Positions 1 through 64,000 of a DNA stretch of 64,000 bases are shown here, in pieces. The translations under genes and the position numbers were made by a program. Origin of the DNA: Candidatus Rubrimentiphilum sp. (lineage in GTDB: Bacteria; Vulcanimicrobiota; Vulcanimicrobiia; Vulcanimicrobiales; Vulcanimicrobiaceae); NCBI GenBank assembly GCA_035710515.1, contig DASTDE010000002.1, positions 1 to 64,000 of the forward strand, written 5' to 3'. Under the pieces are notes generated by a model. The model did not search any database. It saw nothing but the letters and a program-made list of their open reading frames with translations, and had not been told where the DNA came from. Positions within the stretch are counted from its first letter, which is position 1. Every line of letters starts with the position of its first letter.

Positions 1-65
1 AACGCCCAGGCAATAGTGAACCGGAGTTCTTTATAACTTCGCGGATCGAGCCCCCACCCACGGCC
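1..65 (-). repeat. Partial copy A of the palindromic hairpin repeat family
   Basis: The core GTTCTTTATAACTTC at 26-40 is identical to that at 25120-25134. The flanks (GCCC, AATAGTGA, CGGATCGA, CCCCACC) also align over about 70 nt with 25095-25165. The other arm would lie to the left of base 1, so this copy is cut by the window edge. Orientation is that of copy C (core motif read on the minus strand). No coding sequence overlaps it. Confidence 0.7.
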
Positions 66-138
66 CCAAACTCACCCGTCTCGCTCCACCCAGACGTTTT
101 ACCGACTCGTTCGCAAATGCAAGAATGATTAAACCCGT

Positions 139-251
139 GCCCGGTGGGCGGGGTGACGTTTCGATCGAGAAGTTATGAAGAACTCGCCATAGCAATACCT
201 TGGACAATGGCGCGCATTTCTCGATCGGAATGTCACCCCGCCCACCCGGGC
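139..251 (+). repeat. Copy B of the palindromic hairpin repeat family
   Basis: A 33-34 bp inverted repeat has its left arm at 139-171 and its right arm at 218-251, with one indel and two mismatches. Inside it sit the core GAAGTTATGAAGAAC (169-183) and an apical stem CGCCAT/ATGGCG (185-190 and 207-212). The stem sequence differs from copy C (25053-25162), yet pairing is kept and the core is nearly identical. It ends 14 bp from the stop codon of the leftward CheR-type gene, so it could also act in 3'-end formation of that operon. Confidence 0.75.
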
Positions 252-264
252 GCTGAGTCTTCGT

Positions 265-1131
265 CTATCGCATTCTGCGGTAGATCGGGAAAACGTCGTC
301 CACTTGCCGGAACGCGCCTTCGTGAGGCGTGGAGTGGAGCGATTCGGTCGAGCTCAAGCAGATGAATCCGAAGCGCGAAAGGCTCTGCAGGAATAGGTTG
401 TGCACGCGGTACTGCAAGGTCTTGTTGAACTGCGGCAGCACACCGCGCGCGACGATGCAATGGAACTCGTTGAGGGATGCGTCGGTCGCTAAGCTGTGCG
501 TCGCGAAGATGAGATTGCGCCGGAGACTCTCGTGGAATTTCACTTTGCCGTCCGAGTAGTCGGCGAAATCGGTGATGGACTTGCGGCCGCCGCTCGCAAC
601 ATAGTCGTTGGAAAGCTCTTCGAACGACGATACGTCGTACGTCGCCTCGCGCGCGTGAGCGACTGCAATGTCGCTCAAGTCCGTCGCATACAGCATGCAA
701 CGATCCAGAAGTTCTTCCTCGGCAAGAATGGTAAGGAACGTGTAGACGTCCTCGCCGGTTGAGCATGCCGGAAACCACAGCCGCGCAAAGGTGTACGTGC
801 GCAAAAAAGCCGCGACGCGATCGCGGACTGCGCGGAAGTAATCGGGCGGACGAAACAGTTTGTTCGAGTTCGTCGACATCGCGAAAACGAACCGGCGCAG
901 CGACTCCTCGTCGTGCAAGAACCGCTCTTGCAGCCCTGAAATTGTTTCGGCGCCCTCGGCGCGCATGCGCTCGGCAACGCGCCGCTTTAACGTTCCAGGC
1001 GCGTATTCGCGAAAGTCATAGCCTCGCCATCGCAGCATGGCTTCGAGCAAGAGCGATAGCTCGATGCTCGCGAGTTCATCACTTTGGCGCTCGGCCGATG
1101 TCTCCGGCGCCGCGCGCTCCTCGATCAGCAC
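265..1131 (-). CDS. CheR-type SAM-dependent methyltransferase
   Basis: This 288-residue protein has the two-part CheR architecture: an N-terminal all-alpha region (about 20-85) and a SAM-binding domain. It shows CSTGED at 123-128 (family form GCSTGEE), FRPPDYF near 93-99 (family FFRDPxxF) and a DLS acidic-loop motif near 150. The late CRNV motif is degenerate (VARGVL). CheR enzymes methylate glutamates of chemoreceptors. Here no receptor or CheB is nearby; the gene follows the poly-HAMP hybrid kinase, with GTG directly after the kinase TAG. That suggests a signalling module with the kinase as partner (inference). The divergent motifs leave open reduced activity or a non-chemotaxis substrate. 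Confidence 0.8.
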   Translation of the reverse strand: MLIEERAAPETSAERQSDELASIELSLLLEAMLRWRGYDFREYAPGTLKRRVAERMRAEGAETISGLQERFLHDEESLRRFVFAMSTNSNKLFRPPDYFRAVRDRVAAFLRTYTFARLWFPACSTGEDVYTFLTILAEEELLDRCMLYATDLSDIAVAHAREATYDVSSFEELSNDYVASGGRKSITDFADYSDGKVKFHESLRRNLIFATHSLATDASLNEFHCIVARGVLPQFNKTLQYRVHNLFLQSLSRFGFICLSSTESLHSTPHEGAFRQVDDVFPIYRRMR

Positions 1132-4100
1132 CTATCTGTTAAGCCAGACCCGCAGCAACGAAATGAGCTGATCCATGTCGACGGGCTTGCTGATGTATTC
1201 GGATGCGCCCGCCGCAATCGAACTCTCGCGGTCGCCCTTCATCGCCTTCGCAGTGAGAGCGATGATCGGCAGATCCTTGAAGCGCGGATTACCGCGGATG
1301 CGCCGGATGGTCTCGTAGCCGTCCATCTCAGGCATCATGATGTCCATCAGCACGATGTCGATGGCCGGATCGCGCATCAAGTGGTCGATGCCTTCTTGGC
1401 CGCTTTCAGCGCTAACGGATTGCAGATGATGCGCTTCGAGCGCCGAGCTCAGGGCATAGATGTTGCGCGCGTCGTCGTCAACGATCAGGACTTTCTTGTT
1501 CTCCAGCGTCGCCGTTCCCAGCGGCGGTATGTCGCTGCTGCGTTTGGCCGCCGGCAGCCGTGACTCGACCTGATGCAGGAAGAACCGGGTCTCGTCCAAG
1601 AGCCGTTCGGGCGACATGGCGTCTTTGACGATCACCGCCTCGCTGAGCTTCGTCAGTTTGGTTTCCTCTTGCCGCGTCAGTTCGCGTCCCGTGTAGACGA
1701 CGATCGGCGTGCGCGCGTGTTCGGCTTGCGTACGGATGCGCTCGATCAATTGATCGCCCGGGATATCGGGCAGACCCAAATCGACCACGATACAGTCGAA
1801 CTTGTTCGAATTGAGCGCCTCCATGGCTTCGTCACCCGAGCGAACGGCAGTCACGGCAACCTCGCCGCTTCCGATCAGATTGACCATGGCGTTGAGCTGC
1901 GTGATGTCGTCTTCGATCACCAAGAGATTCTTGGTGCGCTTATCGGCGAAGCCGAGCAGGTTGTCGAACGTTTCGGTTAAGGCTTCTTCGGTGACGGGCT
2001 TGCGCAAGTGTGCGATCGCGCCCGCATCCAGCGCGCGCTGCCACTGCTCCTCGCCGGAGATGACGTGCACGGGAATGTTGGACGTCGAAGGATCGCGCTT
2101 GAGATCGGCCAGCAGTTTCCAGCCGTCCACGTCGGGCAGTCCGATGTCCAGCGTGATGGCGTCCGGCAGATACTTGCGCGCGAAGGCCAGCCCTTCGTCG
2201 CCGCTGAGCGCCACAACAGCTTTAAAGCCGCGATCGCGCGCCAGTCCGAGCAAGATGCGGCCGAAGATCGCATCGTCTTCAATCACGAGCAAGACGCGAT
2301 CCGAGCTTTCGATCCGGTCGCGGTCGTCCGAGATTGCCTCCAGTGAGGACGGCATTTCAAAACTGCGCGACGGCGCCCGCACCGGGAATTCGTCCGGCGT
2401 GTGGGCTTCGCCGATCGAACCGAACGAACGCATCGCGGACATGCTCGCGGCCCGTTCGAGCGGATGGTAGAAGGTGAACGTGCTGCCCTCTCCCAGCGTG
2501 CTCTCGACGCCGATTTCGCCGCCCAGCAAGCCCGCGATTTCGCGGCTGATTGCCAAGCCGAGGCCGGTTCCACCGAACTTGCGCGACGTGCCCATATCGG
2601 CTTGTTGGAACGCCTCGAAGATCACGTTGAACTTGTCGGGCGGGATGCCGATGCCCGAGTCGCTCACAGCGAACGCGACGGCGGGACCTTTGATCGAAGA
2701 GAGGCGGTGCTCCTGAAGCAACGAGATCTCCATCGTCACGCCGCCCTGCGTCGTAAATTTGAACGCGTTTGAAAGCAGGTTCTTCAAGATCTGCTGCAGC
2801 CGCGTCGCGTCCGTCAGCAGCGCCGCCGGAACGTCCTCGTGGCGTTTTATCGTGAACGCCAGGCCCTTGTCCGTCGCGATCTGATTGAACGTCCGGAAGA
2901 CTTCGTCCTGAATCGTTTCAAACGGAACGTCTTGCAGATCGATCGAGGTGGTGCCCGACTCGATCTTCGATAGATCGAGGATGTCGTTGATCAGTGTGAG
3001 CAAGTCGCTGCCCGCCGCCCGGATCGTCTGCGCGAACTCGATCTGCTTGCCGGTCATGTTTCCTTCGGGGTTATCCGCCAGCTGTTTCGACAGAATCAAT
3101 AGCGAGTTCAGCGGAGTACGCAACTCGTGCGACATGTTTGCCAAGAACTGCGATTTGTATTTCGAGGTAAGCGCGAGCTGCTCGGCCTTCTTTTCGAGTT
3201 CCTGACGCGCTTCATCGATCTCGCGCGTGCGGCGCTCGATCTCTTCGTTCCGCTCTTGCAGCAAGCGCGAACGCTCCTCCAACTCATCGTTCGTCTGCTG
3301 GAGCTCCATCTGCTGGCTCTGCAGCTCGTTGGTCAGCGCTTGCGACTGTTTAAGCAACTCTTCCGTGCGCATCGTCGCGCCGATGGTGTTGAGGATAACG
3401 CCGACCGACTCGGTCAGCTGGTCGAAGAACTGAAGTTGCGTCTCGTTGAAACGCTCGGTCGAAGCGAGCTCGATGACTGCGCGCACTTCGCCTTCGAAGA
3501 GCACCGGCAAAATGATCAGCGAGAGCGGTTTCGTCTCGCCCATCCCCGAGCCGATCGCCATATAGTCCGCCGGTACGTCGGTCAGCAGAATCCGCTGACG
3601 TTCGAGCAGGCATTGTCCAACCAGGCCTTCGCCCTCGCGGATCGTTCGTTGCGCGGCCTTCTTCTTGCTGACGGCGTAACTGGCCATCAGGCGCAATACT
3701 TGTTCGTCGCCGATCGGCTCGTTGATGTAAAACGCTCCCGAGTATGCGTTCACCAGCGGAGCGATCTCCGACATGATCATGCGGCTGACCGTCTTGCTGT
3801 CGCGCTGACCCTGCAGCATTGCGGTAAAACGTGCGACGTTGGTCTTCAGCCAGTCTTGCTCGGTGTTCTTGCGCGTGGTGTCGCGCAGATTTTGAATCAT
3901 TTCGTTGACGTTGCGCGTCAACTCGGCGACTTCGCCGCGCGCTTCGACTTGAACGGCGCGCGAGAGGTCGCCGCTGGTCACGGCCGTCGCAACCTCACCG
4001 ATCGCGCGAATCTGCGAGGTGAGCTGCTCGGCCAGCTGGTTGACGGAGTCGGTCAGGTCGCGCCATAGACCGGCCGCGCCCGGGACCTGGGCTTGACCGC

Positions 4101-6921
4101 CCAGTTTTCCTTCGAAGCCGACTTCGCGCGCCACGGTCGTGACTTGGTCGGCGAACGTCGCGAGCGTGTCGATCATGAAGTTGATCGTGTCGGCCAGTTG
4201 CGCGATCTCGCCCTTGGCTTCCAGCGTGAGTTTGCGTTTGAGGTCGCCGTTGGCGACGGATGTAACGACTTGCGCGATGCCGCGCACTTGGTTCGTCAGG
4301 TTGGACGCCATGAAGTTCACGTTGTCGGTAAGGTCTTTCCACGTGCCGCTGACGCCCGCGACCTGGGCTTGGCCGCCCAGTTTTCCTTCGGATCCGACTT
4401 CGCGCGCGACGCGCGTGACTTCGGATGCGAACGCGTTCAGCTGATCGACCATCGTGTTGATCGTGTCTTTGAGTTCGAGGATTTCTCCGCGAACGTCCAC
4501 CGTAATTTTCTTGGAAAGGTCGCCGAGCGCGACGGCCGTCGTCACCTTCGCGATGTTACGCACCTGCGAGGTGAGGTTCGAAGCCATCGTGTTTACGGAG
4601 TCGGTCAAGTCTTTCCACGTGCCGGCGACGCCGCGCACGAACGCTTGTCCGCCCAACCGGCCTTCCGAACCGACCTCGCGCGCGACGCGCGTAACTTCGG
4701 ATGCGAAGGCGTTCAGCTGGTCGACCATCGTGTTGATCGTGTTTTTCAACTCGAGGATTTCGCCGCGCACGTCGACGGTGATCTTCTTCGAAAGGTCGCC
4801 GTTGGCGACGGCGGTCGTTACTTCGGCAATGTTACGAACTTGGTTCGTCAAGTTCGAGGCCATCGAGTTGACCGAAAGCGTCAAGTCTTTCCACGTTCCG
4901 CTGACGCCCGCGACCTCGGCCTGGCCGCCGAGTTTGCCTTCGGAGCCGACTTCGCGCGCGACGCGCGTGACTTCGGATGCGAACGCGTTCAGCTGATCGA
5001 CCATCGTGTTGATCGTGTTTTTCAACTCGAGGATTTCGCCGCGCACGTCGACCGTGATCTTCTTCGAGAGGTCGCCCTTGGCGACGGCGGTCGTGACTTC
5101 CGCGATGTTACGCACCTGAGACGTCAGATTCGAAGCCATGAAGTTCACGGACTCGGTGAGGTCGCGCCACGTACCGCTGACGCCGGCGACCTGGGCTTGG
5201 CCGCCCAGTTTTCCTTCGGAGCCGACTTCGCGGGCGACGCGCGTCACTTCGCCTGCAAACGCGTTGAGCTGGTCGACCATAGTGTTGATCGTGTTCTTCA
5301 GTTCCAGGATCTCGCCGCGCACGTCCACAGTGATCTTGCGCGACAAGTCGCCTTTGGCGACGGCCGTCGTCACGTCGGCGATGTTTCGAACCTGCGACGT
5401 GAGGTTTGAAGCCATGCCGTTGACCGAATCCGTAAGGTCTTTCCACGTACCGCTGACGCCTTTGACGTCGGCCTGGCCGCCGAGTTTGCCTTCGGAACCG
5501 ACTTCGCGCGCGACGCGCGTGACTTCGCCCGCGAACGCGTTGAGCTGGTCGACCATCGTGTTGATGGTATTCTTCAGCTCCAGGATCTCGCCGCGGACGT
5601 TGACCGTGATCTTTCTGGAGAGGTCGCCCTTGGCGACGGCCGTGGTAACGTCGGCGATGTTACGTACTTGCGACGTCAAGTTGGCGGCCATGAAGTTCAC
5701 GGACTCGGTGAGGTCCTTCCACGTGCCGCTCACGCCGGCGACCTGCGCCTGACCGCCCAAAATGCCCTCAGAACCGACTTCGCGCGCGACGCGCGTGACT
5801 TCGGAGGCGAACGCGTTGAGCTGGTCGACCATCGTGTTGATGGTGTTTTTCAGCTCGAGAATTTCGCCGCGCACGTCCACTGTGATCTTCTTTGAAAGAT
5901 CGCCCTTGGCGACGGCCGTGGTAACTTCGGCGATGTTACGCACTTGCGAGGTCAAGTTGGACGCCATGAAGTTCACCGACTCGGTGAGGTCCTTCCACGT
6001 GCCGCTGACGCCTTGCACCTCGGCTTGGCCGCCCAAGCGTCCCTCGGATCCGACTTCGCGCGCGACGCGCGTCACTTCAGATGCGAATGCATTGAGCTGA
6101 TCGACCATCGTATTGATGGTGTCTTTGAGTTCGAGAATTTCGCCGGCCGCTTCGACCGTGATCTTGCGCGACAAGTCGCCGTTGGCAACGGCCGTCGTCA
6201 CGGCCGCGATGTTACGCACCTGCGACGTCAGGTTGCCGGCCATCGTGTTGACGGAGTCCGTCAAGTCTTTCCACGTGCCCGCGACGCCCTTGACGCTAGC
6301 TTGGCCGCCCAATTTTCCTTCGGATCCGACTTCGCGCGCGACGCGCGTCACTTCGGATGCGAATGCGTTGAGCTGGTCGACCATGGTGTTGATGAGTTTG
6401 GCCGATCGCAAGAATTCGCCGCGCAGCGGACGGCCTTCGATGTCCACCGGAATCCGTTGTCCGAGATCGCCCTGCGCGACCGACCCAAGCACGCGATTCG
6501 TTTCGGCCATCGGGGCGGTGAGATCGTCGATCAGCGCGTTGTACGCGTCTACTTGTTCTTGCCAGCTCCCGGAGGCTTCGGGAAGATTGATGCGCTGTGA
6601 AACGCGGCCTTCGCGTCCGACCAGGCGGCTGATGCGTTTGATCTCGCGCAGCATGTGCTGCTTGATCGAGACGCAGTCGTTAAAAGCTTTCGCGAGTTCC
6701 GCATCCATGCCGGCTCCGCGAAGGGGAAGCCGAACGGTGAAATCGCCGCCGTAAAACGCACGCAGTGCGTTGAGCAGCTTCCGGTCTGTTGCCGAACCGT
6801 TCGCCCCATGTGAAGCGGCCGCGCCATTCGAACGCGGCTTGCCGTTACGGGCGGTCTTGGGACTTGCCGTTGTCGCCATAAATACAAGGTGCTCCGTGGT
6901 GGATGCGGCTGACTTCCTCAT
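1132..6921 (-). CDS. Soluble poly-HAMP hybrid histidine kinase with three receiver domains
   Basis: This 1929-residue protein has no membrane segment. Residues 50-176 hold a diverged HAMP-like lead. Residues 177-1004 are nine tandem 92-residue units (DNA 3910-6393, 276-bp period), each with an [11 protein letters not shown] start and a GTWKDLT motif; the ninth is the most diverged. Then come a GAF domain (about 1025-1180), a coiled coil (1185-1255), HisKA with [14 protein letters not shown] (His1265), HATPase_c ([25 protein letters not shown]) and three REC domains with phospho-acceptor Asp near 1592, 1714 and 1860. The 92-residue repeats are the signature of fungal group III Nik1/Os-1 osmosensing kinases and bacterial relatives. 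It is probably a cytosolic stress sensor. The start is uncertain: Met15 (6879) has an upstream GGAG and may be the real one. Confidence 0.93.
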
Positions 6922-7006
6922 TGCCCGATTCGGTCAATGCCAAACTTGGGCTTGCCAGGTTTAGCAGGCGGACGCCCGGGGGAGAACCCAAAAATGCCGG
7001 GCACCC

Positions 7007-8521
7007 ATGCTTGAGCGCGGCGAGCTTCTCCATTCCCAGGCGCTCGAGTTACTCGCTGACGCCAGCGGGCTTCTCGCATCCTCATTTGAGTTATCGGCGA
7101 CCCTGCCGAGGGTGGCCGCTTTGTGCGTGGCTCGCCTGGCCGACTACTGCGCCATCGCGGGCCAGAGCGGCGAGGGCGAGGAGTTCTTCTATGAGGCCGA
7201 CCAGGGCAAGAAACTCCGGCTGAAGCGGGGGCACCCGGTGCAAATCGAGCAGGGGCTGCGTTCCCGCGGCTTTGCAAACGTCCTCATCATTCCGTTGCCC
7301 GGCCGGCAGGGTACGGTCGGCGCATTTGCGCTGGCGGCGCGCGAGGCCGGAAAATTTGACGACGCGACGCGCAAGATCGCCGAAATACTCGGCCTCCAAA
7401 TTGCCAATGCTCTGGACCAAGCTACGCTCTTCGAGCGGCAGCACCACGTGGCCGATCGTCTCCAGCGCGCCTTGTTGCCCGCGAGTTTCCCGCGCGTGCC
7501 GGGCGGACAGCTCGACGGCGCCTACCGGCCGGCCAGCGAGGAAGCCGAGGTCGGCGGCGATTGGTACGACGCGTTCGAGCTGCCCGACCATCGCATTGCG
7601 ATTTCGATGGGCGACGTGGCCGGCCACGGCTTGGAGGCGGCAACGATTATGGGCGAAGTGCGCATCGCGTTGCGCGCCGCCGCCGTGGGCGAGCGATCCC
7701 CGGCTGCAGTGCTCGAGCAGATCAACAGCGTCACGAACCTGCGCGGCGGCATCGGAATGGTGACGGCGATCTTCGCCTATTACGATCCGGCCGGTCGCGA
7801 ACTCACCTACGCCGTCGCCGGCCATCCGCCGCCCGCGCTAATCGTTGAAGGCGGCTTCGCCGGATACTTGCCCGGCGGTGGAGTTCCGCTCGGCATCGGC
7901 AATGCGATCGATACGCGCGACTGGACGATCACGCTGCCGCCTCGCAGTTGGGTTATCTTCTACACCGATGGCATGACCGAATATGGCCGCGACGTGATCG
8001 CGGGCGAAGAACGCTTGCTCGAAGCCGGCGTTCGCGCGTGCGAATCCGATCCGGAGAATCCGGCGATGGCGCTGCAGGAACGTATCTTCAACGAATCCGT
8101 GAACCGGGACGATGCTGCCGCGCTGGCGCTTTCATGTTTTGACGGACCGGTCCCCACGCGCATGGAGTTTTCGGCCGTCCCGATGACGGCTCCGATCGTG
8201 CGCGCGATGATACACCGGTTTTGCGACGAGCACAAACTTGCCGATGACCAACGCTTCGCACTGACGACCGCTATCGGCGAAGCGGTCGCCAATGCCGTCG
8301 AACACGCGTACCGCAACGACGACGACGGCCGTTTCGAAGTACGGTTGAGCGCGCAGAACGATTGCATCGCCGTCCAGGTTCAAGACCGCGGGCAGTGGCG
8401 AACCTTCGAGCGCCGCGACGACCGGGGCCGCGGCATGATCATGATGCACGAACTCATGGATCGTGTGCGCATCAACTCCACGCAGCACGGCACTTGCCTA
8501 AGCATGGTCCTGAATCTTTGA
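7007..8521 (+). CDS. GAF / SpoIIE-type PP2C phosphatase / anti-sigma HATPase fusion
   Basis: In 504 residues, a GAF-like domain spans about 20-145 and a SpoIIE/RsbU PP2C domain about 150-375, with VGGDWYDAF (182-190), DVAGHG, AGHPPP, YTDGMTEYG and RDDAAALA metal and core motifs. A C-terminal RsbW-type HATPase spans about 385-504 with N-box EAVANAVEHAY and a G-rich box GRGMIMM. Such proteins usually control partner-switching (anti-sigma/anti-anti-sigma) stress pathways: the phosphatase dephosphorylates an STAS antagonist and the kinase domain rephosphorylates it or binds a sigma factor. It is transcribed divergently from the poly-HAMP kinase, separated by about 85-125 bp, so shared control is likely. 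A GGGGGAG lies about 22 nt before the chosen ATG, farther than usual. Confidence 0.9.
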   Translation: MLERGELLHSQALELLADASGLLASSFELSATLPRVAALCVARLADYCAIAGQSGEGEEFFYEADQGKKLRLKRGHPVQIEQGLRSRGFANVLIIPLPGRQGTVGAFALAAREAGKFDDATRKIAEILGLQIANALDQATLFERQHHVADRLQRALLPASFPRVPGGQLDGAYRPASEEAEVGGDWYDAFELPDHRIAISMGDVAGHGLEAATIMGEVRIALRAAAVGERSPAAVLEQINSVTNLRGGIGMVTAIFAYYDPAGRELTYAVAGHPPPALIVEGGFAGYLPGGGVPLGIGNAIDTRDWTITLPPRSWVIFYTDGMTEYGRDVIAGEERLLEAGVRACESDPENPAMALQERIFNESVNRDDAAALALSCFDGPVPTRMEFSAVPMTAPIVRAMIHRFCDEHKLADDQRFALTTAIGEAVANAVEHAYRNDDDGRFEVRLSAQNDCIAVQVQDRGQWRTFERRDDRGRGMIMMHELMDRVRINSTQHGTCLSMVLNL

Positions 8522-8576
8522 ACAGGCGTATCCGCGCTGCGCGCTCCACGCCCCCCGCCGGCCTGAGCTGGACGAA

Positions 8577-8603
8577 GGGGGCCGGGGCCCCCGGCCTTCG
8601 GCC
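8577..8603. terminator. GC-rich inverted repeats between convergent genes
   Basis: A GCCGGG/CCCGGC stem (8581-8595) overlaps a second stem GGCC-TTC-GGCC (8593-8603), followed by CCCTTTT at 8610-8616. It lies between the stop of the SpoIIE-type gene and the stop of the ketosynthase gene, where a bidirectional terminator is expected. The T-run is short, so this is tentative. Confidence 0.3.
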
Positions 8604-8614
8604 CATCTGCCCTT

Positions 8615-9853
8615 TTAACTGACTGAACGAAGAACTAGAGCGGCGTTAATGCCGCCGAAGCCGGATGAATTCGACATAACGACGCGCGCACGCGCCTCGA
8701 CTTTCTCGCGGGAACAACGCACGGCGCATTCCTCGTCGAGCTGCTCGAGATTAACCGCGCCCGGAATCACGCCCTCGCGCATGCTCATCGCCGAGATCGC
8801 GATCTCCCACGCTCCCGTCGCACCGAGCGCGTGTCCGTGCTGGCCCTTCGTCGCGCTCACCGGAATTTCGGAGAGACGGTCGCCGAAAGTGCGTTCGAAC
8901 GCCAGCGCTTCGGCGCGATCGCCGAGCCGCGTCGAGGAGCCGTGCGCGTTGATGCTCTCAACTTCGCCGGGCGAAACGCGCGCTTCGTCGAGCGCAAGCT
9001 GCATCGCGGTCGCAGTCTGCGCGCCGTCGGCTAACGGCGCGGACATGTGAAACGCGTCGTTGGACGTTCCAAAGCCCGCGATCTCCGCATAGATTGGAGC
9101 TCCGCGCCGCACGGCATCCTCGTAACGCTCGAGCACGAACATGCCGGCGCCTTCGGCCATTACGAAACCGTCGCGGCCCGCATCGAAGGGACGGCTTGCG
9201 GTAGCCGGATCGTCGTTTCGCGTCGACATCGCGCGTGCCACGGTGAATGCGCCGAACGTGAGCGGCGCTAACGGCGCCTCGACTCCGCCGGCTAAGGCAG
9301 CGCGTACGTCGCCGCGTTTCACCGCGCGAAACGCGTCGCCAATCGAGATCGCGCCGGCCGCGCACGAATCCGCGTTCGCAATCGTCGGACCGGTAATGCC
9401 AAACTCGATCGCGACGTTGCTGGCCGCCGCTCCACCGAACACCGAGAGCGTAAGCAGCGGCCGGACCGAACGAAGCCCCTCGCGTTGGAAAACCTCGATC
9501 TGTTCTTCTGCGAACGCCAGACCGCCCAGCGCCGAGCCTGTATAGACGCCGACTTCGGCGCTCTGACCGTCAACGGCGAAATGCGCGTCCTCAACGGCGA
9601 GCTTTGCAGCTGCAACCGCCAGCTGTGAAAACCGGTCGGTCCACTGCACGCGCCGCCTCACGAGATAGTCGGCTGGGTCGAAGTCGTCGATCTGTGCGGC
9701 GATGCGCGACGGGAATCCGTCGCAGTTGAAGCGCGTCAGCGGCGCGACCGCGACGCGGCCGGCCAGCAGATTCTCCCAGAATGCGCGCGTGCCGGTGCCC
9801 AGGGGCGTAATTACCCCCATCCCGGTAATGACGACGCGGTACGGCTCAGCCAT
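8615..9853 (-). CDS. Beta-ketoacyl-ACP synthase II (FabF-like ketosynthase)
   Basis: This 412-residue protein is the usual length for KAS II. The catalytic triad is visible: Cys164 in ADSCAAGAISIG, His304 in NAHGSSTRLGD and His339 in KGQHGHALGATGA with Lys336. The N-terminus reads RVVITGMGVITPLG. KAS enzymes condense malonyl-ACP with an acyl-ACP. This one is the last gene of an overlapping operon with an SRPBCC protein, an FAD oxidoreductase and a methyltransferase, and no acpP, fabD or fabG is adjacent. It may therefore serve a small polyketide-like pathway rather than housekeeping fatty-acid synthesis. Its start lies inside the end of the SRPBCC gene (8-bp overlap). Confidence 0.92.
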   Translation of the reverse strand: MAEPYRVVITGMGVITPLGTGTRAFWENLLAGRVAVAPLTRFNCDGFPSRIAAQIDDFDPADYLVRRRVQWTDRFSQLAVAAAKLAVEDAHFAVDGQSAEVGVYTGSALGGLAFAEEQIEVFQREGLRSVRPLLTLSVFGGAAASNVAIEFGITGPTIANADSCAAGAISIGDAFRAVKRGDVRAALAGGVEAPLAPLTFGAFTVARAMSTRNDDPATASRPFDAGRDGFVMAEGAGMFVLERYEDAVRRGAPIYAEIAGFGTSNDAFHMSAPLADGAQTATAMQLALDEARVSPGEVESINAHGSSTRLGDRAEALAFERTFGDRLSEIPVSATKGQHGHALGATGAWEIAISAMSMREGVIPGAVNLEQLDEECAVRCSREKVEARARVVMSNSSGFGGINAALVLRSVS

Positions 9854-10277
9854 CAGAACCTTCCGATAACGTCTTCATCCGGCGAAGCGTTCGCGTCGCG
9901 ATGTGATCGATAAAGAGTTTTCCGACGATCCAGTCCATGGGGAACCGCAAATCCGAGCGGTGATCGATCGAGACGCGCGTTCCGCCGGCGACGGGCTCGA
10001 AGCGCCACTGCACGTCCATGCCCTTCGTCCAGCTGCTCAAATGGTGGAAACGAATCGACGGCGTTTGCGGATCGTTTCGCTGCTCCGCGCGCCAGCGCAC
10101 CGGAATCCCGCTGCGCCGCGCCGCCATTTCGACAATCTGCCGGTCCGCGTTGCGTTCGAGAACGCGCACGAAACGGTAGTGCGGCAGATACTCCGGCCAA
10201 CGTTCGGTATCGGATGCAAAGCGAAAGATGCGCTCCGGCGATGCGTTGATGACGATCTCGTTCCGCATCTCCATCAC
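9846..10277 (-). CDS. SRPBCC-family (START-like) protein, possible polyketide cyclase/aromatase
   Basis: The 143-residue protein shows the START/Bet v1-like pattern: an opening strand (EIVINASPERIFRFASD), then WPEYLPHYRFV, and a C-terminal long helix region. This fold binds hydrophobic ligands and includes aromatase/cyclases (polyketide_cyc) and coenzyme Q-binding proteins. Operon position between an FAD oxidoreductase and a ketosynthase favours handling a polyketide or lipid intermediate (inference). The start overlaps the upstream stop: GTG at 10277 or ATG at 10274 within GTGATG are both possible. Exact substrate cannot be read from the sequence. Confidence 0.8.
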   Translation of the reverse strand: MMEMRNEIVINASPERIFRFASDTERWPEYLPHYRFVRVLERNADRQIVEMAARRSGIPVRWRAEQRNDPQTPSIRFHHLSSWTKGMDVQWRFEPVAGGTRVSIDHRSDLRFPMDWIVGKLFIDHIATRTLRRMKTLSEGSDG

Positions 10278-11443
10278 GCGACCAACTTTACGATGTTGCC
10301 GATTCGCAGTGCATCTTCGACCGGTCCGCAGCCGGCCAGCGCGTCGATCAGCGCCTGCGCGCGAGCCGGATCGCGTGCGAGATTGCGCGCCGCGCGTTTC
10401 GAGAGCAGCGGCGAACGGACGACCGTGCGGACGATCCGCGCGAGCCGTTCACGCTGCCGCATGTCGCGCGCGAGCGTCATTTCATAGTGTTGCAAGAGTT
10501 CGTTCGCTGCCGCGGGCGACTTCAGCGCACCTGCAACAGCTTGCGCGGCCGTCATCCCCGCGTGCAGCGCGAGGAAGACACCTTGTCCCGTAAACGGGTC
10601 GACGAAGCCGGCGGCGTCGCCGGCCAATAGCACGCGGCCGGCCGCCAATCCGCGAGTCGCATGAGCGAGGGGGCCCACGGCGATACGCTTACCGTCGAGT
10701 TGCATTTTTGAGAAACGCTCCGGGTTACCGCTCAAGCGCTCGGCACGCTGGCGGACGAAACGATCGACATCGTCTCTGCGGGCTGCAAGGTCATTTTCGC
10801 GCACGATCACCATAACGTTTGCGTGCGCCGCGTCGAATGGATTTACCGCAAAATAGCTGCTGCCCTCTACGAACATCTCGACGAAAGGCTCGAGATCCAC
10901 AAAACCCGAGTAATGTCCGCCCAGTGCAAACCGCTGGACCCCGCGCTCCGCGATGGTCAATCCGCACTTCTTGGCAACGATCGAATGTGTACCATCCGCA
11001 CCGATCGCCATGCGGGCGCGCACTTGCCGCACTTCGCCGTCCGGCTCGCGCACCGTGAGTGCTACGCAGGTTGCTTCTTGCACGACGTCTTCGACGCGCG
11101 CTTGCAGCAAGAGTGCTCCTTCGCTTATCGCCGATCGGAGCAGCGCGTCGTCCAGCTGCGCGCGCGGCAACGCCCAGCCCGCGCGCGAAAAGCGCAGTTC
11201 AGTCCGCACCCCATTGCCCGAGAGCCGGATGCCGTCCAAGCGCGCCGTCATCGGCGCGAGAACCGGTTCCATTCCCAACTCGCGCAAGAGCCCTACGGCG
11301 CCCGCGTTCAAGTATTCTCCACACGCTTTGGTGCGCGGAAATTGCGAGCGCTCGATCACTATCGTCCGGAGTCCGGCGCGCGCAAGCATCAGCGCGGCGC
11401 TCGAGCCGGCCGGACCCCCGCCCGCGATCGCCACGTCATACAT
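10274..11443 (-). CDS. FAD-dependent oxidoreductase, geranylgeranyl-reductase/monooxygenase type
   Basis: In 389 residues, the N-terminus has the Rossmann dinucleotide motif (DVAIAGGGPAGSSAA) followed by a FAD-binding ERSQFPRTKACGE segment. A second conserved FAD motif GDAAGFVDPFTGQGV lies around 280. These features fit the family containing ChlP/geranylgeranyl reductases and aromatic-ring monooxygenases (p-hydroxybenzoate hydroxylase fold). Homologous flavoproteins often sit beside methyltransferases and ketosynthases or type III PKS in small gene clusters. Here the gene overlaps the methyltransferase upstream by 8 bp and the SRPBCC gene downstream by 4 bp. The substrate may be a polyketide, quinone or isoprenoid; the sequence does not decide. 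Confidence 0.85.
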   Translation of the reverse strand: MYDVAIAGGGPAGSSAALMLARAGLRTIVIERSQFPRTKACGEYLNAGAVGLLRELGMEPVLAPMTARLDGIRLSGNGVRTELRFSRAGWALPRAQLDDALLRSAISEGALLLQARVEDVVQEATCVALTVREPDGEVRQVRARMAIGADGTHSIVAKKCGLTIAERGVQRFALGGHYSGFVDLEPFVEMFVEGSSYFAVNPFDAAHANVMVIVRENDLAARRDDVDRFVRQRAERLSGNPERFSKMQLDGKRIAVGPLAHATRGLAAGRVLLAGDAAGFVDPFTGQGVFLALHAGMTAAQAVAGALKSPAAANELLQHYEMTLARDMRQRERLARIVRTVVRSPLLSKRAARNLARDPARAQALIDALAGCGPVEDALRIGNIVKLVA

Positions 11444-12107
11444 CGGTCAGCACCATGCGATAGAACGGAGCAAGCCTCACGCGCGGATTGCGCCAGCCGG
11501 CATCGCGCGCCAGCTGCACGGCTTCCAGCGGCGTGTACGCGCGCAACACGGACAGCGGGGCATCGTGCCGGGTCAAACGGTTACGTGTAAAGAGTGCGGC
11601 CAATACCGACGTTCCGGCCCAAGCTATACGCGAGCGCCGCAAATCCGTAACCACCGGCGCCAGGCGCGCGACGCGACGCAGCTCGCGCAACAGCGCCGAA
11701 GCAACGTCCGGATCGCAATGATGCAGCGTCAGGTTGCACAACACGACGTCGAAGCTCGCGCCTTCAAAAGGAAGCACGCTGCCGTCTCCGCGCACGAAAC
11801 TCATCGTGCCGTCGTCATGCGAATGGCGGCGCGCGATCTCGAGCACATCGGGATTAGCATCAAGGCACGTGACATGCAACCGTCGGCCGCGGCGCCGGGC
11901 GTCGCGCACCAAGGCGCGTCCGATATCCGCCGAGCCGCAGCCGACGTCCAAGATCGTTTCCGGTTCGAGTGAACGCAAGGCCGCGCGGACGGCGGTCAAT
12001 CCGCCAAGAAAACGGTTCGCCCGTTCGATGTCGCGGAAATTCTCCTCGAGTTCGCCGATTGACTCGACGCGATCGTCGAGCAGTTCGCGTCCTGCTGCAC
12101 GCAGCAC
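11436..12107 (-). CDS. Class I SAM-dependent methyltransferase
   Basis: The 223-residue protein has SAM motif I ILDVGCGSADIG (about 53-64), an acidic motif II loop (CLDANPDVLEIARR) and post-motif VVLCNLTLHHC, placing it in the UbiE/Methyltransf_11 group. It probably O- or C-methylates the product of the ketosynthase/flavoprotein operon (inference from overlap and order). GTG is chosen as start because GGTAGGG sits 4-7 nt upstream. It is separated from the upstream ferredoxin gene by only 12 bp, suggesting that the ferredoxin may feed electrons to the oxidoreductase. Confidence 0.85.
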   Translation of the reverse strand: MLRAAGRELLDDRVESIGELEENFRDIERANRFLGGLTAVRAALRSLEPETILDVGCGSADIGRALVRDARRRGRRLHVTCLDANPDVLEIARRHSHDDGTMSFVRGDGSVLPFEGASFDVVLCNLTLHHCDPDVASALLRELRRVARLAPVVTDLRRSRIAWAGTSVLAALFTRNRLTRHDAPLSVLRAYTPLEAVQLARDAGWRNPRVRLAPFYRMVLTDV

Positions 12108-12119
12108 GGACCCTACCTT

Positions 12120-12362
12120 CTACTTTTTAAAATACTCGGCGTTGATGGCCGTAAAGTTTTGCCATTTTTCGGGGACGTCCGAGTCTGCGAAAATCGCTTC
12201 GACCGGACACGCCGAAACGCAGGCGCCGCAGTCGATGCAGACCTCGGGATCGATGTAGAGCATCGTATCCTCGTCCGTGCCATGGATGCAGTCGACCGGA
12301 CAAACGTCAATACAGGACTTGTCCTTTGTTCCTATGCAGGGCTCGGTAATGACGTAGGCCAT
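12120..12362 (-). CDS. Seven-iron-type bacterial ferredoxin (FdxA-like)
   Basis: The 80-residue protein carries two Fe-S motifs: a first cluster with Cys-x7-Cys-x3-CysProVal (CIGTKDKSCIDVCPVDC), a spacing typical of the 3Fe-4S/4Fe-4S FdxA group, and a second CIDCGACVSACPVEAI 4Fe-4S motif. It is a soluble low-potential electron carrier. It lies 12 bp upstream of the methyltransferase gene and may be the first gene of that operon. A stand-alone housekeeping role is equally possible, because such ferredoxins are common near unrelated genes. Confidence 0.93.
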   Translation of the reverse strand: MAYVITEPCIGTKDKSCIDVCPVDCIHGTDEDTMLYIDPEVCIDCGACVSACPVEAIFADSDVPEKWQNFTAINAEYFKK

Positions 12363-12416
12363 AGAACCGTATTACGAAGGCGAAACCGTCCGGGCCTCCC
12401 CTTTCAGGGGACCGTC

Positions 12417-12680
12417 TCAGACGACCGTTCGCCGTCCTGAAAAGGCGCGCAGTATCAGCAAGAGTATCACCGCGCCGATCAGCGCGTAGATGAAACTCCA
12501 GAGCGTGTCCACGCTTCCGTGTCCGAAATACCGGTAGATAAAGCCGCCAATCAGCGCGCCCACGATGCCGACGACGATATCGGTCAGGATGCCGCCGCCG
12601 ACTGCGCCGGGCACAAGCCACCGGGCAATAAGGCCCACGATAAACCCAAAAACAATCCAAACGATGATGGTCCACAGCAT
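12417..12680 (-). CDS. GlsB/YeaQ/YmgE-family small membrane protein
   Basis: The 87-residue protein has three hydrophobic helices and the glycine-rich pattern IVFGFIVGLIARWLVPG, then IVVGIVGALIGGF, of the transglycosylase-associated (PF04226) family. Members are induced by envelope or general stress in several phyla, but their molecular role is not established. It lies upstream of the ferredoxin gene on the same strand, with a 54-bp gap. Confidence 0.9.
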   Translation of the reverse strand: MLWTIIVWIVFGFIVGLIARWLVPGAVGGGILTDIVVGIVGALIGGFIYRYFGHGSVDTLWSFIYALIGAVILLLILRAFSGRRTVV

Positions 12681-12790
12681 GAAACGAGTGTACCACGCTG
12701 AAGCAACCTAAACGAGCCACGGCTCGCCCCGCTCGATGCCGCCGCCCCGCGGCCGGGTCACGCGGAGCACCGCGGCGCGTTGGAGGGTGC

Positions 12791-13486
12791 ATGATGATGA
12801 AAGCGCTTCTCGCCGCAGTTCTGTTTTGCGTTCCAATTCCGGTTTTGGCCGCCCAGCCGACGCTGATTTCCGTAACGGGACAAGGCCGCGCGACGGCCGC
12901 TCCGGACATGGCCACTATGAGTTTAACGATCACAACGAACGCAAGCAATGCTACGGCGGCCACATCGGACAACAACGCGATCTTCGCGCAACTCGAACAA
13001 AGAATGCACGCACTCGGAGTTGCCGAGCACGATATTCGCACTACGTACTACAATGTGACCTATAATCCGCGTCCGGAGGGAGTGCCTGCTCCAAATTACG
13101 GCGTTCAATACGGCTACGTCGTTTCACGCGGCGTGAGCGTTACGCTGCAGCGGACGGGCGTCGTCGGCAAAGCTGTCGATGCAGCTATTGCCGCCGGCGT
13201 CAATCACGTGGACGGCGTGAGCTTCGGGGTTTCCGACAACCACGCGCTATCGCTAAAAGCGCTTGGAGACGCAGTTACGCAAGCGCGCTCGCGCGCTCAA
13301 GCCATAGCCACCGCGGCCGGTTTGCGAATCGTGCGGATCCGTTCGATTCAAGAAGGCTACGCGCAAGTCTATCCGCAGCCGCAAGCGATGGCAATGTCGC
13401 GGCTCGCAGGCGTGCCCACGCAGATCGAGCCGTCGGACGTTTCGATGCAGGCAAGCGTCACAGTTACCTACGAGGCACAGCCCTAA
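12791..13486 (+). CDS. Periplasmic SIMPL-domain (DUF541) protein
   Basis: This 231-residue protein has an N-terminal signal peptide ([20 protein letters not shown], cleavage after AQP likely). The rest has SIMPL features: [18 protein letters not shown] near the mature start and a C-terminal [12 protein letters not shown] strand. Family members (E. coli YggE, Brucella BP26) form periplasmic rings linked to oxidative-stress protection. GGAGGG 4 nt before a run of three ATG codons supports the start. It is monocistronic or co-transcribed with the AAA+ gene 38 bp downstream. Confidence 0.9.
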
Positions 13487-13524
13487 GCGAAACCCCCCGC
13501 ACTGCCGAAGGGTAGGAAGTGCAG

Positions 13525-15471
13525 ATGACCGGCACGTGTGAACTCTGCGGCCTGCGACCGGCTAGCGTCCGCGAAGGCAAGAGCAATCTTTGCCCGCCCT
13601 GTGCGGCGCGCCGCCGCGCGACCAAAGCTGCGATTCCGCTGGCGGGCGCGGCCTTGACCGCCGCCGCGCTGGTGGCCGGCGGCGCTTTTCTGCTGGAAAC
13701 CATGAGCCGCCGGGAGGGCGGTTCGGCTAACCCCAATCCGATCGAGGATTGGACGCGGCGCTTGCGCCCCGGTAACACCCCGACCCTGGCCGCATTTTCG
13801 CGCGACCTCACCGAGCTCGCGCGCTCGGGAAAACTCGATCCGGTAATCGGTCGCGACGACGAAGTCGAGCGCGTCATTTCCATTCTCGCGCGGCGCAGCA
13901 AGAATAATCCTGTGCTGGTGGGCGAGCCGGGCGTCGGTAAGACTGCGATCGTCGAAGGACTCGCGCAGCGTATCGTCGCCGGTAAGGTGCCCGCCGCGCT
14001 TCGGAGCAAACGCGTGCTCGCACTTTCGCTCGGCCCGTTGGTCGCCGGGACGAAGTATCGCGGCGAGTTCGAAGGCCGCGTCAAAAAGATCTTGGACGAA
14101 GTACGCAAGGCGTCACGCGACGTCATCCTCTTTATCGACGAACTGCACACGTTGGTCGGCGCCGGCGCGGCCGAAGGTTCGCTCGACTTGAGCTCGATGA
14201 TCAAGCCCGAACTCGCGCGCGGCGATCTGCAGTGCATCGGCGCAACAACGTTCGACGAGTATCGCAAGTACATAGAGTCCGATGCCGCGCTCGAGCGGCG
14301 CTTTCAGCCCGTTATGGTCGAAGAGCCGACGATCGAGCAAACCGAACTGATCCTACGCGGCCTGCGCGAGCGCTACGCGACGCATCACGGCGTGCACATT
14401 CAGGACGACGCGGTCAAAGCTGCAGCGGCGCTTTCGGCGCGCTACATTGCCGATCGGTTCTTACCGGACAAAGCGATCGACTTAATGGACGAAGCCGCCG
14501 CGTCGGTTGCGCTCGGCAAACAAGACAAACCCGGCCGCGCGACCGTGACCGCCGCCGATGTTGCGGCGATCGTCACGAAGTGGACGGGGATTCCGCAGTC
14601 CACGCTCTCCGAGTCGCAGATCAACAATTTACTCTCGCTCGAGCCGGTGCTTTCCAAACGCGTGATCGGCCAGGAACAGGCCATCGCCGCCGTGAGCGAA
14701 GCGATCCGGCGCGCGCGCGCCGGCCTGCACGATCCGCGCAAGCCGCTAGGCAGCTTCCTATTCATGGGCGGGAGCGGCGTCGGCAAGACCGAGCTGGCCA
14801 AGGCACTGGCGGAGGCGCTGTTCGGGAGCGAATCCGCGCTGGTTCGCATCGACCTTTCGGAATTCACCGAGGCGCATACCGTTTCGCGGCTCCTCGGCGC
14901 GCCGCCCGGATACCAGGGCCACGACGAACCCGCGCAACTCACCGAACCCGTGCGTCGCCGGCCGTACTGCGTGGTGCTCTTCGACGAGTTGGAAAAAGCG
15001 CACCCGGACGTGGCGGCCATTCTTCTACAAATTCTCGACGACGGCCGCGTAACGGACGCCAAAGGCCGCACCATCGATTTCCGTCACGCGCTGATTATCA
15101 TGACGACGAATCTGTCGGACGACGAGTTGCCGGTTGCATTCCGCCCGGAGTTTTTGAATCGCATCGACGACATCGTGCACTTCAACACGCTGGGCATGGA
15201 GCATATCGAGCAGATCGTCGCAATTCACGTCGAGTCGCTTGCGGAGAGGCTCGGCGCGCGCGACGTCAGTCTGCAACTCTCGCCCGAGGCGCGATCCTTT
15301 TTGGCGCGCGAGGCGATGAGCGCGGGCAGCGGGGCTCGGTACGTTCACCGCATCGTCGCGCGCCACGTCAGCACGCCGCTGTCGTCGGCGATCCTTCGGG
15401 GCGAGCTACCGAGCGGGTCAGCCGCCGACGTTACGTTCGACGGCGGCGCTTTGGTCGTGCGCGCCGCGTAG
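13525..15471 (+). CDS. Membrane-anchored zinc-ribbon double-AAA+ unfoldase (ClpC/ClpE-like)
   Basis: The 648-residue protein has an N-terminal C4 zinc ribbon (Cys5, 8, 23, 26) and one hydrophobic segment (37-57). AAA1 carries Walker A GEPGVGKT at 133-140 and Walker B ILFIDELH near 200-208. AAA2 carries Walker A GGSGVGKT at 415-422 and Walker [11 protein letters not shown] near 483-492. The double-Clp N domain is absent. So is the middle coiled coil between VALGKQDK and the WTGIP motif. Only about ten residues separate TTNL from [10 protein letters not shown], so the loop that in ClpA/ClpC carries the ClpP-docking IGF/LGF tripeptide is missing. It is probably a ClpP-independent, membrane-tethered unfoldase. 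ATG at 13525 is chosen because AGGAAG lies 5 nt upstream. Confidence 0.88.
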
Positions 15472-16020
15472 GCGACGATCTTCCGCTAGCCACACGTCAT
15501 CGATCTCGAGACGGGACTCGCCGGGCGGATAGCTGCCGTCCGGGTGGCGCCGATCGTACGCGCGCGAGCGCGCCACGAGATATTCAAAGTTGTCGTAGAC
15601 AACATGCCCGCGAGTGCGCCGGCGAATGGCAATGACCTGGCTTAACAAGCCCCAGTACTGCTCAGGCGTACTGTTGTCGAAATAGAGTTCTTCCGGCATC
15701 AGCCCGTTTTTTACGATGGAACCCAGCCGTTCGTAATAGTCGAGGACGCGCAGCTCTTTATGAACTTTTCGGTCGACTCGGGGCATTTCCAGTTCGCGCC
15801 TGAACTCCGGGTCGCGTAACCGCCCTTCGAGCTCGTGGCTCACAAACTCAAGCGATTCATGCAGAACCGGTTCGTACGGCAGACTTAGGATGGCCAGCAG
15901 TCCTTGCAGCTGGTTGCTCACGCGCAAGTGCCGGAGCTGAATCAGGGCGGCGATGGCGGTGGCGGCGATGACGAGAAACGTTCCCACCGCCGCCGCGGTG
16001 CTGAGCGTCTCTAACGTCAT
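15418..16020 (-). CDS. Hypothetical single-pass membrane protein (DUF4760-like)
   Basis: The 200-residue protein has an N-terminal hydrophobic helix (about 8-28) followed by a charged, mainly helical cytosolic part with LRVLDYYERLGSIVKNGLM and a C-terminal basic region. The arrangement resembles the DUF4760 group of uncharacterised proteins; I do not assign a function. Its last 54 bp overlap antisense the end of the AAA+ gene. It starts with an ATGA overlap on the TlpA-like gene, so it is the last cistron of the ribF-tlpA unit. Confidence 0.7.
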   Translation of the reverse strand: MTLETLSTAAAVGTFLVIAATAIAALIQLRHLRVSNQLQGLLAILSLPYEPVLHESLEFVSHELEGRLRDPEFRRELEMPRVDRKVHKELRVLDYYERLGSIVKNGLMPEELYFDNSTPEQYWGLLSQVIAIRRRTRGHVVYDNFEYLVARSRAYDRRHPDGSYPPGESRLEIDDVWLAEDRRLRGAHDQSAAVERNVGG

Positions 16021-16508
16021 AGAATGCTGAGCACGTTACGAAGGATCTCGTTTCTCGGCATCTCACCCGCCACAATCTTGCGAATGACGCCGTCGCGCCC
16101 GATGAACACGTGCACCGGTAGCCCATTGATCAGATACTGCGCTTGCAGCGTGCCGCTATCGACTACTGCCGGGTAGACGAGGTGAAACTGCCGGCGGAAC
16201 GACTCCGCGAGCTTCGCGTTTTCAAGCTCGTCGATGCCGACGACTTGCAACCCGCGCGAGGCGTACTGTTTCTGCAGCGAATTTATATACGGCGCCTCGT
16301 CTTTGCACGGCGGACACCAGGTCGCGAAAAAATTGAGATAGACCGGCTTCCCGCGCAGCGACGAAAGCGTCAACGTCCCACCGGTTGACGTCGGTTGCGT
16401 CCAATCGGGTGCCGGCTTTGCGGCTTGCGCGAGTTGTTTGCCGCTGTTGCTCGCGCAACCGGCGAGGATTAGAACAGCGCAACCGAGGCCGATCGAGAAT
16501 TTCATCAT
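16017..16508 (-). CDS. TlpA/ResA-like thioredoxin-fold lipoprotein
   Basis: The 163-residue protein begins with a lipoprotein signal peptide whose lipobox is LAGC (Cys about 17). The mature part is a thioredoxin fold with FATWCPPCKDEAP (redox CxxC) and the cis-proline segment GLPVHVFI. Such proteins reduce disulfides outside the cytoplasm, often for cytochrome c maturation. No ccm genes are near, so the target is unknown. The ATG forms a TAATG overlap with the stop of the upstream secreted protein, which fixes this start and excludes longer upstream extensions. Confidence 0.9.
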   Translation of the reverse strand: MMKFSIGLGCAVLILAGCASNSGKQLAQAAKPAPDWTQPTSTGGTLTLSSLRGKPVYLNFFATWCPPCKDEAPYINSLQKQYASRGLQVVGIDELENAKLAESFRRQFHLVYPAVVDSGTLQAQYLINGLPVHVFIGRDGVIRKIVAGEMPRNEILRNVLSIL

Positions 16509-17047
16509 TATGGTTTTAGCAAGGCTTCTGCAATCGCAAGCGGCACGCCCTTGGCGGTAAGGTCGCTGGGAACCATCGCGCCGCCGCCGCCCATGACTTC
16601 TTTCCAACCGTGCGGGGTCTTCTTGTAAAAGTTCTGGCCGCCGCCCCAACCGCGCCATTCCATGATCGCGTAGCCATCAATCACGCGAACAAACGGGATC
16701 GTTTCGGGGAAACGCGCCGCGTGCGCGCGGACCGCTTCGACGTCGGCGGTTGGCCCAATATCGCGCCCATTGCGGGCGCTTCCAGGAACGGCGAATGGGC
16801 TGTTGCCGGTGCTCAGATCGATGACTTGCCAGCCGAAAGAAAACTTTTGCACAAGCAGATAACCGCTGGCCGGCGAGCTTTCGATGACCGCGCCCGTAAA
16901 GTGAACGACTGCGTAACGTGCGGTCGCGGCTGTAACGTGGACACTAGGATGTGTGTGAGACAGGCGCGGCTGCAAAAAGAGCAGCGCGGCGGCTTGCGGA
17001 GTCTGCGGCGCCGAGACCAACGCCGCCAGAATCAACGTTGCAATCAT
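16508..17047 (-). CDS. Secreted hypothetical protein
   Basis: The 179-residue protein has an N-terminal hydrophobic signal segment (MIATLILAALVSAPQT). The mature part has an aromatic, glycine-rich stretch (MEWRGWGGGQNFYKK) and a GGGGAMV turn but no motif I recognise. It overlaps ribF by 4 bp (ATGA) upstream and the TlpA-like lipoprotein by 1-3 bp downstream. The two exported proteins are therefore probably made together and may act together outside the inner membrane (inference). Confidence 0.7.
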   Translation of the reverse strand: MIATLILAALVSAPQTPQAAALLFLQPRLSHTHPSVHVTAATARYAVVHFTGAVIESSPASGYLLVQKFSFGWQVIDLSTGNSPFAVPGSARNGRDIGPTADVEAVRAHAARFPETIPFVRVIDGYAIMEWRGWGGGQNFYKKTPHGWKEVMGGGGAMVPSDLTAKGVPLAIAEALLKP

Positions 17048-17961
17048 CCGTATGCCGGATATGGGACGGCTTTAGCGTCGTCCTGCATTTGCGCGAGCAA
17101 GTCATCCGCGTTTTCGAATTTCCGTTGGTCGCGGACGAACCGCAAATCGCGCAAAATGAGCTCTTGGCCGTAAATCGTGTCGTGGAAATCGCGCAGCCAA
17201 GCCTCGACCGTTCGCGCTTTCCCGTTAAAGGTTGGATTTGTGCCGATCGAAACCAGGGCGGCGTGGTCACGCCCCTCGTGCCGTGCAATTCCGGCATAAA
17301 CGCCGTCCTTCGGCAGCATCTTCTGCGGAACGCGAATGTTGGCGGTCGGAAATCCCAAGTCGTGACCGCGGCCGGCGCCGACTTCCACGCTTCCGCGAAG
17401 TTCGTAGGCATGCCCGAGCAAATCGTCTGCGCCCGCGATATCGCCGTTTGCGATGAGCTCGCGAATGCGCGTGCTGGAAATGCGTTCCCCGTTTTCGTCA
17501 GCCGTGTTTTCGACCGCAGCGAACGCGACGCCGGCGGACCCAAAGACATCCGCCATCAAGCCGACGTCACCCGCGCGCGCCTTTCCGAAGCGGAACGTTT
17601 TCCCGACCACCACGCCCTGCGCTCCTAGATCGCGAATCAGCGTATCGCGCAAGAACTGTTCGGGGGTTTGCGTCGCTATCGCGGCATCGAATGGAATGAA
17701 AAAGCACTCTTCGTAGCCCGCGCGCGCGAAAAGGTCGATGCGCTCTTCAGACGTTGTAATCAACGGCGGCTCCGAGCCCGGGCGCAGAAATGCCGACGGA
17801 TGTTCTGCGAAGGTCAAGACGGCAGTACTCCAACCGGGTTTGCGCAAGCGGCGAGCTTGCCGCGCGATGTCGTGATGGCCGCGATGCATTCCATCGAAAA
17901 ACCCGATCGCTAATACGAGCGGAGTGTCGTCGGAACGCTTGAGCGCGTAGCGTACTTTCAA
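17044..17961 (-). CDS. ribF: Bifunctional riboflavin kinase / FAD synthetase
   Basis: This 305-residue protein has the usual two domains. The N-terminal nucleotidyl-transferase has GFFDGMHRGHH (HxGH-type motif, about 20-30) and ISSTRIREL. The C-terminal riboflavin kinase domain has GRGHDLGFPTANI (GxPTAN motif) and an EAWL-DFHDTIYGQ segment. It makes FMN from riboflavin and ATP, then FAD. The gene follows truB in the order seen in many bacteria (rbfA-truB-ribF) and overlaps it by 4 bp. Confidence 0.96.
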   Translation of the reverse strand: MKVRYALKRSDDTPLVLAIGFFDGMHRGHHDIARQARRLRKPGWSTAVLTFAEHPSAFLRPGSEPPLITTSEERIDLFARAGYEECFFIPFDAAIATQTPEQFLRDTLIRDLGAQGVVVGKTFRFGKARAGDVGLMADVFGSAGVAFAAVENTADENGERISSTRIRELIANGDIAGADDLLGHAYELRGSVEVGAGRGHDLGFPTANIRVPQKMLPKDGVYAGIARHEGRDHAALVSIGTNPTFNGKARTVEAWLRDFHDTIYGQELILRDLRFVRDQRKFENADDLLAQMQDDAKAVPYPAYG

Positions 17962-18830
17962 AGAAACACTTTGCGTGGGGCGAGTAGGGCGCCGTGCGTT
18001 TCGCCGACGCCGACGAGCATCCGCGACGCGTCGCGCACGAAGACATGCTTGGCCGGCGCTCCCGCCGGCAGCGGCACCATGCGGCCCGCGCGAAAGTCGG
18101 CCGAATGACGCAAATCCAAAACGATCGTCGGAAACGGAATGATCGATTCCGGCGCGATGAGCGCCTCGCTCGGATGGTCGGCAATTTGTTCGAGCGTGCG
18201 GCTCTCCTGAAGCAGAAATGCGCCCGAGCCCTCACGCACCAGCGCGCCCATGTGCGCGGGCACACCGATAGCGGCGCCTAAATCTTCACAGAGCGTGCGT
18301 ACGTAGGTCCCTTCGCTGCACGCGATCCGCAGGCGCGCGGCCGCGGCGTCGGATCCAAGCAATGTTAATCCATAAATCGTCACGGAGCGCGCTTTGCGCT
18401 CGACGGACTTACCTTCACGCGCGAGCTCGTACAGCCGTTTGCCTTCATGATGCAGCGCGCTGTGCATCGGCGGCACCTGCTCGATTCTTCCGATGAAGTC
18501 CGGCAAAACGTTCTCGAGGCGCTTAACCCAATCGGGCGGAAGCGGTGCTTCGTTTATCGTCTCGCCGTGAGCGTCGCCGGTCGAGGTCGCCTTCCCCGGA
18601 ACCAGCGTGCAAACGTAAGCTTTGCGCTGGTCGGTGAGCAACGGAATTAAGCGGGTAGCTTTACCGATCGCGATCGGCAGCACGCCGGCGGCCTGCGGAT
18701 CGAGCGTTCCTAAATGTCCGGCCGCGATGCTGCGATCTCGCCCATACAAACCGTAGATGCGCCGGATGCGCGCCACAACGTTCGCCGACGTCGGCCCCGC
18801 GGGCTTAAAGACGTTGACGAAGCCTATCAC
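17958..18830 (-). CDS. truB: tRNA pseudouridine-55 synthase
   Basis: The 290-residue protein has TruB hallmarks: GFVNVFKPAGPTS at the N-terminus, the catalytic-Asp motif AGHLGTLDPQAAGVLP, and a YVCTL beta-strand. It modifies U55 in the tRNA T-loop. GTG at 18830 is chosen because AGGAG lies 5 nt upstream, overlapping the stop of the DHH gene. Longer upstream reading in this frame would run antisense-like through that gene and has no support. It overlaps ribF downstream by 4 bp. Confidence 0.96.
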   Translation of the reverse strand: MIGFVNVFKPAGPTSANVVARIRRIYGLYGRDRSIAAGHLGTLDPQAAGVLPIAIGKATRLIPLLTDQRKAYVCTLVPGKATSTGDAHGETINEAPLPPDWVKRLENVLPDFIGRIEQVPPMHSALHHEGKRLYELAREGKSVERKARSVTIYGLTLLGSDAAAARLRIACSEGTYVRTLCEDLGAAIGVPAHMGALVREGSGAFLLQESRTLEQIADHPSEALIAPESIIPFPTIVLDLRHSADFRAGRMVPLPAGAPAKHVFVRDASRMLVGVGETHGALLAPRKVFL

Positions 18831-18838
18831 AAGGGCTC

Positions 18839-19819
18839 CTAAAGGCCCTCGGCGACCAGCGCCTCGTCCACCACCGCAATCGCATCTTTCAGCGAGCCGA
18901 CAAACGTGAGCCCGGAAGCGCGAAAGTGTCCGCCGCCGCCCAGGCGCGATGCGGCAGCCTGCACGTTGATCCGGCCGTTGCTGCGCAAACTCACCCGAAT
19001 CTCGCCGTCGTACGCTTTGAACAGTGCCGCGACGTCTACGCCTTCGATCGAGCGCAGATGTCCCACGATCTCTTCGGTGTCTTCCCCGTCGGCGTGACAA
19101 TCGGCAAGCATTGCGTCGTCGACGAACGACCATACATACCGGCCGTCATGCGCCATCCTGGCTTCATCAAGCGCGCGTCCCAGCAGTTTCAACGCCGAAA
19201 AACGCTTGTTCGCAAAAATCTCCTCGGTGATCTGATCCTTGTCCGCGCCCGCACCGATCAACTCCGCCGAAAGCAGCAGCACCTCCGGCGTGGTGTTGCT
19301 GTGCATGAAGCCGCCCGTGTCGGTCATGATCGTCGTCAGCAAGCAGGTCGCGATCTCCGGCGTGATCGGTGCGTTCAATGCGCGCAGCAAATGCATCACG
19401 CACGTTCCCGTCGAGCACTCGTGCGGCAGCACGTAATTCAGCGCCCCGAAATGCGAGTTACCGAGGTGGTGATCGATGTCGAGCACGTTCTCGCGCGCCA
19501 ATTTCGGCAGTGACTCGCCCGCGCGTGCCGTATCGCTCATGTCGCAAAAAACCCACAGGGCATCGGCCGGAAGATCGGCCGGAACGGCGCTGCTCACGAA
19601 TTCAGAGTCGGCGAGAAACCGCAGATTGCGCGGCACTGAATCCTCTTGAAAATAATGTACGCGCTTTCCCAGCCGTTTGAGCGCCAGTCCGAGCGCCAGT
19701 CCGGCTCCGAGCGTGTCGCCGTCGGGCTTGACGTGGCTCACCATCACGAACGCATCGCGTTTGCGAAGTTCCGCGGCGACTTCGTCGGTGGTCGACGCGA
19801 CCGGCTTTTCGCCGATCAC
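18839..19819 (-). CDS. nrnA: DHH-family phosphoesterase, NrnA-like oligoribonuclease / pAp phosphatase
   Basis: The 326-residue protein has DHH motif I HVKPDGDTLGAGLAL (about 30-44), motif III DIDHH, and the DHHA1 glycine motif GGGGHFRASG. NrnA degrades short oligonucleotides and 3'-phosphoadenosine-5'-phosphate, and some homologues cleave pApA from c-di-AMP turnover. Position between rbfA and truB is the common one in Gram-positive and related genomes. It overlaps rbfA by one base. Confidence 0.92.
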   Translation of the reverse strand: MIGEKPVASTTDEVAAELRKRDAFVMVSHVKPDGDTLGAGLALGLALKRLGKRVHYFQEDSVPRNLRFLADSEFVSSAVPADLPADALWVFCDMSDTARAGESLPKLARENVLDIDHHLGNSHFGALNYVLPHECSTGTCVMHLLRALNAPITPEIATCLLTTIMTDTGGFMHSNTTPEVLLLSAELIGAGADKDQITEEIFANKRFSALKLLGRALDEARMAHDGRYVWSFVDDAMLADCHADGEDTEEIVGHLRSIEGVDVAALFKAYDGEIRVSLRSNGRINVQAAASRLGGGGHFRASGLTFVGSLKDAIAVVDEALVAEGL

Positions 19820-20169
19820 TACGACGCGCCTCGAGTATCTTCGCGCAGCGTCTTGGCGAGCGCGATCGCCCGTTCGGTCGTGCGGTCCTCAACGAACGTC
19901 AGCGCAGGCGTATGCCGGAGAGCGATTTGATGCCCCAGCTCGCCGCGCAGAAAACCGGCGGCGCCGGCCAGCGCATCCATCGTCTGGCGCGCCACGTGGC
20001 GGTCGCCGATGATCGAAACGAAGACCTTGGCATGCTGCAGGTCGTGCGAGATCTCCACGTGGGTCACCGTGGTGAAACCCAAGCGCGGGTCCTTCAACTC
20101 CTGCGTGATCAGCGTGCCGAGAACGCGCTGCATCTCGTGATCGATGCGTTGTAACCGCTGCTTGTTCAT
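19819..20169 (-). CDS. rbfA: Ribosome-binding factor A
   Basis: The 116-residue protein matches RbfA in length and pattern: RLQRIDHEMQRVLGTLI at the N-terminus, LKDPRLGFTTVTHVEIS, DLQHAKVFVSI, and LRHTPALTFVEDRTTERA near the C-terminus. RbfA assists late 30S maturation and processing of the 16S 5' end. It overlaps infB by 4 bp and nrnA by 1 bp. Confidence 0.96.
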   Translation of the reverse strand: MNKQRLQRIDHEMQRVLGTLITQELKDPRLGFTTVTHVEISHDLQHAKVFVSIIGDRHVARQTMDALAGAAGFLRGELGHQIALRHTPALTFVEDRTTERAIALAKTLREDTRGAS

Positions 20170-22619
20170 GCCGGCGTCAATTCCGCGGCGACGGTCTCGA
20201 TCGCGTACGCTTCGATCACGTCGCCGACTTTAAGATCCTGATAGCGCGCAATTTGGATACCGCATTCGAAGCCTTCGGCAACTTCGCGCGCGTCGTCTTT
20301 GAAGCGGCGCAGCGACTCGATCTCGCCGTCGAAGATCACCGCGCTGTCGCGAAGCACGCGTACCTTGGCGTTGCGCTGGATCTTGCCGTCTTTGACGTAA
20401 CAACCGGCGATCGTCCCGACCTTGCTGACTTTGAAGATCTCGCGCACTTCGGCGTGACCGAGCGTTACCTCGCGCTTCACCGGCGCGAGCATGCCGCGCA
20501 TGGCCTTCTTCAGATCGTCTTCGACTTCGTAGATCACCTGATAGAAGCGCAGGTCAACGCCTTCGTTTTCGGCCAGCCGCTTCGCCGTTTCGTCCGGACG
20601 TACGTTGAAGCCGATGAGCACGCCGTTTGACGCGCTCGCGAGATTGACGTCGTTGGGCGTCACCGCGCCGACGCCGCCGTGAATGACGCGAATGTCCACC
20701 TCTTCGGTGGAGAGCGATTCCATGCGGGCGCGCAGCGCTTCGACCGAACCCTGTGCGTCGGCTTTGATAATGAGATTGAGGGTTTTCTTGCCCTCGGCCG
20801 GCATCGACATGAACGTCTCGAGCGAGACTTTCTGTCCGCCGGCAGCTTCGATGCGCACGTCGCGACGGCGCGTCTTGCGTTTGTCCGCAGCTTCGCGCGC
20901 AACGCGTTCGTCACTGACGACCATCAGCGCGTCGCCGGCCGACGGCACGTCTTGCAAGCCCATCACCTCGACGGGAATTGACGGCCCGGCTTTCTTCACT
21001 TGTTTGCCGTTGTCGTCGACCAGCGCGCGGATCTTTCCGAACGTGCCGCCCGCGACCACGATGTCGCCGACGCGCAGCGTTCCGTTTTGCACGAGAACCG
21101 TTGCGACCGCACCGCGTCCGCGATCCAGGCGCGCTTCGATCACCGCGCCGGAAGCGCGGCGATTCTTGTTGGCCTGCAGATTGCGGATGTCGGCTTCCAA
21201 CAGCACTGTTTCCAGCAACTTATCGATGCCGTCTCCCGTGCGCGCTGAAACCGGAACCATTTCGATCGTGCCGCCCCAGTCGACGGCTTGCAGGCCTTCC
21301 TCGGAAAGCTGCTGCTTCACGCGTTCGGGCTGCGCCTCGGGTTTGTCCATCTTGTTCATGGCGACGACGATTGGAACGCCGGCTGCCTTGATATGGGCGA
21401 TCGCCTCTTTGGTTTGCGGCATGACGCCGTCGTCCGCGGCCACGACGAGCACGGCAACGTCGGTTACCTTCGCGCCGCGCGCGCGCATCTCGGTGAATGC
21501 TTCGTGACCGGGCGTATCGATGAAGGTGATCTTGCGATCGTTTCTTTCCACCGTGTACGCGCCGATGCGCTGCGTGATGCCGCCCGCTTCGCCGCCGGCG
21601 ACATTCGCGCTGCGAATTTTATCCAACAGCGACGTCTTGCCGTGATCGACGTGTCCGAGCACCGTCACCACAGGCGGGCGCGGACTGAGCATTTCGGGTT
21701 TGTCTTCCTCTTGCTCGACGGTGACTTCTTCGCCGGCCTCTTTGACGACGGCGTTAAAGCCGAACTTCTTGGCAACCGCGCTGGCAACGTCGCTGGGAAT
21801 GTTTTGATTGATCGTTGCCATCGTGCCCATCTTGATGAGCTCGCCGATAACGTCTTTGGCCGGAACGATCATGGACGTCGCCAGCTCTTGCACTGTGAGC
21901 AGATCGGGAATTTCGATCGTCTCGAGTTTCGCCGGCGGCGGCGCCGCGACGACTTCAGGACGCTTCTTGCGCGTGCGCTCTTTTTCGAGCAGCAGCTCTT
22001 TCTCGCGATCTTTCTTGCTGAGCTTCTCCTCGTGCACGCGCACGCGATCGCCCGGACGCCCGCCCGAACTCGGCGCGGGTCCTTCGGTAACCGACGGGAT
22101 GCCGGGACGGAACGGCCGCGGCGGCGTTAGCGGACGGAACGGTCCGTTGCCCTGCGGACGACGCTGCGGCGCAGCTTGAATCAAACGGCCGGGTTGCGGA
22201 ACGCGCGGCGCCGGGGACGCGGATGCCGACGTAGTCGGCGGCGGCGGAGCGGGGCGCGCGGCGCCGTCGCCCGCGCGCGGAGCAACCGGTTTTACAGCCG
22301 GACGGCGCGTGGTCGTTACGGGCTTGAGCGTTGGAACGGGTTCAGGCTCGACCGCCGGGGCGGCGGGAGCTTCGGCCTTGGCCACGCGCTTGGGAGCGGC
22401 CGCTTTCGGCGGTGCCGCGGGCGCAGCGGCCTTGGCCTTGGGCGCAGGTTTGGCTAAGACTTTGCGGACCAGATCCGCCATCTGGTCGGGAACGACGCTG
22501 AGTTGATTTTTCGCTTCGAAGACGCCGCCCAAGCGCTCATTAAAGAGGGTGATCAGCTCTTTCGAAGTGAGTCCAACCTCTTTTGCGAGTTCGAATATCC
22601 GAACTTTTCCGGTAGCCAA
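20166..22619 (-). CDS. infB: Translation initiation factor IF-2
   Basis: This 817-residue protein has an N-terminal IF2_N helix (residues 1-50), an Ala/Pro-rich linker (55-190), a charged helix (195-222), a second IF2_N domain (about 235-290) and the G domain with GHVDHGKT at 322-329, DTPGHEA and NKMDKP. Domains II-IV follow to the C-terminus. It positions initiator tRNA on the 30S subunit. The start is TTG with AAAGG about 7 nt upstream and a strong hairpin (22636-22680) just before it. It overlaps rbfA by 4 bp. Confidence 0.97.
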   Translation of the reverse strand: MATGKVRIFELAKEVGLTSKELITLFNERLGGVFEAKNQLSVVPDQMADLVRKVLAKPAPKAKAAAPAAPPKAAAPKRVAKAEAPAAPAVEPEPVPTLKPVTTTRRPAVKPVAPRAGDGAARPAPPPPTTSASASPAPRVPQPGRLIQAAPQRRPQGNGPFRPLTPPRPFRPGIPSVTEGPAPSSGGRPGDRVRVHEEKLSKKDREKELLLEKERTRKKRPEVVAAPPPAKLETIEIPDLLTVQELATSMIVPAKDVIGELIKMGTMATINQNIPSDVASAVAKKFGFNAVVKEAGEEVTVEQEEDKPEMLSPRPPVVTVLGHVDHGKTSLLDKIRSANVAGGEAGGITQRIGAYTVERNDRKITFIDTPGHEAFTEMRARGAKVTDVAVLVVAADDGVMPQTKEAIAHIKAAGVPIVVAMNKMDKPEAQPERVKQQLSEEGLQAVDWGGTIEMVPVSARTGDGIDKLLETVLLEADIRNLQANKNRRASGAVIEARLDRGRGAVATVLVQNGTLRVGDIVVAGGTFGKIRALVDDNGKQVKKAGPSIPVEVMGLQDVPSAGDALMVVSDERVAREAADKRKTRRRDVRIEAAGGQKVSLETFMSMPAEGKKTLNLIIKADAQGSVEALRARMESLSTEEVDIRVIHGGVGAVTPNDVNLASASNGVLIGFNVRPDETAKRLAENEGVDLRFYQVIYEVEDDLKKAMRGMLAPVKREVTLGHAEVREIFKVSKVGTIAGCYVKDGKIQRNAKVRVLRDSAVIFDGEIESLRRFKDDAREVAEGFECGIQIARYQDLKVGDVIEAYAIETVAAELTPA

Positions 22620-22635
22620 AGTCTGCCTTTCACGT

Positions 22636-22680
22636 CGCAGGCGTAAGTGTGCCTCGGAAGCCGAGCCGAGGACGCCTGCG
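22636..22680 (-). promoter_or_regulatory. infB leader: Stem-loop immediately upstream of the infB ribosome-binding site
   Basis: On the minus strand a perfect 9-bp stem CGCAGGCGT/ACGCCTGCG encloses a second stem CCTCGG/CCGAGG with an 8-nt loop. It ends about 17 nt before the infB TTG start. A further hairpin GGCGCGC-CCG-GCGCGCC lies at 22711-22727. Both are inside the ylxR-infB gap (130 bp), which is long for this operon. A role in translation control of infB or RNA processing is inference. Confidence 0.45.
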
Positions 22681-22749
22681 CCGTCCTCAGGTCATGCTAC
22701 GCTCCTTGGCGGCGCGCCCGGCGCGCCTAATCATGGTGGTTATGCATCA

Positions 22750-23010
22750 TCATTTCACACAGCTTGAACCTTGCTGTAACCCACCTTCGGCGGCCGCAGC
22801 TGCAAGCCCCGGAAAGCGGCGGTTCTTCTCGGCCCGCTGCACGCAGCCCGCGGAGGAGCAGAGATAGACGCCCCGGCCGGGGAGGCGCTTGGCATCGTCG
22901 GCCAGCCACTCCCGGGCCCCACCGCGCACGAACCGGCGCATCGAGGCCTGGGGACGGCGCTCACGGCACCCCGCACACTGGCGTACAACCTCTCTAGCCT
23001 TCGCCGTCAT
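22750..23010 (-). CDS. ylxR: YlxR (DUF448) nucleoid/RNA-binding protein
   Basis: The 86-residue protein has the family pattern RQCAGCRERRPQASMRRFV, the GRGVYLCSSAGC strand and a C-terminal basic tail. Its location between nusA and infB is diagnostic. YlxR homologues bind RNA and act as nucleoid-associated regulators in some Gram-positive bacteria. It overlaps the end of nusA by 17 bp. Confidence 0.93.
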   Translation of the reverse strand: MTAKAREVVRQCAGCRERRPQASMRRFVRGGAREWLADDAKRLPGRGVYLCSSAGCVQRAEKNRRFPGLAAAAAEGGLQQGSSCVK

Positions 23011-24208
23011 CGGTCGTCAGCCGCTCGCGCTTGAACTCCTCAAGTTTGCGGATCAGATCTTCGTCCAGCACGGGCGCTGCCTCGCCCTCTTCGGCTTCGA
23101 CCGTCTCCTCGGCGGCCGGCGCGGCTTGCCGTTCCGCGCGTTCGGCCAAGTAGCGCTCGCGGGCTTCGGCGGCTTCGGTTTCGCTGGTAATGTCCAGACG
23201 CCAGCCCGTCATCTGCGCGGCCAGGCGAACGTTCTGGCCTTCTTTTCCGATTGCCAGCGAGAGTTGATAGTCGGGCACGATCACGAGCGCGACGCCGTCG
23301 TCTTCGAACAGCTCGACGCTGAGCACTTTGGCCGGCGCCAGGGCATTCATGATGAGCGTGGCCTGATCCGGATCCCATTTGATCACGTCGACCTTCTCGC
23401 CGCGCAGCTCGTCAGAGACGTTTGCGATGCGGCTCGATTTCGGTCCCAGGACTGCACCGATCGGATCGACCTCCGCGCGCACGCTGCGGACCGCGACCTT
23501 CGTGCGGCTGCCGGGTTCGCGCGCAATCGCCATAATCTCGACCGTACCGTCCTCGACTTCGGGCACGTTGAACTCGAGCAGACGCTGCACGAGCCCTTCG
23601 GCCGAACGCGATAGAATAACGCTCGGGCCTTTCGGCGATTTACGAACATCTAAAACGTACGCGCGGATGAAGTCGTTGATGCGGAAGTTTTCGCGCGGCA
23701 CTTGTTCGGAGAGCGGCAGCATTGCCTCGTCCTTGCCGTCGAGCAGCACGTACATGTTGCGCTGTTCGAAGCGCTGCACCGTACCCGTCACGATGTCATT
23801 CAGCTTGGCGGCATATTTATTGTAGACCGTGTCGCGCTCGGCTTCACGGATACGCTGAACGATGACCTGTTTGGCCGTCTGTGCGGCGATGCGGCCGAAG
23901 TCTTTGGGCGTCACCTCTTCGTCGAAATAGTCGCCGGGTTCGTATTGCGGACCGGCCTCCTTCGGCGTAAGTTCCAACTTCGGATCGGTGACTTCCGTCG
24001 CGACGATCCGCCGGTGAAAGACTTTGTACTCGCCGGTTTGGCGGTCGACGGAAACGATCGCGTTGGCTTCGCTTCCAAAATGCCGCTTGTAGGCGGTCAG
24101 CAGCGCAGCTTCCAGCGCCTCGATCAACATCTCGAACGGAATATTGCGTTCCCGCGAGATGTATTGGAGGACGTCGATAAGGCGTTCTTCGGTCATTTGT
24201 TCAGGCAT
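22994..24208 (-). CDS. nusA: Transcription termination/antitermination factor NusA
   Basis: The 404-residue protein has the NusA N-terminal RNA-polymerase-binding domain (ERLIDVLQYISRERNIPFEMLIEALEAALLTAYKR), an S1 domain (about 135-200: IVTGTVQRFEQRNMYVLLDG) and two KH domains with GAVLGPKSSRIANVSDEL and LAIGKEGQNVRLAAQMTGW. The C-terminus is a short acidic tail rather than the AR repeats of E. coli, as in many non-proteobacteria. It overlaps rimP by 8 bp. Confidence 0.97.
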   Translation of the reverse strand: MPEQMTEERLIDVLQYISRERNIPFEMLIEALEAALLTAYKRHFGSEANAIVSVDRQTGEYKVFHRRIVATEVTDPKLELTPKEAGPQYEPGDYFDEEVTPKDFGRIAAQTAKQVIVQRIREAERDTVYNKYAAKLNDIVTGTVQRFEQRNMYVLLDGKDEAMLPLSEQVPRENFRINDFIRAYVLDVRKSPKGPSVILSRSAEGLVQRLLEFNVPEVEDGTVEIMAIAREPGSRTKVAVRSVRAEVDPIGAVLGPKSSRIANVSDELRGEKVDVIKWDPDQATLIMNALAPAKVLSVELFEDDGVALVIVPDYQLSLAIGKEGQNVRLAAQMTGWRLDITSETEAAEARERYLAERAERQAAPAAEETVEAEEGEAAPVLDEDLIRKLEEFKRERLTTDDGEG

Positions 24209-24707
24209 GCAGTTTTCGTTTTTCCTTAGCGCGTTTGAAATCGGCGCGCACGTCGTATTCCAGGTTGGCAGATTTGATCGTCGCTAACGGAAGCGGCAAT
24301 TCGCCGTTTTCCGTTTCCAAAATAACCGCGGTGCCCCGGACGCCGCGCAGCACGCCGCGATGCGTCTTGCCTCCGCGCACGAGCAGCGACGTGACGATCT
24401 TTACGTCGCGGCCCGAGAAGCGTTCGTAGTCTCCCGGTTTGGTCAGCGGGCGGTCGAGCCCGGCCGACTCCACTTCGAGCGTGTAGGGTTGGTCGTATGC
24501 GTTCAAGCGCGCGTTGATCGCGGCCGCGATTCGCTCGCACGTCCGCACGTCGACGCCACCCTCCCGGTCGATCGTCACGCTCAGCACGCTCTTGTTTCCG
24601 CTGCCGTGCGTTCCGTGGTGCACGATCTCCACGCCCGCAAAACGCTCGTCGCGCGCGATCTCCGTGACCGCGTGCTCGAATTCGCCGGCAAGTGACCTTT
24701 CCACCAA
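24201..24707 (-). CDS. rimP: Ribosome maturation factor RimP
   Basis: The 168-residue protein has RimP motifs: LSVTIDREGGVDVRTCERIA (N-terminal domain), YTLEVESAGLDRPLTKPGDYERF, and a C-terminal SH3-like barrel. It is required for 30S assembly. It is the first gene of the rimP-nusA-ylxR-infB-rbfA-nrnA-truB-ribF unit and is preceded by a leader of about 290 nt and a promoter at 25002-25030. Confidence 0.95.
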   Translation of the reverse strand: MVERSLAGEFEHAVTEIARDERFAGVEIVHHGTHGSGNKSVLSVTIDREGGVDVRTCERIAAAINARLNAYDQPYTLEVESAGLDRPLTKPGDYERFSGRDVKIVTSLLVRGGKTHRGVLRGVRGTAVILETENGELPLPLATIKSANLEYDVRADFKRAKEKRKLHA

Positions 24708-24995
24708 AACCCCCGTAGAACAACGAAGCGCGGGACCTGCCCACGCTCATGACGACCTACCATCGCCTAGCATACCGGAAAAAGGCGACGGGCCGCAACC
24801 CCAGTGGGTCCGGCCCCTCGCTTCTGTTACCTACCTCTGGTTACGCGTTTACGAGCACGCTCTTTGTCCGGTTTACGTCCGGCTGCCGCTGGGCGCTCGT
24901 CTAGCGCTCCTAAATCCGGCGTGCTCCGCGGGCTCTGTGGCCCGGTGGATCTTGCGGTTCCAACCGCCCTCCTGTTCTTTTGTCTCGTTGAGACA
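24708..24995 (-). promoter_or_regulatory. Long 5' leader of the rimP operon with hairpins and possible leader peptide
   Basis: No recognised gene occupies this stretch. On the minus strand the predicted transcript begins near 24995. It contains a GTCTC-AAC-GAGAC hairpin (24982-24994), a strong AGGAGG (24968-24973) followed 4 nt later by a TTG that opens a 17-codon Arg/Pro-rich reading frame ending at 24910, and a hairpin GCGGTT-GG-AACCGC (24954-24967) overlapping that start. Whether the short frame is translated is unknown. Confidence 0.35.
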
Positions 24996-25001
24996 GCTCT
25001 G

Positions 25002-25030
25002 ATTTTACGCCCCCTAAAGTTGACTTTCAA
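25002..25030 (-). promoter_or_regulatory. Sigma-70-type promoter for the rimP-nusA-infB operon
   Basis: Read leftward, the -35 box TTGAAA (25025-25030) and -10 box TAAAAT (25002-25007) are separated by exactly 17 bp. The predicted start is near 24995, giving a leader of about 290 nt before rimP. The promoter lies in the left outer arm of the palindrome at 25005-25211. Confidence 0.65.
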
Positions 25031-25211
25031 TAAGCAAGCTGTGGACAAGTTCGGGGGGTATCCGAGGTGGGATTCGATCCGAGAAATGCGTCCGAGCGCC
25101 CGAATAAAAGTGAGTCGGGGTTCTTTATAACTTCTCGGATCGAACCCCACCTCGGCTCCCCCACTCTCGAGTCTGCGCTTGCCTATTAAATCTCGACTTT
25201 AAGGGGCGTAA
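25005..25211 (-). repeat. Copy C of the palindromic hairpin family, a 207-bp nested palindrome
   Basis: Two nested inverted repeats are visible. Outer arms are 25005-25039 and 25177-25211 (35 nt each, 29 identical). Inner arms are 25053-25085 and 25132-25162. The core GTTCTTTATAACTTC (minus-strand sense GAAGTTATAAAGAAC) is at 25120-25134, and an apical stem CCCGA/TCGGG encloses an 11-nt loop. Together with 24708-24995 it fills the 516-bp space between rimP and the TonB-like gene. Outward promoter-like boxes are in both outer arms, strong to the left and weak to the right. Confidence 0.75.
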
Positions 25212-25223
25212 TTGGGGTGGGAC

Positions 25224-26483
25224 TTACGGTGGGGGCGGACTGGGTGGAATGAATGGCTCGAGGTGGCCGTTGCACGGAAACGTCGTGTCCGGCTCGACGA
25301 TCCACATTTGATTGCCGGCTTCAGGCGTGCGAACCACCCAGCCCGTGCAGAGTGTGACCGGGCCGGCGTGTCTCACCGACGTCACGTACATCTTGACGAA
25401 GCGTTCTTCCGGCGCCGAACCTCCGGGCCAGAGCTTCCATCTTTGGCCGCCGACATTTTCCGTGTACGTAAACTTCACGAGCGCGAGAATAGCGGGCGGC
25501 GGCGTCGGCTCAGTGGGTTTGGCTCTGCCGATGTCGCCTTGATAGCGGCGCGGCGTCGCAACCGCGTACGGTCCCGGCGACGGTAAGAGATTCTGCAGCC
25601 GGCGATTGAGGCTGCCGCCGTTCACCGGCTTGCGCACGGGAGCCGCTACAACCGGGCGCGGCGTTGCCGGAACCGTTTGGATCGGTTTGACGGGAGCGTT
25701 GACTTTGGTGCGGCCGACAGCTTTGGGACCGGGCGAGCCAATCGCCTTGGGGCCGGGGCTCGCTGCGCCGCCGTGCTGCGTCGACGGCGCCGGCAGGCGC
25801 GTTGGTCCGGGGCTCGGCACACCCGGCGTCGGCTTGTTGATCTTCACCTGCGAAGACAACCCAGGCGTGACGACGGCCTGCGGTTTTACTTCTGCAATCA
25901 GCGGCGCAAACGTGGCGGCCGGCGCTTTGGGTTGTGCCACTTTGGGAACAGGACGCGCGGTCGGCGCGGCCGTTGGAGCCTGGGTTGGCGGCGCCGTAGG
26001 CGGAGCGCGTACGGTTGCCGCTACCACCCTGGCCGGCACGGTGGTCGGGACGGCCGCGACGATAGGCATCGGCGTTAGACTGATCTCCGGCTGCGTCGGC
26101 TGCGGATTCGGTGCGGCGGAGGCCTGAGGCGCGGGAGTCGGATTCGGCGCGGCAGTCGGCGCGAATTTGGCCAGCTCGTGATGGATCACCGGATGCGGCG
26201 GGGCCGATCGCGGCTGCGCTGCGGGTTGCTGCGGGGCGACGCGCGCATGAGGCACGGGCGGGGCTGCGTGCGGCACCGCGACGGCGACAGTCTTGGGCAC
26301 GGCCTGCGTCGTTACGGTGACGATTTGAGCGCCCTGAACCGACTCCGATGAAGCCTGCTCCGACGACGAAGTCGCCAGCGAGAACAAGAGCAGCGCCAAC
26401 AGGGCATGCAAAATCAGCGAGGCGACAAAACTGGTCGTCAGGCGCTGCGAGTAACGGCGGTCGTTCACGTCTCGCGGCCGCAA
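25224..26483 (-). CDS. Proline-rich TonB-like membrane-anchored protein
   Basis: The 419-residue protein has one N-terminal transmembrane helix (about 15-40: TTSFVASLILHALLALLLFS). A long Pro/Ala/Thr-rich region (60-310) follows, able to span the periplasm. A compact C-terminal part (about 320-419) has FTYTENVGGQRWKLWPGG and two cysteines (LCTGW and FPCNG). The layout is that of TonB/TolA-type spanning proteins, but I do not see the TonB C-terminal YP motif. The partner is unknown. The start is uncertain: TTG at 26483 or GTG at 26468. It is divergent from pyk. Confidence 0.7.
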   Translation of the reverse strand: MRPRDVNDRRYSQRLTTSFVASLILHALLALLLFSLATSSSEQASSESVQGAQIVTVTTQAVPKTVAVAVPHAAPPVPHARVAPQQPAAQPRSAPPHPVIHHELAKFAPTAAPNPTPAPQASAAPNPQPTQPEISLTPMPIVAAVPTTVPARVVAATVRAPPTAPPTQAPTAAPTARPVPKVAQPKAPAATFAPLIAEVKPQAVVTPGLSSQVKINKPTPGVPSPGPTRLPAPSTQHGGAASPGPKAIGSPGPKAVGRTKVNAPVKPIQTVPATPRPVVAAPVRKPVNGGSLNRRLQNLLPSPGPYAVATPRRYQGDIGRAKPTEPTPPPAILALVKFTYTENVGGQRWKLWPGGSAPEERFVKMYVTSVRHAGPVTLCTGWVVRTPEAGNQMWIVEPDTTFPCNGHLEPFIPPSPPPP

Positions 26484-26552
26484 GATTCAAACTTATGCGA
26501 TGCCGCCAACGCAGGAGCCTCCAAGCAGGGACGCGCAACCGCCGTACTTCCG

Positions 26553-27983
26553 ATGGAAACGATCCAAAAACGAACGAAGATCGTTGCGACGATCGGGCCC
26601 GCATCCAGCAATCCTGAGATCATTCGATCGCTCGTGCTGTCCGGCGCGAACGTCTTCCGCTTGAATTTCTCGCACGGCGAACCGGCCGAGCACGGCAAGA
26701 CCATTGACGACATTCGAAAAATTGCGGACGAGCTCGATACGCACATCGCGATTTTGCAAGACCTGCCCGGACCCAAAGTACGAACAGGCAAACTTTCAGG
26801 CGATGCGAGCTCGGCGCATCTGGAACGCGGCGCCCGGTTTACATTAACGACCGAAGACGTGCCTGGCGACGCGCAACGCGTCTCGGTGTCGTATCGCCAT
26901 CTCCCGGCCGATGTCGAAGTCGATCGGCGCATCTATTTGCAAGACGGCGCAATCGTGCTGCGCATACTGGACAAAAGCGCCACGGAGATTCATGCGACGG
27001 TGGAGGTCGGCGGCGATCTGCGGCCCTCGCAAGGAATCAACTATCCCGACGGTTCGCTGAATCTGTCGGCTGTTTCCGAACGGGACCTGGAGTTTCTGGC
27101 ATTTGGACTTGAACGCGATGTTGACTACGTCGCGGTGTCGTTCGTTCGGTCTGCCGAAGACGTCGCGCGTGTCAAAGCCTTCATCGGCCAACTGAAAAAG
27201 ACGACCCGCGTGCTCGCCAAGATCGAAAAGCACGAAGCTCTGGAAGACATCGAAAACATCATCACGCACGCCGACGGTATCATGGTCGCGCGCGGCGATC
27301 TCGGGATCGAGATTCCGCTGGAGCGAGTACCGCTCGTTCAAAAGGATCTCATCGCGCGCTGCAACCGGGCCAGCAAACCGGTCGTGACCGCAACGCAGAT
27401 GCTCGAATCCATGACGACGAGTCCGCGTCCGACGCGAGCCGAAACAACCGACGTCGCCAACGCGATTTTGGACGGCACCGACGCCGTGATGCTGTCAGGC
27501 GAAACAGCGATTGGGGCCTATCCGACCGAAGCCGTGCGCGTGATGGCGCAGATCGCGCACGAGGTTGAAAAAGCATACCCGCACGAGACGCTGCAGCTGC
27601 GCCGCTTGGAAGGCGTGACGCCCGACATCGCGACCTCGATTGCCGAGGCGGCGACGCGCGCCAGCGCCGAGTTGAAGTTAGACTATATCGTGACGGGCAC
27701 AACGACCGGCAATGCCGCGCACCACATTTCAGCGTTCCGCCCCAAGGCGCGCATTATCGCGCTCACGCCGCTACCCGAGGTTGCGCGACGGCTCGCGCTC
27801 TTATGGGGAATCGAGTCGCTGGTAATCGAGCGCTACTCCTCGATCGACGTGCTGCTGCACATCATGGAGCAGCGTATGGCTTCGGAAGGCCTTGTCGAGA
27901 GCGGCGATTGCGTCGCTTTCACGACCGGCATGCCGGTCGGCGCAGGCGGCACGAACCTGCTAAAAATCCACCAAATTCCCTAA
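26553..27983 (+). CDS. pyk: Pyruvate kinase
   Basis: The 476-residue protein has the full pyruvate kinase core: KIVATIGPASS at the start, VFRLNFSHG, the LQDLPGPKVRTG loop, the active-site signature ILAKIEKHEALEDIENI with the catalytic Lys, and MVARGDLGIEIP. It also has the PVVTATQMLESM segment and a C-terminal effector domain (about 345-476) ending GTNLLKIHQIP. It catalyses PEP + ADP to pyruvate + ATP. The ATG at 26553 is taken as start because the family begins here; no strong Shine-Dalgarno is evident. Confidence 0.96.
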   Translation: METIQKRTKIVATIGPASSNPEIIRSLVLSGANVFRLNFSHGEPAEHGKTIDDIRKIADELDTHIAILQDLPGPKVRTGKLSGDASSAHLERGARFTLTTEDVPGDAQRVSVSYRHLPADVEVDRRIYLQDGAIVLRILDKSATEIHATVEVGGDLRPSQGINYPDGSLNLSAVSERDLEFLAFGLERDVDYVAVSFVRSAEDVARVKAFIGQLKKTTRVLAKIEKHEALEDIENIITHADGIMVARGDLGIEIPLERVPLVQKDLIARCNRASKPVVTATQMLESMTTSPRPTRAETTDVANAILDGTDAVMLSGETAIGAYPTEAVRVMAQIAHEVEKAYPHETLQLRRLEGVTPDIATSIAEAATRASAELKLDYIVTGTTTGNAAHHISAFRPKARIIALTPLPEVARRLALLWGIESLVIERYSSIDVLLHIMEQRMASEGLVESGDCVAFTTGMPVGAGGTNLLKIHQIP

Positions 27984-28049
27984 GGCTTTGTCATCGTGAG
28001 GTATCGAACGACCGCGAGCGAACGCGAGCGGCCCTGAGGTAACGAAGGG

Positions 28050-28727
28050 TTAGTGCGTACCCGAGTCTACAGCGAAGTTGCTATAAAGTGCGGTAACATC
28101 CGCGGACATGCTCGGGATGCGCACGGCGGCATCTTGTTCGGAAACCACTTCACGCGCCGCGACCGTACCATACTTTTGCGTCATCGTGATCGTGCCGCCG
28201 TCGAAGCGCGTCCAGACCGCTTTGTCGATATGGGCTTTGGACATGTCCACGGTGATGTCGAGCGTTTTCACCTGACGGTGCACTTTCGGCGATAACCGAA
28301 CGACGGGATCGACCCCAGGTGCTGGCGCCACGAGCAGCGACACATCATACCGCGCCGGCCAGCCCTTCGGATCGGCGAGATCCGCTTCGAGACCGCTCAA
28401 CTGATCGAGTGCTTTTGGCGCATCGCGAAAAACGAACTGATAGAATCCTGGATGCTTGTAGACTTCGCTGCCGCTAACCGTCCGGGAGATCCACGGAAAA
28501 TAGCGCATGTGAAGATGCAGCTGCACGTCGGCGGTGTACTGACTCGGCGCCGCGGGATTGGATGCGAGCCGCTGAAGAATCGAGCCCAGCTGGCCGTTAG
28601 GCAGAGAGCCGGCTGCTTGCAAGCTTACCGGCGAAAAGGCGAGCGCAACCAGCAGCACCGCCGCGATGATCCGGAATAAGCGCACATCCGCTTGCATCGC
28701 AAGACAAGTGTACCCGCGTTTTCTCAT
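28050..28727 (-). CDS. Secreted hypothetical protein, possibly LolA-like
   Basis: The 225-residue protein has an N-terminal signal peptide (hydrophobic LFRIIAAVLLVALAF, cleavage near LQAAG). The mature part is beta-rich with VQLHLHMRYFPW, SGSEVYKHPGFYQFVF and a C-terminal TALYSNF. The pattern of a helix followed by strands recalls LolA/LppX-type lipid-binding folds, but no diagnostic motif is present and I leave the function open. The alternative start at 28697 would shorten it by 10 residues. It lies between convergent pyk and the recN operon. Confidence 0.65.
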   Translation of the reverse strand: MRKRGYTCLAMQADVRLFRIIAAVLLVALAFSPVSLQAAGSLPNGQLGSILQRLASNPAAPSQYTADVQLHLHMRYFPWISRTVSGSEVYKHPGFYQFVFRDAPKALDQLSGLEADLADPKGWPARYDVSLLVAPAPGVDPVVRLSPKVHRQVKTLDITVDMSKAHIDKAVWTRFDGGTITMTQKYGTVAAREVVSEQDAAVRIPSMSADVTALYSNFAVDSGTH

Positions 28728-28808
28728 ACCTATCCGAAGAACGCGTGAGAACTATCCTAAGGTTTGATTAGAACCTTGGCGCCGCTTGCTCGCTCGTTTG
28801 TGCTTCGG

Positions 28809-30500
28809 TCACGTCGCGATAGCAGCGCGCCGTTCTCCGGTTTGGCGCAATAACGTCCGCGCGTGCTTTAGCGCGGCATCGTGCGTCTCGCCCGAAAGCA
28901 TGCGCGCGACTTCGCCGGCGCGCTCGGCGTCGCTGTCAATCCGGCGCACCGCGATAGTCGTTCCCGAGCGCGATTCGCTCTTTTCGAGGACGTAATGCTC
29001 GTCGGCCCACGCGGCAATTTGCGCGAGATGCGTAACGCACATCACTTGGGCTTCACGCGCGAGTCTCCCCAGGCGAACGCCGACAGCCGTAGCCGTTGCG
29101 CCGCCGATTCCAAGATCGATCTCATCGAAGACGAGCGCCGTTTTTCCGCGCTTGCCCGCCAAAACGACAATCAGAGCCAGGAGTACGCGCGAGAGCTCGC
29201 CGCCGGAAGCGACGCGCGCCAGCGGACGTTCTTCTTCGCCTTTGTTCGCGGCGAACACGAATTCGGCACGCTCTGCGCCGGTCGCGCCGACCTCGCTCAG
29301 CGTTTCAAACTCCACGCCGAAGCGGCCGGACGGCAGCGCGAGGTCCTGTAGTTCCTTTTCGACAGCCTTGCGCAACCGGTCGGCGGCTGCGCGGCGCAAT
29401 TTTGTGAGACCGGCGGCGGCCGCATGCAACTCGGCGCTTGCGCTTTTGAGTTCTTGCTGCAACTGCGCTTTACGTTCGTCCACGTTCGCGAAAAGATCAA
29501 CGTCATTGCGAAACTCATCCGCGGAGCTCAGCACGGTCTCGAGCGAGCCGCCGTACTTACGCTTGAGCGTGTCGAGGATGTCGAGTCGCGCGTTGATCGT
29601 CTCCAATTCCGCCGGCTCGAACTCCGTCGCGTCAAGTTCCCGCGCGATGCGGACCGCCAGATCGTTGACTTCACTCTGCAGCGCGCCCGCACTTTGCGCC
29701 ATCTCCGCTAAACCGCCGCCCAAATCGCGCAATTGCTGCAAGGCCGCGCCCGCGGCGCCAAGCGCAGCCGACGCCGAGGCTTCTTCACCCGCCAGAGCAT
29801 CATGCGCTCCCCGCAGCGCCAACGCGATCTTCTCGACGTTATCCAAGTACCGCCGCCGCTCACTCAAGCGATCGTCTTCGCCGGCGGCCGGTGCAGCAGC
29901 GTCGATCTCTTCGAGAGCGTACTTTGCAAACGCGTGGCGCTCTTGCGCGCGCCGCTCTCCCTCGCCGAGTTCGCGCAGCTTGTCCGTAAGCTCGACGGCG
30001 CGCCCGTGCAACGCCGCCACTTTTTCGCGATCGCGCAACACGGCGTCGCCGCCGAAGCGATCGAGCAGTTCCAAATGATAACCCGCCGCGAGCAAGCGCT
30101 GCGCTTCGTGCTGGCCCACGATGTCAACGAGTTCGGCGGCGAGATCTCGTACGTAGCCGGCGGTCGTCGGACGCCCGTTGAGCCGCAGCACCGACTTTCC
30201 GGCCTCGCTCAGTTCGCGCGAAATCGTCGCATCCTCATCCGGATCGAAATCGAAGCCGTCGGCGCAGAGCCGATCGCGCAGTCGCTTGTTCGCTTCGAAC
30301 TCGAGCGTGACCATTGCTTTGGCGCAGCCGCGACGCACAACGTCGGTACCTGCGCGTTCACCCAACACAAACGCAATCGAGCCGAGCACCATGGTCTTGC
30401 CGGAACCCGTTTCGCCGGTGAACATGGTCGAGCCGGAAGCGAACTCGATATCGGCCGCAGCGATCAGTTCGTAGTCGGCGATCGTGAGCCGGCGTAACAT
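28809..30500 (-). CDS. recN: DNA repair protein RecN
   Basis: The 563-residue SMC-like ATPase has Walker A MFTGETGSGKTMVLGSI near residue 30, a central coiled-coil pair (about 150-390), the ABC signature VASGGELSRVLLAL and Walker B KTALVFDEIDLGIGG followed by VTHLAQIAAWAD. RecN acts in double-strand-break repair. The start at 30500 is the family start (MLRRLTIADYELI) with AAGAG close upstream; an in-frame extension to 30560 is less likely. It lies 8 bp after nadK in the conserved tlyA-nadK-recN order. Confidence 0.96.
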   Translation of the reverse strand: MLRRLTIADYELIAAADIEFASGSTMFTGETGSGKTMVLGSIAFVLGERAGTDVVRRGCAKAMVTLEFEANKRLRDRLCADGFDFDPDEDATISRELSEAGKSVLRLNGRPTTAGYVRDLAAELVDIVGQHEAQRLLAAGYHLELLDRFGGDAVLRDREKVAALHGRAVELTDKLRELGEGERRAQERHAFAKYALEEIDAAAPAAGEDDRLSERRRYLDNVEKIALALRGAHDALAGEEASASAALGAAGAALQQLRDLGGGLAEMAQSAGALQSEVNDLAVRIARELDATEFEPAELETINARLDILDTLKRKYGGSLETVLSSADEFRNDVDLFANVDERKAQLQQELKSASAELHAAAAGLTKLRRAAADRLRKAVEKELQDLALPSGRFGVEFETLSEVGATGAERAEFVFAANKGEEERPLARVASGGELSRVLLALIVVLAGKRGKTALVFDEIDLGIGGATATAVGVRLGRLAREAQVMCVTHLAQIAAWADEHYVLEKSESRSGTTIAVRRIDSDAERAGEVARMLSGETHDAALKHARTLLRQTGERRAAIAT

Positions 30501-30507
30501 GCGACTC

Positions 30508-31380
30508 TTAGACTCGCCGGCGGTCTTTAATTGAAACGCCCCAGCGCATCTTATCTTCAAGCCGCTCGAAGAACCTCAACCGTTCCGGCCGCGCGAAGCG
30601 CACCTTTTTGGGATGGCGTTCAATAAAGACCGACGCGCCCGGCGCAACCTCGCTGACCGCATCGCCGTCGCATTCGAGCTGCGCGCGCACGATCTCGGAG
30701 TCACAACTGATGTGAACGCGCGAAGTCGCCGGCACGATGAGTGGACGAGAAAAGAGTGTGTGCGGCAGCAGCGGTACGATGCCGAACGCTTCCACCCGCG
30801 GCGAGATAATCGATCCGCCGGCGGAAAGGAAGTATGCGGTTGAACCGGTCGGCGTGGCGATGCAAATGCCGTCGGCGGGAATTTGGCCGGCCTGTTCGTC
30901 GTCCAGGCCCAAACCAAACGGGACGATGCGCGACACCTCGCCTTTTCGTACAACCACATCGTTCAGCGCGAAGAACGTCCGCCCGTCGTAGTGCGCCAGC
31001 AGCGCAAGCCGCTCTTCAATCTCCAGCCCCTTGGCGAGCAGTTGCGGAAGTTCGTCGATGCGCGGATCGTCTTCATCGAACTCGGTTAGGAAACCAAGCC
31101 TTCCGGTGTTGATTCCGATCAGCGGGACGCCGTCGTTGATGACCAATCGCGCTGCGCGCAACAGCGTGCCGTCGCCGCCAATCGTTACAAGCAACGCGGC
31201 ATCGGCGACTTTCGCGCCATCCGAACCGACGGACGACTTCGGATCTGAGCCCGGACAAAGGGTAATCGTGTAGCCGGCCTCGGTAAACCGGTTCGCCACG
31301 CGCACCCCGAGCGCGCGCGAGTTTTCACGGTGCTCGTCGATGTACAGCGCGATTATTCCCTTACTTGCCGCGACGCTCAT
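30508..31380 (-). CDS. nadK: NAD kinase
   Basis: The 290-residue protein has the NAD kinase signatures: LLVTIGGDGTLLRAAR (GGDGT), GINTGRLGFLTEF, a FALNDVVVRKG loop (Asp where Glu is usual) and ATPTGSTAYFLSAGG. It phosphorylates NAD to NADP. Overlap with tlyA upstream is 4 bp, and recN follows by 8 bp. Confidence 0.95.
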   Translation of the reverse strand: MSVAASKGIIALYIDEHRENSRALGVRVANRFTEAGYTITLCPGSDPKSSVGSDGAKVADAALLVTIGGDGTLLRAARLVINDGVPLIGINTGRLGFLTEFDEDDPRIDELPQLLAKGLEIEERLALLAHYDGRTFFALNDVVVRKGEVSRIVPFGLGLDDEQAGQIPADGICIATPTGSTAYFLSAGGSIISPRVEAFGIVPLLPHTLFSRPLIVPATSRVHISCDSEIVRAQLECDGDAVSEVAPGASVFIERHPKKVRFARPERLRFFERLEDKMRWGVSIKDRRRV

Positions 31381-32144
31381 CCGACTACCTCGTCGATGCG
31401 CGCGTCCGACACCGCGGTTCCATCGCGCTCCAGCAACATCAAAAACTCGCGATTACCGGCGGGTCCGAGAAGCGGAGAGGCGGTTAGGGCGGTTGCGGTC
31501 AATCCGAGTTCGGCCATTGCCTGGACCGTTTCGCGCAAGACGGCACGGTGTACTTCGGGATCGCGTACGACGCCGCCGCGGCCTACGCGCTCGCGCCCCG
31601 CTTCGAATTGCGGCTTCACGAGCGCCACGACACGCCCACTTGGTGCAAGAAAGGCGGCAGCTCGCGCCAGAATCGTACGCAGCGAAATGAATGACGCGTC
31701 CACCACCACGATGTCGAACAGTTCGGGACCGAAGGCTCCATCGGTAAGAGTTCTAAAATTCGTTCGCTCCATGACGGTGACGCGCGGATCGTTGCGTAAG
31801 CCCCAGTCGAGTTGCCCGTAGCCGACGTCCACGGCGACGACGTGCTTTGCTCCACGCTGCAACAAACAGTCCGTGAATCCGCCGGTCGATGCGCCGACGT
31901 CGAGCGCGCGCAGCCCGCTTACGTCGATCTGAAACTCGGACAGCGCGTGATCGAGTTTTTCTCCGCCGCGACTCACAAACGGACGCGGACGCTCGACTTC
32001 AATGGCGGCTTCTTCCCGGACGGATGTGCCCGCTTTGGTGGCCGGCGCGCCGTTGACGCGGACGCGGCCTTCGAGAATCAAAGCGCGCGCCTGCGAGCGG
32101 CTGATGCCGCTGCGCTCCGCGACGAGTTCGTCCAGCCGGGGCAT
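31377..32144 (-). CDS. tlyA: TlyA-family S4 / FtsJ-like rRNA methyltransferase
   Basis: The protein of about 255 residues has an N-terminal S4 RNA-binding domain (RLDELVAERSGISRSQARALI) and an RrmJ/FtsJ-like methyltransferase fold with VSRGGEKLDHAL, LDVGASTGGFTDCLLQRGA (SAM motif I) and VVAVDVGYGQL. Family members 2'-O-methylate 16S C1409 and 23S C1920 (known for mycobacterial TlyA). ATG at 32144 is preferred; a GTG five codons upstream (32159) is possible. It heads tlyA-nadK-recN. Confidence 0.93.
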   Translation of the reverse strand: MPRLDELVAERSGISRSQARALILEGRVRVNGAPATKAGTSVREEAAIEVERPRPFVSRGGEKLDHALSEFQIDVSGLRALDVGASTGGFTDCLLQRGAKHVVAVDVGYGQLDWGLRNDPRVTVMERTNFRTLTDGAFGPELFDIVVVDASFISLRTILARAAAFLAPSGRVVALVKPQFEAGRERVGRGGVVRDPEVHRAVLRETVQAMAELGLTATALTASPLLGPAGNREFLMLLERDGTAVSDARIDEVVG

Positions 32145-32175
32145 CCCACCAAGATTCACCCGCCTAGTGAATGGC

Positions 32176-32204
32176 CCTTGAACCGCCGCTCAATGGGGTA
32201 TACT
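32176..32204 (+). promoter_or_regulatory. Promoter for a leaderless small gene
   Basis: The -10 box TATACT is at 32199-32204. The -35 region is CCTTGAAC (32176-32183), with spacing of 15-17 bp depending on register. Only six bases separate the -10 from the ATG at 32211, so the transcript is expected to start at or next to the A of the start codon. Confidence 0.6.
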
Positions 32205-32210
32205 CCGGTA

Positions 32211-32462
32211 ATGGAAAAACGCGAAACCTCTTTTGCCACGGACATCCGCCCATTATTTAGACCAATCGACATCAAGCATATGTCGCCGATGGGCGTCCTG
32301 CTGGATGACTACACCTACATGTCCGACGCACAGAACGCGCAGACAGTCTATGAATACCTGACCGGCGAACGGCAACCGCAAATGCCGACCGATGGCGCAT
32401 ATTGGAACGAAGATCAGCTACAACTGTTCTCGGATTGGATGGGCGGCGGCCGCAAGCCCTAA
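32211..32462 (+). CDS. Small hypothetical protein with IRPLF...MP..G.W...LF..WM motif
   Basis: The 83-residue soluble protein has FATDIRPLFRPIDIKHM, a central DDYTYMSDAQNAQTVYEYL helix region and a C-terminal MPTDGAYWNEDQLQLFSDWM then GGGRKP. Similar short domains (IRPLFR..D...M, then MP.DG.W....LF..W...G) occur as tails of ferritin-like or tyrosinase-like proteins and as stand-alone proteins. Their function is not known to me. It is the only rightward gene between 28 and 43 kb, sits divergently against tlyA and overlaps the 3' end of xseB by 4 bp. Confidence 0.8.
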   Translation: MEKRETSFATDIRPLFRPIDIKHMSPMGVLLDDYTYMSDAQNAQTVYEYLTGERQPQMPTDGAYWNEDQLQLFSDWMGGGRKP

Positions 32463-32695
32463 AACGGGATCTCGTCGCTCGAGCCCGGTTCCTCGGTCTT
32501 GGCCGCTTCCATGGCGCGGTCGATCTGTTGCTGTGCCCCTTTGAGGAGCTTCTCGCACTCGGTCGCCAGCGTCTTGCCTTCTTTGAACAGCGCGACGGCG
32601 CGATCGAGATCGACGCTCCCGCCTTCGAGTTCTTTGACGATTGCCTCAAGGCGCGATACTTTTTCTTCGAACGCACCCGGCTTTTGATCAGCCAT
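32459..32695 (-). CDS. xseB: Exodeoxyribonuclease VII small subunit
   Basis: The 78-residue helical protein has the family pattern FEEKVSRLEAIVKELEGGSVDLDRAVALFKEGKTLATECEKLL (two helices). It forms the multi-copy small subunit of ExoVII. It overlaps xseA by 8 bp, as is usual for this pair. Confidence 0.95.
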   Translation of the reverse strand: MADQKPGAFEEKVSRLEAIVKELEGGSVDLDRAVALFKEGKTLATECEKLLKGAQQQIDRAMEAAKTEEPGSSDEIPF

Positions 32696-33992
32696 CGAGT
32701 TCCTTCTCTTCGACGCGCGCCTTCAGCAGCCCGCGCTGAACCTTGGCTTCGATGCGCGCCCCGTCCGGGACCGACGCGGCATCGCGAACCGCGCGGCCTT
32801 CGAACGTAACGATCGCGTAACCGCGCGTAAGCGGAATATCGGGGTTTGTGCCCTCGAAACGCGCGCAGAGCACGTCGAAGCGCTGACGGGCGGCATGAAT
32901 CGCGGACATCCCGGTTTGCTGCAAGCGGAACTCCAGCCGCGCTAACGCCTCGCGTTGCATCGTCAGTGGCCGCTGCGGTGACTTCGCATCGAGCCGCTTC
33001 TCCAAGCGCGCGACGCGCTGCTCTTGGCCGCGTAAGTGATCCTGAATCGTTTGCACTAACCCGCGCTCTGCCGCATCAAACGCCTGCGCGCGAGTCGTGA
33101 GGATCCTATGCACCGAGTTCTCGATTCGCGAACTCGCCCGGTCGACACGCGTCATGTAGCGGTCGCCTATCTCGCCGAAGTACTGCGCCGCATTCGAAGG
33201 CGTCCCGATAGTAAAATCGGCGGCATAATCGCTCAGGTGCACGTCTTGCGTGTGGCCGATCGCCGAAATCACCGGATGCTTCGCGCGAACGATCGCGCGC
33301 ACGACGGGCTCGAGGTTAAACGGAAAGAGGTCCTCGTACGAACCGCCGCCGCGCGTCAGTACGATGATGTCAACGTTCAGCTTGGATGCGCGATCGATCG
33401 CCTCCGCGATGTCGATCTGCGCTCCGTCACCTTGAACGCGCGTCTCGACGAATTCCACTTCGATGAACGGCGCACGTTCCGCGACGGTCTGCAGAAAATC
33501 CTCAGCGCCCTTACCGCGAGCTGACACAACCGCCAGTCGCCGCGGAAATTCGGGCAGCGGCCGCTTGCGTTCCGGCTCGAACAGCCCTTCCTTGCGAAAC
33601 TGCTCTTTGAGCGCCTCGAACTGCGCGTAGAGCACGCCGATCCCCGAGAGCTCGACCGATTTAACGAAGAGCTGGTACTGGCTGCGTTGCGACCACGTCC
33701 CGTAATCGCCGCCCGCGATGATCTCGTCGCCGTCTTTGAACGGCGGAAGGTTCGTCGCGTCGTTGGCCCACGCAACGCACTTCAGAATGTCGTTGCCTTC
33801 TTTCAGATCGAAGTAGGTACGGCCGCTCGGCTGGCGCGACAGCCCCGAGACTTCGCCGCGCACGCGCAAGCCCGCCAGGGTTTTGTTCAGTGAAATGATC
33901 CGCCGGATGTACTCGACGACCTTGCTGACGCTTTGCACCGGTTCGAGTGGCGGCGTTTTTGCGGGCGTCTGCTGGAAGAGCGAGTTCTGCAT
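32688..33992 (-). CDS. xseA: Exodeoxyribonuclease VII large subunit
   Basis: The 434-residue protein has an N-terminal OB fold (about 20-120: VRGEVSGLSRQPSGRTYFDLKE), the catalytic region with LPEFPRRLAVVSARGKGAEDFLQTV, IIVLTRGGGSYEDLFPFN and HPVISAIGHTQDVHLSDYAAD, and a C-terminal coiled coil that binds XseB. It degrades single-stranded DNA to oligonucleotides. It lies 2 bp downstream of the PBP gene. Confidence 0.96.
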   Translation of the reverse strand: MQNSLFQQTPAKTPPLEPVQSVSKVVEYIRRIISLNKTLAGLRVRGEVSGLSRQPSGRTYFDLKEGNDILKCVAWANDATNLPPFKDGDEIIAGGDYGTWSQRSQYQLFVKSVELSGIGVLYAQFEALKEQFRKEGLFEPERKRPLPEFPRRLAVVSARGKGAEDFLQTVAERAPFIEVEFVETRVQGDGAQIDIAEAIDRASKLNVDIIVLTRGGGSYEDLFPFNLEPVVRAIVRAKHPVISAIGHTQDVHLSDYAADFTIGTPSNAAQYFGEIGDRYMTRVDRASSRIENSVHRILTTRAQAFDAAERGLVQTIQDHLRGQEQRVARLEKRLDAKSPQRPLTMQREALARLEFRLQQTGMSAIHAARQRFDVLCARFEGTNPDIPLTRGYAIVTFEGRAVRDAASVPDGARIEAKVQRGLLKARVEEKELDG

Positions 33993-33994
33993 CG

Positions 33995-36043
33995 CTACGG
34001 TTGCGTCGTGGGATCCGGGGGAGCCGGCGTCGGTTCGGGCGAGAACGTGGGCGCGGGCGGCATATCCGCAGCGCCGTTAAAAACCGTGATGCCCTCTTTT
34101 TTGGCAAGCGCCCGTGCTTGGCCGCACCGGGTCAGCGGTTCGGTTCCGGTGAGAAAATATTCATACGGTCCGTAGCCGCCACCGCAACTGGCGACTTTTT
34201 GCACTTCATCGCCGGGAATAATGAAGTCGTGCTTGGCCACGTTCTTCAGCGCGCCTTGCATGAAGCGCGCCCAAATGCGGGCCGGAATATTTCCGCCGTA
34301 CGATTCGCTCATCGGATGGTAATTGTCGTTGCCCAGCCAGACGGCAGCGACGAGATCCGGTGTATAGCCGACGAACCACGCGTCGCGAAAGTTCGTCGTC
34401 GTGCCGGTCTTGCCGGCGGCGGGCCGTCCGATGATCGCGTTCGGGTTTCCCGTCCCGTGGTTGATGACGTCTTCCAGCATGGTGGTCATGACGTAAGCGG
34501 TGCCCGCACTTATGACTTCGGTCTGCTCGGGATAGAGGTTGTCGAGCACGACGTTGCCCAGCGAATCTTTCACAATTCGAAACCCGGAGGGCTTGACGTG
34601 CACGCCTTGATTGGCAAGCGTCGAATAGCCGCTGGCCTGATCGAGCGGACTGATGACGGACGTGCCGAGCGCGAGTGAAAGATTCGGTTCGAGCACCGAC
34701 TCGACGCCCATGCGATGCGCGTATTGGATGACGCGATCGACACCCACGAGTTGCAACAGCTTCACCGCCACGATGTTGCGGCTCTGCGCCAGCGCAACGC
34801 GCAGCGAGATCGGGCCCATGTAGCGGAAGTCGTCATCCTGCGGCGCCCACTGCGTGCCGTCGCCCATCGGATAACTCACCGGCGAATCGGAGATCACCGT
34901 CGTCGGCGGCATTCCCGAATCGATGGCCGCGGTATAGACGTATGCCTTAAACGAAGAACCCGGCTGGCGATGCGCTTGCCACGCGCGGTTGAACTGGTTT
35001 TGCAACGAGAAATGCGTGCCGCCGACCATCGCGATGATCTCGCCGGTCGACGGACGTATCGCTACCAGCGCGGCTTCGTCGGCGCCGATGCCTTCGGACT
35101 TAGCGGCGTTCACGCCCCAATCGATCGCGCTTTGCGCGACGTCTTCGACGGCCGGATCGACGGTCGTGTAGACTTGCAGGCCGCCTTCGTACGTCGCTTG
35201 CTTTCCAAATGTGTGCTCGAGCTGGTCGACGACGTACGTCGTAAACCACGGATCGCGAAAACCTTGCAAGCCCGGCGGCCGCAACCCGGTGAGTTGCAGC
35301 GGCGCGGCATAGGCCGCATCGGCTTGCGCCTGCGTGATGTAACCGCTTTCGACCATCCGGTCCAGCACGTGACGCTCGCGTTCGCGCGCGAGCGGCAAAT
35401 TGACGTACGGCGAGTAATCCGACGGCGCGGCAATGAGTCCGGCCAGCATCGCGGCTTGGCCGAGCGTGAGCGTGCTGATGTTTCGACCAAAATACGTGTG
35501 GGCCGCCGCGCCTACGCCGTACGCATTCGAACCCAAGTAAATCAGATTGAGGTAGCGCTCCAGAATCTCGTCTTTGGTGTAGTAGCGCTCGATCTCCATC
35601 GCCAGCAGCGCTTCTTGCACTTTTCGGGCGATCGTCTGCTGCGGCGTGTAAAACAATCCGCGCGCCAGCTGCTGGGTGATCGTCGACGCCCCTTGCTCGA
35701 CGCGATGATGCGACAGGTCGGCGATACCGGCACGCGCGATGCCGAAGAAATCCACGCCGTGATGCTTATAAAAGTTGTGATCTTCGTTTGCGATAAATGC
35801 GTCGCGCACGAGATGCGGGATCTTGTCTATCGGCAGCCAGATCCGGTTTTCCTTATAAAGGGTCGCGAGCAGGCTTCCGTCGCGCGCGTAGAGGCGCGTC
35901 GAGCGCGCCGGCTGATAATCGGCCATCCGGCTGATGTCGGGTAGGTTGCGCGAGTATGCGGCCACCAAGCCGGCGACCGAGCCCGCTACGAAGAGCACGA
36001 TCAACAGCAGCGCAACCGCGACGTAGCGTAACGCCTTACGCAC
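33995..36043 (-). CDS. Class A penicillin-binding protein (PBP1A-type)
   Basis: The 682-residue bifunctional peptidoglycan synthase has an N-terminal transmembrane helix (about 8-30) and a GT51 glycosyltransferase domain with NEDHNFYKHHGVDFFGI and QGASTITQQLARGLFYT. The transpeptidase domain has SSFK (SxxK), SRN (SxN) and AAGKTGTTTNFRDAWFVGYT (KTG). A Pro-rich C-terminal tail ends the protein. The GTG start is 8 bp inside the end of nusB, so it is coupled to the nusB operon. Confidence 0.95.
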   Translation of the reverse strand: MRKALRYVAVALLLIVLFVAGSVAGLVAAYSRNLPDISRMADYQPARSTRLYARDGSLLATLYKENRIWLPIDKIPHLVRDAFIANEDHNFYKHHGVDFFGIARAGIADLSHHRVEQGASTITQQLARGLFYTPQQTIARKVQEALLAMEIERYYTKDEILERYLNLIYLGSNAYGVGAAAHTYFGRNISTLTLGQAAMLAGLIAAPSDYSPYVNLPLARERERHVLDRMVESGYITQAQADAAYAAPLQLTGLRPPGLQGFRDPWFTTYVVDQLEHTFGKQATYEGGLQVYTTVDPAVEDVAQSAIDWGVNAAKSEGIGADEAALVAIRPSTGEIIAMVGGTHFSLQNQFNRAWQAHRQPGSSFKAYVYTAAIDSGMPPTTVISDSPVSYPMGDGTQWAPQDDDFRYMGPISLRVALAQSRNIVAVKLLQLVGVDRVIQYAHRMGVESVLEPNLSLALGTSVISPLDQASGYSTLANQGVHVKPSGFRIVKDSLGNVVLDNLYPEQTEVISAGTAYVMTTMLEDVINHGTGNPNAIIGRPAAGKTGTTTNFRDAWFVGYTPDLVAAVWLGNDNYHPMSESYGGNIPARIWARFMQGALKNVAKHDFIIPGDEVQKVASCGGGYGPYEYFLTGTEPLTRCGQARALAKKEGITVFNGAADMPPAPTFSPEPTPAPPDPTTQP

Positions 36044-36443
36044 TGCCGTTTCCTCGAATTACGGAAGCCAGGACGCCGTTGACGAAACGCCCGGAGTCTT
36101 CGGTCGAAAACCGTTTGGCGAGCTCCACCGCTTCGTTGATGACTACCGGCCGCGGAGTCTCGGGGCGATGCCGCAATTCAAAGGCCGCCATGCGCAAGAG
36201 TAAACGGTCGATCGTCGGCAATCGTTCGATCGTCCACTGCTGCAGCAGTGGCGCCAGGGTCTCGTCGCTTTCTTGCGTGTGCTCCAGCGTACCCAGAACG
36301 AGGTCTTTCACAAAAATGCGGTGCGCGGCGTCACCGGAAGCAATGAGATATTCGTCCAGCACCTCCGACGGATCGCGGTGCCCGACCTCAACCGAAAAGA
36401 GCGCTTGCAGCGCAAGCTCGCGGCCCATTCGACGCGACGGCAT
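36036..36443 (-). CDS. nusB: Transcription antitermination protein NusB
   Basis: The 135-residue all-helical protein starts SRRMGRELALQALFSVEVG and ends with the family segment RPVVINEAVELAKRFSTEDSGRFVNGVL. NusB with NusE binds boxA RNA in rRNA antitermination. The ATG at 36443 is taken because AGGGA overlaps the accC stop just upstream; longer extensions read into accC. Confidence 0.95.
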   Translation of the reverse strand: MPSRRMGRELALQALFSVEVGHRDPSEVLDEYLIASGDAAHRIFVKDLVLGTLEHTQESDETLAPLLQQWTIERLPTIDRLLLRMAAFELRHRPETPRPVVINEAVELAKRFSTEDSGRFVNGVLASVIRGNGSA

Positions 36444-36454
36444 GCCGGATATCC

Positions 36455-37799
<1,345 letters not shown>

Positions 37800-37807
<8 letters not shown>

Positions 37808-38210
37808 GTTCTATCTCAAAGAGCACTTGCCCATACTCAACGGGCTGGCCCTCATGGCAACAGACCGAAACCAAACGGCCGGGGCCGAGCGAGCGCACCG
37901 GATTGCGGATACCCAGCGCTTCCACGAATGCCAGCTCGCGATCCGATTCGAGCATTTCGCCTTCGACCGGCAATGGGCGGCTGAAGCGGAAAATGCCGAC
38001 AAGATCCGACTTTATTTCGTCAAGATTTGCCGGCGCAGCAACTGAGATCGCCGCCGGTTCGGCATTTGGAGGCGCTGCCGTGCGCATGCTCGCGCGCCGC
38101 CGGAGCTCGACGTGTCCGCCGTCGCGCTCGATACGCATCCGGACCAGATCGGTCTCCAAGAACGCCTGCACCAGGGAGCGCACGCGTTCCACTACGGGGT
38201 TCTCAGGCAT
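37800..38210 (-). CDS. AccB-like protein lacking the biotin-attachment lysine
   Basis: The 136-residue protein has BCCP layout: an N-terminal helix (1-30), a linker (40-65) and a C-terminal biotinyl-type hammerhead (about 66-136). Where BCCP has EAMKM, this protein reads EALGI at 97-101, so Gly100 replaces the lysine. The codons GAAGCGCTGGGTATC are clear in the DNA. Position directly upstream of accC and the rest of the domain (GQPVEYGQVLFEIE) identify the family. It cannot carry biotin. It may be a regulatory or structural ACCase subunit, as the plant BADC proteins are, with the true BCCP elsewhere, or a decayed copy (inference). Confidence 0.85.
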
Positions 38211-38216
38211 GGGGGG

Positions 38217-38675
38217 CTACGAGTTCGCCTCTACGGATGCGCGTTCCGCTGCGGGCAGCTTGGCCGCATCCGCCGCGAAGCGTTGGTCGATCTCGGCCAG
38301 CGGTATCAGCGCGAAGGCGCGCTCGTGCAAGCGCGGATGCGGTATCTGCAAGCCCACTTCGTCAACGTGCACGTCGTCGTAGAACAGAATGTCGAAATCG
38401 ATCGCGCGCGGTCCCCAGCGTTCGCCCTGCGTGCGGCCCAACCGGCGTTCCATCTCTTTCACGCGATCAAGAAGTTCGCGCGGCGCAAGCGCTGTTTCCA
38501 CGATTACGGCCGCATTGCAGAAATTCGCCTGGTCCGTGCGTCCCCATGGTTTCGTTCTATACAAGCGCGAACGCGCGAGCACAGTTCCGACTTCGGCGAG
38601 TGCGTCCATTCCGGCCCGAACGTTCGCCGCCGGGTCGCCGAGATTGGAGCCCAGCCCTATTCCCGCTCGGGCCAT
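38217..38675 (-). CDS. folK: 6-hydroxymethyl-7,8-dihydropterin pyrophosphokinase
   Basis: The 152-residue HPPK starts AGIGLGSNLGDPAANV and carries the FCNAAVIVET and RWGPRAIDFDILFYDD motifs. It makes HPPK product for folP. It overlaps folB by 19 bp and lies 6 bp upstream of the accB-like gene. Confidence 0.95.
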   Translation of the reverse strand: MARAGIGLGSNLGDPAANVRAGMDALAEVGTVLARSRLYRTKPWGRTDQANFCNAAVIVETALAPRELLDRVKEMERRLGRTQGERWGPRAIDFDILFYDDVHVDEVGLQIPHPRLHERAFALIPLAEIDQRFAADAAKLPAAERASVEANS

Positions 38676-39037
38676 GCCGCGCGGAAGTTCGGATTATCGC
38701 GCCGCAGCGTCACGCTCGGCGTCGCTCCTTCCAATATTTCGGGCTTCGCGACGGTGATCTCGGCGCGCGCCACTCGCGCATCCTTGAAGATCGCGTGCAG
38801 AATTTCTCCCGCCAATCGCTCGATCAGCCGGAATGACGTAGACGCCACGATCTGCGTGATCGCCGTGCGCGCCACGTCATAGTCGAACGTGTCTTTCAAA
38901 TCGTCATTGCGCTCGGCCGGCTGCAGATCGAGTTCGACCACAGCCGTAATGTCGAACGGCTGGGGCGCTTCGCGCTCGCCGGGATTGGCTCCGTGGCGCC
39001 CCAGGGCGCGGATACCGTCGATACGGATTACGTCCAT
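38657..39037 (-). CDS. folB: Dihydroneopterin aldolase
   Basis: The 126-residue protein starts DVIRIDGIRALGRHGANPGE and has FDYDVARTAITQIV and FRLIERLAGEI, typical of FolB. The ATG at 39037 lies within the last codons of folP (10-bp overlap). It supplies 6-hydroxymethyl-dihydropterin for folK. Confidence 0.94.
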   Translation of the reverse strand: MDVIRIDGIRALGRHGANPGEREAPQPFDITAVVELDLQPAERNDDLKDTFDYDVARTAITQIVASTSFRLIERLAGEILHAIFKDARVARAEITVAKPEILEGATPSVTLRRDNPNFRAAWPERE

Positions 39038-39879
39038 CCGGCGGGTCTCCAATTCCGCACGATCGCGTCGCACACACTCACGACGTCGCGCGTTTGGGAT
39101 ACGTCGTGAACCCGTACGACGTCGATTCCGGCGGCAATTGCCAGCGCGGTGGTGGCGGCGGTGCCGTAGATCCGGTCTTCGGGATCGCGGCCGGTGAGTT
39201 TTCCGATCGTAGACTTTCGCGACGTGCCCAGCAGCGTCGGAAATCCGAGAGCGGCTACACGCGGCAACTCTTGCAGAATGCGCAGATTCTGATCCGCGTT
39301 TTTTCCGAATCCGATTCCAGGATCCAAGATGACGTGTTCGGCGGGAATGCCGGCCTGTACGGCGCGGGCCGCGGCATCCTCCAAAAAAGCGAGAACTTCG
39401 TCCACGACGCCGGAGTCATAATGGGCCTCGCTTTTGTTATGCATCGCGACGACCGGCATCCCGAGTTCCGCGGCAACGTCCAACAGGTCGCGCGGCAATC
39501 CCCAGACGGAGTTGAGAATGTCAGCGCCGGCGTCCGCCGCGGCGCGTAGGACGCCGGGCTTGAACGTATCGACGGAGAGAACAGCCGACGGCAAGCGCCC
39601 GCGGACTTTTTGGATCACGGGAATCAAGCGTTCGAGCTCGGTCCGCTCCGCAACCGGAACGTGACCGGGTCGCGTGGACTCCGCGCCGATATCCAAAATG
39701 TCGCTGCCGCGTTCGAGCTGCGTTTGCGCGTAGGCCACGGCCAAATCGGGCTCTTCGATCCCATCGCCGGAAAATGAATCCGGCGTGACGTTAACGATGC
39801 CCATCACGTACGTGCGCTCGCCCCAGTCTAGCGTGCGTCCGCGTACGTGCAGCGATCCTCTAGTGCGCACTGCTTGCAA
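39028..39879 (-). CDS. folP: Dihydropteroate synthase
   Basis: The 283-residue TIM-barrel enzyme has VMGIVNVTPDSFSGDG, DIGAESTRPG (with Ser/Thr phosphate ligands) and ILDPGIGFGKNADQN, then TLLGTSRKSTIG. It condenses pABA with the pterin pyrophosphate. It overlaps folC by 20 bp and folB by 10 bp in a folC-folP-folB-folK operon. Confidence 0.96.
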   Translation of the reverse strand: MQAVRTRGSLHVRGRTLDWGERTYVMGIVNVTPDSFSGDGIEEPDLAVAYAQTQLERGSDILDIGAESTRPGHVPVAERTELERLIPVIQKVRGRLPSAVLSVDTFKPGVLRAAADAGADILNSVWGLPRDLLDVAAELGMPVVAMHNKSEAHYDSGVVDEVLAFLEDAAARAVQAGIPAEHVILDPGIGFGKNADQNLRILQELPRVAALGFPTLLGTSRKSTIGKLTGRDPEDRIYGTAATTALAIAAGIDVVRVHDVSQTRDVVSVCDAIVRNWRPAGWT

Positions 39880-41182
39880 CGACGTTCTCCAACCACCACT
39901 CGCGCAGCTCGGCCACCACGAACGTCGAGCCGCTGACCACTACGATCTCGTCGCCGCCGGCATTGCGCCTGGCAATGCTGAATGCTTCGACCGCGTCCGG
40001 AATAGCCCGTCCCCACAGCCCCAAAGATTCCGCAATACTCGCCAGCCGCTGCGGTTTGGTCGCGGGCCGCCCACGCGCATCGAACGACGTAAAGATAAAC
40101 GTGGCGGGCAGCTGCGAAAAAACCCGCAGCACTTCGCCCGCATCCTTGCTTTCGCCGATAGCAAGCACGAACGTAAAATGCCGGTCCGGAAAGTGCGCCC
40201 GCAGCGACTGAACCAGATGTTCGGCCTTGTCGGGATTGTGAGCCACATCGAATATCACCGCCGGATGCGCCGGAAAGTATTCCATCCGTCCCGGCAAGCT
40301 GAGCCGGGCTAGACCTTCTTCGACCTGCGCCGGCGTGGGACGCAGTTGCTCCGGCAAATACTCGAGCGCAAGCACGGCGCACGCTGCGTTCGTCTGCTGG
40401 AATTCACCAAGAACCGGAATTTCGAGATGATACTGCGCCGCGGGAGTTTTTACGGTAAAGCGCTGACTGAAAGGCTCGAGCCGCACGTCCTCGATCGTCA
40501 CAACGTCCGGCACGAAGACGAACGGCGCGCCGACGCGCCGGCACTGCGCCTCGATAACGGCTCGCGCTTCGGGCCTGTCGGCGGCGCTCAAAAGCGGCAC
40601 GCCGGGTTTGGCGATGCCGGCTTTGTCGGCGGCGATCTGTTCCACAGTGTCGCCGAGTATGTCGGTGTGATCGAGCCCGACGTTGGTGATAATGCTGACC
40701 AGCGGGTGCAAGACGTTGGTGCCGTCCAGCGTGCCGCCGACGCCTACCTCGATGACGGCGACGTCAACCTGTTCTTGCGCAAAGAGAAGAAACGCAAGCG
40801 CGAGCAGCGTTTCGTAGTAGGACGGGCGCGTGAACTCGGCACTCACGCGATCCATCGCCGGGATCAGGAGCTCGATGAGTTCGGCAAATCGTTCCTCGGA
40901 AACCGGCACGCCGTCGATCCTGGCACGCTCAAGCACCGAATGGAGGTGCGGTTTGGTGTGCAGCCCCGTGCGCTTGCCGGCGGCGGTCAGCGCGGCGGCG
41001 ATCATCGCGCTCGTCGAACCTTTTCCGCTCGTGCCGCCGACGTGGATCGTCGGATAGCGGTCTTGCGGATTGCCGAGTTCCAGCAAGAACCGGCGCATGC
41101 GATCGAGCCGGTACGGTTCGCGGCGGGAACCCGTTTCGCTCACGAGTTCCAAGACGTAGGCTTGCGCTTGCGCGAACGTCAC
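39860..41182 (-). CDS. folC: Folylpolyglutamate synthase / dihydrofolate synthase
   Basis: The 440-residue Mur-ligase-type protein has the P-loop HVGGTSGKGSTSAMIAAAL, VGLDHTDILGDTVEQIAADKAGI, LPGRMEYF and VIFDVAHNPDKAEHLV. It adds glutamate to dihydropteroate and folates. It is the first fol gene, 6 bp downstream of the molybdopterin gene pair. Confidence 0.95.
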   Translation of the reverse strand: MTFAQAQAYVLELVSETGSRREPYRLDRMRRFLLELGNPQDRYPTIHVGGTSGKGSTSAMIAAALTAAGKRTGLHTKPHLHSVLERARIDGVPVSEERFAELIELLIPAMDRVSAEFTRPSYYETLLALAFLLFAQEQVDVAVIEVGVGGTLDGTNVLHPLVSIITNVGLDHTDILGDTVEQIAADKAGIAKPGVPLLSAADRPEARAVIEAQCRRVGAPFVFVPDVVTIEDVRLEPFSQRFTVKTPAAQYHLEIPVLGEFQQTNAACAVLALEYLPEQLRPTPAQVEEGLARLSLPGRMEYFPAHPAVIFDVAHNPDKAEHLVQSLRAHFPDRHFTFVLAIGESKDAGEVLRVFSQLPATFIFTSFDARGRPATKPQRLASIAESLGLWGRAIPDAVEAFSIARRNAGGDEIVVVSGSTFVVAELREWWLENVVASSAH

Positions 41183-41188
41183 GAGCGC

Positions 41189-41665
41189 CTACCCGTGCCC
41201 GTCTTTACCGTTCAGTTGTTCGATCGCGTGCGGCAGAACCGGCAGCACCACGGCGAGCGACTCGGCGACCGCTTTCGGACTGCCCGGAAGATTCACGATC
41301 AGCGTGCGGTTGCGCACGCCGGCCGTCGCCCGCGACAGCATCGCGGTCGGGACGATTGCAATCGACGCGGTGCGAATCGCTTCGGCAATCCCCGGGACTT
41401 CGTAATCCAGAATTGCCGCCGTCGCCTGCGGCGTGCGGTCGCGCGGTGAAACTCCGGTGCCCCCGCTCGTAATGATTAACGACGCAGCGCCTGAATCGCA
41501 GAGCTCGATGAGCTCGGCCTGGAGCGCACCGGGATCGTCGGGCAGCACCGCTTCGCGCACGATCGCATAGGCCGCGCCGAGCCGCTCGCGCATGATTGGA
41601 ATGCACGTGTCCGGCCGTTCGCCGGACGCCGCCCGATCGGACAAAACGATCAGCGCGGTTTTCAC
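41189..41665 (-). CDS. Molybdopterin adenylyltransferase-type protein (Mog/MoaB)
   Basis: The 158-residue protein has KTALIVLSDRAASGE, IITSGGTGVSPRDRTPQAT and NRTLIVNLPGSPKAVAESL, the MoCF_biosynth pattern. Mog adenylates molybdopterin. The GTG at 41665 forms a GTGA overlap with the moaC stop. Only these two molybdenum-cofactor genes are in the window. Confidence 0.92.
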   Translation of the reverse strand: MKTALIVLSDRAASGERPDTCIPIMRERLGAAYAIVREAVLPDDPGALQAELIELCDSGAASLIITSGGTGVSPRDRTPQATAAILDYEVPGIAEAIRTASIAIVPTAMLSRATAGVRNRTLIVNLPGSPKAVAESLAVVLPVLPHAIEQLNGKDGHG

Positions 41666-42063
41666 TTCGTTTTTTCCAGCAGCCGCACGGATTCGATCGT
41701 GATGCCTTTTTCGATCCCTTTGGTCATGTCGTAGATCGTCAGCGCCGCGACCGCAGCCGCGACCATCGCTTCCATCTCGACACCGGTCTGCGCGGTCGTG
41801 CGCGCGGCTGACTCGATCACGAGCACGTCGTCTTCCCACGAAAACGCAACGTTCACGGCGCCGAGCGGAATCGCGTGGGCAAGCGGAATGAGCGCCGGCG
41901 TCTGCTTGGCGGCCATGATCCCCGCGAGCTGCGCTGCGACCAGCGCATCGCCTTTTGCCAGAGTCGCCTCCCGCAACGCCCGCGCGGCCTCGGCACCCAG
42001 GCGGACGCGGCTCTGGGCGCGCGCCGTTCGCACCGTGTGATCTTTGTGCGAGACGTCGACCAT
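41662..42063 (-). CDS. moaC: Cyclic pyranopterin monophosphate synthase accessory protein MoaC
   Basis: The 133-residue protein has MVDVSHKDHTVRTARAQ, IPLAHAIPLGAVNVAF and QTGVEMEAMVAAAVAALTIYDM, matching MoaC. It acts with MoaA in the first step of Mo-cofactor synthesis. ATG at 42063 is the family start; extension to 42123 would overlap the small membrane-protein gene. Confidence 0.94.
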   Translation of the reverse strand: MVDVSHKDHTVRTARAQSRVRLGAEAARALREATLAKGDALVAAQLAGIMAAKQTPALIPLAHAIPLGAVNVAFSWEDDVLVIESAARTTAQTGVEMEAMVAAAVAALTIYDMTKGIEKGITIESVRLLEKTK

Positions 42064-42095
42064 CTCAAGGTCTCCGCCGGGGCCGAAATGGCGCA

Positions 42096-42281
42096 CTATT
42101 TCGCCGGCGCCATGCGCACCCAAAGCAGAGCGAGTACTGCGAGAATTGCATAGACGATTGCATGCTTGACATGCCGGTGTCCGTCAAACCCTAAGAGTGT
42201 TGAGAAATGCGCGGCTCCCGTGAACGCCAATACGGCGGCAATAATAAAGACGGCTGCCAGAACGAGTGCAAGAACTTTCAA
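42096..42281 (-). CDS. Small two-helix membrane protein, function unknown
   Basis: The 61-residue protein has two hydrophobic helices separated by GFDGHRHVKHA, ending in RMAPAK. It starts with TTG forming a TTGA overlap with the uppP stop, 7 nt after GGGAG inside the end of uppP, so it is translationally coupled to uppP. Similar unnamed small proteins with a His-rich loop are common in soil bacteria; no function is assigned. Confidence 0.7.
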   Translation of the reverse strand: MKVLALVLAAVFIIAAVLAFTGAAHFSTLLGFDGHRHVKHAIVYAILAVLALLWVRMAPAK

Positions 42282-43135
42282 TGAATTACTCCCATACGTG
42301 CGAGTGTGAAACAGAGTCCGCCGAAGAGCAAGCAATACCAGCCGAACGGACGCAAGTCGTTGCGGCGAAAGTATCGCACCAGAAACGCAACCGACGCGTA
42401 CGCGGCTATGCCGGCGAGAACTCCGCCCAGCGCAGCTTGGACGAGCACGCCGCGACTTCCCGGTCCGGTTAGCTCGCCGATTTCGAACAGCCCAGCCGCC
42501 AAAATCACCGGCGTCGCTAAGAGAAACGAGTACTGGGCCGCGTCCTCATGATCCAAATCGCAGATCAGACCGGCCACAATCGATGCACCCGACCGTGAAA
42601 TCCCCGGAAAGAGCGCCAAGGCTTGCCCGAAACCCACGCCTGCGCTTTGGAGCCACGACAGCGACGTGATCGGTTTGTCCACTCGCCCGAGCCGCGTTTT
42701 TTGCCGCTGACGCAAATACTCGCCCAAAAACATCACGCCGGCATTGATCATCAAAAAAAGCGCCGCAACCTCGGCGCTCCCGAAGAACTTCTGCACCGAA
42801 TCCTTGAGCAGCACGCCCAAGATGCCGACCGGGACGGTACCGACAATCAGGAGCCACGCCAGCTTCTCGTTCGGATCGTCGCCGATCTTCCCGCGCCAGA
42901 TGCTCGCGACGAACGCTCGCACGATACGCGCCCAGATCTTGCGATAAAAGATCACCAGCGCGAGCGCGGTTCCCAAATGCAAGACCGTCACAAACGCGAG
43001 AAACGACGGAGCGGCGCGGTTTATTTTCCAATGCAGCAACGCCGGAATCAAAATCGTTTGGCCTAGACTGCTGATCGGGAAAAGTTCGCTCACGCCTTGC
43101 AACAACGCAAGGGCCATCGCCTGTCCGAAAGTCAC
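42278..43135 (-). CDS. uppP: Undecaprenyl-diphosphatase (UppP/BacA family)
   Basis: The 285-residue polytopic membrane protein has the (E/Q)xxxE motif QGVSE (13-17), SSLGQ at 22-26, and PGISRSGAS. UppP recycles undecaprenyl diphosphate for cell-wall synthesis. The residue equivalent to E. coli His30 (usually SxGH) is Gln26 here, confirmed in the DNA (CTAGGCCAA). The GTG start has no clear Shine-Dalgarno. The large palindrome at 43169-43330 is about 30 bp upstream. Confidence 0.9.
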   Translation of the reverse strand: MTFGQAMALALLQGVSELFPISSLGQTILIPALLHWKINRAAPSFLAFVTVLHLGTALALVIFYRKIWARIVRAFVASIWRGKIGDDPNEKLAWLLIVGTVPVGILGVLLKDSVQKFFGSAEVAALFLMINAGVMFLGEYLRQRQKTRLGRVDKPITSLSWLQSAGVGFGQALALFPGISRSGASIVAGLICDLDHEDAAQYSFLLATPVILAAGLFEIGELTGPGSRGVLVQAALGGVLAGIAAYASVAFLVRYFRRNDLRPFGWYCLLFGGLCFTLARMGVIH

Positions 43136-43168
43136 GCGACGAGGTTATGGCGCAAGCTGCGTCCATCC

Positions 43169-43330
43169 TTGTGCCGCCGGGGGAGGTGCTGACGCGGAAT
43201 CTCTGACATTTTTGGCCCTGCCAGGATGGCAGCTTCAAAACTTGTTTTGCCAAAAATGCAGCGAAGCCGCAAAAATTCAGGACGTATTTTTGCGAGCGGT
43301 TTCGCGGCGGCACCTCCCCCGGTGGCACAA
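43169..43330 (-). repeat. Structured palindromic element D (three-helix family)
   Basis: Terminal arms of about 30 bp (43169-43199 and 43301-43330, three mismatches and one bulge) enclose two further stems: CATTTTTGGC/GCCAAAAATG (43207-43216 and 43249-43258) and a CGCAAAAAT/ATTTTTGCG stem (43268-43294). The loop between the first pair contains CTTCAAAACTT at 43233-43243, shared with element E. The element lies in the uppP-TonB gap and no protein in it is credible. Confidence 0.65.
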
Positions 43331-43342
43331 TGGATCAGCAAA

Positions 43343-43972
43343 TTACCAGGCCACAAACTTGACCGTAAACGTGTACGTGCTTGCGACGCCCTTGCAGGCG
43401 GTGTACTTCGGCGTGTAGCTGGCGTTTCGCGCCATGGTTAACGCGCTCGCGTCGAGGCCGTCGTTGCCGATCGAGCGCGCTACTTTCGCGTCAGTGACGT
43501 TGCCGGCCGGATCGAGCGAGACGTCGATCGCGACGACGCCGGTGATGCGGCTGGCACGCGCGGCCGCGGCGATATCGGGCGTGTCAGGCGTTGCAGAAAC
43601 GGCTGGGCCTGCGTTTGGGTTCGTGCAGCCCGCCGCAACGCGCGCCGGCGTGGCGGTGCCGACGGGACGCGGCGTTTGCGGCGCGTACGTGACCGGGCCG
43701 CGTCTTGCGTTTGGCCCGTTGTGCGATGCAATTTGGGGCGGCGCAATTTTCGAATGCGCTTTTGTCGCGATGCGCGGCGTTTGCACCGGCTTAGGAGCGG
43801 GTGTTTGAACAGGCGGGGGAGGTCGATGCGTTATCTGTACGATGCGCACGTTGGAGAGCTGCGCTTCGGACTCCGTATGCGACGGCCAATACCAATAGCC
43901 GGCCAAAAGCAGGTGCAAGAGTAAGGAGATAGCCAGCGCGACGAGGAGAACTCGGCGGCCGCGCGCGCGCAC
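43343..43972 (-). CDS. TonB-like energy-transducer protein
   Basis: The 209-residue protein has an N-terminal transmembrane helix (RRVLLVALAISLLLHLLLAGYWYW), a Pro-rich linker (50-125) and a C-terminal TonB-type domain (about 140-209) with ITGVVAIDVSLDPAGNVTDAKV and the C-terminal strand YTFTVKFVAW. It is the last gene of the Ton operon and 2 bp from the preceding tonB. Two TonB-type proteins in one operon may serve different receptors. Confidence 0.85.
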   Translation of the reverse strand: MRARGRRVLLVALAISLLLHLLLAGYWYWPSHTESEAQLSNVRIVQITHRPPPPVQTPAPKPVQTPRIATKAHSKIAPPQIASHNGPNARRGPVTYAPQTPRPVGTATPARVAAGCTNPNAGPAVSATPDTPDIAAAARASRITGVVAIDVSLDPAGNVTDAKVARSIGNDGLDASALTMARNASYTPKYTACKGVASTYTFTVKFVAW

Positions 43973-43974
43973 GA

Positions 43975-44691
43975 CTACTGGTTCGGGTCGAACGTGACCT
44001 TAAAGAGGTAGTCGCCCGTGACCGGCTCACAGTTCACGACTTTGGCTGCATAGGTTGACTGTCGCGCAGCCGAGAGCGCGGCTTGATCGAGCGCCATGTT
44101 GCCGCCGCTCTGGAAGATCTTCGTACCGATCAGACTGCCGCTCGGACTAATCGTGACCTGGACTTGCACGGTCACCTGCCCCAGGCCGAGTTCGCGCGCG
44201 CTCTCCGGATAATCCGGCGAGACTTGCTGAACGACGGTGGCGTCGGTATACGGATTGCGGCACGCGGGCTTGGGTGTTCCGGGCGGCGCGCTGGGACCCG
44301 GTTTCGCGGTTCCCACGCCTTGCGGAACGCCGTTTTCCGTGCCGCTCTTCGGCGGAACGTAACGGTTGTTGGTGGTCGAGTTCGCGTTGTTGCTCGTCGT
44401 CTTCGGTACGTTCACCTTGAGCTGCGGCTGCGGCTGTTTCGGCGGCGTGGTCGCGTTCGGCGGCGGCGTCGGCGTGGGCGGCGGCGTCGGCGTGGGAGGC
44501 GGCGGCGTCGGGACCTTCACCGTGATCTTCTTGGTAACCGAGACTTTCTCGACTTGCTGGTCTTCGTTCGTCGTTTTGAGACGCGGAGAAAAGAACGCAA
44601 AGACGGTGTGCACGGCGAGCGAGATCACAAACGCCCAGACGATGAAGCTCTGGACGCGTTCATCCGACGACGTGATCATTTTGTTAGGCAC
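43975..44691 (-). CDS. TonB energy-transducer protein
   Basis: The 238-residue protein has an N-terminal transmembrane helix (about 15-33), a long Pro/Thr linker (55-110), an Asn-rich segment and a C-terminal TonB domain with VVQQVSPDYPESARELGLGQVTV (YP motif) and YLFKVTFDPNQ. Together with ExbB/ExbD upstream it transmits proton-motive force to outer-membrane receptors. It overlaps exbD by one base. Confidence 0.92.
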   Translation of the reverse strand: MPNKMITSSDERVQSFIVWAFVISLAVHTVFAFFSPRLKTTNEDQQVEKVSVTKKITVKVPTPPPPTPTPPPTPTPPPNATTPPKQPQPQLKVNVPKTTSNNANSTTNNRYVPPKSGTENGVPQGVGTAKPGPSAPPGTPKPACRNPYTDATVVQQVSPDYPESARELGLGQVTVQVQVTISPSGSLIGTKIFQSGGNMALDQAALSAARQSTYAAKVVNCEPVTGDYLFKVTFDPNQ

Positions 44692-45104
44692 TAGGTCTTG
44701 CTTCCCTCGACCTTATTCGCAAGCCCAAATTCCGTAAGATCCTGGGATTTGGCGGCGTCCATGACTTGAAGGACCGTTCCGTACGTCGCTTTCGGATCGG
44801 CTTTAATGATGACGGTTTTGAATTTGTGTCCGGTTTGATCTTGCAGGTTTGCAAAGGCGGCTTTTGCGTCTGCGATCGTAACGACGTTCGAGCCGATCGT
44901 AATCTTGTTGTCCTTGTCGATGAAGACGAGGATCTGCGACGGGAAGACCTTGTCGCGGTTCTTGGCCAGCGGCAGGAGCGGCTCTTTGGTGACGGCCGCC
45001 AAGATGATGAAGATGATCAGGAGGACCAACAGCACGTCCGTGAAGGGCGTGATGTTGATGGTCGACATGACTTCTTCTTCGCCCTGGCCTGTGGAAACAG
45101 CCAC
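44691..45104 (-). CDS. exbD: ExbD/TolR-family biopolymer transport protein (second copy)
   Basis: The 137-residue protein has MSTINITPFTDVLLVLLIIFIIL, the single helix with the essential Asp (TPFTDVLL), and a periplasmic domain with KTVIIKADPKATYGTVLQVMDAAK. It follows a second exbD by 20 bp. Confidence 0.93.
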   Translation of the reverse strand: MAVSTGQGEEEVMSTINITPFTDVLLVLLIIFIILAAVTKEPLLPLAKNRDKVFPSQILVFIDKDNKITIGSNVVTIADAKAAFANLQDQTGHKFKTVIIKADPKATYGTVLQVMDAAKSQDLTEFGLANKVEGSKT

Positions 45105-45124
45105 GAGTTATTTCACCTCTGCGA

Positions 45125-45535
45125 TTACGAAGTTACGAATCCGACGTCTTCGAGGCCCGCGAGCTTCGCCGCGTCGAGAATTCTGATGATGACGCCATAG
45201 GGTGCTTTGGCGTCGGCAATAATGGAAACGTGCTTCGGACCGCGTTTGAGACGGTCCGTAACCATGACGCTGTATACCCCAACCGAGTCGGTCTTCACGC
45301 CGTCGACAAAGATCACGCCCTTGTTGTTGACGTCCACCTCGATCTCGTTTTTCTTCGGCGGCGTCGGATTGCTGGAGTTATTGTTGTTGGGCAGCTGTTT
45401 CTCGAAACCGGGCGGCGTGAGCAGCGCGGCCAAGATCATGAAGATGATCAGCAAGACCAGCAACACGTCCGTGAAGGGCGTGATGTTGATCTCCGCCATC
45501 ACGTCCTCATCCTGTTTTGCGGACAGCAAACTCAT
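45125..45535 (-). CDS. exbD: ExbD/TolR-family biopolymer transport protein (first copy)
   Basis: The 136-residue protein has MAEINITPFTDVLLVLLIIFMIL and KHVSIIADAKAPYGVIIRILDAAK. An Asn-rich insertion (NNNNSSNPTPP) precedes the periplasmic part. Two tandem exbD genes are frequent in Ton operons outside proteobacteria. It is 17 bp downstream of exbB. Confidence 0.93.
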   Translation of the reverse strand: MSLLSAKQDEDVMAEINITPFTDVLLVLLIIFMILAALLTPPGFEKQLPNNNNSSNPTPPKKNEIEVDVNNKGVIFVDGVKTDSVGVYSVMVTDRLKRGPKHVSIIADAKAPYGVIIRILDAAKLAGLEDVGFVTS

Positions 45536-45552
45536 GGGCGGTGCCTACGGAG

Positions 45553-46221
45553 TTACTTGGTTGCGCCGGCGGGCTGGTAAAGGTCCGTCGGTATCGGCGC
45601 ACCGGTATTGTGGAAGTGCAGCATCTCCGCCATTTGATTGGCGGCGACGATCATCTCTTGGTTGTACGTCTTGATTCTGCTCTTGAAATAGTTGAAGAAG
45701 ACGACTGCGATAACCGCGATAATCAAACCGCTGGCCGTCGTGATCAGCGCTTCCGACACGCCCGCCGCGACGACGGACGGAGTCGAGTTGCCCTTGAGCG
45801 CGATGTCGTCGAAGGCCTTGATGATGCCCAAGACGGTACCGAACAGGCCGACGAACGGCGAGATAACCGCAATCGTACCGATGATTGCCAAGTTGCGTTC
45901 CAGCGAGTTCAGATGCTCCATCAGCGCGATGGAGAGCGCGTCGGTGATGTCCGCGCGGTTCTTCTCACCGCGCAGGAGACCGAATTCGAGAATTTTGGGA
46001 AGCATGCCGCGCTGGCTGCGGCACACCTTGATGGCCCCGTCGACGTCGTCCTGAGAGATCTTCTGGCCGATCGACTTGAGCAGGCCTTTGGTGTCACCGT
46101 GTTGCTGGGCAAAGAACCACAGCCGCTCGATAACGACTGCCAAGCCCACTATGGATATGAGCAAGAGCAGCCACATATCCCAGCCGCCCTTGTTCATGAA
46201 AGTCATGAAACCGCCAAACAC
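45553..46221 (-). CDS. exbB: ExbB/TolQ/MotA-family proton channel protein
   Basis: The 222-residue protein has three transmembrane helices, with IIGTIAVISPFVGLFGTVLGIIKAFDDIALKGNSTPSVVAAGVSEALITTASGLIIAVIAVVFFNYF region features given here only as the VGLFGTVLGI and SEALITTASGL motifs. It forms the proton channel with ExbD. Confidence 0.93.
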   Translation of the reverse strand: MFGGFMTFMNKGGWDMWLLLLISIVGLAVVIERLWFFAQQHGDTKGLLKSIGQKISQDDVDGAIKVCRSQRGMLPKILEFGLLRGEKNRADITDALSIALMEHLNSLERNLAIIGTIAVISPFVGLFGTVLGIIKAFDDIALKGNSTPSVVAAGVSEALITTASGLIIAVIAVVFFNYFKSRIKTYNQEMIVAANQMAEMLHFHNTGAPIPTDLYQPAGATK

Positions 46222-46303
46222 TATTTTCGTCCTCCCGTTCCGCGGGCAAGTATGTGCGCTTTAGAAAGGCGCACCATTGGCCTACACCCAGCCAAAGTCC
46301 TCG

Positions 46304-47668
46304 TCACTTTTCGATGTTCTGCTTGATGAAGTTGTCGATGTTGAGCGCGAGCCCGATATTGCCTTGCGCCTGCGCCTCGGCCTTGGCCTTGTGGAGCGCA
46401 TCCAGCGCTTGGTTCTTGAACTCGACCTTTTGCTTTCCGCCGATGATCCATGCGCCCGCCATGGCCACCCCGAGTGAATAATTCGCAAGTGCGTCGTTTG
46501 GATTGAGGGCCAGCGCCTGATCCGCGTACGGCTTCATTTTGGTCAGGTAATCGTTCGGCACGGCCGGTGTTTTTTGCGCACCGATCAGCGTGTTCTCTTC
46601 CAACGCGGCTGACGCGAAGCCTGTGACGGCCACGTCCCTGTCGCCTTGCTTGGTGGCCTCCAGGAAATCGGTGACCGCCTCCTGATGTTTGCCGGCGGAC
46701 GAGGCGGCGTTCCCGGCAGCCAGGTACTGGTTGCCGATCATGCGTTTGACCGTCGTGTTGGTCGGGTCGAGACGCATGATCTCATCCTTTATGGTTTGCA
46801 CGTTTGCTGTATCGTTTGCCTTAAGATACGCTTGCATGAGCGCGGCATCGATGTTCACCTTGCTGTTCACGTCCGTCTTCGGGTCGGCCATGGCCATGCT
46901 GCGAGCCTTCTGCAGATCCTGAACCGCCGCGGTCGTGTCCCCATTTTCGAACTCGGCCGAGCCGAGCACGTAAAACGTTCCGGCGGACGGCGCCAGAATC
47001 ACCGACTTGTTGGCGTAGCCGAGCGCCGCCGTCGCATTATTTTGCTTCAGCGCGGCGGCAGCGGCCAGTGCATACGACTGTGCTGCGACCTGCAGAAACG
47101 TTTTCGAGACGCTGGAAACCTTGTCGAAGGCGGCTGCTGCGCCGGTGTAGTCCTTCAGGAAGTAGTCCGCCGCCGCCAGCTGCTGGCTGAGCGTCGGGTC
47201 GTTCGGCTTGGATGCAAGCGCCTGCGTCGCCATCGCCTTGGCTTGGTCGTACTTGCCCGCATGGATCAGTTTATCGATTTGCGCGACGGCGCCCGTTACG
47301 ATCGGCCCGCCTTTGCCCGCAACGCTCTTGCCGTGGAACGCGATGGTGAAATCATAGAAGCCGGTGACGGGTGTCTTGCCGCGATGTTGGGGGCGATACG
47401 TCGAGTTCTTGGCGATATCCAAGGCCGCGGCGTTGTCGAGCGGGTTGGTCGAGGTGATGACCTTGATCACTTTGTGCGACCCGTCGGCGAAGACTTCGAC
47501 CTGAATCACGACCTTGCCGGAACCCGCTATCGGGACCGACGTGTCGGCGCGCGTAATCAATTTCGCCGGCGTGAATGCGTTCTGATATTGCGCTTGCGCC
47601 GTCAAAGTGGTTCCGGCGACGACGGCAATGGCCGTGACGGCAGCCGCCCAGCGGGTGATCCCAATCAT
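46304..47668 (-). CDS. TonB-domain / TPR periplasmic protein heading the Ton operon
   Basis: The 454-residue protein has a signal peptide (about 1-25, WAAAVTAIAVVAGTTLTAQA), a TonB-C-like domain (about 35-110: VVIQVEVFADGSHKVIKV, YRPQHRGKTPVTGFYDF) and a TPR-rich helical part (about 120-454). The TonB-C domain without a membrane anchor is unusual, and the TPR part may bind peptidoglycan, lipoproteins or receptors. ATG at 47668 is used because GGAG is 6 nt upstream. Confidence 0.8.
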   Translation of the reverse strand: MIGITRWAAAVTAIAVVAGTTLTAQAQYQNAFTPAKLITRADTSVPIAGSGKVVIQVEVFADGSHKVIKVITSTNPLDNAAALDIAKNSTYRPQHRGKTPVTGFYDFTIAFHGKSVAGKGGPIVTGAVAQIDKLIHAGKYDQAKAMATQALASKPNDPTLSQQLAAADYFLKDYTGAAAAFDKVSSVSKTFLQVAAQSYALAAAAALKQNNATAALGYANKSVILAPSAGTFYVLGSAEFENGDTTAAVQDLQKARSMAMADPKTDVNSKVNIDAALMQAYLKANDTANVQTIKDEIMRLDPTNTTVKRMIGNQYLAAGNAASSAGKHQEAVTDFLEATKQGDRDVAVTGFASAALEENTLIGAQKTPAVPNDYLTKMKPYADQALALNPNDALANYSLGVAMAGAWIIGGKQKVEFKNQALDALHKAKAEAQAQGNIGLALNIDNFIKQNIEK

Positions 47669-47697
47669 GCGTATCTCCAACCTCGAGCTTGTTCTTT

Positions 47698-47732
47698 ATT
47701 ATAATGAAGGCCGCGCAAGGCGTAGCCTTGTT
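47698..47732 (-). promoter_or_regulatory. Promoter of the Ton operon with an overlapping inverted repeat
   Basis: Read leftward, TATAAT (47698-47703) is a consensus -10. No good -35 is seen at 17 bp. The -35 region is instead occupied by the perfect inverted repeat CAAGGC-GTA-GCCTTG at 47718-47732, which could be an operator or activator site. The start point is predicted near 47691, about 20 nt before the TPR gene. Confidence 0.5.
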
Positions 47733-47808
47733 ACCGCGGATAAACGTAACTCAAACTACGTTCGTCGCCTGCCTTGCGGCGGGACGCTGGAGCTCCCCTG
47801 CTAAGCCG

Positions 47809-48672
47809 TCAAGCGGCTAAGGATGCGGCGGGCAGCTGGCGGCCGACCGCGTGGGCGACGCCGCGACCCTGTTCCATCAGCGACTCGAACTGCTCGAAAG
47901 TGAGTGACTGCGGACCGTCCGAAGCGGCCGCCGGCGGATCGGGATGGACCTCGATGAGCAACCCGTCGGCGCCGCCGGCAACGCCGGCGACCGCCATCGG
48001 CGCGACCAGTTTCGCAAGTCCAGTCCCGTGCGACGGATCGACGATGACCGGCAGATGCGAAAGCGCATGCACGAGCGGAATCGCCGCTAGGTCCAGCAGA
48101 TTGCGTGTAGCCGAATCGAACGAACGAATCCCGCGTTCGCACAGTACGACGTCGGCGTTTCCCGCGACCAGCAAATATTCGGCGGCCAAGAGCCACTCTT
48201 CAATTGTCGCGGAGAGGCCGCGCTTGAGCAGCACCGGTTTCCCCGCGTCGCCAACTTCCCGCAACAGCGTGAAGTTCTGCATGTTGCGCGTACCGATCTG
48301 CAGCATGTCCGCGTGTTGCGCCACCAGCGCGACGTCGCGCGGATCGAGCACTTCAGTCACAACTGATAGTCCGAAGCGATCGGCTGCATCGCGCAGCATC
48401 TTTAATCCGTCGGCGCCCAGCCCCTGAAAGGCGTACGGCGACGTACGCGGTTTGAAGGCTCCGCCGCGCAGCACGTTCGCGCCGCGCTGAGCAACGGCTT
48501 GGGCCGTTGCCTCGATCTGCTCGCGCGACTCCACGCTGCAGGGTCCTGCGCAGATCGCGAGCATTTCGCCGCCGAAACTCGCGCCGTTGGGAAGGCGCAC
48601 GATCGTGCGGTTCGCACGCGCATCGCGGCGCACCAGTTTATAGGTGTTTGGAAGAGCCGTTAACCGGTCCAT
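47809..48672 (-). CDS. aroF: 3-deoxy-7-phosphoheptulonate synthase (DAHP synthase, KDO8P-synthase-like type)
   Basis: The 287-residue enzyme has AICAGPCSVESREQIEA, LRGGAFKPRTSPYAFQGLG, QIGTRNMQNF, KPVLLKRGLSATIEEW and PVIVDPSHGTGL, the type Ib DAHP synthase set. It starts the shikimate pathway. The N-terminal domain is short, so regulation by a ferredoxin-like domain (as in Thermotoga) is absent. The start is one base after the pseudouridine synthase stop. Confidence 0.95.
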   Translation of the reverse strand: MDRLTALPNTYKLVRRDARANRTIVRLPNGASFGGEMLAICAGPCSVESREQIEATAQAVAQRGANVLRGGAFKPRTSPYAFQGLGADGLKMLRDAADRFGLSVVTEVLDPRDVALVAQHADMLQIGTRNMQNFTLLREVGDAGKPVLLKRGLSATIEEWLLAAEYLLVAGNADVVLCERGIRSFDSATRNLLDLAAIPLVHALSHLPVIVDPSHGTGLAKLVAPMAVAGVAGGADGLLIEVHPDPPAAASDGPQSLTFEQFESLMEQGRGVAHAVGRQLPAASLAA

Positions 48673-48673
48673 G

Positions 48674-49384
48674 CTAGCGCACCAATTCGCGCAAATGCGC
48701 GAGTTCCCGCGCGGTCGCCGGGCGCGTGCGGCCCGGCGCGAGCGTGCCCAAGGCGATAGGCCCGAAGCGCAGGCGCCGCAGCTCGCGAACGGGGTGACCC
48801 ACGGCTTCGAGCATGCGCCGGACCTGCCGGTTGCGGCCTTCGTGGATGGTGACGTCCAACACGGTACGATCGCCCGGCGACGCGATGACTTTGACCCGCG
48901 CGCCCGCCGCGCGCCCTTCTTCAAGACGCATACCGCGCCGCAGCCGCTCCAACTCGTCCGTCGTTAGTTGCCCCTTCACGACCGCGCGATATGTTTTTTC
49001 TACGCCGAAGCGCGGATGCGTCAACACGTGCGCGAGTTCGCCGTCGTTCGTTAGCAGCAAAACGCCGGACGTATCGTAATCCAGCCTTCCCACCGGAACG
49101 ATCCGCGGCAAGCCCTTGGGCAAGAGATCGCTGACGGTGCGCCGCCCTTGCGGATCGCGCATCGTCGTAACGACGCCGAGCGGCTTATGCAAAACGATAT
49201 ACGTATGCTTCGCAGGCAACGAAACGATCTTACCGTTGACGGCGACCTTGTCGCTTTCCTCAACGCTCGTCCCGAGTTCGCGCACGACCTTGCCGTTCAC
49301 GCGAATTTGCCCGCGCACGATCAGCTCTTCCGCCGCGCGTCTCGACGCCACACCCGCATGCGCCAAGTACTTTTGCAACCGCAT
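48674..49384 (-). CDS. RsuA/RluB-family 23S/16S rRNA pseudouridine synthase
   Basis: The 236-residue protein has an N-terminal S4 domain (MRLQKYLAHAGVASRRAAEELI) and a pseudouridine synthase domain with VPVGRLDYDTSGVLLLTNDG (catalytic Asp in GRLDxxTxG) and EGRNRQVRRML. ATG at 49384 is the family start; no strong Shine-Dalgarno is seen. Length and motifs do not separate RluB, RluE and RsuA. Confidence 0.93.
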   Translation of the reverse strand: MRLQKYLAHAGVASRRAAEELIVRGQIRVNGKVVRELGTSVEESDKVAVNGKIVSLPAKHTYIVLHKPLGVVTTMRDPQGRRTVSDLLPKGLPRIVPVGRLDYDTSGVLLLTNDGELAHVLTHPRFGVEKTYRAVVKGQLTTDELERLRRGMRLEEGRAAGARVKVIASPGDRTVLDVTIHEGRNRQVRRMLEAVGHPVRELRRLRFGPIALGTLAPGRTRPATARELAHLRELVR

Positions 49385-49398
49385 TGCAGCGGTTATTT

Positions 49399-49551
49399 CG
49401 TTTGGTCGGCCCCGATGCCCCGGCGAAGTGTGCGACTTTTTCGAGCTCGACTTCAAAACTTTGTTCTCTCGAAAAAAGCGCCCAAACAAAAAGCCGCCAT
49501 GGAGGGCGGCTTTTGAGTGTCTTTGACGGGGTGTCGGGGCCGACCAAAACG
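49399..49551 (-). repeat. Structured palindromic element E (three-helix family)
   Basis: Outer arms are 49399-49428 and 49521-49551 (CGTTTGGTCGGC/GCCGACCAAAACG at the ends). Inside are CTTTTTCGAG/CTCGAAAAAAG (49436-49445 and 49468-49478) and a terminator-like hairpin (49488-49514). The loop of the first inner stem contains CTTCAAAACTT at 49451-49461, as in element D at 43169-43330. It lies between rho and the pseudouridine synthase gene, together with the 43-bp repeat at 49587-49665 filling the 304-bp gap. Confidence 0.65.
49488..49514. terminator. Bidirectional intrinsic terminator hairpin inside element E
   Basis: AAAAGCCGCC-ATGGA-GGGCGGCTTTT is a G+C stem flanked by A and T runs on both sides, so it can terminate in either direction. 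It is downstream of rho on the minus strand and could end the rho transcript. Confidence 0.7.
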
Positions 49552-49586
49552 TGCGGGCCTCGTCAAGCTCGGCCGTCCTTCGACAA

Positions 49587-49665
49587 GCTCAGGATGACAT
49601 CCCGACAAGCTCACCATGACACACTAAGGGCTCAGGATGACATCCCGACAGGCTCACCATGACAC
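49587..49665. repeat. Tandem pair of a 36-bp repeat (43-bp period)
   Basis: GCTCAGGATGACATCCCGAC at 49587 and 49630 is followed in each copy by A(A/G)GCTCACCATGACAC. The copies differ at one position over 36 bp. The AAGCTCAGGATGACA word is a frequent intergenic repeat in many unrelated genomes and often follows terminators. No coding or RNA function is assigned. Confidence 0.75.
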
Positions 49666-49688
49666 TGTTTGCGTCGGTGAGCGGAAGG

Positions 49689-51161
49689 TTAGTACTTGCC
49701 GTTGCCCTCTTCGTTGTACCCGCGCGACAGCGAGAGCGCTTCCTTCGTAACGGATTGCAAGAACTCGTCGTTGGTGCGCGTTTGCGCCATCTTGTCGAGA
49801 ATGATCTCGGTGATGTCGCCGCTGTTGAGCACGCTCGTCGCGCGGCGCAGCATCCAGATCTTACGCATCTCGTCTTCGCTGAGCAGCAGCTCTTCGTGCC
49901 GCGTACCGGAACGCTTGATGTCGATGGCCGGGAAGATGCGCGACTCCGCGAGCTTGCGCGTCAGGTTGAGTTCCATGTTGCCGGTGCCTTTGAACTCTTC
50001 GAAGATGACGTCGTCCATCTTGGAACCCGTCTCGATCAGCGCCGTAGCGATGATCGTGAGCGAGCCGCCTTCTTCGATTTTGCGCGCCGCGCCGAAGAAC
50101 CGTTTGGGCTTGTGCAGCGAGGCGGTGTCCAAACCGCCGGAGAGCGTGCGGCCCGAGGTCGGAATCACTTGGTTCCAGGCACGCGCGAGGCGCGTGATGG
50201 AGTCGAGCAAAATCACGACGTCTTTGCCGATCTCGACGAGCCGCTTGGCGCGTTCCATCGTCAGTTCGGAAACGGCGGTGTGGTTCTCGGGATGTTCGTC
50301 AAACGTCGAAGCCACGACCTCGCCGTCGATCGTGCGCTGCATGTCCGTGACCTCTTCAGGCCGTTCGTCAACGAGCAGCGCGATGATGTGCGCGTCCGGG
50401 TGATTGATTGAAATGGAGTTGGCGATGTTCTTGAGCAGCGTCGTCTTACCGGCTTTGGGCGGCGAGACGATCAGCGCGCGCTGGCCTTTGCCGATCGGAC
50501 AGAAGAGGTCGATGACGCGCGTCGAGAGCTGCGTCGAGCGCACTTCGAGCCGGTAGCGCTCGTTCGGGTAAATCGGCGTGCCTTTTTCATAGAGCCGGCG
50601 GCCGCGAATCTCGTCGGGCAACAGCCCGTTGATGCGATCGACCCGGATCAGGCCGAAGTACTTCTCGTTATCTTTGGGCCGGCGGACTTGGCCTTCGACC
50701 AAATCGCCTCGCCGCAGTTCGAAGCGGCGGATCTGCGTCTGGCTGACGTAGACGTCTTCGGGCCCGATCACGTACCCGTCGCGGCGCAAAAAGCCGTAGC
50801 CTTCGGGCAGAATGTCGAGCACGCCGTTGGCGACTTCGAGGCCGGTGCGCTGCGCCTGGATCTCCATGATCCGCGGAATCAGCTCTTCTTTTTTGAGCTT
50901 GAGCGGCGAATCGATATCGAATTCCTTGGCCAGCGTGTTCAGATCGGCTTTCGATTTTTCCGAAAGCTCTTCGATCGTGAGCAGCTGCGGCAGATTTTGC
51001 TCGGCCTGCGGGAATTGCTCGAAGTGCGGAGCGGGGTTGTTGCCAAATTGGCGATGGCGGCGCGAACGGCGCCGGCGGCCTCCGCCTGGGCGGCCGTCAT
51101 TATTGGGACGATGTTCGAATTGAATTGGACTATCTCTCTCGTAGAGTCGCACACGCCGCAT
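49689..51161 (-). CDS. rho: Transcription termination factor Rho
   Basis: The 490-residue protein has a basic, Gly/Arg-rich N-terminal tail (1-40), a Rho_N helical domain (about 60-100), the cold-shock RNA-binding domain (GVLDILPEGYGFLRRDGYV) and the ATPase domain with SPPKAGKTTLLKNIA (Walker A), LLVDERPEEV and SITRLARAWN. It is the RNA helicase of factor-dependent termination. The start at 51161 has no clear Shine-Dalgarno; the promoter at 51258-51286 gives a 90-nt leader. Confidence 0.95.
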   Translation of the reverse strand: MRRVRLYERDSPIQFEHRPNNDGRPGGGRRRRSRRHRQFGNNPAPHFEQFPQAEQNLPQLLTIEELSEKSKADLNTLAKEFDIDSPLKLKKEELIPRIMEIQAQRTGLEVANGVLDILPEGYGFLRRDGYVIGPEDVYVSQTQIRRFELRRGDLVEGQVRRPKDNEKYFGLIRVDRINGLLPDEIRGRRLYEKGTPIYPNERYRLEVRSTQLSTRVIDLFCPIGKGQRALIVSPPKAGKTTLLKNIANSISINHPDAHIIALLVDERPEEVTDMQRTIDGEVVASTFDEHPENHTAVSELTMERAKRLVEIGKDVVILLDSITRLARAWNQVIPTSGRTLSGGLDTASLHKPKRFFGAARKIEEGGSLTIIATALIETGSKMDDVIFEEFKGTGNMELNLTRKLAESRIFPAIDIKRSGTRHEELLLSEDEMRKIWMLRRATSVLNSGDITEIILDKMAQTRTNDEFLQSVTKEALSLSRGYNEEGNGKY

Positions 51162-51257
51162 AAACGAAACAATCGGGCGAGGCTGCCGGAATTCGTTGGA
51201 GCGTGAGCGGGAAGCGTAATGGTCGCGGAGGGTTTAACCGCACGTCGCGACGCCCAA

Positions 51258-51286
51258 ACTATAGCACAGCGCGCTCAGGACGACAA
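51258..51286 (-). promoter_or_regulatory. Promoter of rho
   Basis: Read leftward, -35 TTGTCG (51281-51286) and -10 TATAGT (51258-51263) are separated by exactly 17 bp. The start is predicted near 51251. The promoter overlaps the 3' end of the 3-methyladenine glycosylase gene. Confidence 0.6.
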
Positions 51287-51868
51287 GCGCTTGGGCCCCG
51301 AGACAAAGGTATTGCCGCGCTCGTAGAAGCGCAGCCGGCGGGTGAAAGCCTTGGTAATCCCGATGCGCCGGCTCGTACCGATTGCTGGCCGGGCCGCGGG
51401 CGCGGCAAGCCAAAGGTCGCCGCTCCGCAGCAGATCGACGCCGTCAAGATCGCGATCGATCGCAAGCGCTTGGCACAGGCGTCCGGGTCCGCGGCAGAGG
51501 TCCAGGACGCGCGTCGTGCGCCGCCGGGCTTCCATCAAAGACAATCCTTCAAGCGGCTCGAGCGCGCGAATCAAAACGGCGGCGCCTTCGTCTTTGCTTT
51601 CACTGGTGACGTTGACGCACCATGACGTGCCGTAAATCTTATAGACGTACGCGTGGTGCGCGGCCAGAAACATCGATGCGTTCCGCCCGCTTTTTCCACG
51701 ATAGGCATGCGAGGCAGGATCGCCGATGACATAGGCTTCGGTTTCGACGATCCGTCCGGCGGCGCGGCCGTCCGGGCAGTCACGAACGAGCACACATCCA
51801 AGAAGCGCCTTCGCTAGATCGACCGTTCCGGCGGGCAATTCGCGCGCGCGCAGCCGTCGAAAGCGCAC
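51275..51868 (-). CDS. 3-methyladenine DNA glycosylase (AAG/MPG family)
   Basis: The 197-residue protein has VETEAYVIGDPASHAYRGK (catalytic Glu), RNASMF, YGTSWCVNVT, GPGRLCQALAID and RIGI, all conserved in the AAG family (PF02245). It removes alkylated purines. It follows the RNase H-like gene by 3 bp under the same LexA-box promoter. Confidence 0.93.
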   Translation of the reverse strand: MRFRRLRARELPAGTVDLAKALLGCVLVRDCPDGRAAGRIVETEAYVIGDPASHAYRGKSGRNASMFLAAHHAYVYKIYGTSWCVNVTSESKDEGAAVLIRALEPLEGLSLMEARRRTTRVLDLCRGPGRLCQALAIDRDLDGVDLLRSGDLWLAAPAARPAIGTSRRIGITKAFTRRLRFYERGNTFVSGPKRLSS

Positions 51869-51871
51869 TGG

Positions 51872-52279
51872 TTAGGCCGCGACGTGCAGTGCTACTTCCG
51901 AACGAGCTCGTGCGGCTAAATCCGCATCACTCGCCGGCATCGCAGCGATTTCATACCTCCGGAATTGGTTGAGCGCGCAGCCCAGGCGCACGTACGGAAG
52001 CGCCAGCGGAGGCGGCAAATTGTCGCGCCGGCGCAAGTCTGTCCGCAAGTGCGCGTCGTCGATCAGGAACCGCACGCGTTCGAATCCGCGACGCCGCAGC
52101 GTTTCGCAGACTGCCGTCAGCGCCGCATATCCGACTTCGCGATCCAATAAGGCCGGCTGGCGCTGCACGCGAAAGGCCACGCGCAGCACCCGCGGCTCTT
52201 GGAGCATTATGCGCACATAGGCAACGCCGTTGCCCGCGTCATCCGCCGCATACCCGACGGCCGCATGTATCGCTCTCAT
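51872..52279 (-). CDS. RNase HI-like protein in a LexA-controlled operon
   Basis: The 135-residue protein has an RNase H-type layout: an opening strand with Asp13/Asp14 (GYAADDAGNGVAYV), Glu48 in DREVGYAALTAVCETL, Asp74/Asp75 in FLIDDAHLRTDL, and a C-terminal Asp120 in ASDADLAARARSEVA. These positions match the DEDD set of RNase HI and the RVT_3 group. I infer an RNase H-like nuclease or inactive relative. ATG at 52279 is preferred over earlier codons because the -10 box ends 6 nt upstream, so the mRNA would be leaderless. Confidence 0.75.
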   Translation of the reverse strand: MRAIHAAVGYAADDAGNGVAYVRIMLQEPRVLRVAFRVQRQPALLDREVGYAALTAVCETLRRRGFERVRFLIDDAHLRTDLRRRDNLPPPLALPYVRLGCALNQFRRYEIAAMPASDADLAARARSEVALHVAA

Positions 52280-52285
52280 AGCCTT

Positions 52286-52314
52286 ATCGTACCCCGAACG
52301 TATGTTCGGGTCAA
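52286..52314 (-). promoter_or_regulatory. Promoter with a consensus LexA (SOS) box
   Basis: Read leftward, -35 TTGACC (52309-52314) and -10 TACGAT (52286-52291) are 17 bp apart. The spacer contains CGAACATACGTTCG (52295-52308), a perfect fit to the Gram-positive LexA/DinR consensus CGAACRNRYGTTYG. LexA binding here would block RNA polymerase. The first codon begins 6 nt after the -10. Confidence 0.8.
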
Positions 52315-52385
52315 CCCCCAACGCGCAAGCGCGCCGGGGACCCCCGGGCCCTTTTAAAAGCGCTCCGGCGCAAGCGCCTCCGCGC

Positions 52386-52408
52386 CCCCGTGAGCAAAGC
52401 TCACGGGG
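52386..52408 (-). terminator. Hairpin overlapping the stop of the glycosyltransferase gene
   Basis: CCCCGTGAGC-AAA-GCTCACGGGG is a perfect 10-bp stem. It overlaps the TGA stop (52401-52403). A second GC stem and TTTTAAAAG follow toward 52350. It is a likely terminator for the leftward glycosyltransferase transcript. Confidence 0.5.
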
Positions 52409-53558
52409 CCCCAGTAGCCGCTTGGACCTCGCGGCTGCGGAGGGCCTCGTACAGCGAGGCCACGTGGCGGGACTGCTGGTCGATGCCGAAGCGTGCGGCC
52501 GCCCCGCGGTTCCGGGCCTGCTGCGCGTCGTCTTGGGCGTCGGGCAGCGCGTCGATCGCCTCAGAAAAGGCCTCTGGGGAGCTGGCGACGAGCCGGCCGG
52601 CCCCTCCCAGCACCTCCCGAACGACGGGTGCGTCAGCCGCGATCACAGCGGTTCCGGCCGCCAGGGCTTCCACCAGCACCAGCCCTTGAGTCTCGGTCAC
52701 GCTCGGAAAAACAAACGCGTCAACGCTTGCATAAAGATCGGGCAGTTCGTCTCGTCCTACCTCGCCCAAAAACCGTACGCGTCCGCCTAAATTCAACTCG
52801 TTCGCGCGCGTCTCCAACGCTTCGCGCTCGGGGCCGTCGCCGGCGATCACCAGACGCGCCGAAGTCTTCGTCAGCGTCAGCGCATCGAGCAGCACTTCGA
52901 CGTTCTTCTCGCGTCCCAAACGCCCGACGAAAAGCAACAGCCGGTCACCGGATCGCGCGCCCAGCGATTGCCGCAGATCCGCGCGCCGTTTTCCGGAACC
53001 GAAATGCTCGAGATCGATTCCGCTCGGAACGACTTCAATGTGTGCCGTAACGCCGATTTCCGCGAGTCTTTGACGCATCGCCGGCGTCGGCACGATCACC
53101 GCGTCGGCTAAGTTCGCAAAGCTGCGCGTCAACGTCGAGGCTGCGAAACGCGTCGCCTTCGGATCGAACGGCAAGTAGTGCACGTACTCTTCCAAACGCG
53201 TGTGGTACGTGTACACCAGCGGCACGTGCAACCGCCGCGCATAGCGCACACTCATCCATCCCGTTACGAACGGCGAGTGCGCGTGGAGCACGTCGAGATG
53301 GTTGATGATGCCGCGCCGGTTGCGGCGGCTGACCAGCGGAACGGTCAAACGGTACGGCGTCGAGATGGGCAGCGGCAGCGAAGGCATCCGCAGAGCTCCG
53401 TCGCCTTCATCCGATCCGGGGATATGGGGCGCGAAGCAGTAGACGTCGTGCCCCAGCGCGCGCAAGCCCCCCGCCAGCCCGTCGACCGATGCCACAACCC
53501 CGTTGATTATCGGGCGATAGACCTCCGTAAAAAAGCCGACTCGCATGGGGACGGTCAT
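52401..53558 (-). CDS. GT4-family glycosyltransferase (diacylglycerol glucosyltransferase-like)
   Basis: The 385-residue GT-B protein starts RVGFFTEVYRPIINGVVASVDGLA, has LHAHSPFVTGWMSVRYARR and YTYHTRLEEYVHY, and the C-terminal donor site FVGRLGREKNVEVLLDAL, VFPSVTETQGLVLVEALAAG (EX7E-type). This pattern matches 1,2-diacylglycerol 3-glucosyltransferases and related mannosyltransferases. An ATG at 53546 is also possible. The acceptor is unknown. Confidence 0.88.
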   Translation of the reverse strand: MTVPMRVGFFTEVYRPIINGVVASVDGLAGGLRALGHDVYCFAPHIPGSDEGDGALRMPSLPLPISTPYRLTVPLVSRRNRRGIINHLDVLHAHSPFVTGWMSVRYARRLHVPLVYTYHTRLEEYVHYLPFDPKATRFAASTLTRSFANLADAVIVPTPAMRQRLAEIGVTAHIEVVPSGIDLEHFGSGKRRADLRQSLGARSGDRLLLFVGRLGREKNVEVLLDALTLTKTSARLVIAGDGPEREALETRANELNLGGRVRFLGEVGRDELPDLYASVDAFVFPSVTETQGLVLVEALAAGTAVIAADAPVVREVLGGAGRLVASSPEAFSEAIDALPDAQDDAQQARNRGAAARFGIDQQSRHVASLYEALRSREVQAATGAP

Positions 53559-53653
53559 CTTTACAGGGGACGCCTGGTGGCGCCTCTAGGGGAAAGAGGG
53601 GGCACCTTCTTGGCTGTGACTTTTGGCATAGGCCGCCGTTCGTAAAGGCATGG

Positions 53654-53779
53654 TATAGTGCCCGGGATGCCGGGCGCCTCCCGAGGCTCCGGCACCGGAA
53701 TAACCTTTCCTTGGCGTGTCCGACTCGGATCCGTCAACGCATACAACCGAACCGCGTACCACTGCCGCACCAAGGGCAG
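53654..53779 (+). promoter_or_regulatory. Promoter and structured leader of the 3D-domain gene
   Basis: TATAGT at 53654-53659 is a good -10 with a poor -35. The presumed transcript starts near 53666 and carries GCCCGG-GATG-CCGGGC (53660-53675), GCCT-CCCG-AGGC (53676-53687), TCCGG-CA-CCGGA (53688-53699) and CTGCC...GGCAG (53762-53779) before the AGGAG. A c-di-AMP riboswitch is expected in this place in actinobacteria, but its conserved blocks are not seen here. Confidence 0.5.
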
Positions 53780-53831
53780 CTTGTAAGCCGCCTTTAGCCC
53801 CGCCGTGGGTTTTCGCAGAACAGGAGATGGG

Positions 53832-54872
53832 TTGATAGGACGTACTCACCGGCGCACGAGCGAGCTGATGGCCGCCGGCGCCCTAGTCCTGAGCCTCGTG
53901 ACCGCAGGCTTTCTTAGTAACCCCCCTCCGGCGCTCGCCGCCGGCCCCGAAACCACCGCCCCGCAGCACTCCATCACGTTCGATTCGCAAGAACAAGAGA
54001 CGGTATTGCTTTCGGCTGCGCGCACGGTCGGCGACTTCCTGAAAGAGCGCGGTATAACGGTAGGAGCGGGCGATTATATTCATCCGTCGGCCGATACGCT
54101 GATCACCGGCGACATGCAGATCGAATATTCGGCGGCGGTTCCGGTAACGTTCGTGAGCGGACAAACGCATCAAGAGATCGTCAGCAACGCGGCAGACGTC
54201 GGCGCTTTGCTCGAAGAGCGCGGCGTACATTTGGGAACCTACGACACCGTTTCGCCGTCACTGGCGGATCCGATCGTCGCCGGAGAAACGATCCGGATCA
54301 CGCGGATTGCAAAATGGATTTCCGCGCAGAAGATTCACATTGCGCCCAAGACGATCAACGAGATCGATTTCGCACTGGCGCCCGGCAAGACGAAGATCGT
54401 TTCAGCCGGAAGCGCCGGCGTACGCTTGGCGATCATCAGTTTCGTCAGCACCGACGGCAAAGTGCAAAAACGCGTTCTCGCATCGCATCTTTTGCGCAAA
54501 CCGAAAAACCGCATCTTGGCTGTCGGCGTCGGCACCTATGCGGCGTTTGCTGAGTTCGCGCAGCGCGGTCTGCAGAAAACCGCCTATATCGCCGCCGATG
54601 CTCTCGACATGGTCGCCACAGCGTATACTGCGGCGTGCTCGGGGTGCAGCGGATACACCGCGACCGGTTATCGCGCCGGGCGCGGTATCGTCGCAGTAGA
54701 CCCGCGCATCATTCCGCTCGGCACCAAGCTCTTCATACCGGGATACGGCTTCGCGATTGCCGGCGACACCGGCGGCGCGATCGTCGGTCACCGGATCGAC
54801 CTCGGATTCAATTCCGAGAGCGACGCGATCCAGTTCGGCCGCCGCCCAATAAAAGTCTACACGCTCCGCTAG
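53832..54872 (+). CDS. DUF348/G5-like/3D-domain cell-wall protein (YabE/Rpf-like)
   Basis: The 346-residue protein has a signal or membrane anchor (about 10-40), two DUF348 units (TVGDFLKERGITVGAGDYI, VGALLEERGVHLGTYDTVSPS), a G5-like segment and a C-terminal 3D domain (about 255-346) with ATGYRAGRGIVAVDPRIIPLGTKLFIPGYG and the Asp residues of the 3D motif (AGDTGG, HRIDLGF). YabE- and RpfB-type proteins remodel peptidoglycan. TTG at 53832 is chosen because AGGAG lies 5 nt upstream. The next gene ksgA is its usual neighbour in Bacillus and actinobacteria. Confidence 0.88.
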   Translation: MIGRTHRRTSELMAAGALVLSLVTAGFLSNPPPALAAGPETTAPQHSITFDSQEQETVLLSAARTVGDFLKERGITVGAGDYIHPSADTLITGDMQIEYSAAVPVTFVSGQTHQEIVSNAADVGALLEERGVHLGTYDTVSPSLADPIVAGETIRITRIAKWISAQKIHIAPKTINEIDFALAPGKTKIVSAGSAGVRLAIISFVSTDGKVQKRVLASHLLRKPKNRILAVGVGTYAAFAEFAQRGLQKTAYIAADALDMVATAYTAACSGCSGYTATGYRAGRGIVAVDPRIIPLGTKLFIPGYGFAIAGDTGGAIVGHRIDLGFNSESDAIQFGRRPIKVYTLR

Positions 54873-54888
54873 AGAAAACGATGCTCCC

Positions 54889-55710
54889 ATGCACGCGCGG
54901 GAGCTGCTCCGGCAATTCGGTTACCGCCCCAAGAAGCGGCTAGGCCAAAACTTTCTCATGGATTCCGGCGCGGCGGCTCGCATCGCGAGCCTCGTCGCGC
55001 CTGCTGCCGGCGCGCGCCTTCTGGAAATAGGTCCGGGAACGGGCACGCTGACGCAGGCGCTGCTCGAGACGAAAGCGGACGTCACCGCGATCGAAATCGA
55101 CGAAGACATGGTACGCATTCTGCGCTCGCGCAACGATCTTGCCGGAGCCGCGATCGTGCACGCCGATGCACTAACCTTTGATTATGCAGCGTTTGCCGGC
55201 GGCGAAGCCTGGCGGTGTACGGGGAATCTTCCATACAATATCGCGACGCCGCTGATCATGCGTTTCATCGAAATGACCGGCGGGCCTGAGCTGCTGGTCG
55301 TCATGCTGCAAAAAGACGTGGCCGACCGTTTGCGCGCCAAACCCGGAGACCGCGCCTACGGCAGTCTCTCGGTCGCGGTTCAGTACAGGATGCAGGTCGA
55401 ACGCGCGTTTACGCTCACTCCGCGCGTGTTCTATCCGCAGCCCAAGGTAGACTCGGCAGTCGTGCGATTGCAGCGGCTCGCAAGGCCCGCAGTAGCGGTC
55501 GCCGACGAGGCGCGCTTTCTGCAGGTCGTGCGCGGAGCGTTCGCGTACCGCCGGAAAACGCTCGCGAACAGTTTGTCGCTGGCGCTGGACATCGAACGCG
55601 CGGACGTAACGAACGCGCTACGGCAGCTCGATTACGATACGGAGATACGTGGAGAACAACTCGCAATCGGCGACTTTGCAAGAATCGCCGGCGTCCTTCC
55701 CGCCCGCTAG
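54889..55710 (+). CDS. ksgA: 16S rRNA dimethyladenosine transferase
   Basis: The 273-residue protein has KKRLGQNFLMDSGAAARI, SAM motif LLEIGPGTGTLTQALLE, NLPYNIATPLIMRF and the C-terminal VFYPQPKVDSAVVRL. It dimethylates A1518/A1519. It lies 16 bp after the 3D-domain gene. Confidence 0.96.
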   Translation: MHARELLRQFGYRPKKRLGQNFLMDSGAAARIASLVAPAAGARLLEIGPGTGTLTQALLETKADVTAIEIDEDMVRILRSRNDLAGAAIVHADALTFDYAAFAGGEAWRCTGNLPYNIATPLIMRFIEMTGGPELLVVMLQKDVADRLRAKPGDRAYGSLSVAVQYRMQVERAFTLTPRVFYPQPKVDSAVVRLQRLARPAVAVADEARFLQVVRGAFAYRRKTLANSLSLALDIERADVTNALRQLDYDTEIRGEQLAIGDFARIAGVLPAR

Positions 55711-56440
55711 CAATTTTTCAGGACTCCGTTCGCTTGTAACGTTCGGGGCATTGTTCTTCGCCGTGATCGTCGGGAACGTGGCGCCGAGTATCCAATTTGT
55801 CATCGCGCACATGATGGATCGCAACGCGCTCTTGCATCCGCCCGCGGGCGTCTCTCTGGCCACCTTGGCGGGCACGGATTTGGCTGCGATCATCTGCCTA
55901 GTGGCGCTGCTGCCGTGGACGGCCCGCACATCGCTCGCAGGGCTCGGGTTTCGAGCGCCGACCGCGCGCACGATCGGCATCGCTGCGATCGGCGCGCTCG
56001 CCATGATCGTTCTGACGAACGGTTTGGCATCGTTGCTTGAAACCGCTTTGCACATCAAGGTGCCCGAACAAGCCGTCACCTTGTTCCTGAGCATGAAGAC
56101 TCCGGCCGGCAAAGCGACGTTCGCGTTTATGGGTATCGTCCTCGCGGCAATCGCCGAAGAGCTGGTCTTTCGCGTCTTTCTTTTCAACGCGATCCGCAGA
56201 TACGCCAATTTTTGGCTTGCGGCGACGGTAAGCGGCTTGCTGTTCGGATTCGCTCACGCGCAATTCGGTTTCACGCTCGCCCAAAACCTGATTCTCGCCG
56301 TGCCGCTGGCCATAGGCGGCATCATCCTTTGCGCCGTCTATGCCAAAACCAGAAATGCCTACGCCTCGATGATTACGCACGGCCTGTTCAATGCCGTTTC
56401 GTTCGTAGCTCTGTTCGTCGCGCCGCAACTCGCACAATGA
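55649..56440 (+). CDS. CPBP-family intramembrane metalloprotease (CAAX protease-like)
   Basis: The 263-residue polytopic membrane protein has EELVFRVFLF (catalytic EExxxR-type motif), LLFGFAHAQFG and MITHGLFNAVSFVAL, the three ABI/CPBP motifs. Substrate unknown. A GTG start at 55649 gives a 62-bp overlap with ksgA, longer than usual, and an internal start at 55676 is possible. Confidence 0.85.
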   Translation: MENNSQSATLQESPASFPPASNFSGLRSLVTFGALFFAVIVGNVAPSIQFVIAHMMDRNALLHPPAGVSLATLAGTDLAAIICLVALLPWTARTSLAGLGFRAPTARTIGIAAIGALAMIVLTNGLASLLETALHIKVPEQAVTLFLSMKTPAGKATFAFMGIVLAAIAEELVFRVFLFNAIRRYANFWLAATVSGLLFGFAHAQFGFTLAQNLILAVPLAIGGIILCAVYAKTRNAYASMITHGLFNAVSFVALFVAPQLAQ

Positions 56441-57441
56441 TGCTCGCCGTAGACGCCTGGAACCTCGCGGCCGACCGGCGCGGGATGGGGCGATACGTGC
56501 GGCGCGTCCTGTACGGTCTGCAAGCGCTCGGCGAAGATGATGTGAGCCTCATCGTCCGCGATCGGGGTACAGCGCAATCGCTGGAGGGCGAGTTCGACTA
56601 TCCGCTGATTGAAACGCGCGAGTTGCGCAAAAAGCCGCCGCATACGGTGTGGTATCCATGGAACGGCATGCGTTTTGCACCGCATGCTCCATGCTTTGTC
56701 ACGATCTACGATCCGTTTGCATTCACGTTTCCGCACAAAAACATCATCGCACGGGTGCGCGAACAAGCGCCCATTCGCCGCGCCGTGCGCGAAGCGGACG
56801 CGAAAGTCACGATCTCGGAATGGAGCGCCGGCGAGTTGCACAAACTGTTCGGCATCAATGCCGCCGGGATTGATGTGGTGCCGCCCGTCATCGAACCGTT
56901 TTGGCACCCCGTCGCGGCCGAACCCGGTTTGACATACGTGCTCTTCGTTGCCGGTCCGGACGAGCGCAAGAACGCGGCCTTACTTTTTGACGCGTTCGAG
57001 GCGGCATTCGAAGACCAAGCCGTCGAGCTGATGGTCGCCGGCGAACTCAACGCCGAGGATACGGGCAAATTCGAACGGATGCGCGCGCTCAAGCGGCGCG
57101 TACGGCCGGACGACGTAGAGCTGCGAAGCCTGTACTCCGGCGCCGTCGCCGTTGCCGTGCCGTCGCTGGCCGAGGGTTTCGGCTTGCCGGCGGTTGAGGC
57201 GATGGCGTGCGGCGCGCCGGTCCTCGCCGCCAATGCTGCGGCACTGCCCGAAGCCTGCGACGGAGGCGCACTATTGATCGATCCGAGCGACCGGATCGCT
57301 TGGCGTGACGCCTTGCTGAGCGTCCACAGGGATGCGCAACTGCGCGCGATGTTGCGGGAAGCCGGCCTGGCGCGCGTAGCGCGGTTCGATCCGCTCGCGC
57401 CGGCCCGCGGGATCCTGGAGGTTGTCCGGATGTTATCTTGA
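56437..57441 (+). CDS. GT4-family glycosyltransferase
   Basis: The 334-residue GT-B protein starts MLAVDAWNLAADRRGMGRYV, has VTISEWSAGELHKLFG, GPDERKNAALLFDAF and PSLAEGFGLPAVEAMACGAPVLA (EX7E). ATGA overlap with the CPBP gene fixes the start. Acceptor unknown; probably a surface-glycan enzyme. Confidence 0.88.
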   Translation: MMLAVDAWNLAADRRGMGRYVRRVLYGLQALGEDDVSLIVRDRGTAQSLEGEFDYPLIETRELRKKPPHTVWYPWNGMRFAPHAPCFVTIYDPFAFTFPHKNIIARVREQAPIRRAVREADAKVTISEWSAGELHKLFGINAAGIDVVPPVIEPFWHPVAAEPGLTYVLFVAGPDERKNAALLFDAFEAAFEDQAVELMVAGELNAEDTGKFERMRALKRRVRPDDVELRSLYSGAVAVAVPSLAEGFGLPAVEAMACGAPVLAANAAALPEACDGGALLIDPSDRIAWRDALLSVHRDAQLRAMLREAGLARVARFDPLAPARGILEVVRMLS

Positions 57442-58509
57442 GCTGCGCGTTTCGTCCACAATAGCGCGCAGCCGTTCGACAAAACGCTCGGGCGAAAATT
57501 TCTCGGCGTGCGCGCGCAGCGTGCGCGGGTCGTACCGGGCCGGATCGAAGTTTTGCATCGCTTCGGCCAGCGCTTGCGCGGACGGCTCGTCAAAGAACTC
57601 GCCGGTTTGGCCCTCAACGATCGTTTCGAGTGCGCCGCCGGCGCGAAAAGCGATCGCCGGACGTCCCGTCGCGGCCGCCTCCAGCGGCACCAAGCCGAAA
57701 TCTTCTTCGCCCGGTACGATCGCGGCTCGCGCATTTCCCAACAGACGATTCATCTCCGCGTCGTCGACGTACCCGGCCATCCGAACCCACGGGGACTCGG
57801 CTGCTAAGGCACGCAGCCGCCTTTCATCCGGTCCCGTGCCCACAACGACGAGCGCGACGTTCGCGATCGCAGCCGCACGGATCGCGAGTTCGATGCGTTT
57901 GTACGGCAGCAGGCGCGACGCAACGAGAAAATAGTTTCCTTCGCCCGTTCCCGCGCTAAAACGTTCGAGGTCGACAGGGCAGTGCAGCACCGTGCTCTCG
58001 CGCCCATAATACCGTTCGATGCGATCCGCGACGTTGCGCGAGTTCGCAATCAAACGCGTGGGCAGCTGCGCTGCGCGCTTATCCCACTCTATCAAGCGCC
58101 GGACAACCGGTCGAGCGACGAACGATGACCTGCCGACGTATTCGTCGTAGGCGAACGCAAACCGGCTGACGGTGTTCACATAACAGATGTGCACCGCACC
58201 CGGCGGAACCCGAATTCCTTTCGTCCATGCCGTCGTCGAGCTGACGATCGTGTCGAAGTCCGAGAAATCAAACCGTTCAAATGCGCGCGGATAAAATGGC
58301 GCGAGGTACCGGAAGTAGCGGTTCGCGCCGGGGATCGCATTTAAGTAGGAAACGCGCACGCGCTTGGGATCGACCAGATCGGCTGTCGCGTGCGGATCGT
58401 GCAGGGCCGTGTAAATGGGTGCGTCCGGGTAGGCGCGCGCGATGTGCGCGAAGACGCGTTCGGCGCCGCCCCGCTGATTTAGGTAATCGTGGACGAGCGC
58501 GACGCGCAA
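57433..58509 (-). CDS. GT4-family glycosyltransferase
   Basis: The 358-residue protein starts RVALVHDYLNQRGGAERVFAHIARAYPDAPI, has CPVDLERFSAG, LVASRLLPYKRIELAIRAAA and VPGEEDFGLVPLEAAATGRPAIAF (EX7E). It resembles enzymes of exopolysaccharide loci. A TTG start at 58509 follows the M16 stop by 5 bp. It ends convergently, overlapping the preceding glycosyltransferase by 9 bp. Confidence 0.87.
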   Translation of the reverse strand: MRVALVHDYLNQRGGAERVFAHIARAYPDAPIYTALHDPHATADLVDPKRVRVSYLNAIPGANRYFRYLAPFYPRAFERFDFSDFDTIVSSTTAWTKGIRVPPGAVHICYVNTVSRFAFAYDEYVGRSSFVARPVVRRLIEWDKRAAQLPTRLIANSRNVADRIERYYGRESTVLHCPVDLERFSAGTGEGNYFLVASRLLPYKRIELAIRAAAIANVALVVVGTGPDERRLRALAAESPWVRMAGYVDDAEMNRLLGNARAAIVPGEEDFGLVPLEAAATGRPAIAFRAGGALETIVEGQTGEFFDEPSAQALAEAMQNFDPARYDPRTLRAHAEKFSPERFVERLRAIVDETRSSR

Positions 58510-58514
58510 GCGGC

Positions 58515-59825
58515 CTATGGAGACGAGTTTTGCTGCGTCTCGCGCGGAAGCACGAGCGCGATGTTCGGCAGACCCAAATACTTGACGGCAACGCGCTGCA
58601 GGTCGGCGGCAGTCACGGCATTGATCGCCGCGATCGTCTGCGACACGTAGTCCGGCGGGAGCTGCCGGCTCACAAAAACGCTCGCCAGCCAAGCGCGATC
58701 GTGCAGCGACGTCGATTGTTCGAGGAAGCGGCCTACCGCGAACGCTTTCATGTCGCTGAGATCGCCTTGCAACTTGGCATGCCCCAGAACGTTCACGATC
58801 GTCAGTGCCGTCGCGAACACGCGCGTCGGGTCGCCGCCGCCGTCAACGTAGACGACGACGTTGGCGGGATGCGAATCGAAATTGTAGATTGCTCCGACGC
58901 CGCGCTGCGCTAGGGACGGCGTTGAAAGTGCCGGCACGCCGGCAACGTCGGCGAGCGTGCGCTGCAAGAGCGACGTCAGCACGAGCATCGCGCCGAAGTC
59001 GCGCCCCTGCAGATCCGGAGCTTTATACTGCGCAACCAGCCACGGCACCGGAATGTCCCGGCGCGCGATGAGTTGGCGCGAGTTCGAACTCAGGTCTGCC
59101 GTGGTTACCTTTGCGGCTACGGACGAGCCCGCAGGCAAAACATTCAGCACGTCGTCGAATGCGGCGGACGGCACGTTTTGGATTTTGCCGACAGTGCTGA
59201 TGACTGCGCCGCCGCGCAGATAATGGGCCGCAAAGAAACTGCGCGCGTCGCTCGGGCGAAAACCGGCCAGCGTTTGCGGCAATCCCAACGGCGGCATGCC
59301 CGCATCGGAATTCTTGTAGAATGTGCGGTTGAGCATCTGCAAGCCGACGGCAAGCGCGAACTGTTGCGTCTGAGCACTTCGCGCGTTCAACGATTGGCGC
59401 GCTTGGCTGAGCGCTGCCGCGCTAAAATCCGGCCGCGCCAACGCGCTGCGAAAGAGCCCCAGCCCGGTTTCGTACGTGCCGGGCGTGCCTTCGAGATAGA
59501 AACGCACATCGTGCGGCCCGATGTCGTAGCCGATCGATCCGCCGTTGTCCGCGATCGCGTCTTGCAGTGACTCGTTGCCGGCTACGCGCGTCTGCAGAAT
59601 CGCCTCCGCGACCAGCGCCGCGAGCCCATTCTGCGATGGGGTCTGACGGTCGAGTCCGGCCAGCACGCGTACCTGCGTACCGATCAGATCGGCCGCGGGA
59701 TCGTCCTGGCGCACGAGCGTCCAGCCTATGCTGTTCGAAACGGAAAAAGTCGCCGATGCGCGCGCCGTCGCGCAGCAGAGGCACGAGACGGCGAGCAAAG
59801 CAACGAACGCAGCCAGTCGTTTCAT
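58515..59825 (-). CDS. M16-like protein without zinc motif (first of a pair)
   Basis: The 436-residue protein has a signal peptide (about 1-24, AFVALLAVSCLCCATARASA) and the M16 fold pattern. It has GTPGTYETGLGLFRSAL, FRPSDARSFFAAHYLRGGAVI and KVTTADLSSNSRQLIARRDIPVPWLVAQYKAP in the second half. The HxxEH motif expected near residues 64-77 is SQNGLAALVAEAIL, so zinc binding is lost. It is presumably a periplasmic chaperone-like or scaffold subunit partnering the next gene, which overlaps it by 4 bp. Confidence 0.8.
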   Translation of the reverse strand: MKRLAAFVALLAVSCLCCATARASATFSVSNSIGWTLVRQDDPAADLIGTQVRVLAGLDRQTPSQNGLAALVAEAILQTRVAGNESLQDAIADNGGSIGYDIGPHDVRFYLEGTPGTYETGLGLFRSALARPDFSAAALSQARQSLNARSAQTQQFALAVGLQMLNRTFYKNSDAGMPPLGLPQTLAGFRPSDARSFFAAHYLRGGAVISTVGKIQNVPSAAFDDVLNVLPAGSSVAAKVTTADLSSNSRQLIARRDIPVPWLVAQYKAPDLQGRDFGAMLVLTSLLQRTLADVAGVPALSTPSLAQRGVGAIYNFDSHPANVVVYVDGGGDPTRVFATALTIVNVLGHAKLQGDLSDMKAFAVGRFLEQSTSLHDRAWLASVFVSRQLPPDYVSQTIAAINAVTAADLQRVAVKYLGLPNIALVLPRETQQNSSP

Positions 59826-61068
59826 GTCGCGCTGCTCGTTCCGGGCGTACTTTGAATCAAGTGCACGATGACCGGATGCGCGAGATACGTACGAACGGCC
59901 TGCGCAACGAATTGCGGGTCGAGCGAAGCGGCTGCAGCTAAATATGCTCCCGAATCGTTACCGGGAGCGTACTGCGCGTTGCCTTCGGCCGCATACCAGC
60001 CGGCGTTATCCGCACGGGCGACCGGCGTTTGGATCTGGCTCAAGATGTGATAGACGAACGCTTTTTGCGCGCGTGCAAAAACTGCCGCGTCCAGCGGCTT
60101 GGTCATTCCGGAAACCGCGTCGAGAATGTTCTGCTGCACGCTGCTCGCCGTGTCGCCCGAAACCGTGACGAGCAGAACGCCGGGATCGTGCAGCGTGATG
60201 AATTGACCCGTAACGAAGATGTCGGGGCGCGTGCGAATGCTCTGCGGCAGCGTGCCGTGATCGGGATCGAAAAGATAATCCGCCACAAAGTCCATGGCTG
60301 TAGCCGCGCGCGTATCGGAAATGCTCGGACCGGCCCATGCCACTCCTAAGCCCGCGGCGCGCGCGCTAACGGTGGATTCGCCCAGCTGAGCCGCGAGCTT
60401 TGAATCGAAGGGCACGTCAAGCGCGGGGCTCGCTGACGGCGGATTCACCGAGACCGCATTGCCGCCTAAAGAGATGACTGCATTCCCGGCTCGAAATGCT
60501 CGCGTCGCAAACGCCCGCACGTCGGACGGCGCGAGTGTTGCGAAGGCCGCCGCGTCCGGAACGGGCGCGTAATGCGCAGGGCCATCCGCGAACAGCCGCG
60601 CGAAGAGCGCGTCTTGCAGCGTGCGCGCGGAGTCAAAGGGTTGCTGAGCCGCCACGATCGCGCTGTCTTGCGCGGCAGCTTTTAGTCCGGCATCCGTTAT
60701 CAGGCCGCTAAAATACGCGCCGGTCATGGCGCGCAGTACCGAAGCCGACGACGCGGCAGGTACGCTCGCGCCGATCATCGCGATGTCGGGATAAACTTCA
60801 ATGGAAAGCGAACCGCCGAGCCGGTTCACGATTTCGCTGATCGACGATCCGCCGGCCGGCTTGGAAGCTGCGACAGCCGCGATTGCCATCCGGGCGATCC
60901 CGGGCGACTTGAGATCGTATCCGGCGGCCGGCGCGCGATACCACAGCTCGATCGCCGTAGTGGCGACCGTCGGATCGGAATGAACGGTAACGACTTGCGC
61001 CCGCGCCGGCGCGTTGAGCGCCGCTGCCAGACACAGAGCCGCCGCCGCACCGCGCACGGCTCGAACGA

Positions 61069-61072
<4 letters not shown>
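59822..61072 (-). CDS. M16-like protein without zinc motif (second of a pair)
   Basis: The 416-residue protein has a signal peptide (about 1-25) and M16 homology (GYDLKSPGIARMAIAAVAAS, then SSASVLRAMTGAYFSGLITD, FATRAFRAGNAVISLGG). At the place of HxxEH it reads SPGIARMAIAAV (56-67), so it also lacks the metal ligands. It overlaps ftsH by 4 bp and the other M16-like gene by 4 bp. Confidence 0.8.
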
Positions 61073-62982
<1,910 letters not shown>

Positions 62983-62984
62983 AA

Positions 62985-63563
62985 TTATTCCGAAAACACC
63001 CAGGACTGCAGCTGCGCGAGGTAGGGGAGGTTGCGATAGTTTTCTTGGTAGTCCAAACCGTACCCTACGACAAACACCTCAGGCGCGACCAAACCGACGT
63101 AATCCACGGGCACCTCGACGCGCCGGTTGTACGGTTTATCGAACAGGACGCACGATCGCAGACTGGCCGGTTCGCGCCCGGAGAGTAACGAACGAAGGTA
63201 CTGCAGCGTGAGCCCGTTGTCGATGATATCCTCGATCACGAGCACGTTTCTGCCCGCAATCTTTTCACCGGTATCCTTCAGCAATCGCACCTCTCCGCTC
63301 GACCGGGTCGAGTTTCCATAACTGGAAACGACGATGAAGTCGAGTTCGATTCTGCTGGGGCCGTCGGGCAGGCGCGAGAGGGCTCGAACCAAGTCCACAG
63401 TCACATACAGCGCTCCCTTTAACACGCCCAGCACGAGGAGCGGTTTCCCGGCGTAATCACGGGCAATCTCACGCGCCAAACGCTCGATGGCAGCCGCGAT
63501 CTCCTCGACTGAAAAGAGTTCCTTTTCGATCGTCTTTTCGTAGGTCAGCGTGCCGCTCATCAC
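62985..63563 (-). CDS. hpt: Hypoxanthine phosphoribosyltransferase
   Basis: The 192-residue PRT has VLVIEDIIDNGLTLQYL (PRPP loop motif), ELDFIVVSSYGNSTRSSGEV, LGVLKGALYVTVDLV and YVGLVAPEVFVVGYGLDY. It salvages hypoxanthine/guanine. It overlaps tilS by 4 bp. Confidence 0.95.
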   Translation of the reverse strand: MMSGTLTYEKTIEKELFSVEEIAAAIERLAREIARDYAGKPLLVLGVLKGALYVTVDLVRALSRLPDGPSRIELDFIVVSSYGNSTRSSGEVRLLKDTGEKIAGRNVLVIEDIIDNGLTLQYLRSLLSGREPASLRSCVLFDKPYNRRVEVPVDYVGLVAPEVFVVGYGLDYQENYRNLPYLAQLQSWVFSE

Positions 63564-64000
63564 TTCCGTTGTACGACCAAGGCCCCCCCGGCGACTTCAA
63601 TTTCGACCCCCGGAGCCATGAAAAAGCGGCCGGAGGCTCCCTGCTGGAGGGCCCGGACCGCAGCCTCGACGTGCTCGAAATCCACCCCGTCCAACGCCTC
63701 GTGCTCGCGCAGCGCCTGCCGGACCTGCCGTCGCGCCGCGGCCAGCGGCGTGGCCGCGAGCTCGGCGCCCACGACTTCGGCGGCCCGGGCGACGGCTGCG
63801 TCGAGGCCGGGGAATAGCGGCCGCAGGGCTTCGAGCGCCAGCCGGACGGCGTTGCGCCGCAGCGTCCGGTCGGCGTTGGTCGGATCGATTGCGTACGGCA
63901 GGCCCGCGAACTGGACGTACGAGCGGAGCTCTTCGCGCTCGAGGCGCAGCAGCGGACGGGCAAGCTCGAGATCCATTCCGAGCGCGCGTCGCGCCGGCAT
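63560..64000 (-). CDS. tilS: tRNA(Ile)-lysidine synthase, C-terminal part (runs off the window)
   Basis: The 146 residues visible carry the TilS segment after the N-domain: RPLLRLEREELRSYVQFAGLPYAIDPTNADRTLRRNAVRLALEAL and a TilS-type C-terminal region. The N-terminal PP-loop (SGGxDS) lies beyond base 64000 because the gene is on the minus strand. The end of the gene is intact and overlaps hpt by 4 bp. Confidence 0.9.
   Translation of the reverse strand: MPARRALGMDLELARPLLRLEREELRSYVQFAGLPYAIDPTNADRTLRRNAVRLALEALRPLFPGLDAAVARAAEVVGAELAATPLAAARRQVRQALREHEALDGVDFEHVEAAVRALQQGASGRFFMAPGVEIEVAGGALVVQRK

Follow-up and report, generated by a model that had tools for sequence, protein, structure and literature searches.

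The three hairpins A, B and C found in the window (the whole stretch of DNA that was analysed, which covers the initial 64 kb of contig C2; the genome has 2.54 Mb in five contigs) are read here, with a probability of about 55%, as dispersing gene-end hairpin elements whose arms would be kept palindromic by templated copying and which would have a function at the 3' end of genes. The elements are positioned at gene ends. For a second family of hairpins, hereafter family 2, comparison at the level of sequence established private near-perfect arms, concerted arm change and inversion of the core, and shows that it is the core that spreads, the arms not being carried along unchanged; the arm mechanism proposed for the family to which A, B and C belong (family 1) is carried over mainly from family 2, the cores of the two not being demonstrably homologous and family 1 amounting to six copies. 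The host is a soil and moss bacterium from the poorly known phylum Eremiobacterota, and the relatives with which it was compared are Candidatus Eremiobacterota (WPS-2) metagenome bins (e.g. bin6B, palsa_1493, palsa_1523 and bin6A), the genomes compared being species representatives.

Family 1 is recognized by the core GAWGTTATRAAGAAC followed 29-31 nt on by the box (G)CATTTC (30, 31 or 29 nt from core to CATTTC-like box), and comprises four copies in the window genome (A-D) and one in each of two congeneric species (E and F). The core GAAGTTATRAAGAAC occurs in the window at 26-40 (minus strand), 169-183 (plus strand) and 25120-25134 (minus strand); the whole genome holds four exact matches to it, the fourth being copy D at G000:C1:386762, and none to the reversed control pattern. 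E and F carry the core form GATGTTATAAAGAAC in the two congeneric genomes. All three copies announced in the preliminary description were thus found and a core located at each, and its statements that AAATGCG lies on the side opposite the core and that the copies occur in two orientations are both correct; the break of copy A at a contig end and copies D, E and F are additions to it. The family-1 features of the window and the neighbouring genes are as follows.

1..75, minus strand: copy A, with its core at 26-40 and one stem arm at about 41-70, cut by the contig start
137..252, plus strand: copy B, with arms at 137-171 and 218-252 and core GAAGTTATGAAGAAC at 169-183
184-213, plus strand: apical region of copy B (30 nt), followed by the 3' box GCATTTC at 214-220
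25050..25165, minus strand: inner perfect hairpin of copy C, with its core at 25120-25134
25090-25119, minus strand: apical region of copy C (30 nt), with the 3' box at 25083-25089
25005..25211, minus strand: outer decayed inverted repeat of copy C, with arms at 25005-25039 and 25177-25211
265-1131: neighbouring gene cheR
22994-24208: neighbouring gene nusA
24226-24750: rimP-like open reading frame, named from its position only and without a Pfam hit

The missing half of copy A, with its second arm and the remainder of the loop, makes up the final ~50 bases of contig C3 (L103); the two halves can be joined through a 9-nt overlap in the loop, AACGCCCAG, and the gene order in five other species confirms that the two flanking genes are neighbours. 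The distance from the end of copy B to the stop codon of cheR (265) is 12 bp. It is also 12 bp between the end of the outer repeat of copy C, with arms that are 83% complementary, and the stop of the following gene (25224). If copy C is measured from its outer arms, each of B, C and D has a stop codon within ~13 bp. Other flanking genes are bacA-like, tonB-like and a pseudouridine synthase gene.

Folded as single strands in the direction of the motif, B and C gave z scores of -10.7 and -8.6, respectively. The apical region between the GAA/TTC ends of the stem measures 46 nt in A-D, about 47 in E and 45 in F. Alignment of the six copies revealed stems of at least 24 bp in which standard pairs occupy 97.5% of the cells and both sides have changed at 16 of 27 positions; none of 500 shuffles paired as well, and slid registers reached at most 49%. 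The outer arms differ among copies, which have no terminal inverted repeat in common. The proposal of a hairpin family with a fixed internal core is borne out, as is the proposal that the long stems diverge in sequence and yet stay paired, and the same stem alignment argues for more than a simple duplicate. Membership of a known RNA family had been doubted, in agreement with the finding that the window has no match in Rfam 15 at gathering thresholds. The apical stems of B and C had been thought to covary as well, but CGCCAT/ATGGCG and CCCGA/TCGGG are not at homologous positions; five of the six copies have in common a short apical stem of 3-4 bp that changes on one side only, and the apical stem seen in copy B is a different register. 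Nor is the view supported, as stated, that covariation by itself denotes a structured RNA or a protein-bound hairpin, since in family 2 each copy within one genome has arms of its own, which differ between sister species by matched double substitutions. The earlier interpretation is supported for the hairpin family, its paired variable stems and its orientations, and is not supported for the RNA inference as worded or for the apical covariation.

The covariance-model search that had been suggested as a check recovered family 1 in three species of one genus only, among 99 genomes of the family and 149 of the phylum, at filters strict enough that weak matches may be lost. A permissive covariance search of seven congeners added nothing convincing, and loose matches to the core in the window genome and its relatives were devoid of hairpin context except at E and F. 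The exact core pattern found no match among GTDB representatives and viral contigs, nor did BLAST against plasmids and phages. Permissive Rfam searches at copy C and at the family-2 element I1 returned weak miRNA-precursor and sX13 matches far below threshold; weak miRNA-precursor matches are expected of any long hairpin. The literature consulted contained no paper linking Eremiobacterota with inverted repeats or CsrA.

The rpoD junction, flanked on its two sides by the stop codons of rpoD and of a convergent gene, houses copies D, E and F. This junction bears an element in G000 (the window genome), G004 and G005 and is empty, at ~6 bp, in the congeners G002, G003 and G006; the rpoD gap is also short in the more distant outgroup L117 (~6-10 bp across sisters and outgroup). 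Because the junction is short in the three congeners and in L117, the element was gained at this site, and the comparison shows that a family-1 element entered the rpoD junction within the genus. E, which may stem from a separate insertion, is oriented opposite to D and F. In D and F, a remnant amounting to half of an E-like hairpin adjoins the full hairpin; D and F occupy the same place and agree in the core and in the ~17 innermost bp of the stem, but their outer arms, perfectly paired in each, are unrelated. Inspection revealed no clear target-site duplication at rpoD. Derivation of the arms from the target was also considered for this junction and ruled out, the ~6-bp empty site being too short to supply them. 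At the A/B junction and at the C junction, sister species have different hairpins.

Family 2 has the same design as family 1, namely a long variable outer stem around a core, and is represented in the window by at least the following elements.

43169..43330, plus strand: element I1, with a long outer stem, two inner hairpins and GGA in the loops; match of model R2 at 43197-43304, RNA strand plus
49401..49548, plus strand: element I6, match of model R2 at 49426-49525, RNA strand plus

The stop of the tonB-like gene (43343) is 12 bp away from I1, and I6, which is without the apical GGA hairpin of P2, is located between rho and the pseudouridine synthase gene. The family-2 core consists of two inner hairpins, one of them with the conserved strand CUUCAAAACUUUGUUYU, and has GGA in its apical loops (in both loops in 58 of 67 sequences). 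Matches to the core model were obtained in 44 of 149 genomes of the phylum, spanning 18 genera, with up to 24 in one genome; a scan of viral sequences with the family-2 pattern was negative. Across 66 distinct sequences, 96.9% of the cells are paired and 657 are changed on both sides as against few one-sided changes, figures that depend on the alignment having been fitted to the structure; the inner helices of these sequences contain few G.U pairs. Homology between the cores of families 1 and 2 is not claimed, the shared words GAAG and AAGAAC occurring in different order and, to judge from the G.U bias, on opposite strands.

The behaviour of the arms is clearest in genome G012, where 18 copies of family 2 have cores up to 97.6% identical (mean 63%) within near-perfect palindromic arms of 33-44 bp that are on average 31% identical between copies, no more than random sequence. 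All 18 copies have the stop codon of a long open reading frame at most 18 bp from one arm (control, 2.6% within 30 bp), and 15 have the stop of a convergent reading frame at most 60 bp away on the other side (control, 9.8%), the controls being position shifts within the same loci. The sister genome G079, at ~5% divergence, is empty at two of the G012 element sites, L254 and L266, where a gain rather than a loss is read with a polarity that rests on two genomes. At each of the two, G079 has the outermost 9-18 bp of one arm as part of the host DNA; the matching stretch of the other arm, which repeats it in inverted form, is missing there. Inversion of the target amounts to these 9-18 bp only. 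At L255 the core is inverted between G012 and G079 and the arms are conserved, while the arms have changed at two further sites; arm changes between the two genomes comprise six matched double substitutions versus three single ones, and many of the matched doubles between sister species are transversions. In the genus of the window, too, the interior of family-2 elements flips at orthologous sites.

These observations can be accommodated as follows. A family-1 element would consist of the core and a fixed apical region of ~46 nt on a long, largely copy-private self-complementary stem placed just 3' of a stop codon. Its arms may be built and kept by hairpin-templated DNA copying, through template switching at replication, with one arm serving as template for the other; the stems would thus seem to arise or be mended at each site and not to be handed down together with the core; host flank would sometimes be copied in inverted form, extending the stem, and the core could flip in the course of the copying. 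Selection would then retain the element as an orientation-tolerant hairpin acting at the transcription end or mRNA 3' end of one or both neighbours, with the core as its putative bound or recognized part. Template switching would explain the combination of transversional double changes with few G.U intermediates, inverted flank copies and interior flips, given that an arm copied from the other arm at the DNA level is expected to yield matched double substitutions and few G.U pairs. At quasi-palindromes, passages of PMC3820800 and PMC7202029 describe template switching as extending the identity between arms. Part of the stem is probably under selection at the RNA level as well, on one strand, because G.U pairs in predicted folds favour the motif strand in family 1 (20 vs 11) and the GGA strand in family 2 (54 vs 18, the excess being in the outer arms). 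A bolder version, which we regard as possible and put forward tentatively, is that a core inserting at a gene end builds its own arms by inverted copying of the flank, which would make it a new kind of mobile element; equally tentatively, each copy might in this way gain a private perfect stem between whose arms the core later flips.

The most serious competitor is a conventional structured RNA, either a small RNA or a 3'-UTR element, in which selection for RNA folding would make the stems covary through ordinary compensatory changes. The strong covariation of paired positions is what such an RNA would produce, and the invariant core, the GGA in both apical loops of most family-2 sequences and the one-strand excess of G.U pairs that family 1 displays, as do the outer arms of family 2, all speak in its favour. 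It nevertheless appears unlikely to us, as one genome combines cores up to 97.6% identical with unrelated arms, double changes outnumber single ones at ~5% divergence, the inner helices of family 2 have few G.U pairs and the orientation of the core flips at orthologous sites. Plain bidirectional terminators that arose repeatedly in place, with the core as a shared protein site and no mobility, would account for long GC-rich stems between convergent stop codons; near-identical cores in unrelated arms at different loci, empty orthologous sites and the absence of a U-run after family-1 stems make this reading highly improbable.

Dispersal, an intergenic and palindromic nature and absence from orthologous sites would also be expected of a classical non-autonomous transposon of the MITE, REP or ERIC type, mobilized in trans through its terminal inverted repeats. 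The outer arms differ between copies, however, leaving no common terminal repeat to be recognized; the Y1 transposase (PF01797) was detected in none of the seven genomes of the genus, five control genomes being positive, and a clear target-site duplication is wanting at rpoD, all of which renders this explanation rather improbable. The core ends are the sole sequence that the copies have in common. That assembly or amplification artefacts generated false palindromes is suggested by the position of copy A at a contig end and by the tendency of long palindromes to disturb sequencing, but is barely credible given that the design recurs in 44 independent genomes and that orthologous elements display compensatory changes between species.

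A conserved RNA structure is normally proved by showing that its paired positions covary. The present data suggest that a DNA-level process may yield perfect covariation in arms without shared sequence, so that hairpins can mislead such tests. Gene ends throughout a little-known phylum are marked by the elements, family 2 being present in at least 44 of 149 genomes and having no match in Rfam. Insertion, arm change and core inversion can be seen in progress in close genome pairs, so that ideas on how palindromes grow and are repaired can be tested in natural genomes.

Relative to known systems, the elements resemble ERIC and BOX repeats in being short, dispersed and intergenic, in forming long hairpins in either orientation and in being missing from some orthologous sites (rpoD for family 1; L254 and L266 for family 2). 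In ERIC, BOX and MITE-like repeats the palindromic sequence itself is common to all copies, whereas here the core is common and the arms are private to each copy. REP and REPIN-RAYT systems are likewise intergenic hairpins, often near gene ends, but the genus studied here is without a Y1 transposase and the elements are without a conserved REP stem. The concerted arm changes and interior inversion that characterize template switching were both found in family 2. Passages of PMC7202029 and PMC3820800 present quasi-palindrome template switching in E. coli and yeast as a mutational process; it is not known as a means by which the members of a repeat family, alike in their conserved core, each maintain arms of their own. 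Bidirectional intrinsic terminators share the location just 3' of stop codons between convergent genes; family 1 differs from them in its far longer stem, its conserved internal core and the lack of a U-tract in the flanks of B, C and D, which were read directly. CsrB/RsmY-type RNAs that bind CsrA present GGA, often within CAGGAUG, in apical hairpin loops. Family 1 has no consistent GGA loops, unlike these RNAs, and a search for CsrA in ~0.95 Mb of sequence covering parts of genomes gave no match. The GGA in the apical loops of family 2 is reminiscent of CsrB/RsmY and may serve as a lead only towards a link with CsrA; family 2 has two such loops per dispersed element, as opposed to many in one sRNA.

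The hairpins of the second family, which have the same design as the gene-end hairpins of family 1, are built around a core that forms a three-way junction in which both apical loops carry GGA, the outer arms being private to each copy. They lie at the following positions:

43169-43330 (+), family-2 hairpin (element I1)
49401-49548 (+), family-2 hairpin (element I6)
Loci L181-L250, family-2 hairpins in addition to those of the window

The family is widespread in the Eremiobacterota, a model search for its core yielding matches in 44 of 149 genomes of the phylum, with at most 24 matches per genome. Comparison of the window with Rfam returned no match, nor did a permissive search with I1. Element I6 is adjoined by TTCGACAAGCTCAGGATGACA-type repeats (49575-49665), none of which were found at the same site in congeners.

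At the site of copy C, a family-1 hairpin (window 25040-25180 compared with L164-L168), the sister species carry a different conserved hairpin, TGCCGGCC-TCGCTTTT..ATGGTTAATCGCTC-GGCCGGCA, which perhaps represents a third family. A block of about 240 nt located 5' of the rimP-nusA genes (24755-25000, minus strand) is strongly conserved across seven congeners. This block, for which Rfam gave no match, looks structured and is possibly a leader or non-coding RNA.

The end of contig C3 (L103) and position 1 of the window, which begins contig C2, meet within the family-1 hairpin copy A, and the assembly break between the two contigs is located at this hairpin. Given that C3 and C4 start with identical sequence (L092, L093) and that C5 opens (L094) with the reverse complement of the sequence that closes C1 (L089), other repeats also break contigs in this assembly.

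Follow-up and report, generated by a model that had tools for sequence, protein, structure and literature searches.

The window, that is, the whole stretch of 64,000 nucleotides analysed here, contains the gene order folP-folB-folK-accBx-accC-nusB-PBP, on the minus strand throughout. AccBx is the name we give to the accC-linked homologue of AccB/BCCP, and the features of its locus are collected in Table 1. A reading-frame check (38210-37800, minus strand) found the accBx ORF free of interruptions, and the AccC encoded next to it begins with V/M-F-K-K-V-L-I-A-N-R-G-E. The preliminary description of this DNA had presented an undisrupted gene, overlapping accC by 8 bp and having both the domain and the operon place of a BCCP. 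All this stands: the ORF is open and intact from its start codon, the overlap is found as described, and the BCCP character is borne out by PF00364, by the alignment with E. coli BCCP (4HR7) and by the adjoining accC. The overlap is identical in the seven genomes of the genus, including this one, and makes translational coupling of the two genes likely. In the wider sample, accBx and accC are separated by 20 bp at most in 66 of 74 loci, with overlapping frames in 28.

Table 1. Features of the accBx locus, with positions in the window
Feature	Position	Strand	Remarks
accBx, lysine-less AccB/BCCP homologue	37800..38210	(-)	ATG start, 136 aa
N-terminal helix (residues 5-19) and beta-hairpin (22-28, 33-38) of AccBx	38097..38198	(-)	AlphaFold2 model; counterpart in canonical AccB
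Biotinyl/lipoyl-type barrel of AccBx, residues 61-136	37803..38030	(-)	Pfam PF00364; Foldseek
EALGI, residues 97-101, replacing EAMKM	37908..37922	(-)	Gly100 at biotinyl-lysine position
Overlap of accBx stop with accC start	37800..37807	(-)	8 bp
accC, biotin carboxylase	36455..37807	(-)	450 aa; TIGR00514 633.6 bits, cut-off 626.5; active-site motifs
folK (HPPK), upstream neighbour	38217..38675	(-)	
nusB, downstream neighbour	36036..36548	(-)	ORF as called runs into accC 3' end

The replacement of the biotinylation motif by EALGI, which had been noticed from the letters alone, is confirmed by alignment. E97-A98-L99-G100-I101 falls on E-A-M-K-M of E. coli BCCP, and a profile of AccBx relatives, which matches residues 24-176 of 4HR7 (E = 5.8e-12), sets 'EaLGiRnpvR' over 'EAMKMMNQIE'. 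The sole lysine of the window protein, K66, is not conserved. In the AlphaFold2 model (mean pLDDT 83), the N-terminal helix and beta-hairpin are followed by a low-confidence linker and then by the barrel; strands 91-98 and 101-107 are connected by a turn that holds G100, at the site of the biotinyl lysine. With this barrel, Foldseek retrieved E. coli and Arabidopsis BCCP structures, namely 1bdo (TMt 0.81), 9a87 and 4hr7. A model of the canonical AccB displays the same kind of N-terminus (helix 3-16, hairpin 21-26/29-34) and is poor beyond it, with a pLDDT of 46. The thumb is gone from AccBx of the class to which the window belongs. As to curated profiles, window AccBx passes the biotinyl/lipoyl domain PF00364 narrowly (22.7 bits, cut-off 22.1) and reaches 41 bits with the BCCP equivalog TIGR00531, the cut-off of which is 115.2; five other accC-linked copies score 40-71 bits with the latter. 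The biotinylated lysine in E-A-M-K-M/L that defines a BCCP/AccB is replaced by Gly100. Judged on the lysine and on the curated score, AccBx stands outside BCCP/AccB.

A second accB with a normal motif, proposed as a check in the preliminary description, is present in the same 2.54-Mb genome. This unlinked canonical AccB (C4:491508-491942) carries EAMKLFNEI and passes TIGR00531 (122.9 bits for a cut-off of 115.2); its gene is flanked by those of histidyl-tRNA synthetase and of a SIS-domain protein. The genome also harbors two adjacent carboxyltransferase genes of AccA/AccD size (C3:293688-295009), one biotin ligase and two biotin carboxylases: the window AccC, which is the only stand-alone one, and a 608-aa BC-BCCP fusion, encoded less than 2 kb from an acyl-CoA carboxyltransferase gene. 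These genes make up a complete ACC, with canonical AccB, AccA, AccD, biotin ligase and stand-alone AccC. A search for PII protein (PF00543) gave none in this genome, and found it in 13 of 14 control genomes.

Of 60 relatives, 57 have canonical AccB; the remaining three are genomes 70%, 84% and 90% complete, the last one in 360 contigs. Seven genomes (G055, G057, G058, G059, G062, G070 and G079) have no biotin carboxylase besides the linked AccC, which must hence charge the unlinked AccB. AccBx is lysine-less in six of these seven, so that the co-encoded partner is not the carrier there. Biotin carboxylase, free AccB and AccBx were all searched for and not found in four genomes of family f10 and four of family f15; this co-occurrence, together with the tight gene spacing, ties AccBx to AccC plus AccB. 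These eight genomes, up to 98% complete, seem to be devoid of the standard malonyl-CoA route. AccC itself differs within the phylum: in the class of the window (families f1-f3), a conserved active-site motif reads CSxQKPSHQK (or KPGHQK), while the other AccC of the phylum have CSxQRRxQK or similar. This one-residue insertion, with its altered arginines, possibly co-evolved with the thumb-less AccBx.

The nearest named records to this genome are MAGs of Candidatus Eremiobacterota (Vulcanimicrobiota). From about 80 genomes, we gathered AccB-type sequences, 79 of them accC-linked and 64 unlinked. A different, additional accB-accC pair accounts for three of the linked sequences, found in two genomes; with these set aside, 76 linked copies remain. 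The extra pairs retain an intact motif of the EVMK[LF]xNTI type and fall with canonical AccB in the tree. The window protein was matched in 58 of 60 relatives, and AccBx stands beside accC in nearly all sampled Eremiobacterota that possess a stand-alone biotin carboxylase. The lysine is absent from 67 of the 76 loci, across 15 families, with G, N, R or S in its place, and present at the motif in all 64 unlinked AccB copies. Within the order of the window (families f1 and f2), Gly is found in 40 of 40 linked copies, so that EALGI passes the check on conservation in relatives which the preliminary description had also proposed. Family f3 is divided between R (6 of 14) and K, as EALK (8 of 14), whereas 21 of 22 more distant copies have G, N, S or R and the only f4 copy, that of G055, has K, as ESMKF. 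EALK and EALR alternate among related f3 genera, a behavior that would be unlike that of a cofactor site. The preliminary description had left room for a single mutated or misread gene, to be betrayed by AMKM at this locus in relatives; the conserved glycine of the order and the lysine-less state found phylum-wide leave no place for it. The loss of the lysine is an ancient, phylum-wide state of a paralogue rather than a recent event.

Public contigs were also scanned with a pattern specific to the order, and the matches bore the titles Eremiobacterota/Eremiobacteria, Vulcanimicrobiota, UBP12, 'bacterium' and, in two cases, 'Rhodospirillales'. The latter two carry an Eremiobacterota-type accBx and are probably mislabelled MAGs. 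No match to AccBx was obtained among viral contigs, and a plasmid search returned two weak partial matches, both to biotin/lipoyl-containing proteins.

A maximum-likelihood tree was computed for 108 sequences with the motif columns left out; in it, one branch (100/99, 100% of bootstraps) separates 56 of 56 linked copies from the canonical and extra-pair copies. Although the tree leaves many inner forks unresolved and several of its linked rows are long, the AccBx/AccB split is stable, and such a single split places the duplication before the diversification of the sampled phylum. Comparisons within the genus give a dN/dS of about 0.11 for accBx, 0.09 for accB and 0.04 for accC, which indicates that AccBx is under purifying selection. 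Among the AccBx regions compared, the lowest pN (0.028) is that of residues 89-108, the former biotin hairpin, and R91, E97, L99, G100, R102 and R106 are invariant in a 21-sequence alignment of the order. The hairpin thus seems to have been re-purposed rather than to be decaying. Moreover, 15 of 40 order-level copies contain no lysine at all within the matched region, making biotinylation chemically implausible there.

We propose that AccBx, an ancient AccB paralogue, probably works as a non-catalytic subunit of ACC in the manner of plant BADC, likely as a scaffold. What points to this in the sequences is the fold, the missing lysine, the linkage, the co-occurrence, the single split and the purifying selection, with linkage and co-occurrence bearing on it indirectly. 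The catalytic, biotinylated AccB is encoded away from the accBx-accC pair, and coupled translation likely yields AccBx alongside AccC. It would then bind AccC and/or biotinylated AccB, most likely by the N-terminal helix-hairpin common to both paralogues, and take its place within the biotin carboxylase core, serving there as a scaffold by which the number of active carriers is set, as proposed for plant BADC. Physical binding, stoichiometry and net effect, either assembly or damping of activity, are here conceived by analogy with the plant system. The plant BCCP-BADC model makes use of the BCCP thumb, lost in the class of the window, so that the contact made by AccBx may differ. The lysine kept in eight of 14 f3 copies and in the f4 copy speaks against a non-catalytic role.

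This last point would find an explanation if AccBx were still biotinylated, either on another residue or, in lineages keeping the lysine, at the motif itself. We consider this very improbable, since K and R alternate among f3 genera, G, N, S or R stand elsewhere, 15 of 40 copies of the order offer no lysine in the matched region and the same genomes also possess a canonical AccB. The low BCCP equivalog score of AccBx could on the other hand suggest that the gene is a pseudogene in decay, or that its state comes from a recent mutation or an error of sequencing. Conservation refutes this: the gene is intact in more than 70 loci phylum-wide, with a low dN/dS and invariant hairpin residues, and independent assemblies agree. 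A function outside ACC, for instance with the fused BC-BCCP acyl-CoA carboxylase that this and many related genomes encode, would reduce the link with accC to mere genetic proximity. It is unlikely, given that seven genomes with AccBx have no other biotin carboxylase and that AccBx is missing where AccB and AccC are missing.

The more serious alternative, which we regard as possible though clearly the less probable, is that AccBx acts mainly as a competitive inhibitor or rheostat, displacing AccB on AccC and leaving fewer active carriers, without helping assembly. Of the two interpretations published for plant BADC, one is inhibition (PMC7712654; PMC12873504), and a fixed ratio to AccC would follow from tight co-translation. 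PII regulates plant BCCP (PMC7712654), and a genome where none was found could need another regulator. However, an inhibitor produced permanently with its target throughout a phylum would be a burden if left unregulated, and no gene for a regulator was identified; an NMR study of plant BCCP1 also argues against inhibition (PMC11926652). We favour the scaffold over pure inhibition, with a moderate preference. As to the whole enzyme, we lean towards an obligate five-component ACC (AccA, AccB, AccBx, AccC and AccD), in which a permanently non-biotinylated AccBx, its translation coupled to that of AccC ever since the phylum arose, would have a structural or regulatory part and represent a bacterial counterpart of BADC that probably evolved independently.

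ACC is the control point for entry into fatty-acid synthesis. The dispute on whether plant BADC inhibits or assembles this enzyme could be addressed with the lysine-less, accC-linked partner of Eremiobacterota, which provides a simple expressible test set of five genes without plastid. Our results also suggest that non-catalytic ACC subunits can arise repeatedly through loss of the biotin site. For annotation, they warn that the accC-linked 'accB' of Eremiobacterota is not the carrier.

In the single limited literature collection that we searched, a lysine-less AccB subunit was not described for any bacterium. Non-catalytic 'glue' subunits needed for assembly occur among bacterial acyl-CoA carboxylases (cited in PMC11926652). 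AccBx would share with them the nature of a non-catalytic subunit. These 'glue' subunits are not known to be BCCP homologues. In BC1 of Chloroflexus aurantiacus, two BC dimers are joined by the N-terminal beta-hairpin of the BCCP region and not by the biotinyl core (PMC11077971). This offers a model for a structural role independent of the carrier function, but BC1 is a biotinylated BC-BCCP fusion and not itself a lysine-less paralogue. With AccB/BCCP itself (TIGR00531, 4HR7), AccBx has in common the helix-hairpin N-terminus, the linker, the biotinyl barrel and the accC neighbour, and differs by the absence of the biotin lysine and, in the class of the window, of the thumb, as well as by a score far below the equivalog cut-off.

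The closest parallel is plant BADC of the plastid heteromeric ACCase, which is homologous to BCCP but lacks the AMKL biotinylation motif, and which occurs alongside a biotinylated BCCP, with biotin carboxylase as a separate protein (PMC11926652). It has been described as a glue between BC and BCCP or, alternatively, as an inhibitor (PMC11926652, PMC7712654, PMC12873504). At the level of sequence, AccBx presents the features of such a subunit, a motif-less BCCP homologue accompanied in the same genome by a biotinylatable BCCP and a separate BC. AccBx differs from BADC in being bacterial and phylum-wide, in the overlapping or nearly overlapping frames of accBx and accC, and in the missing thumb of its class.
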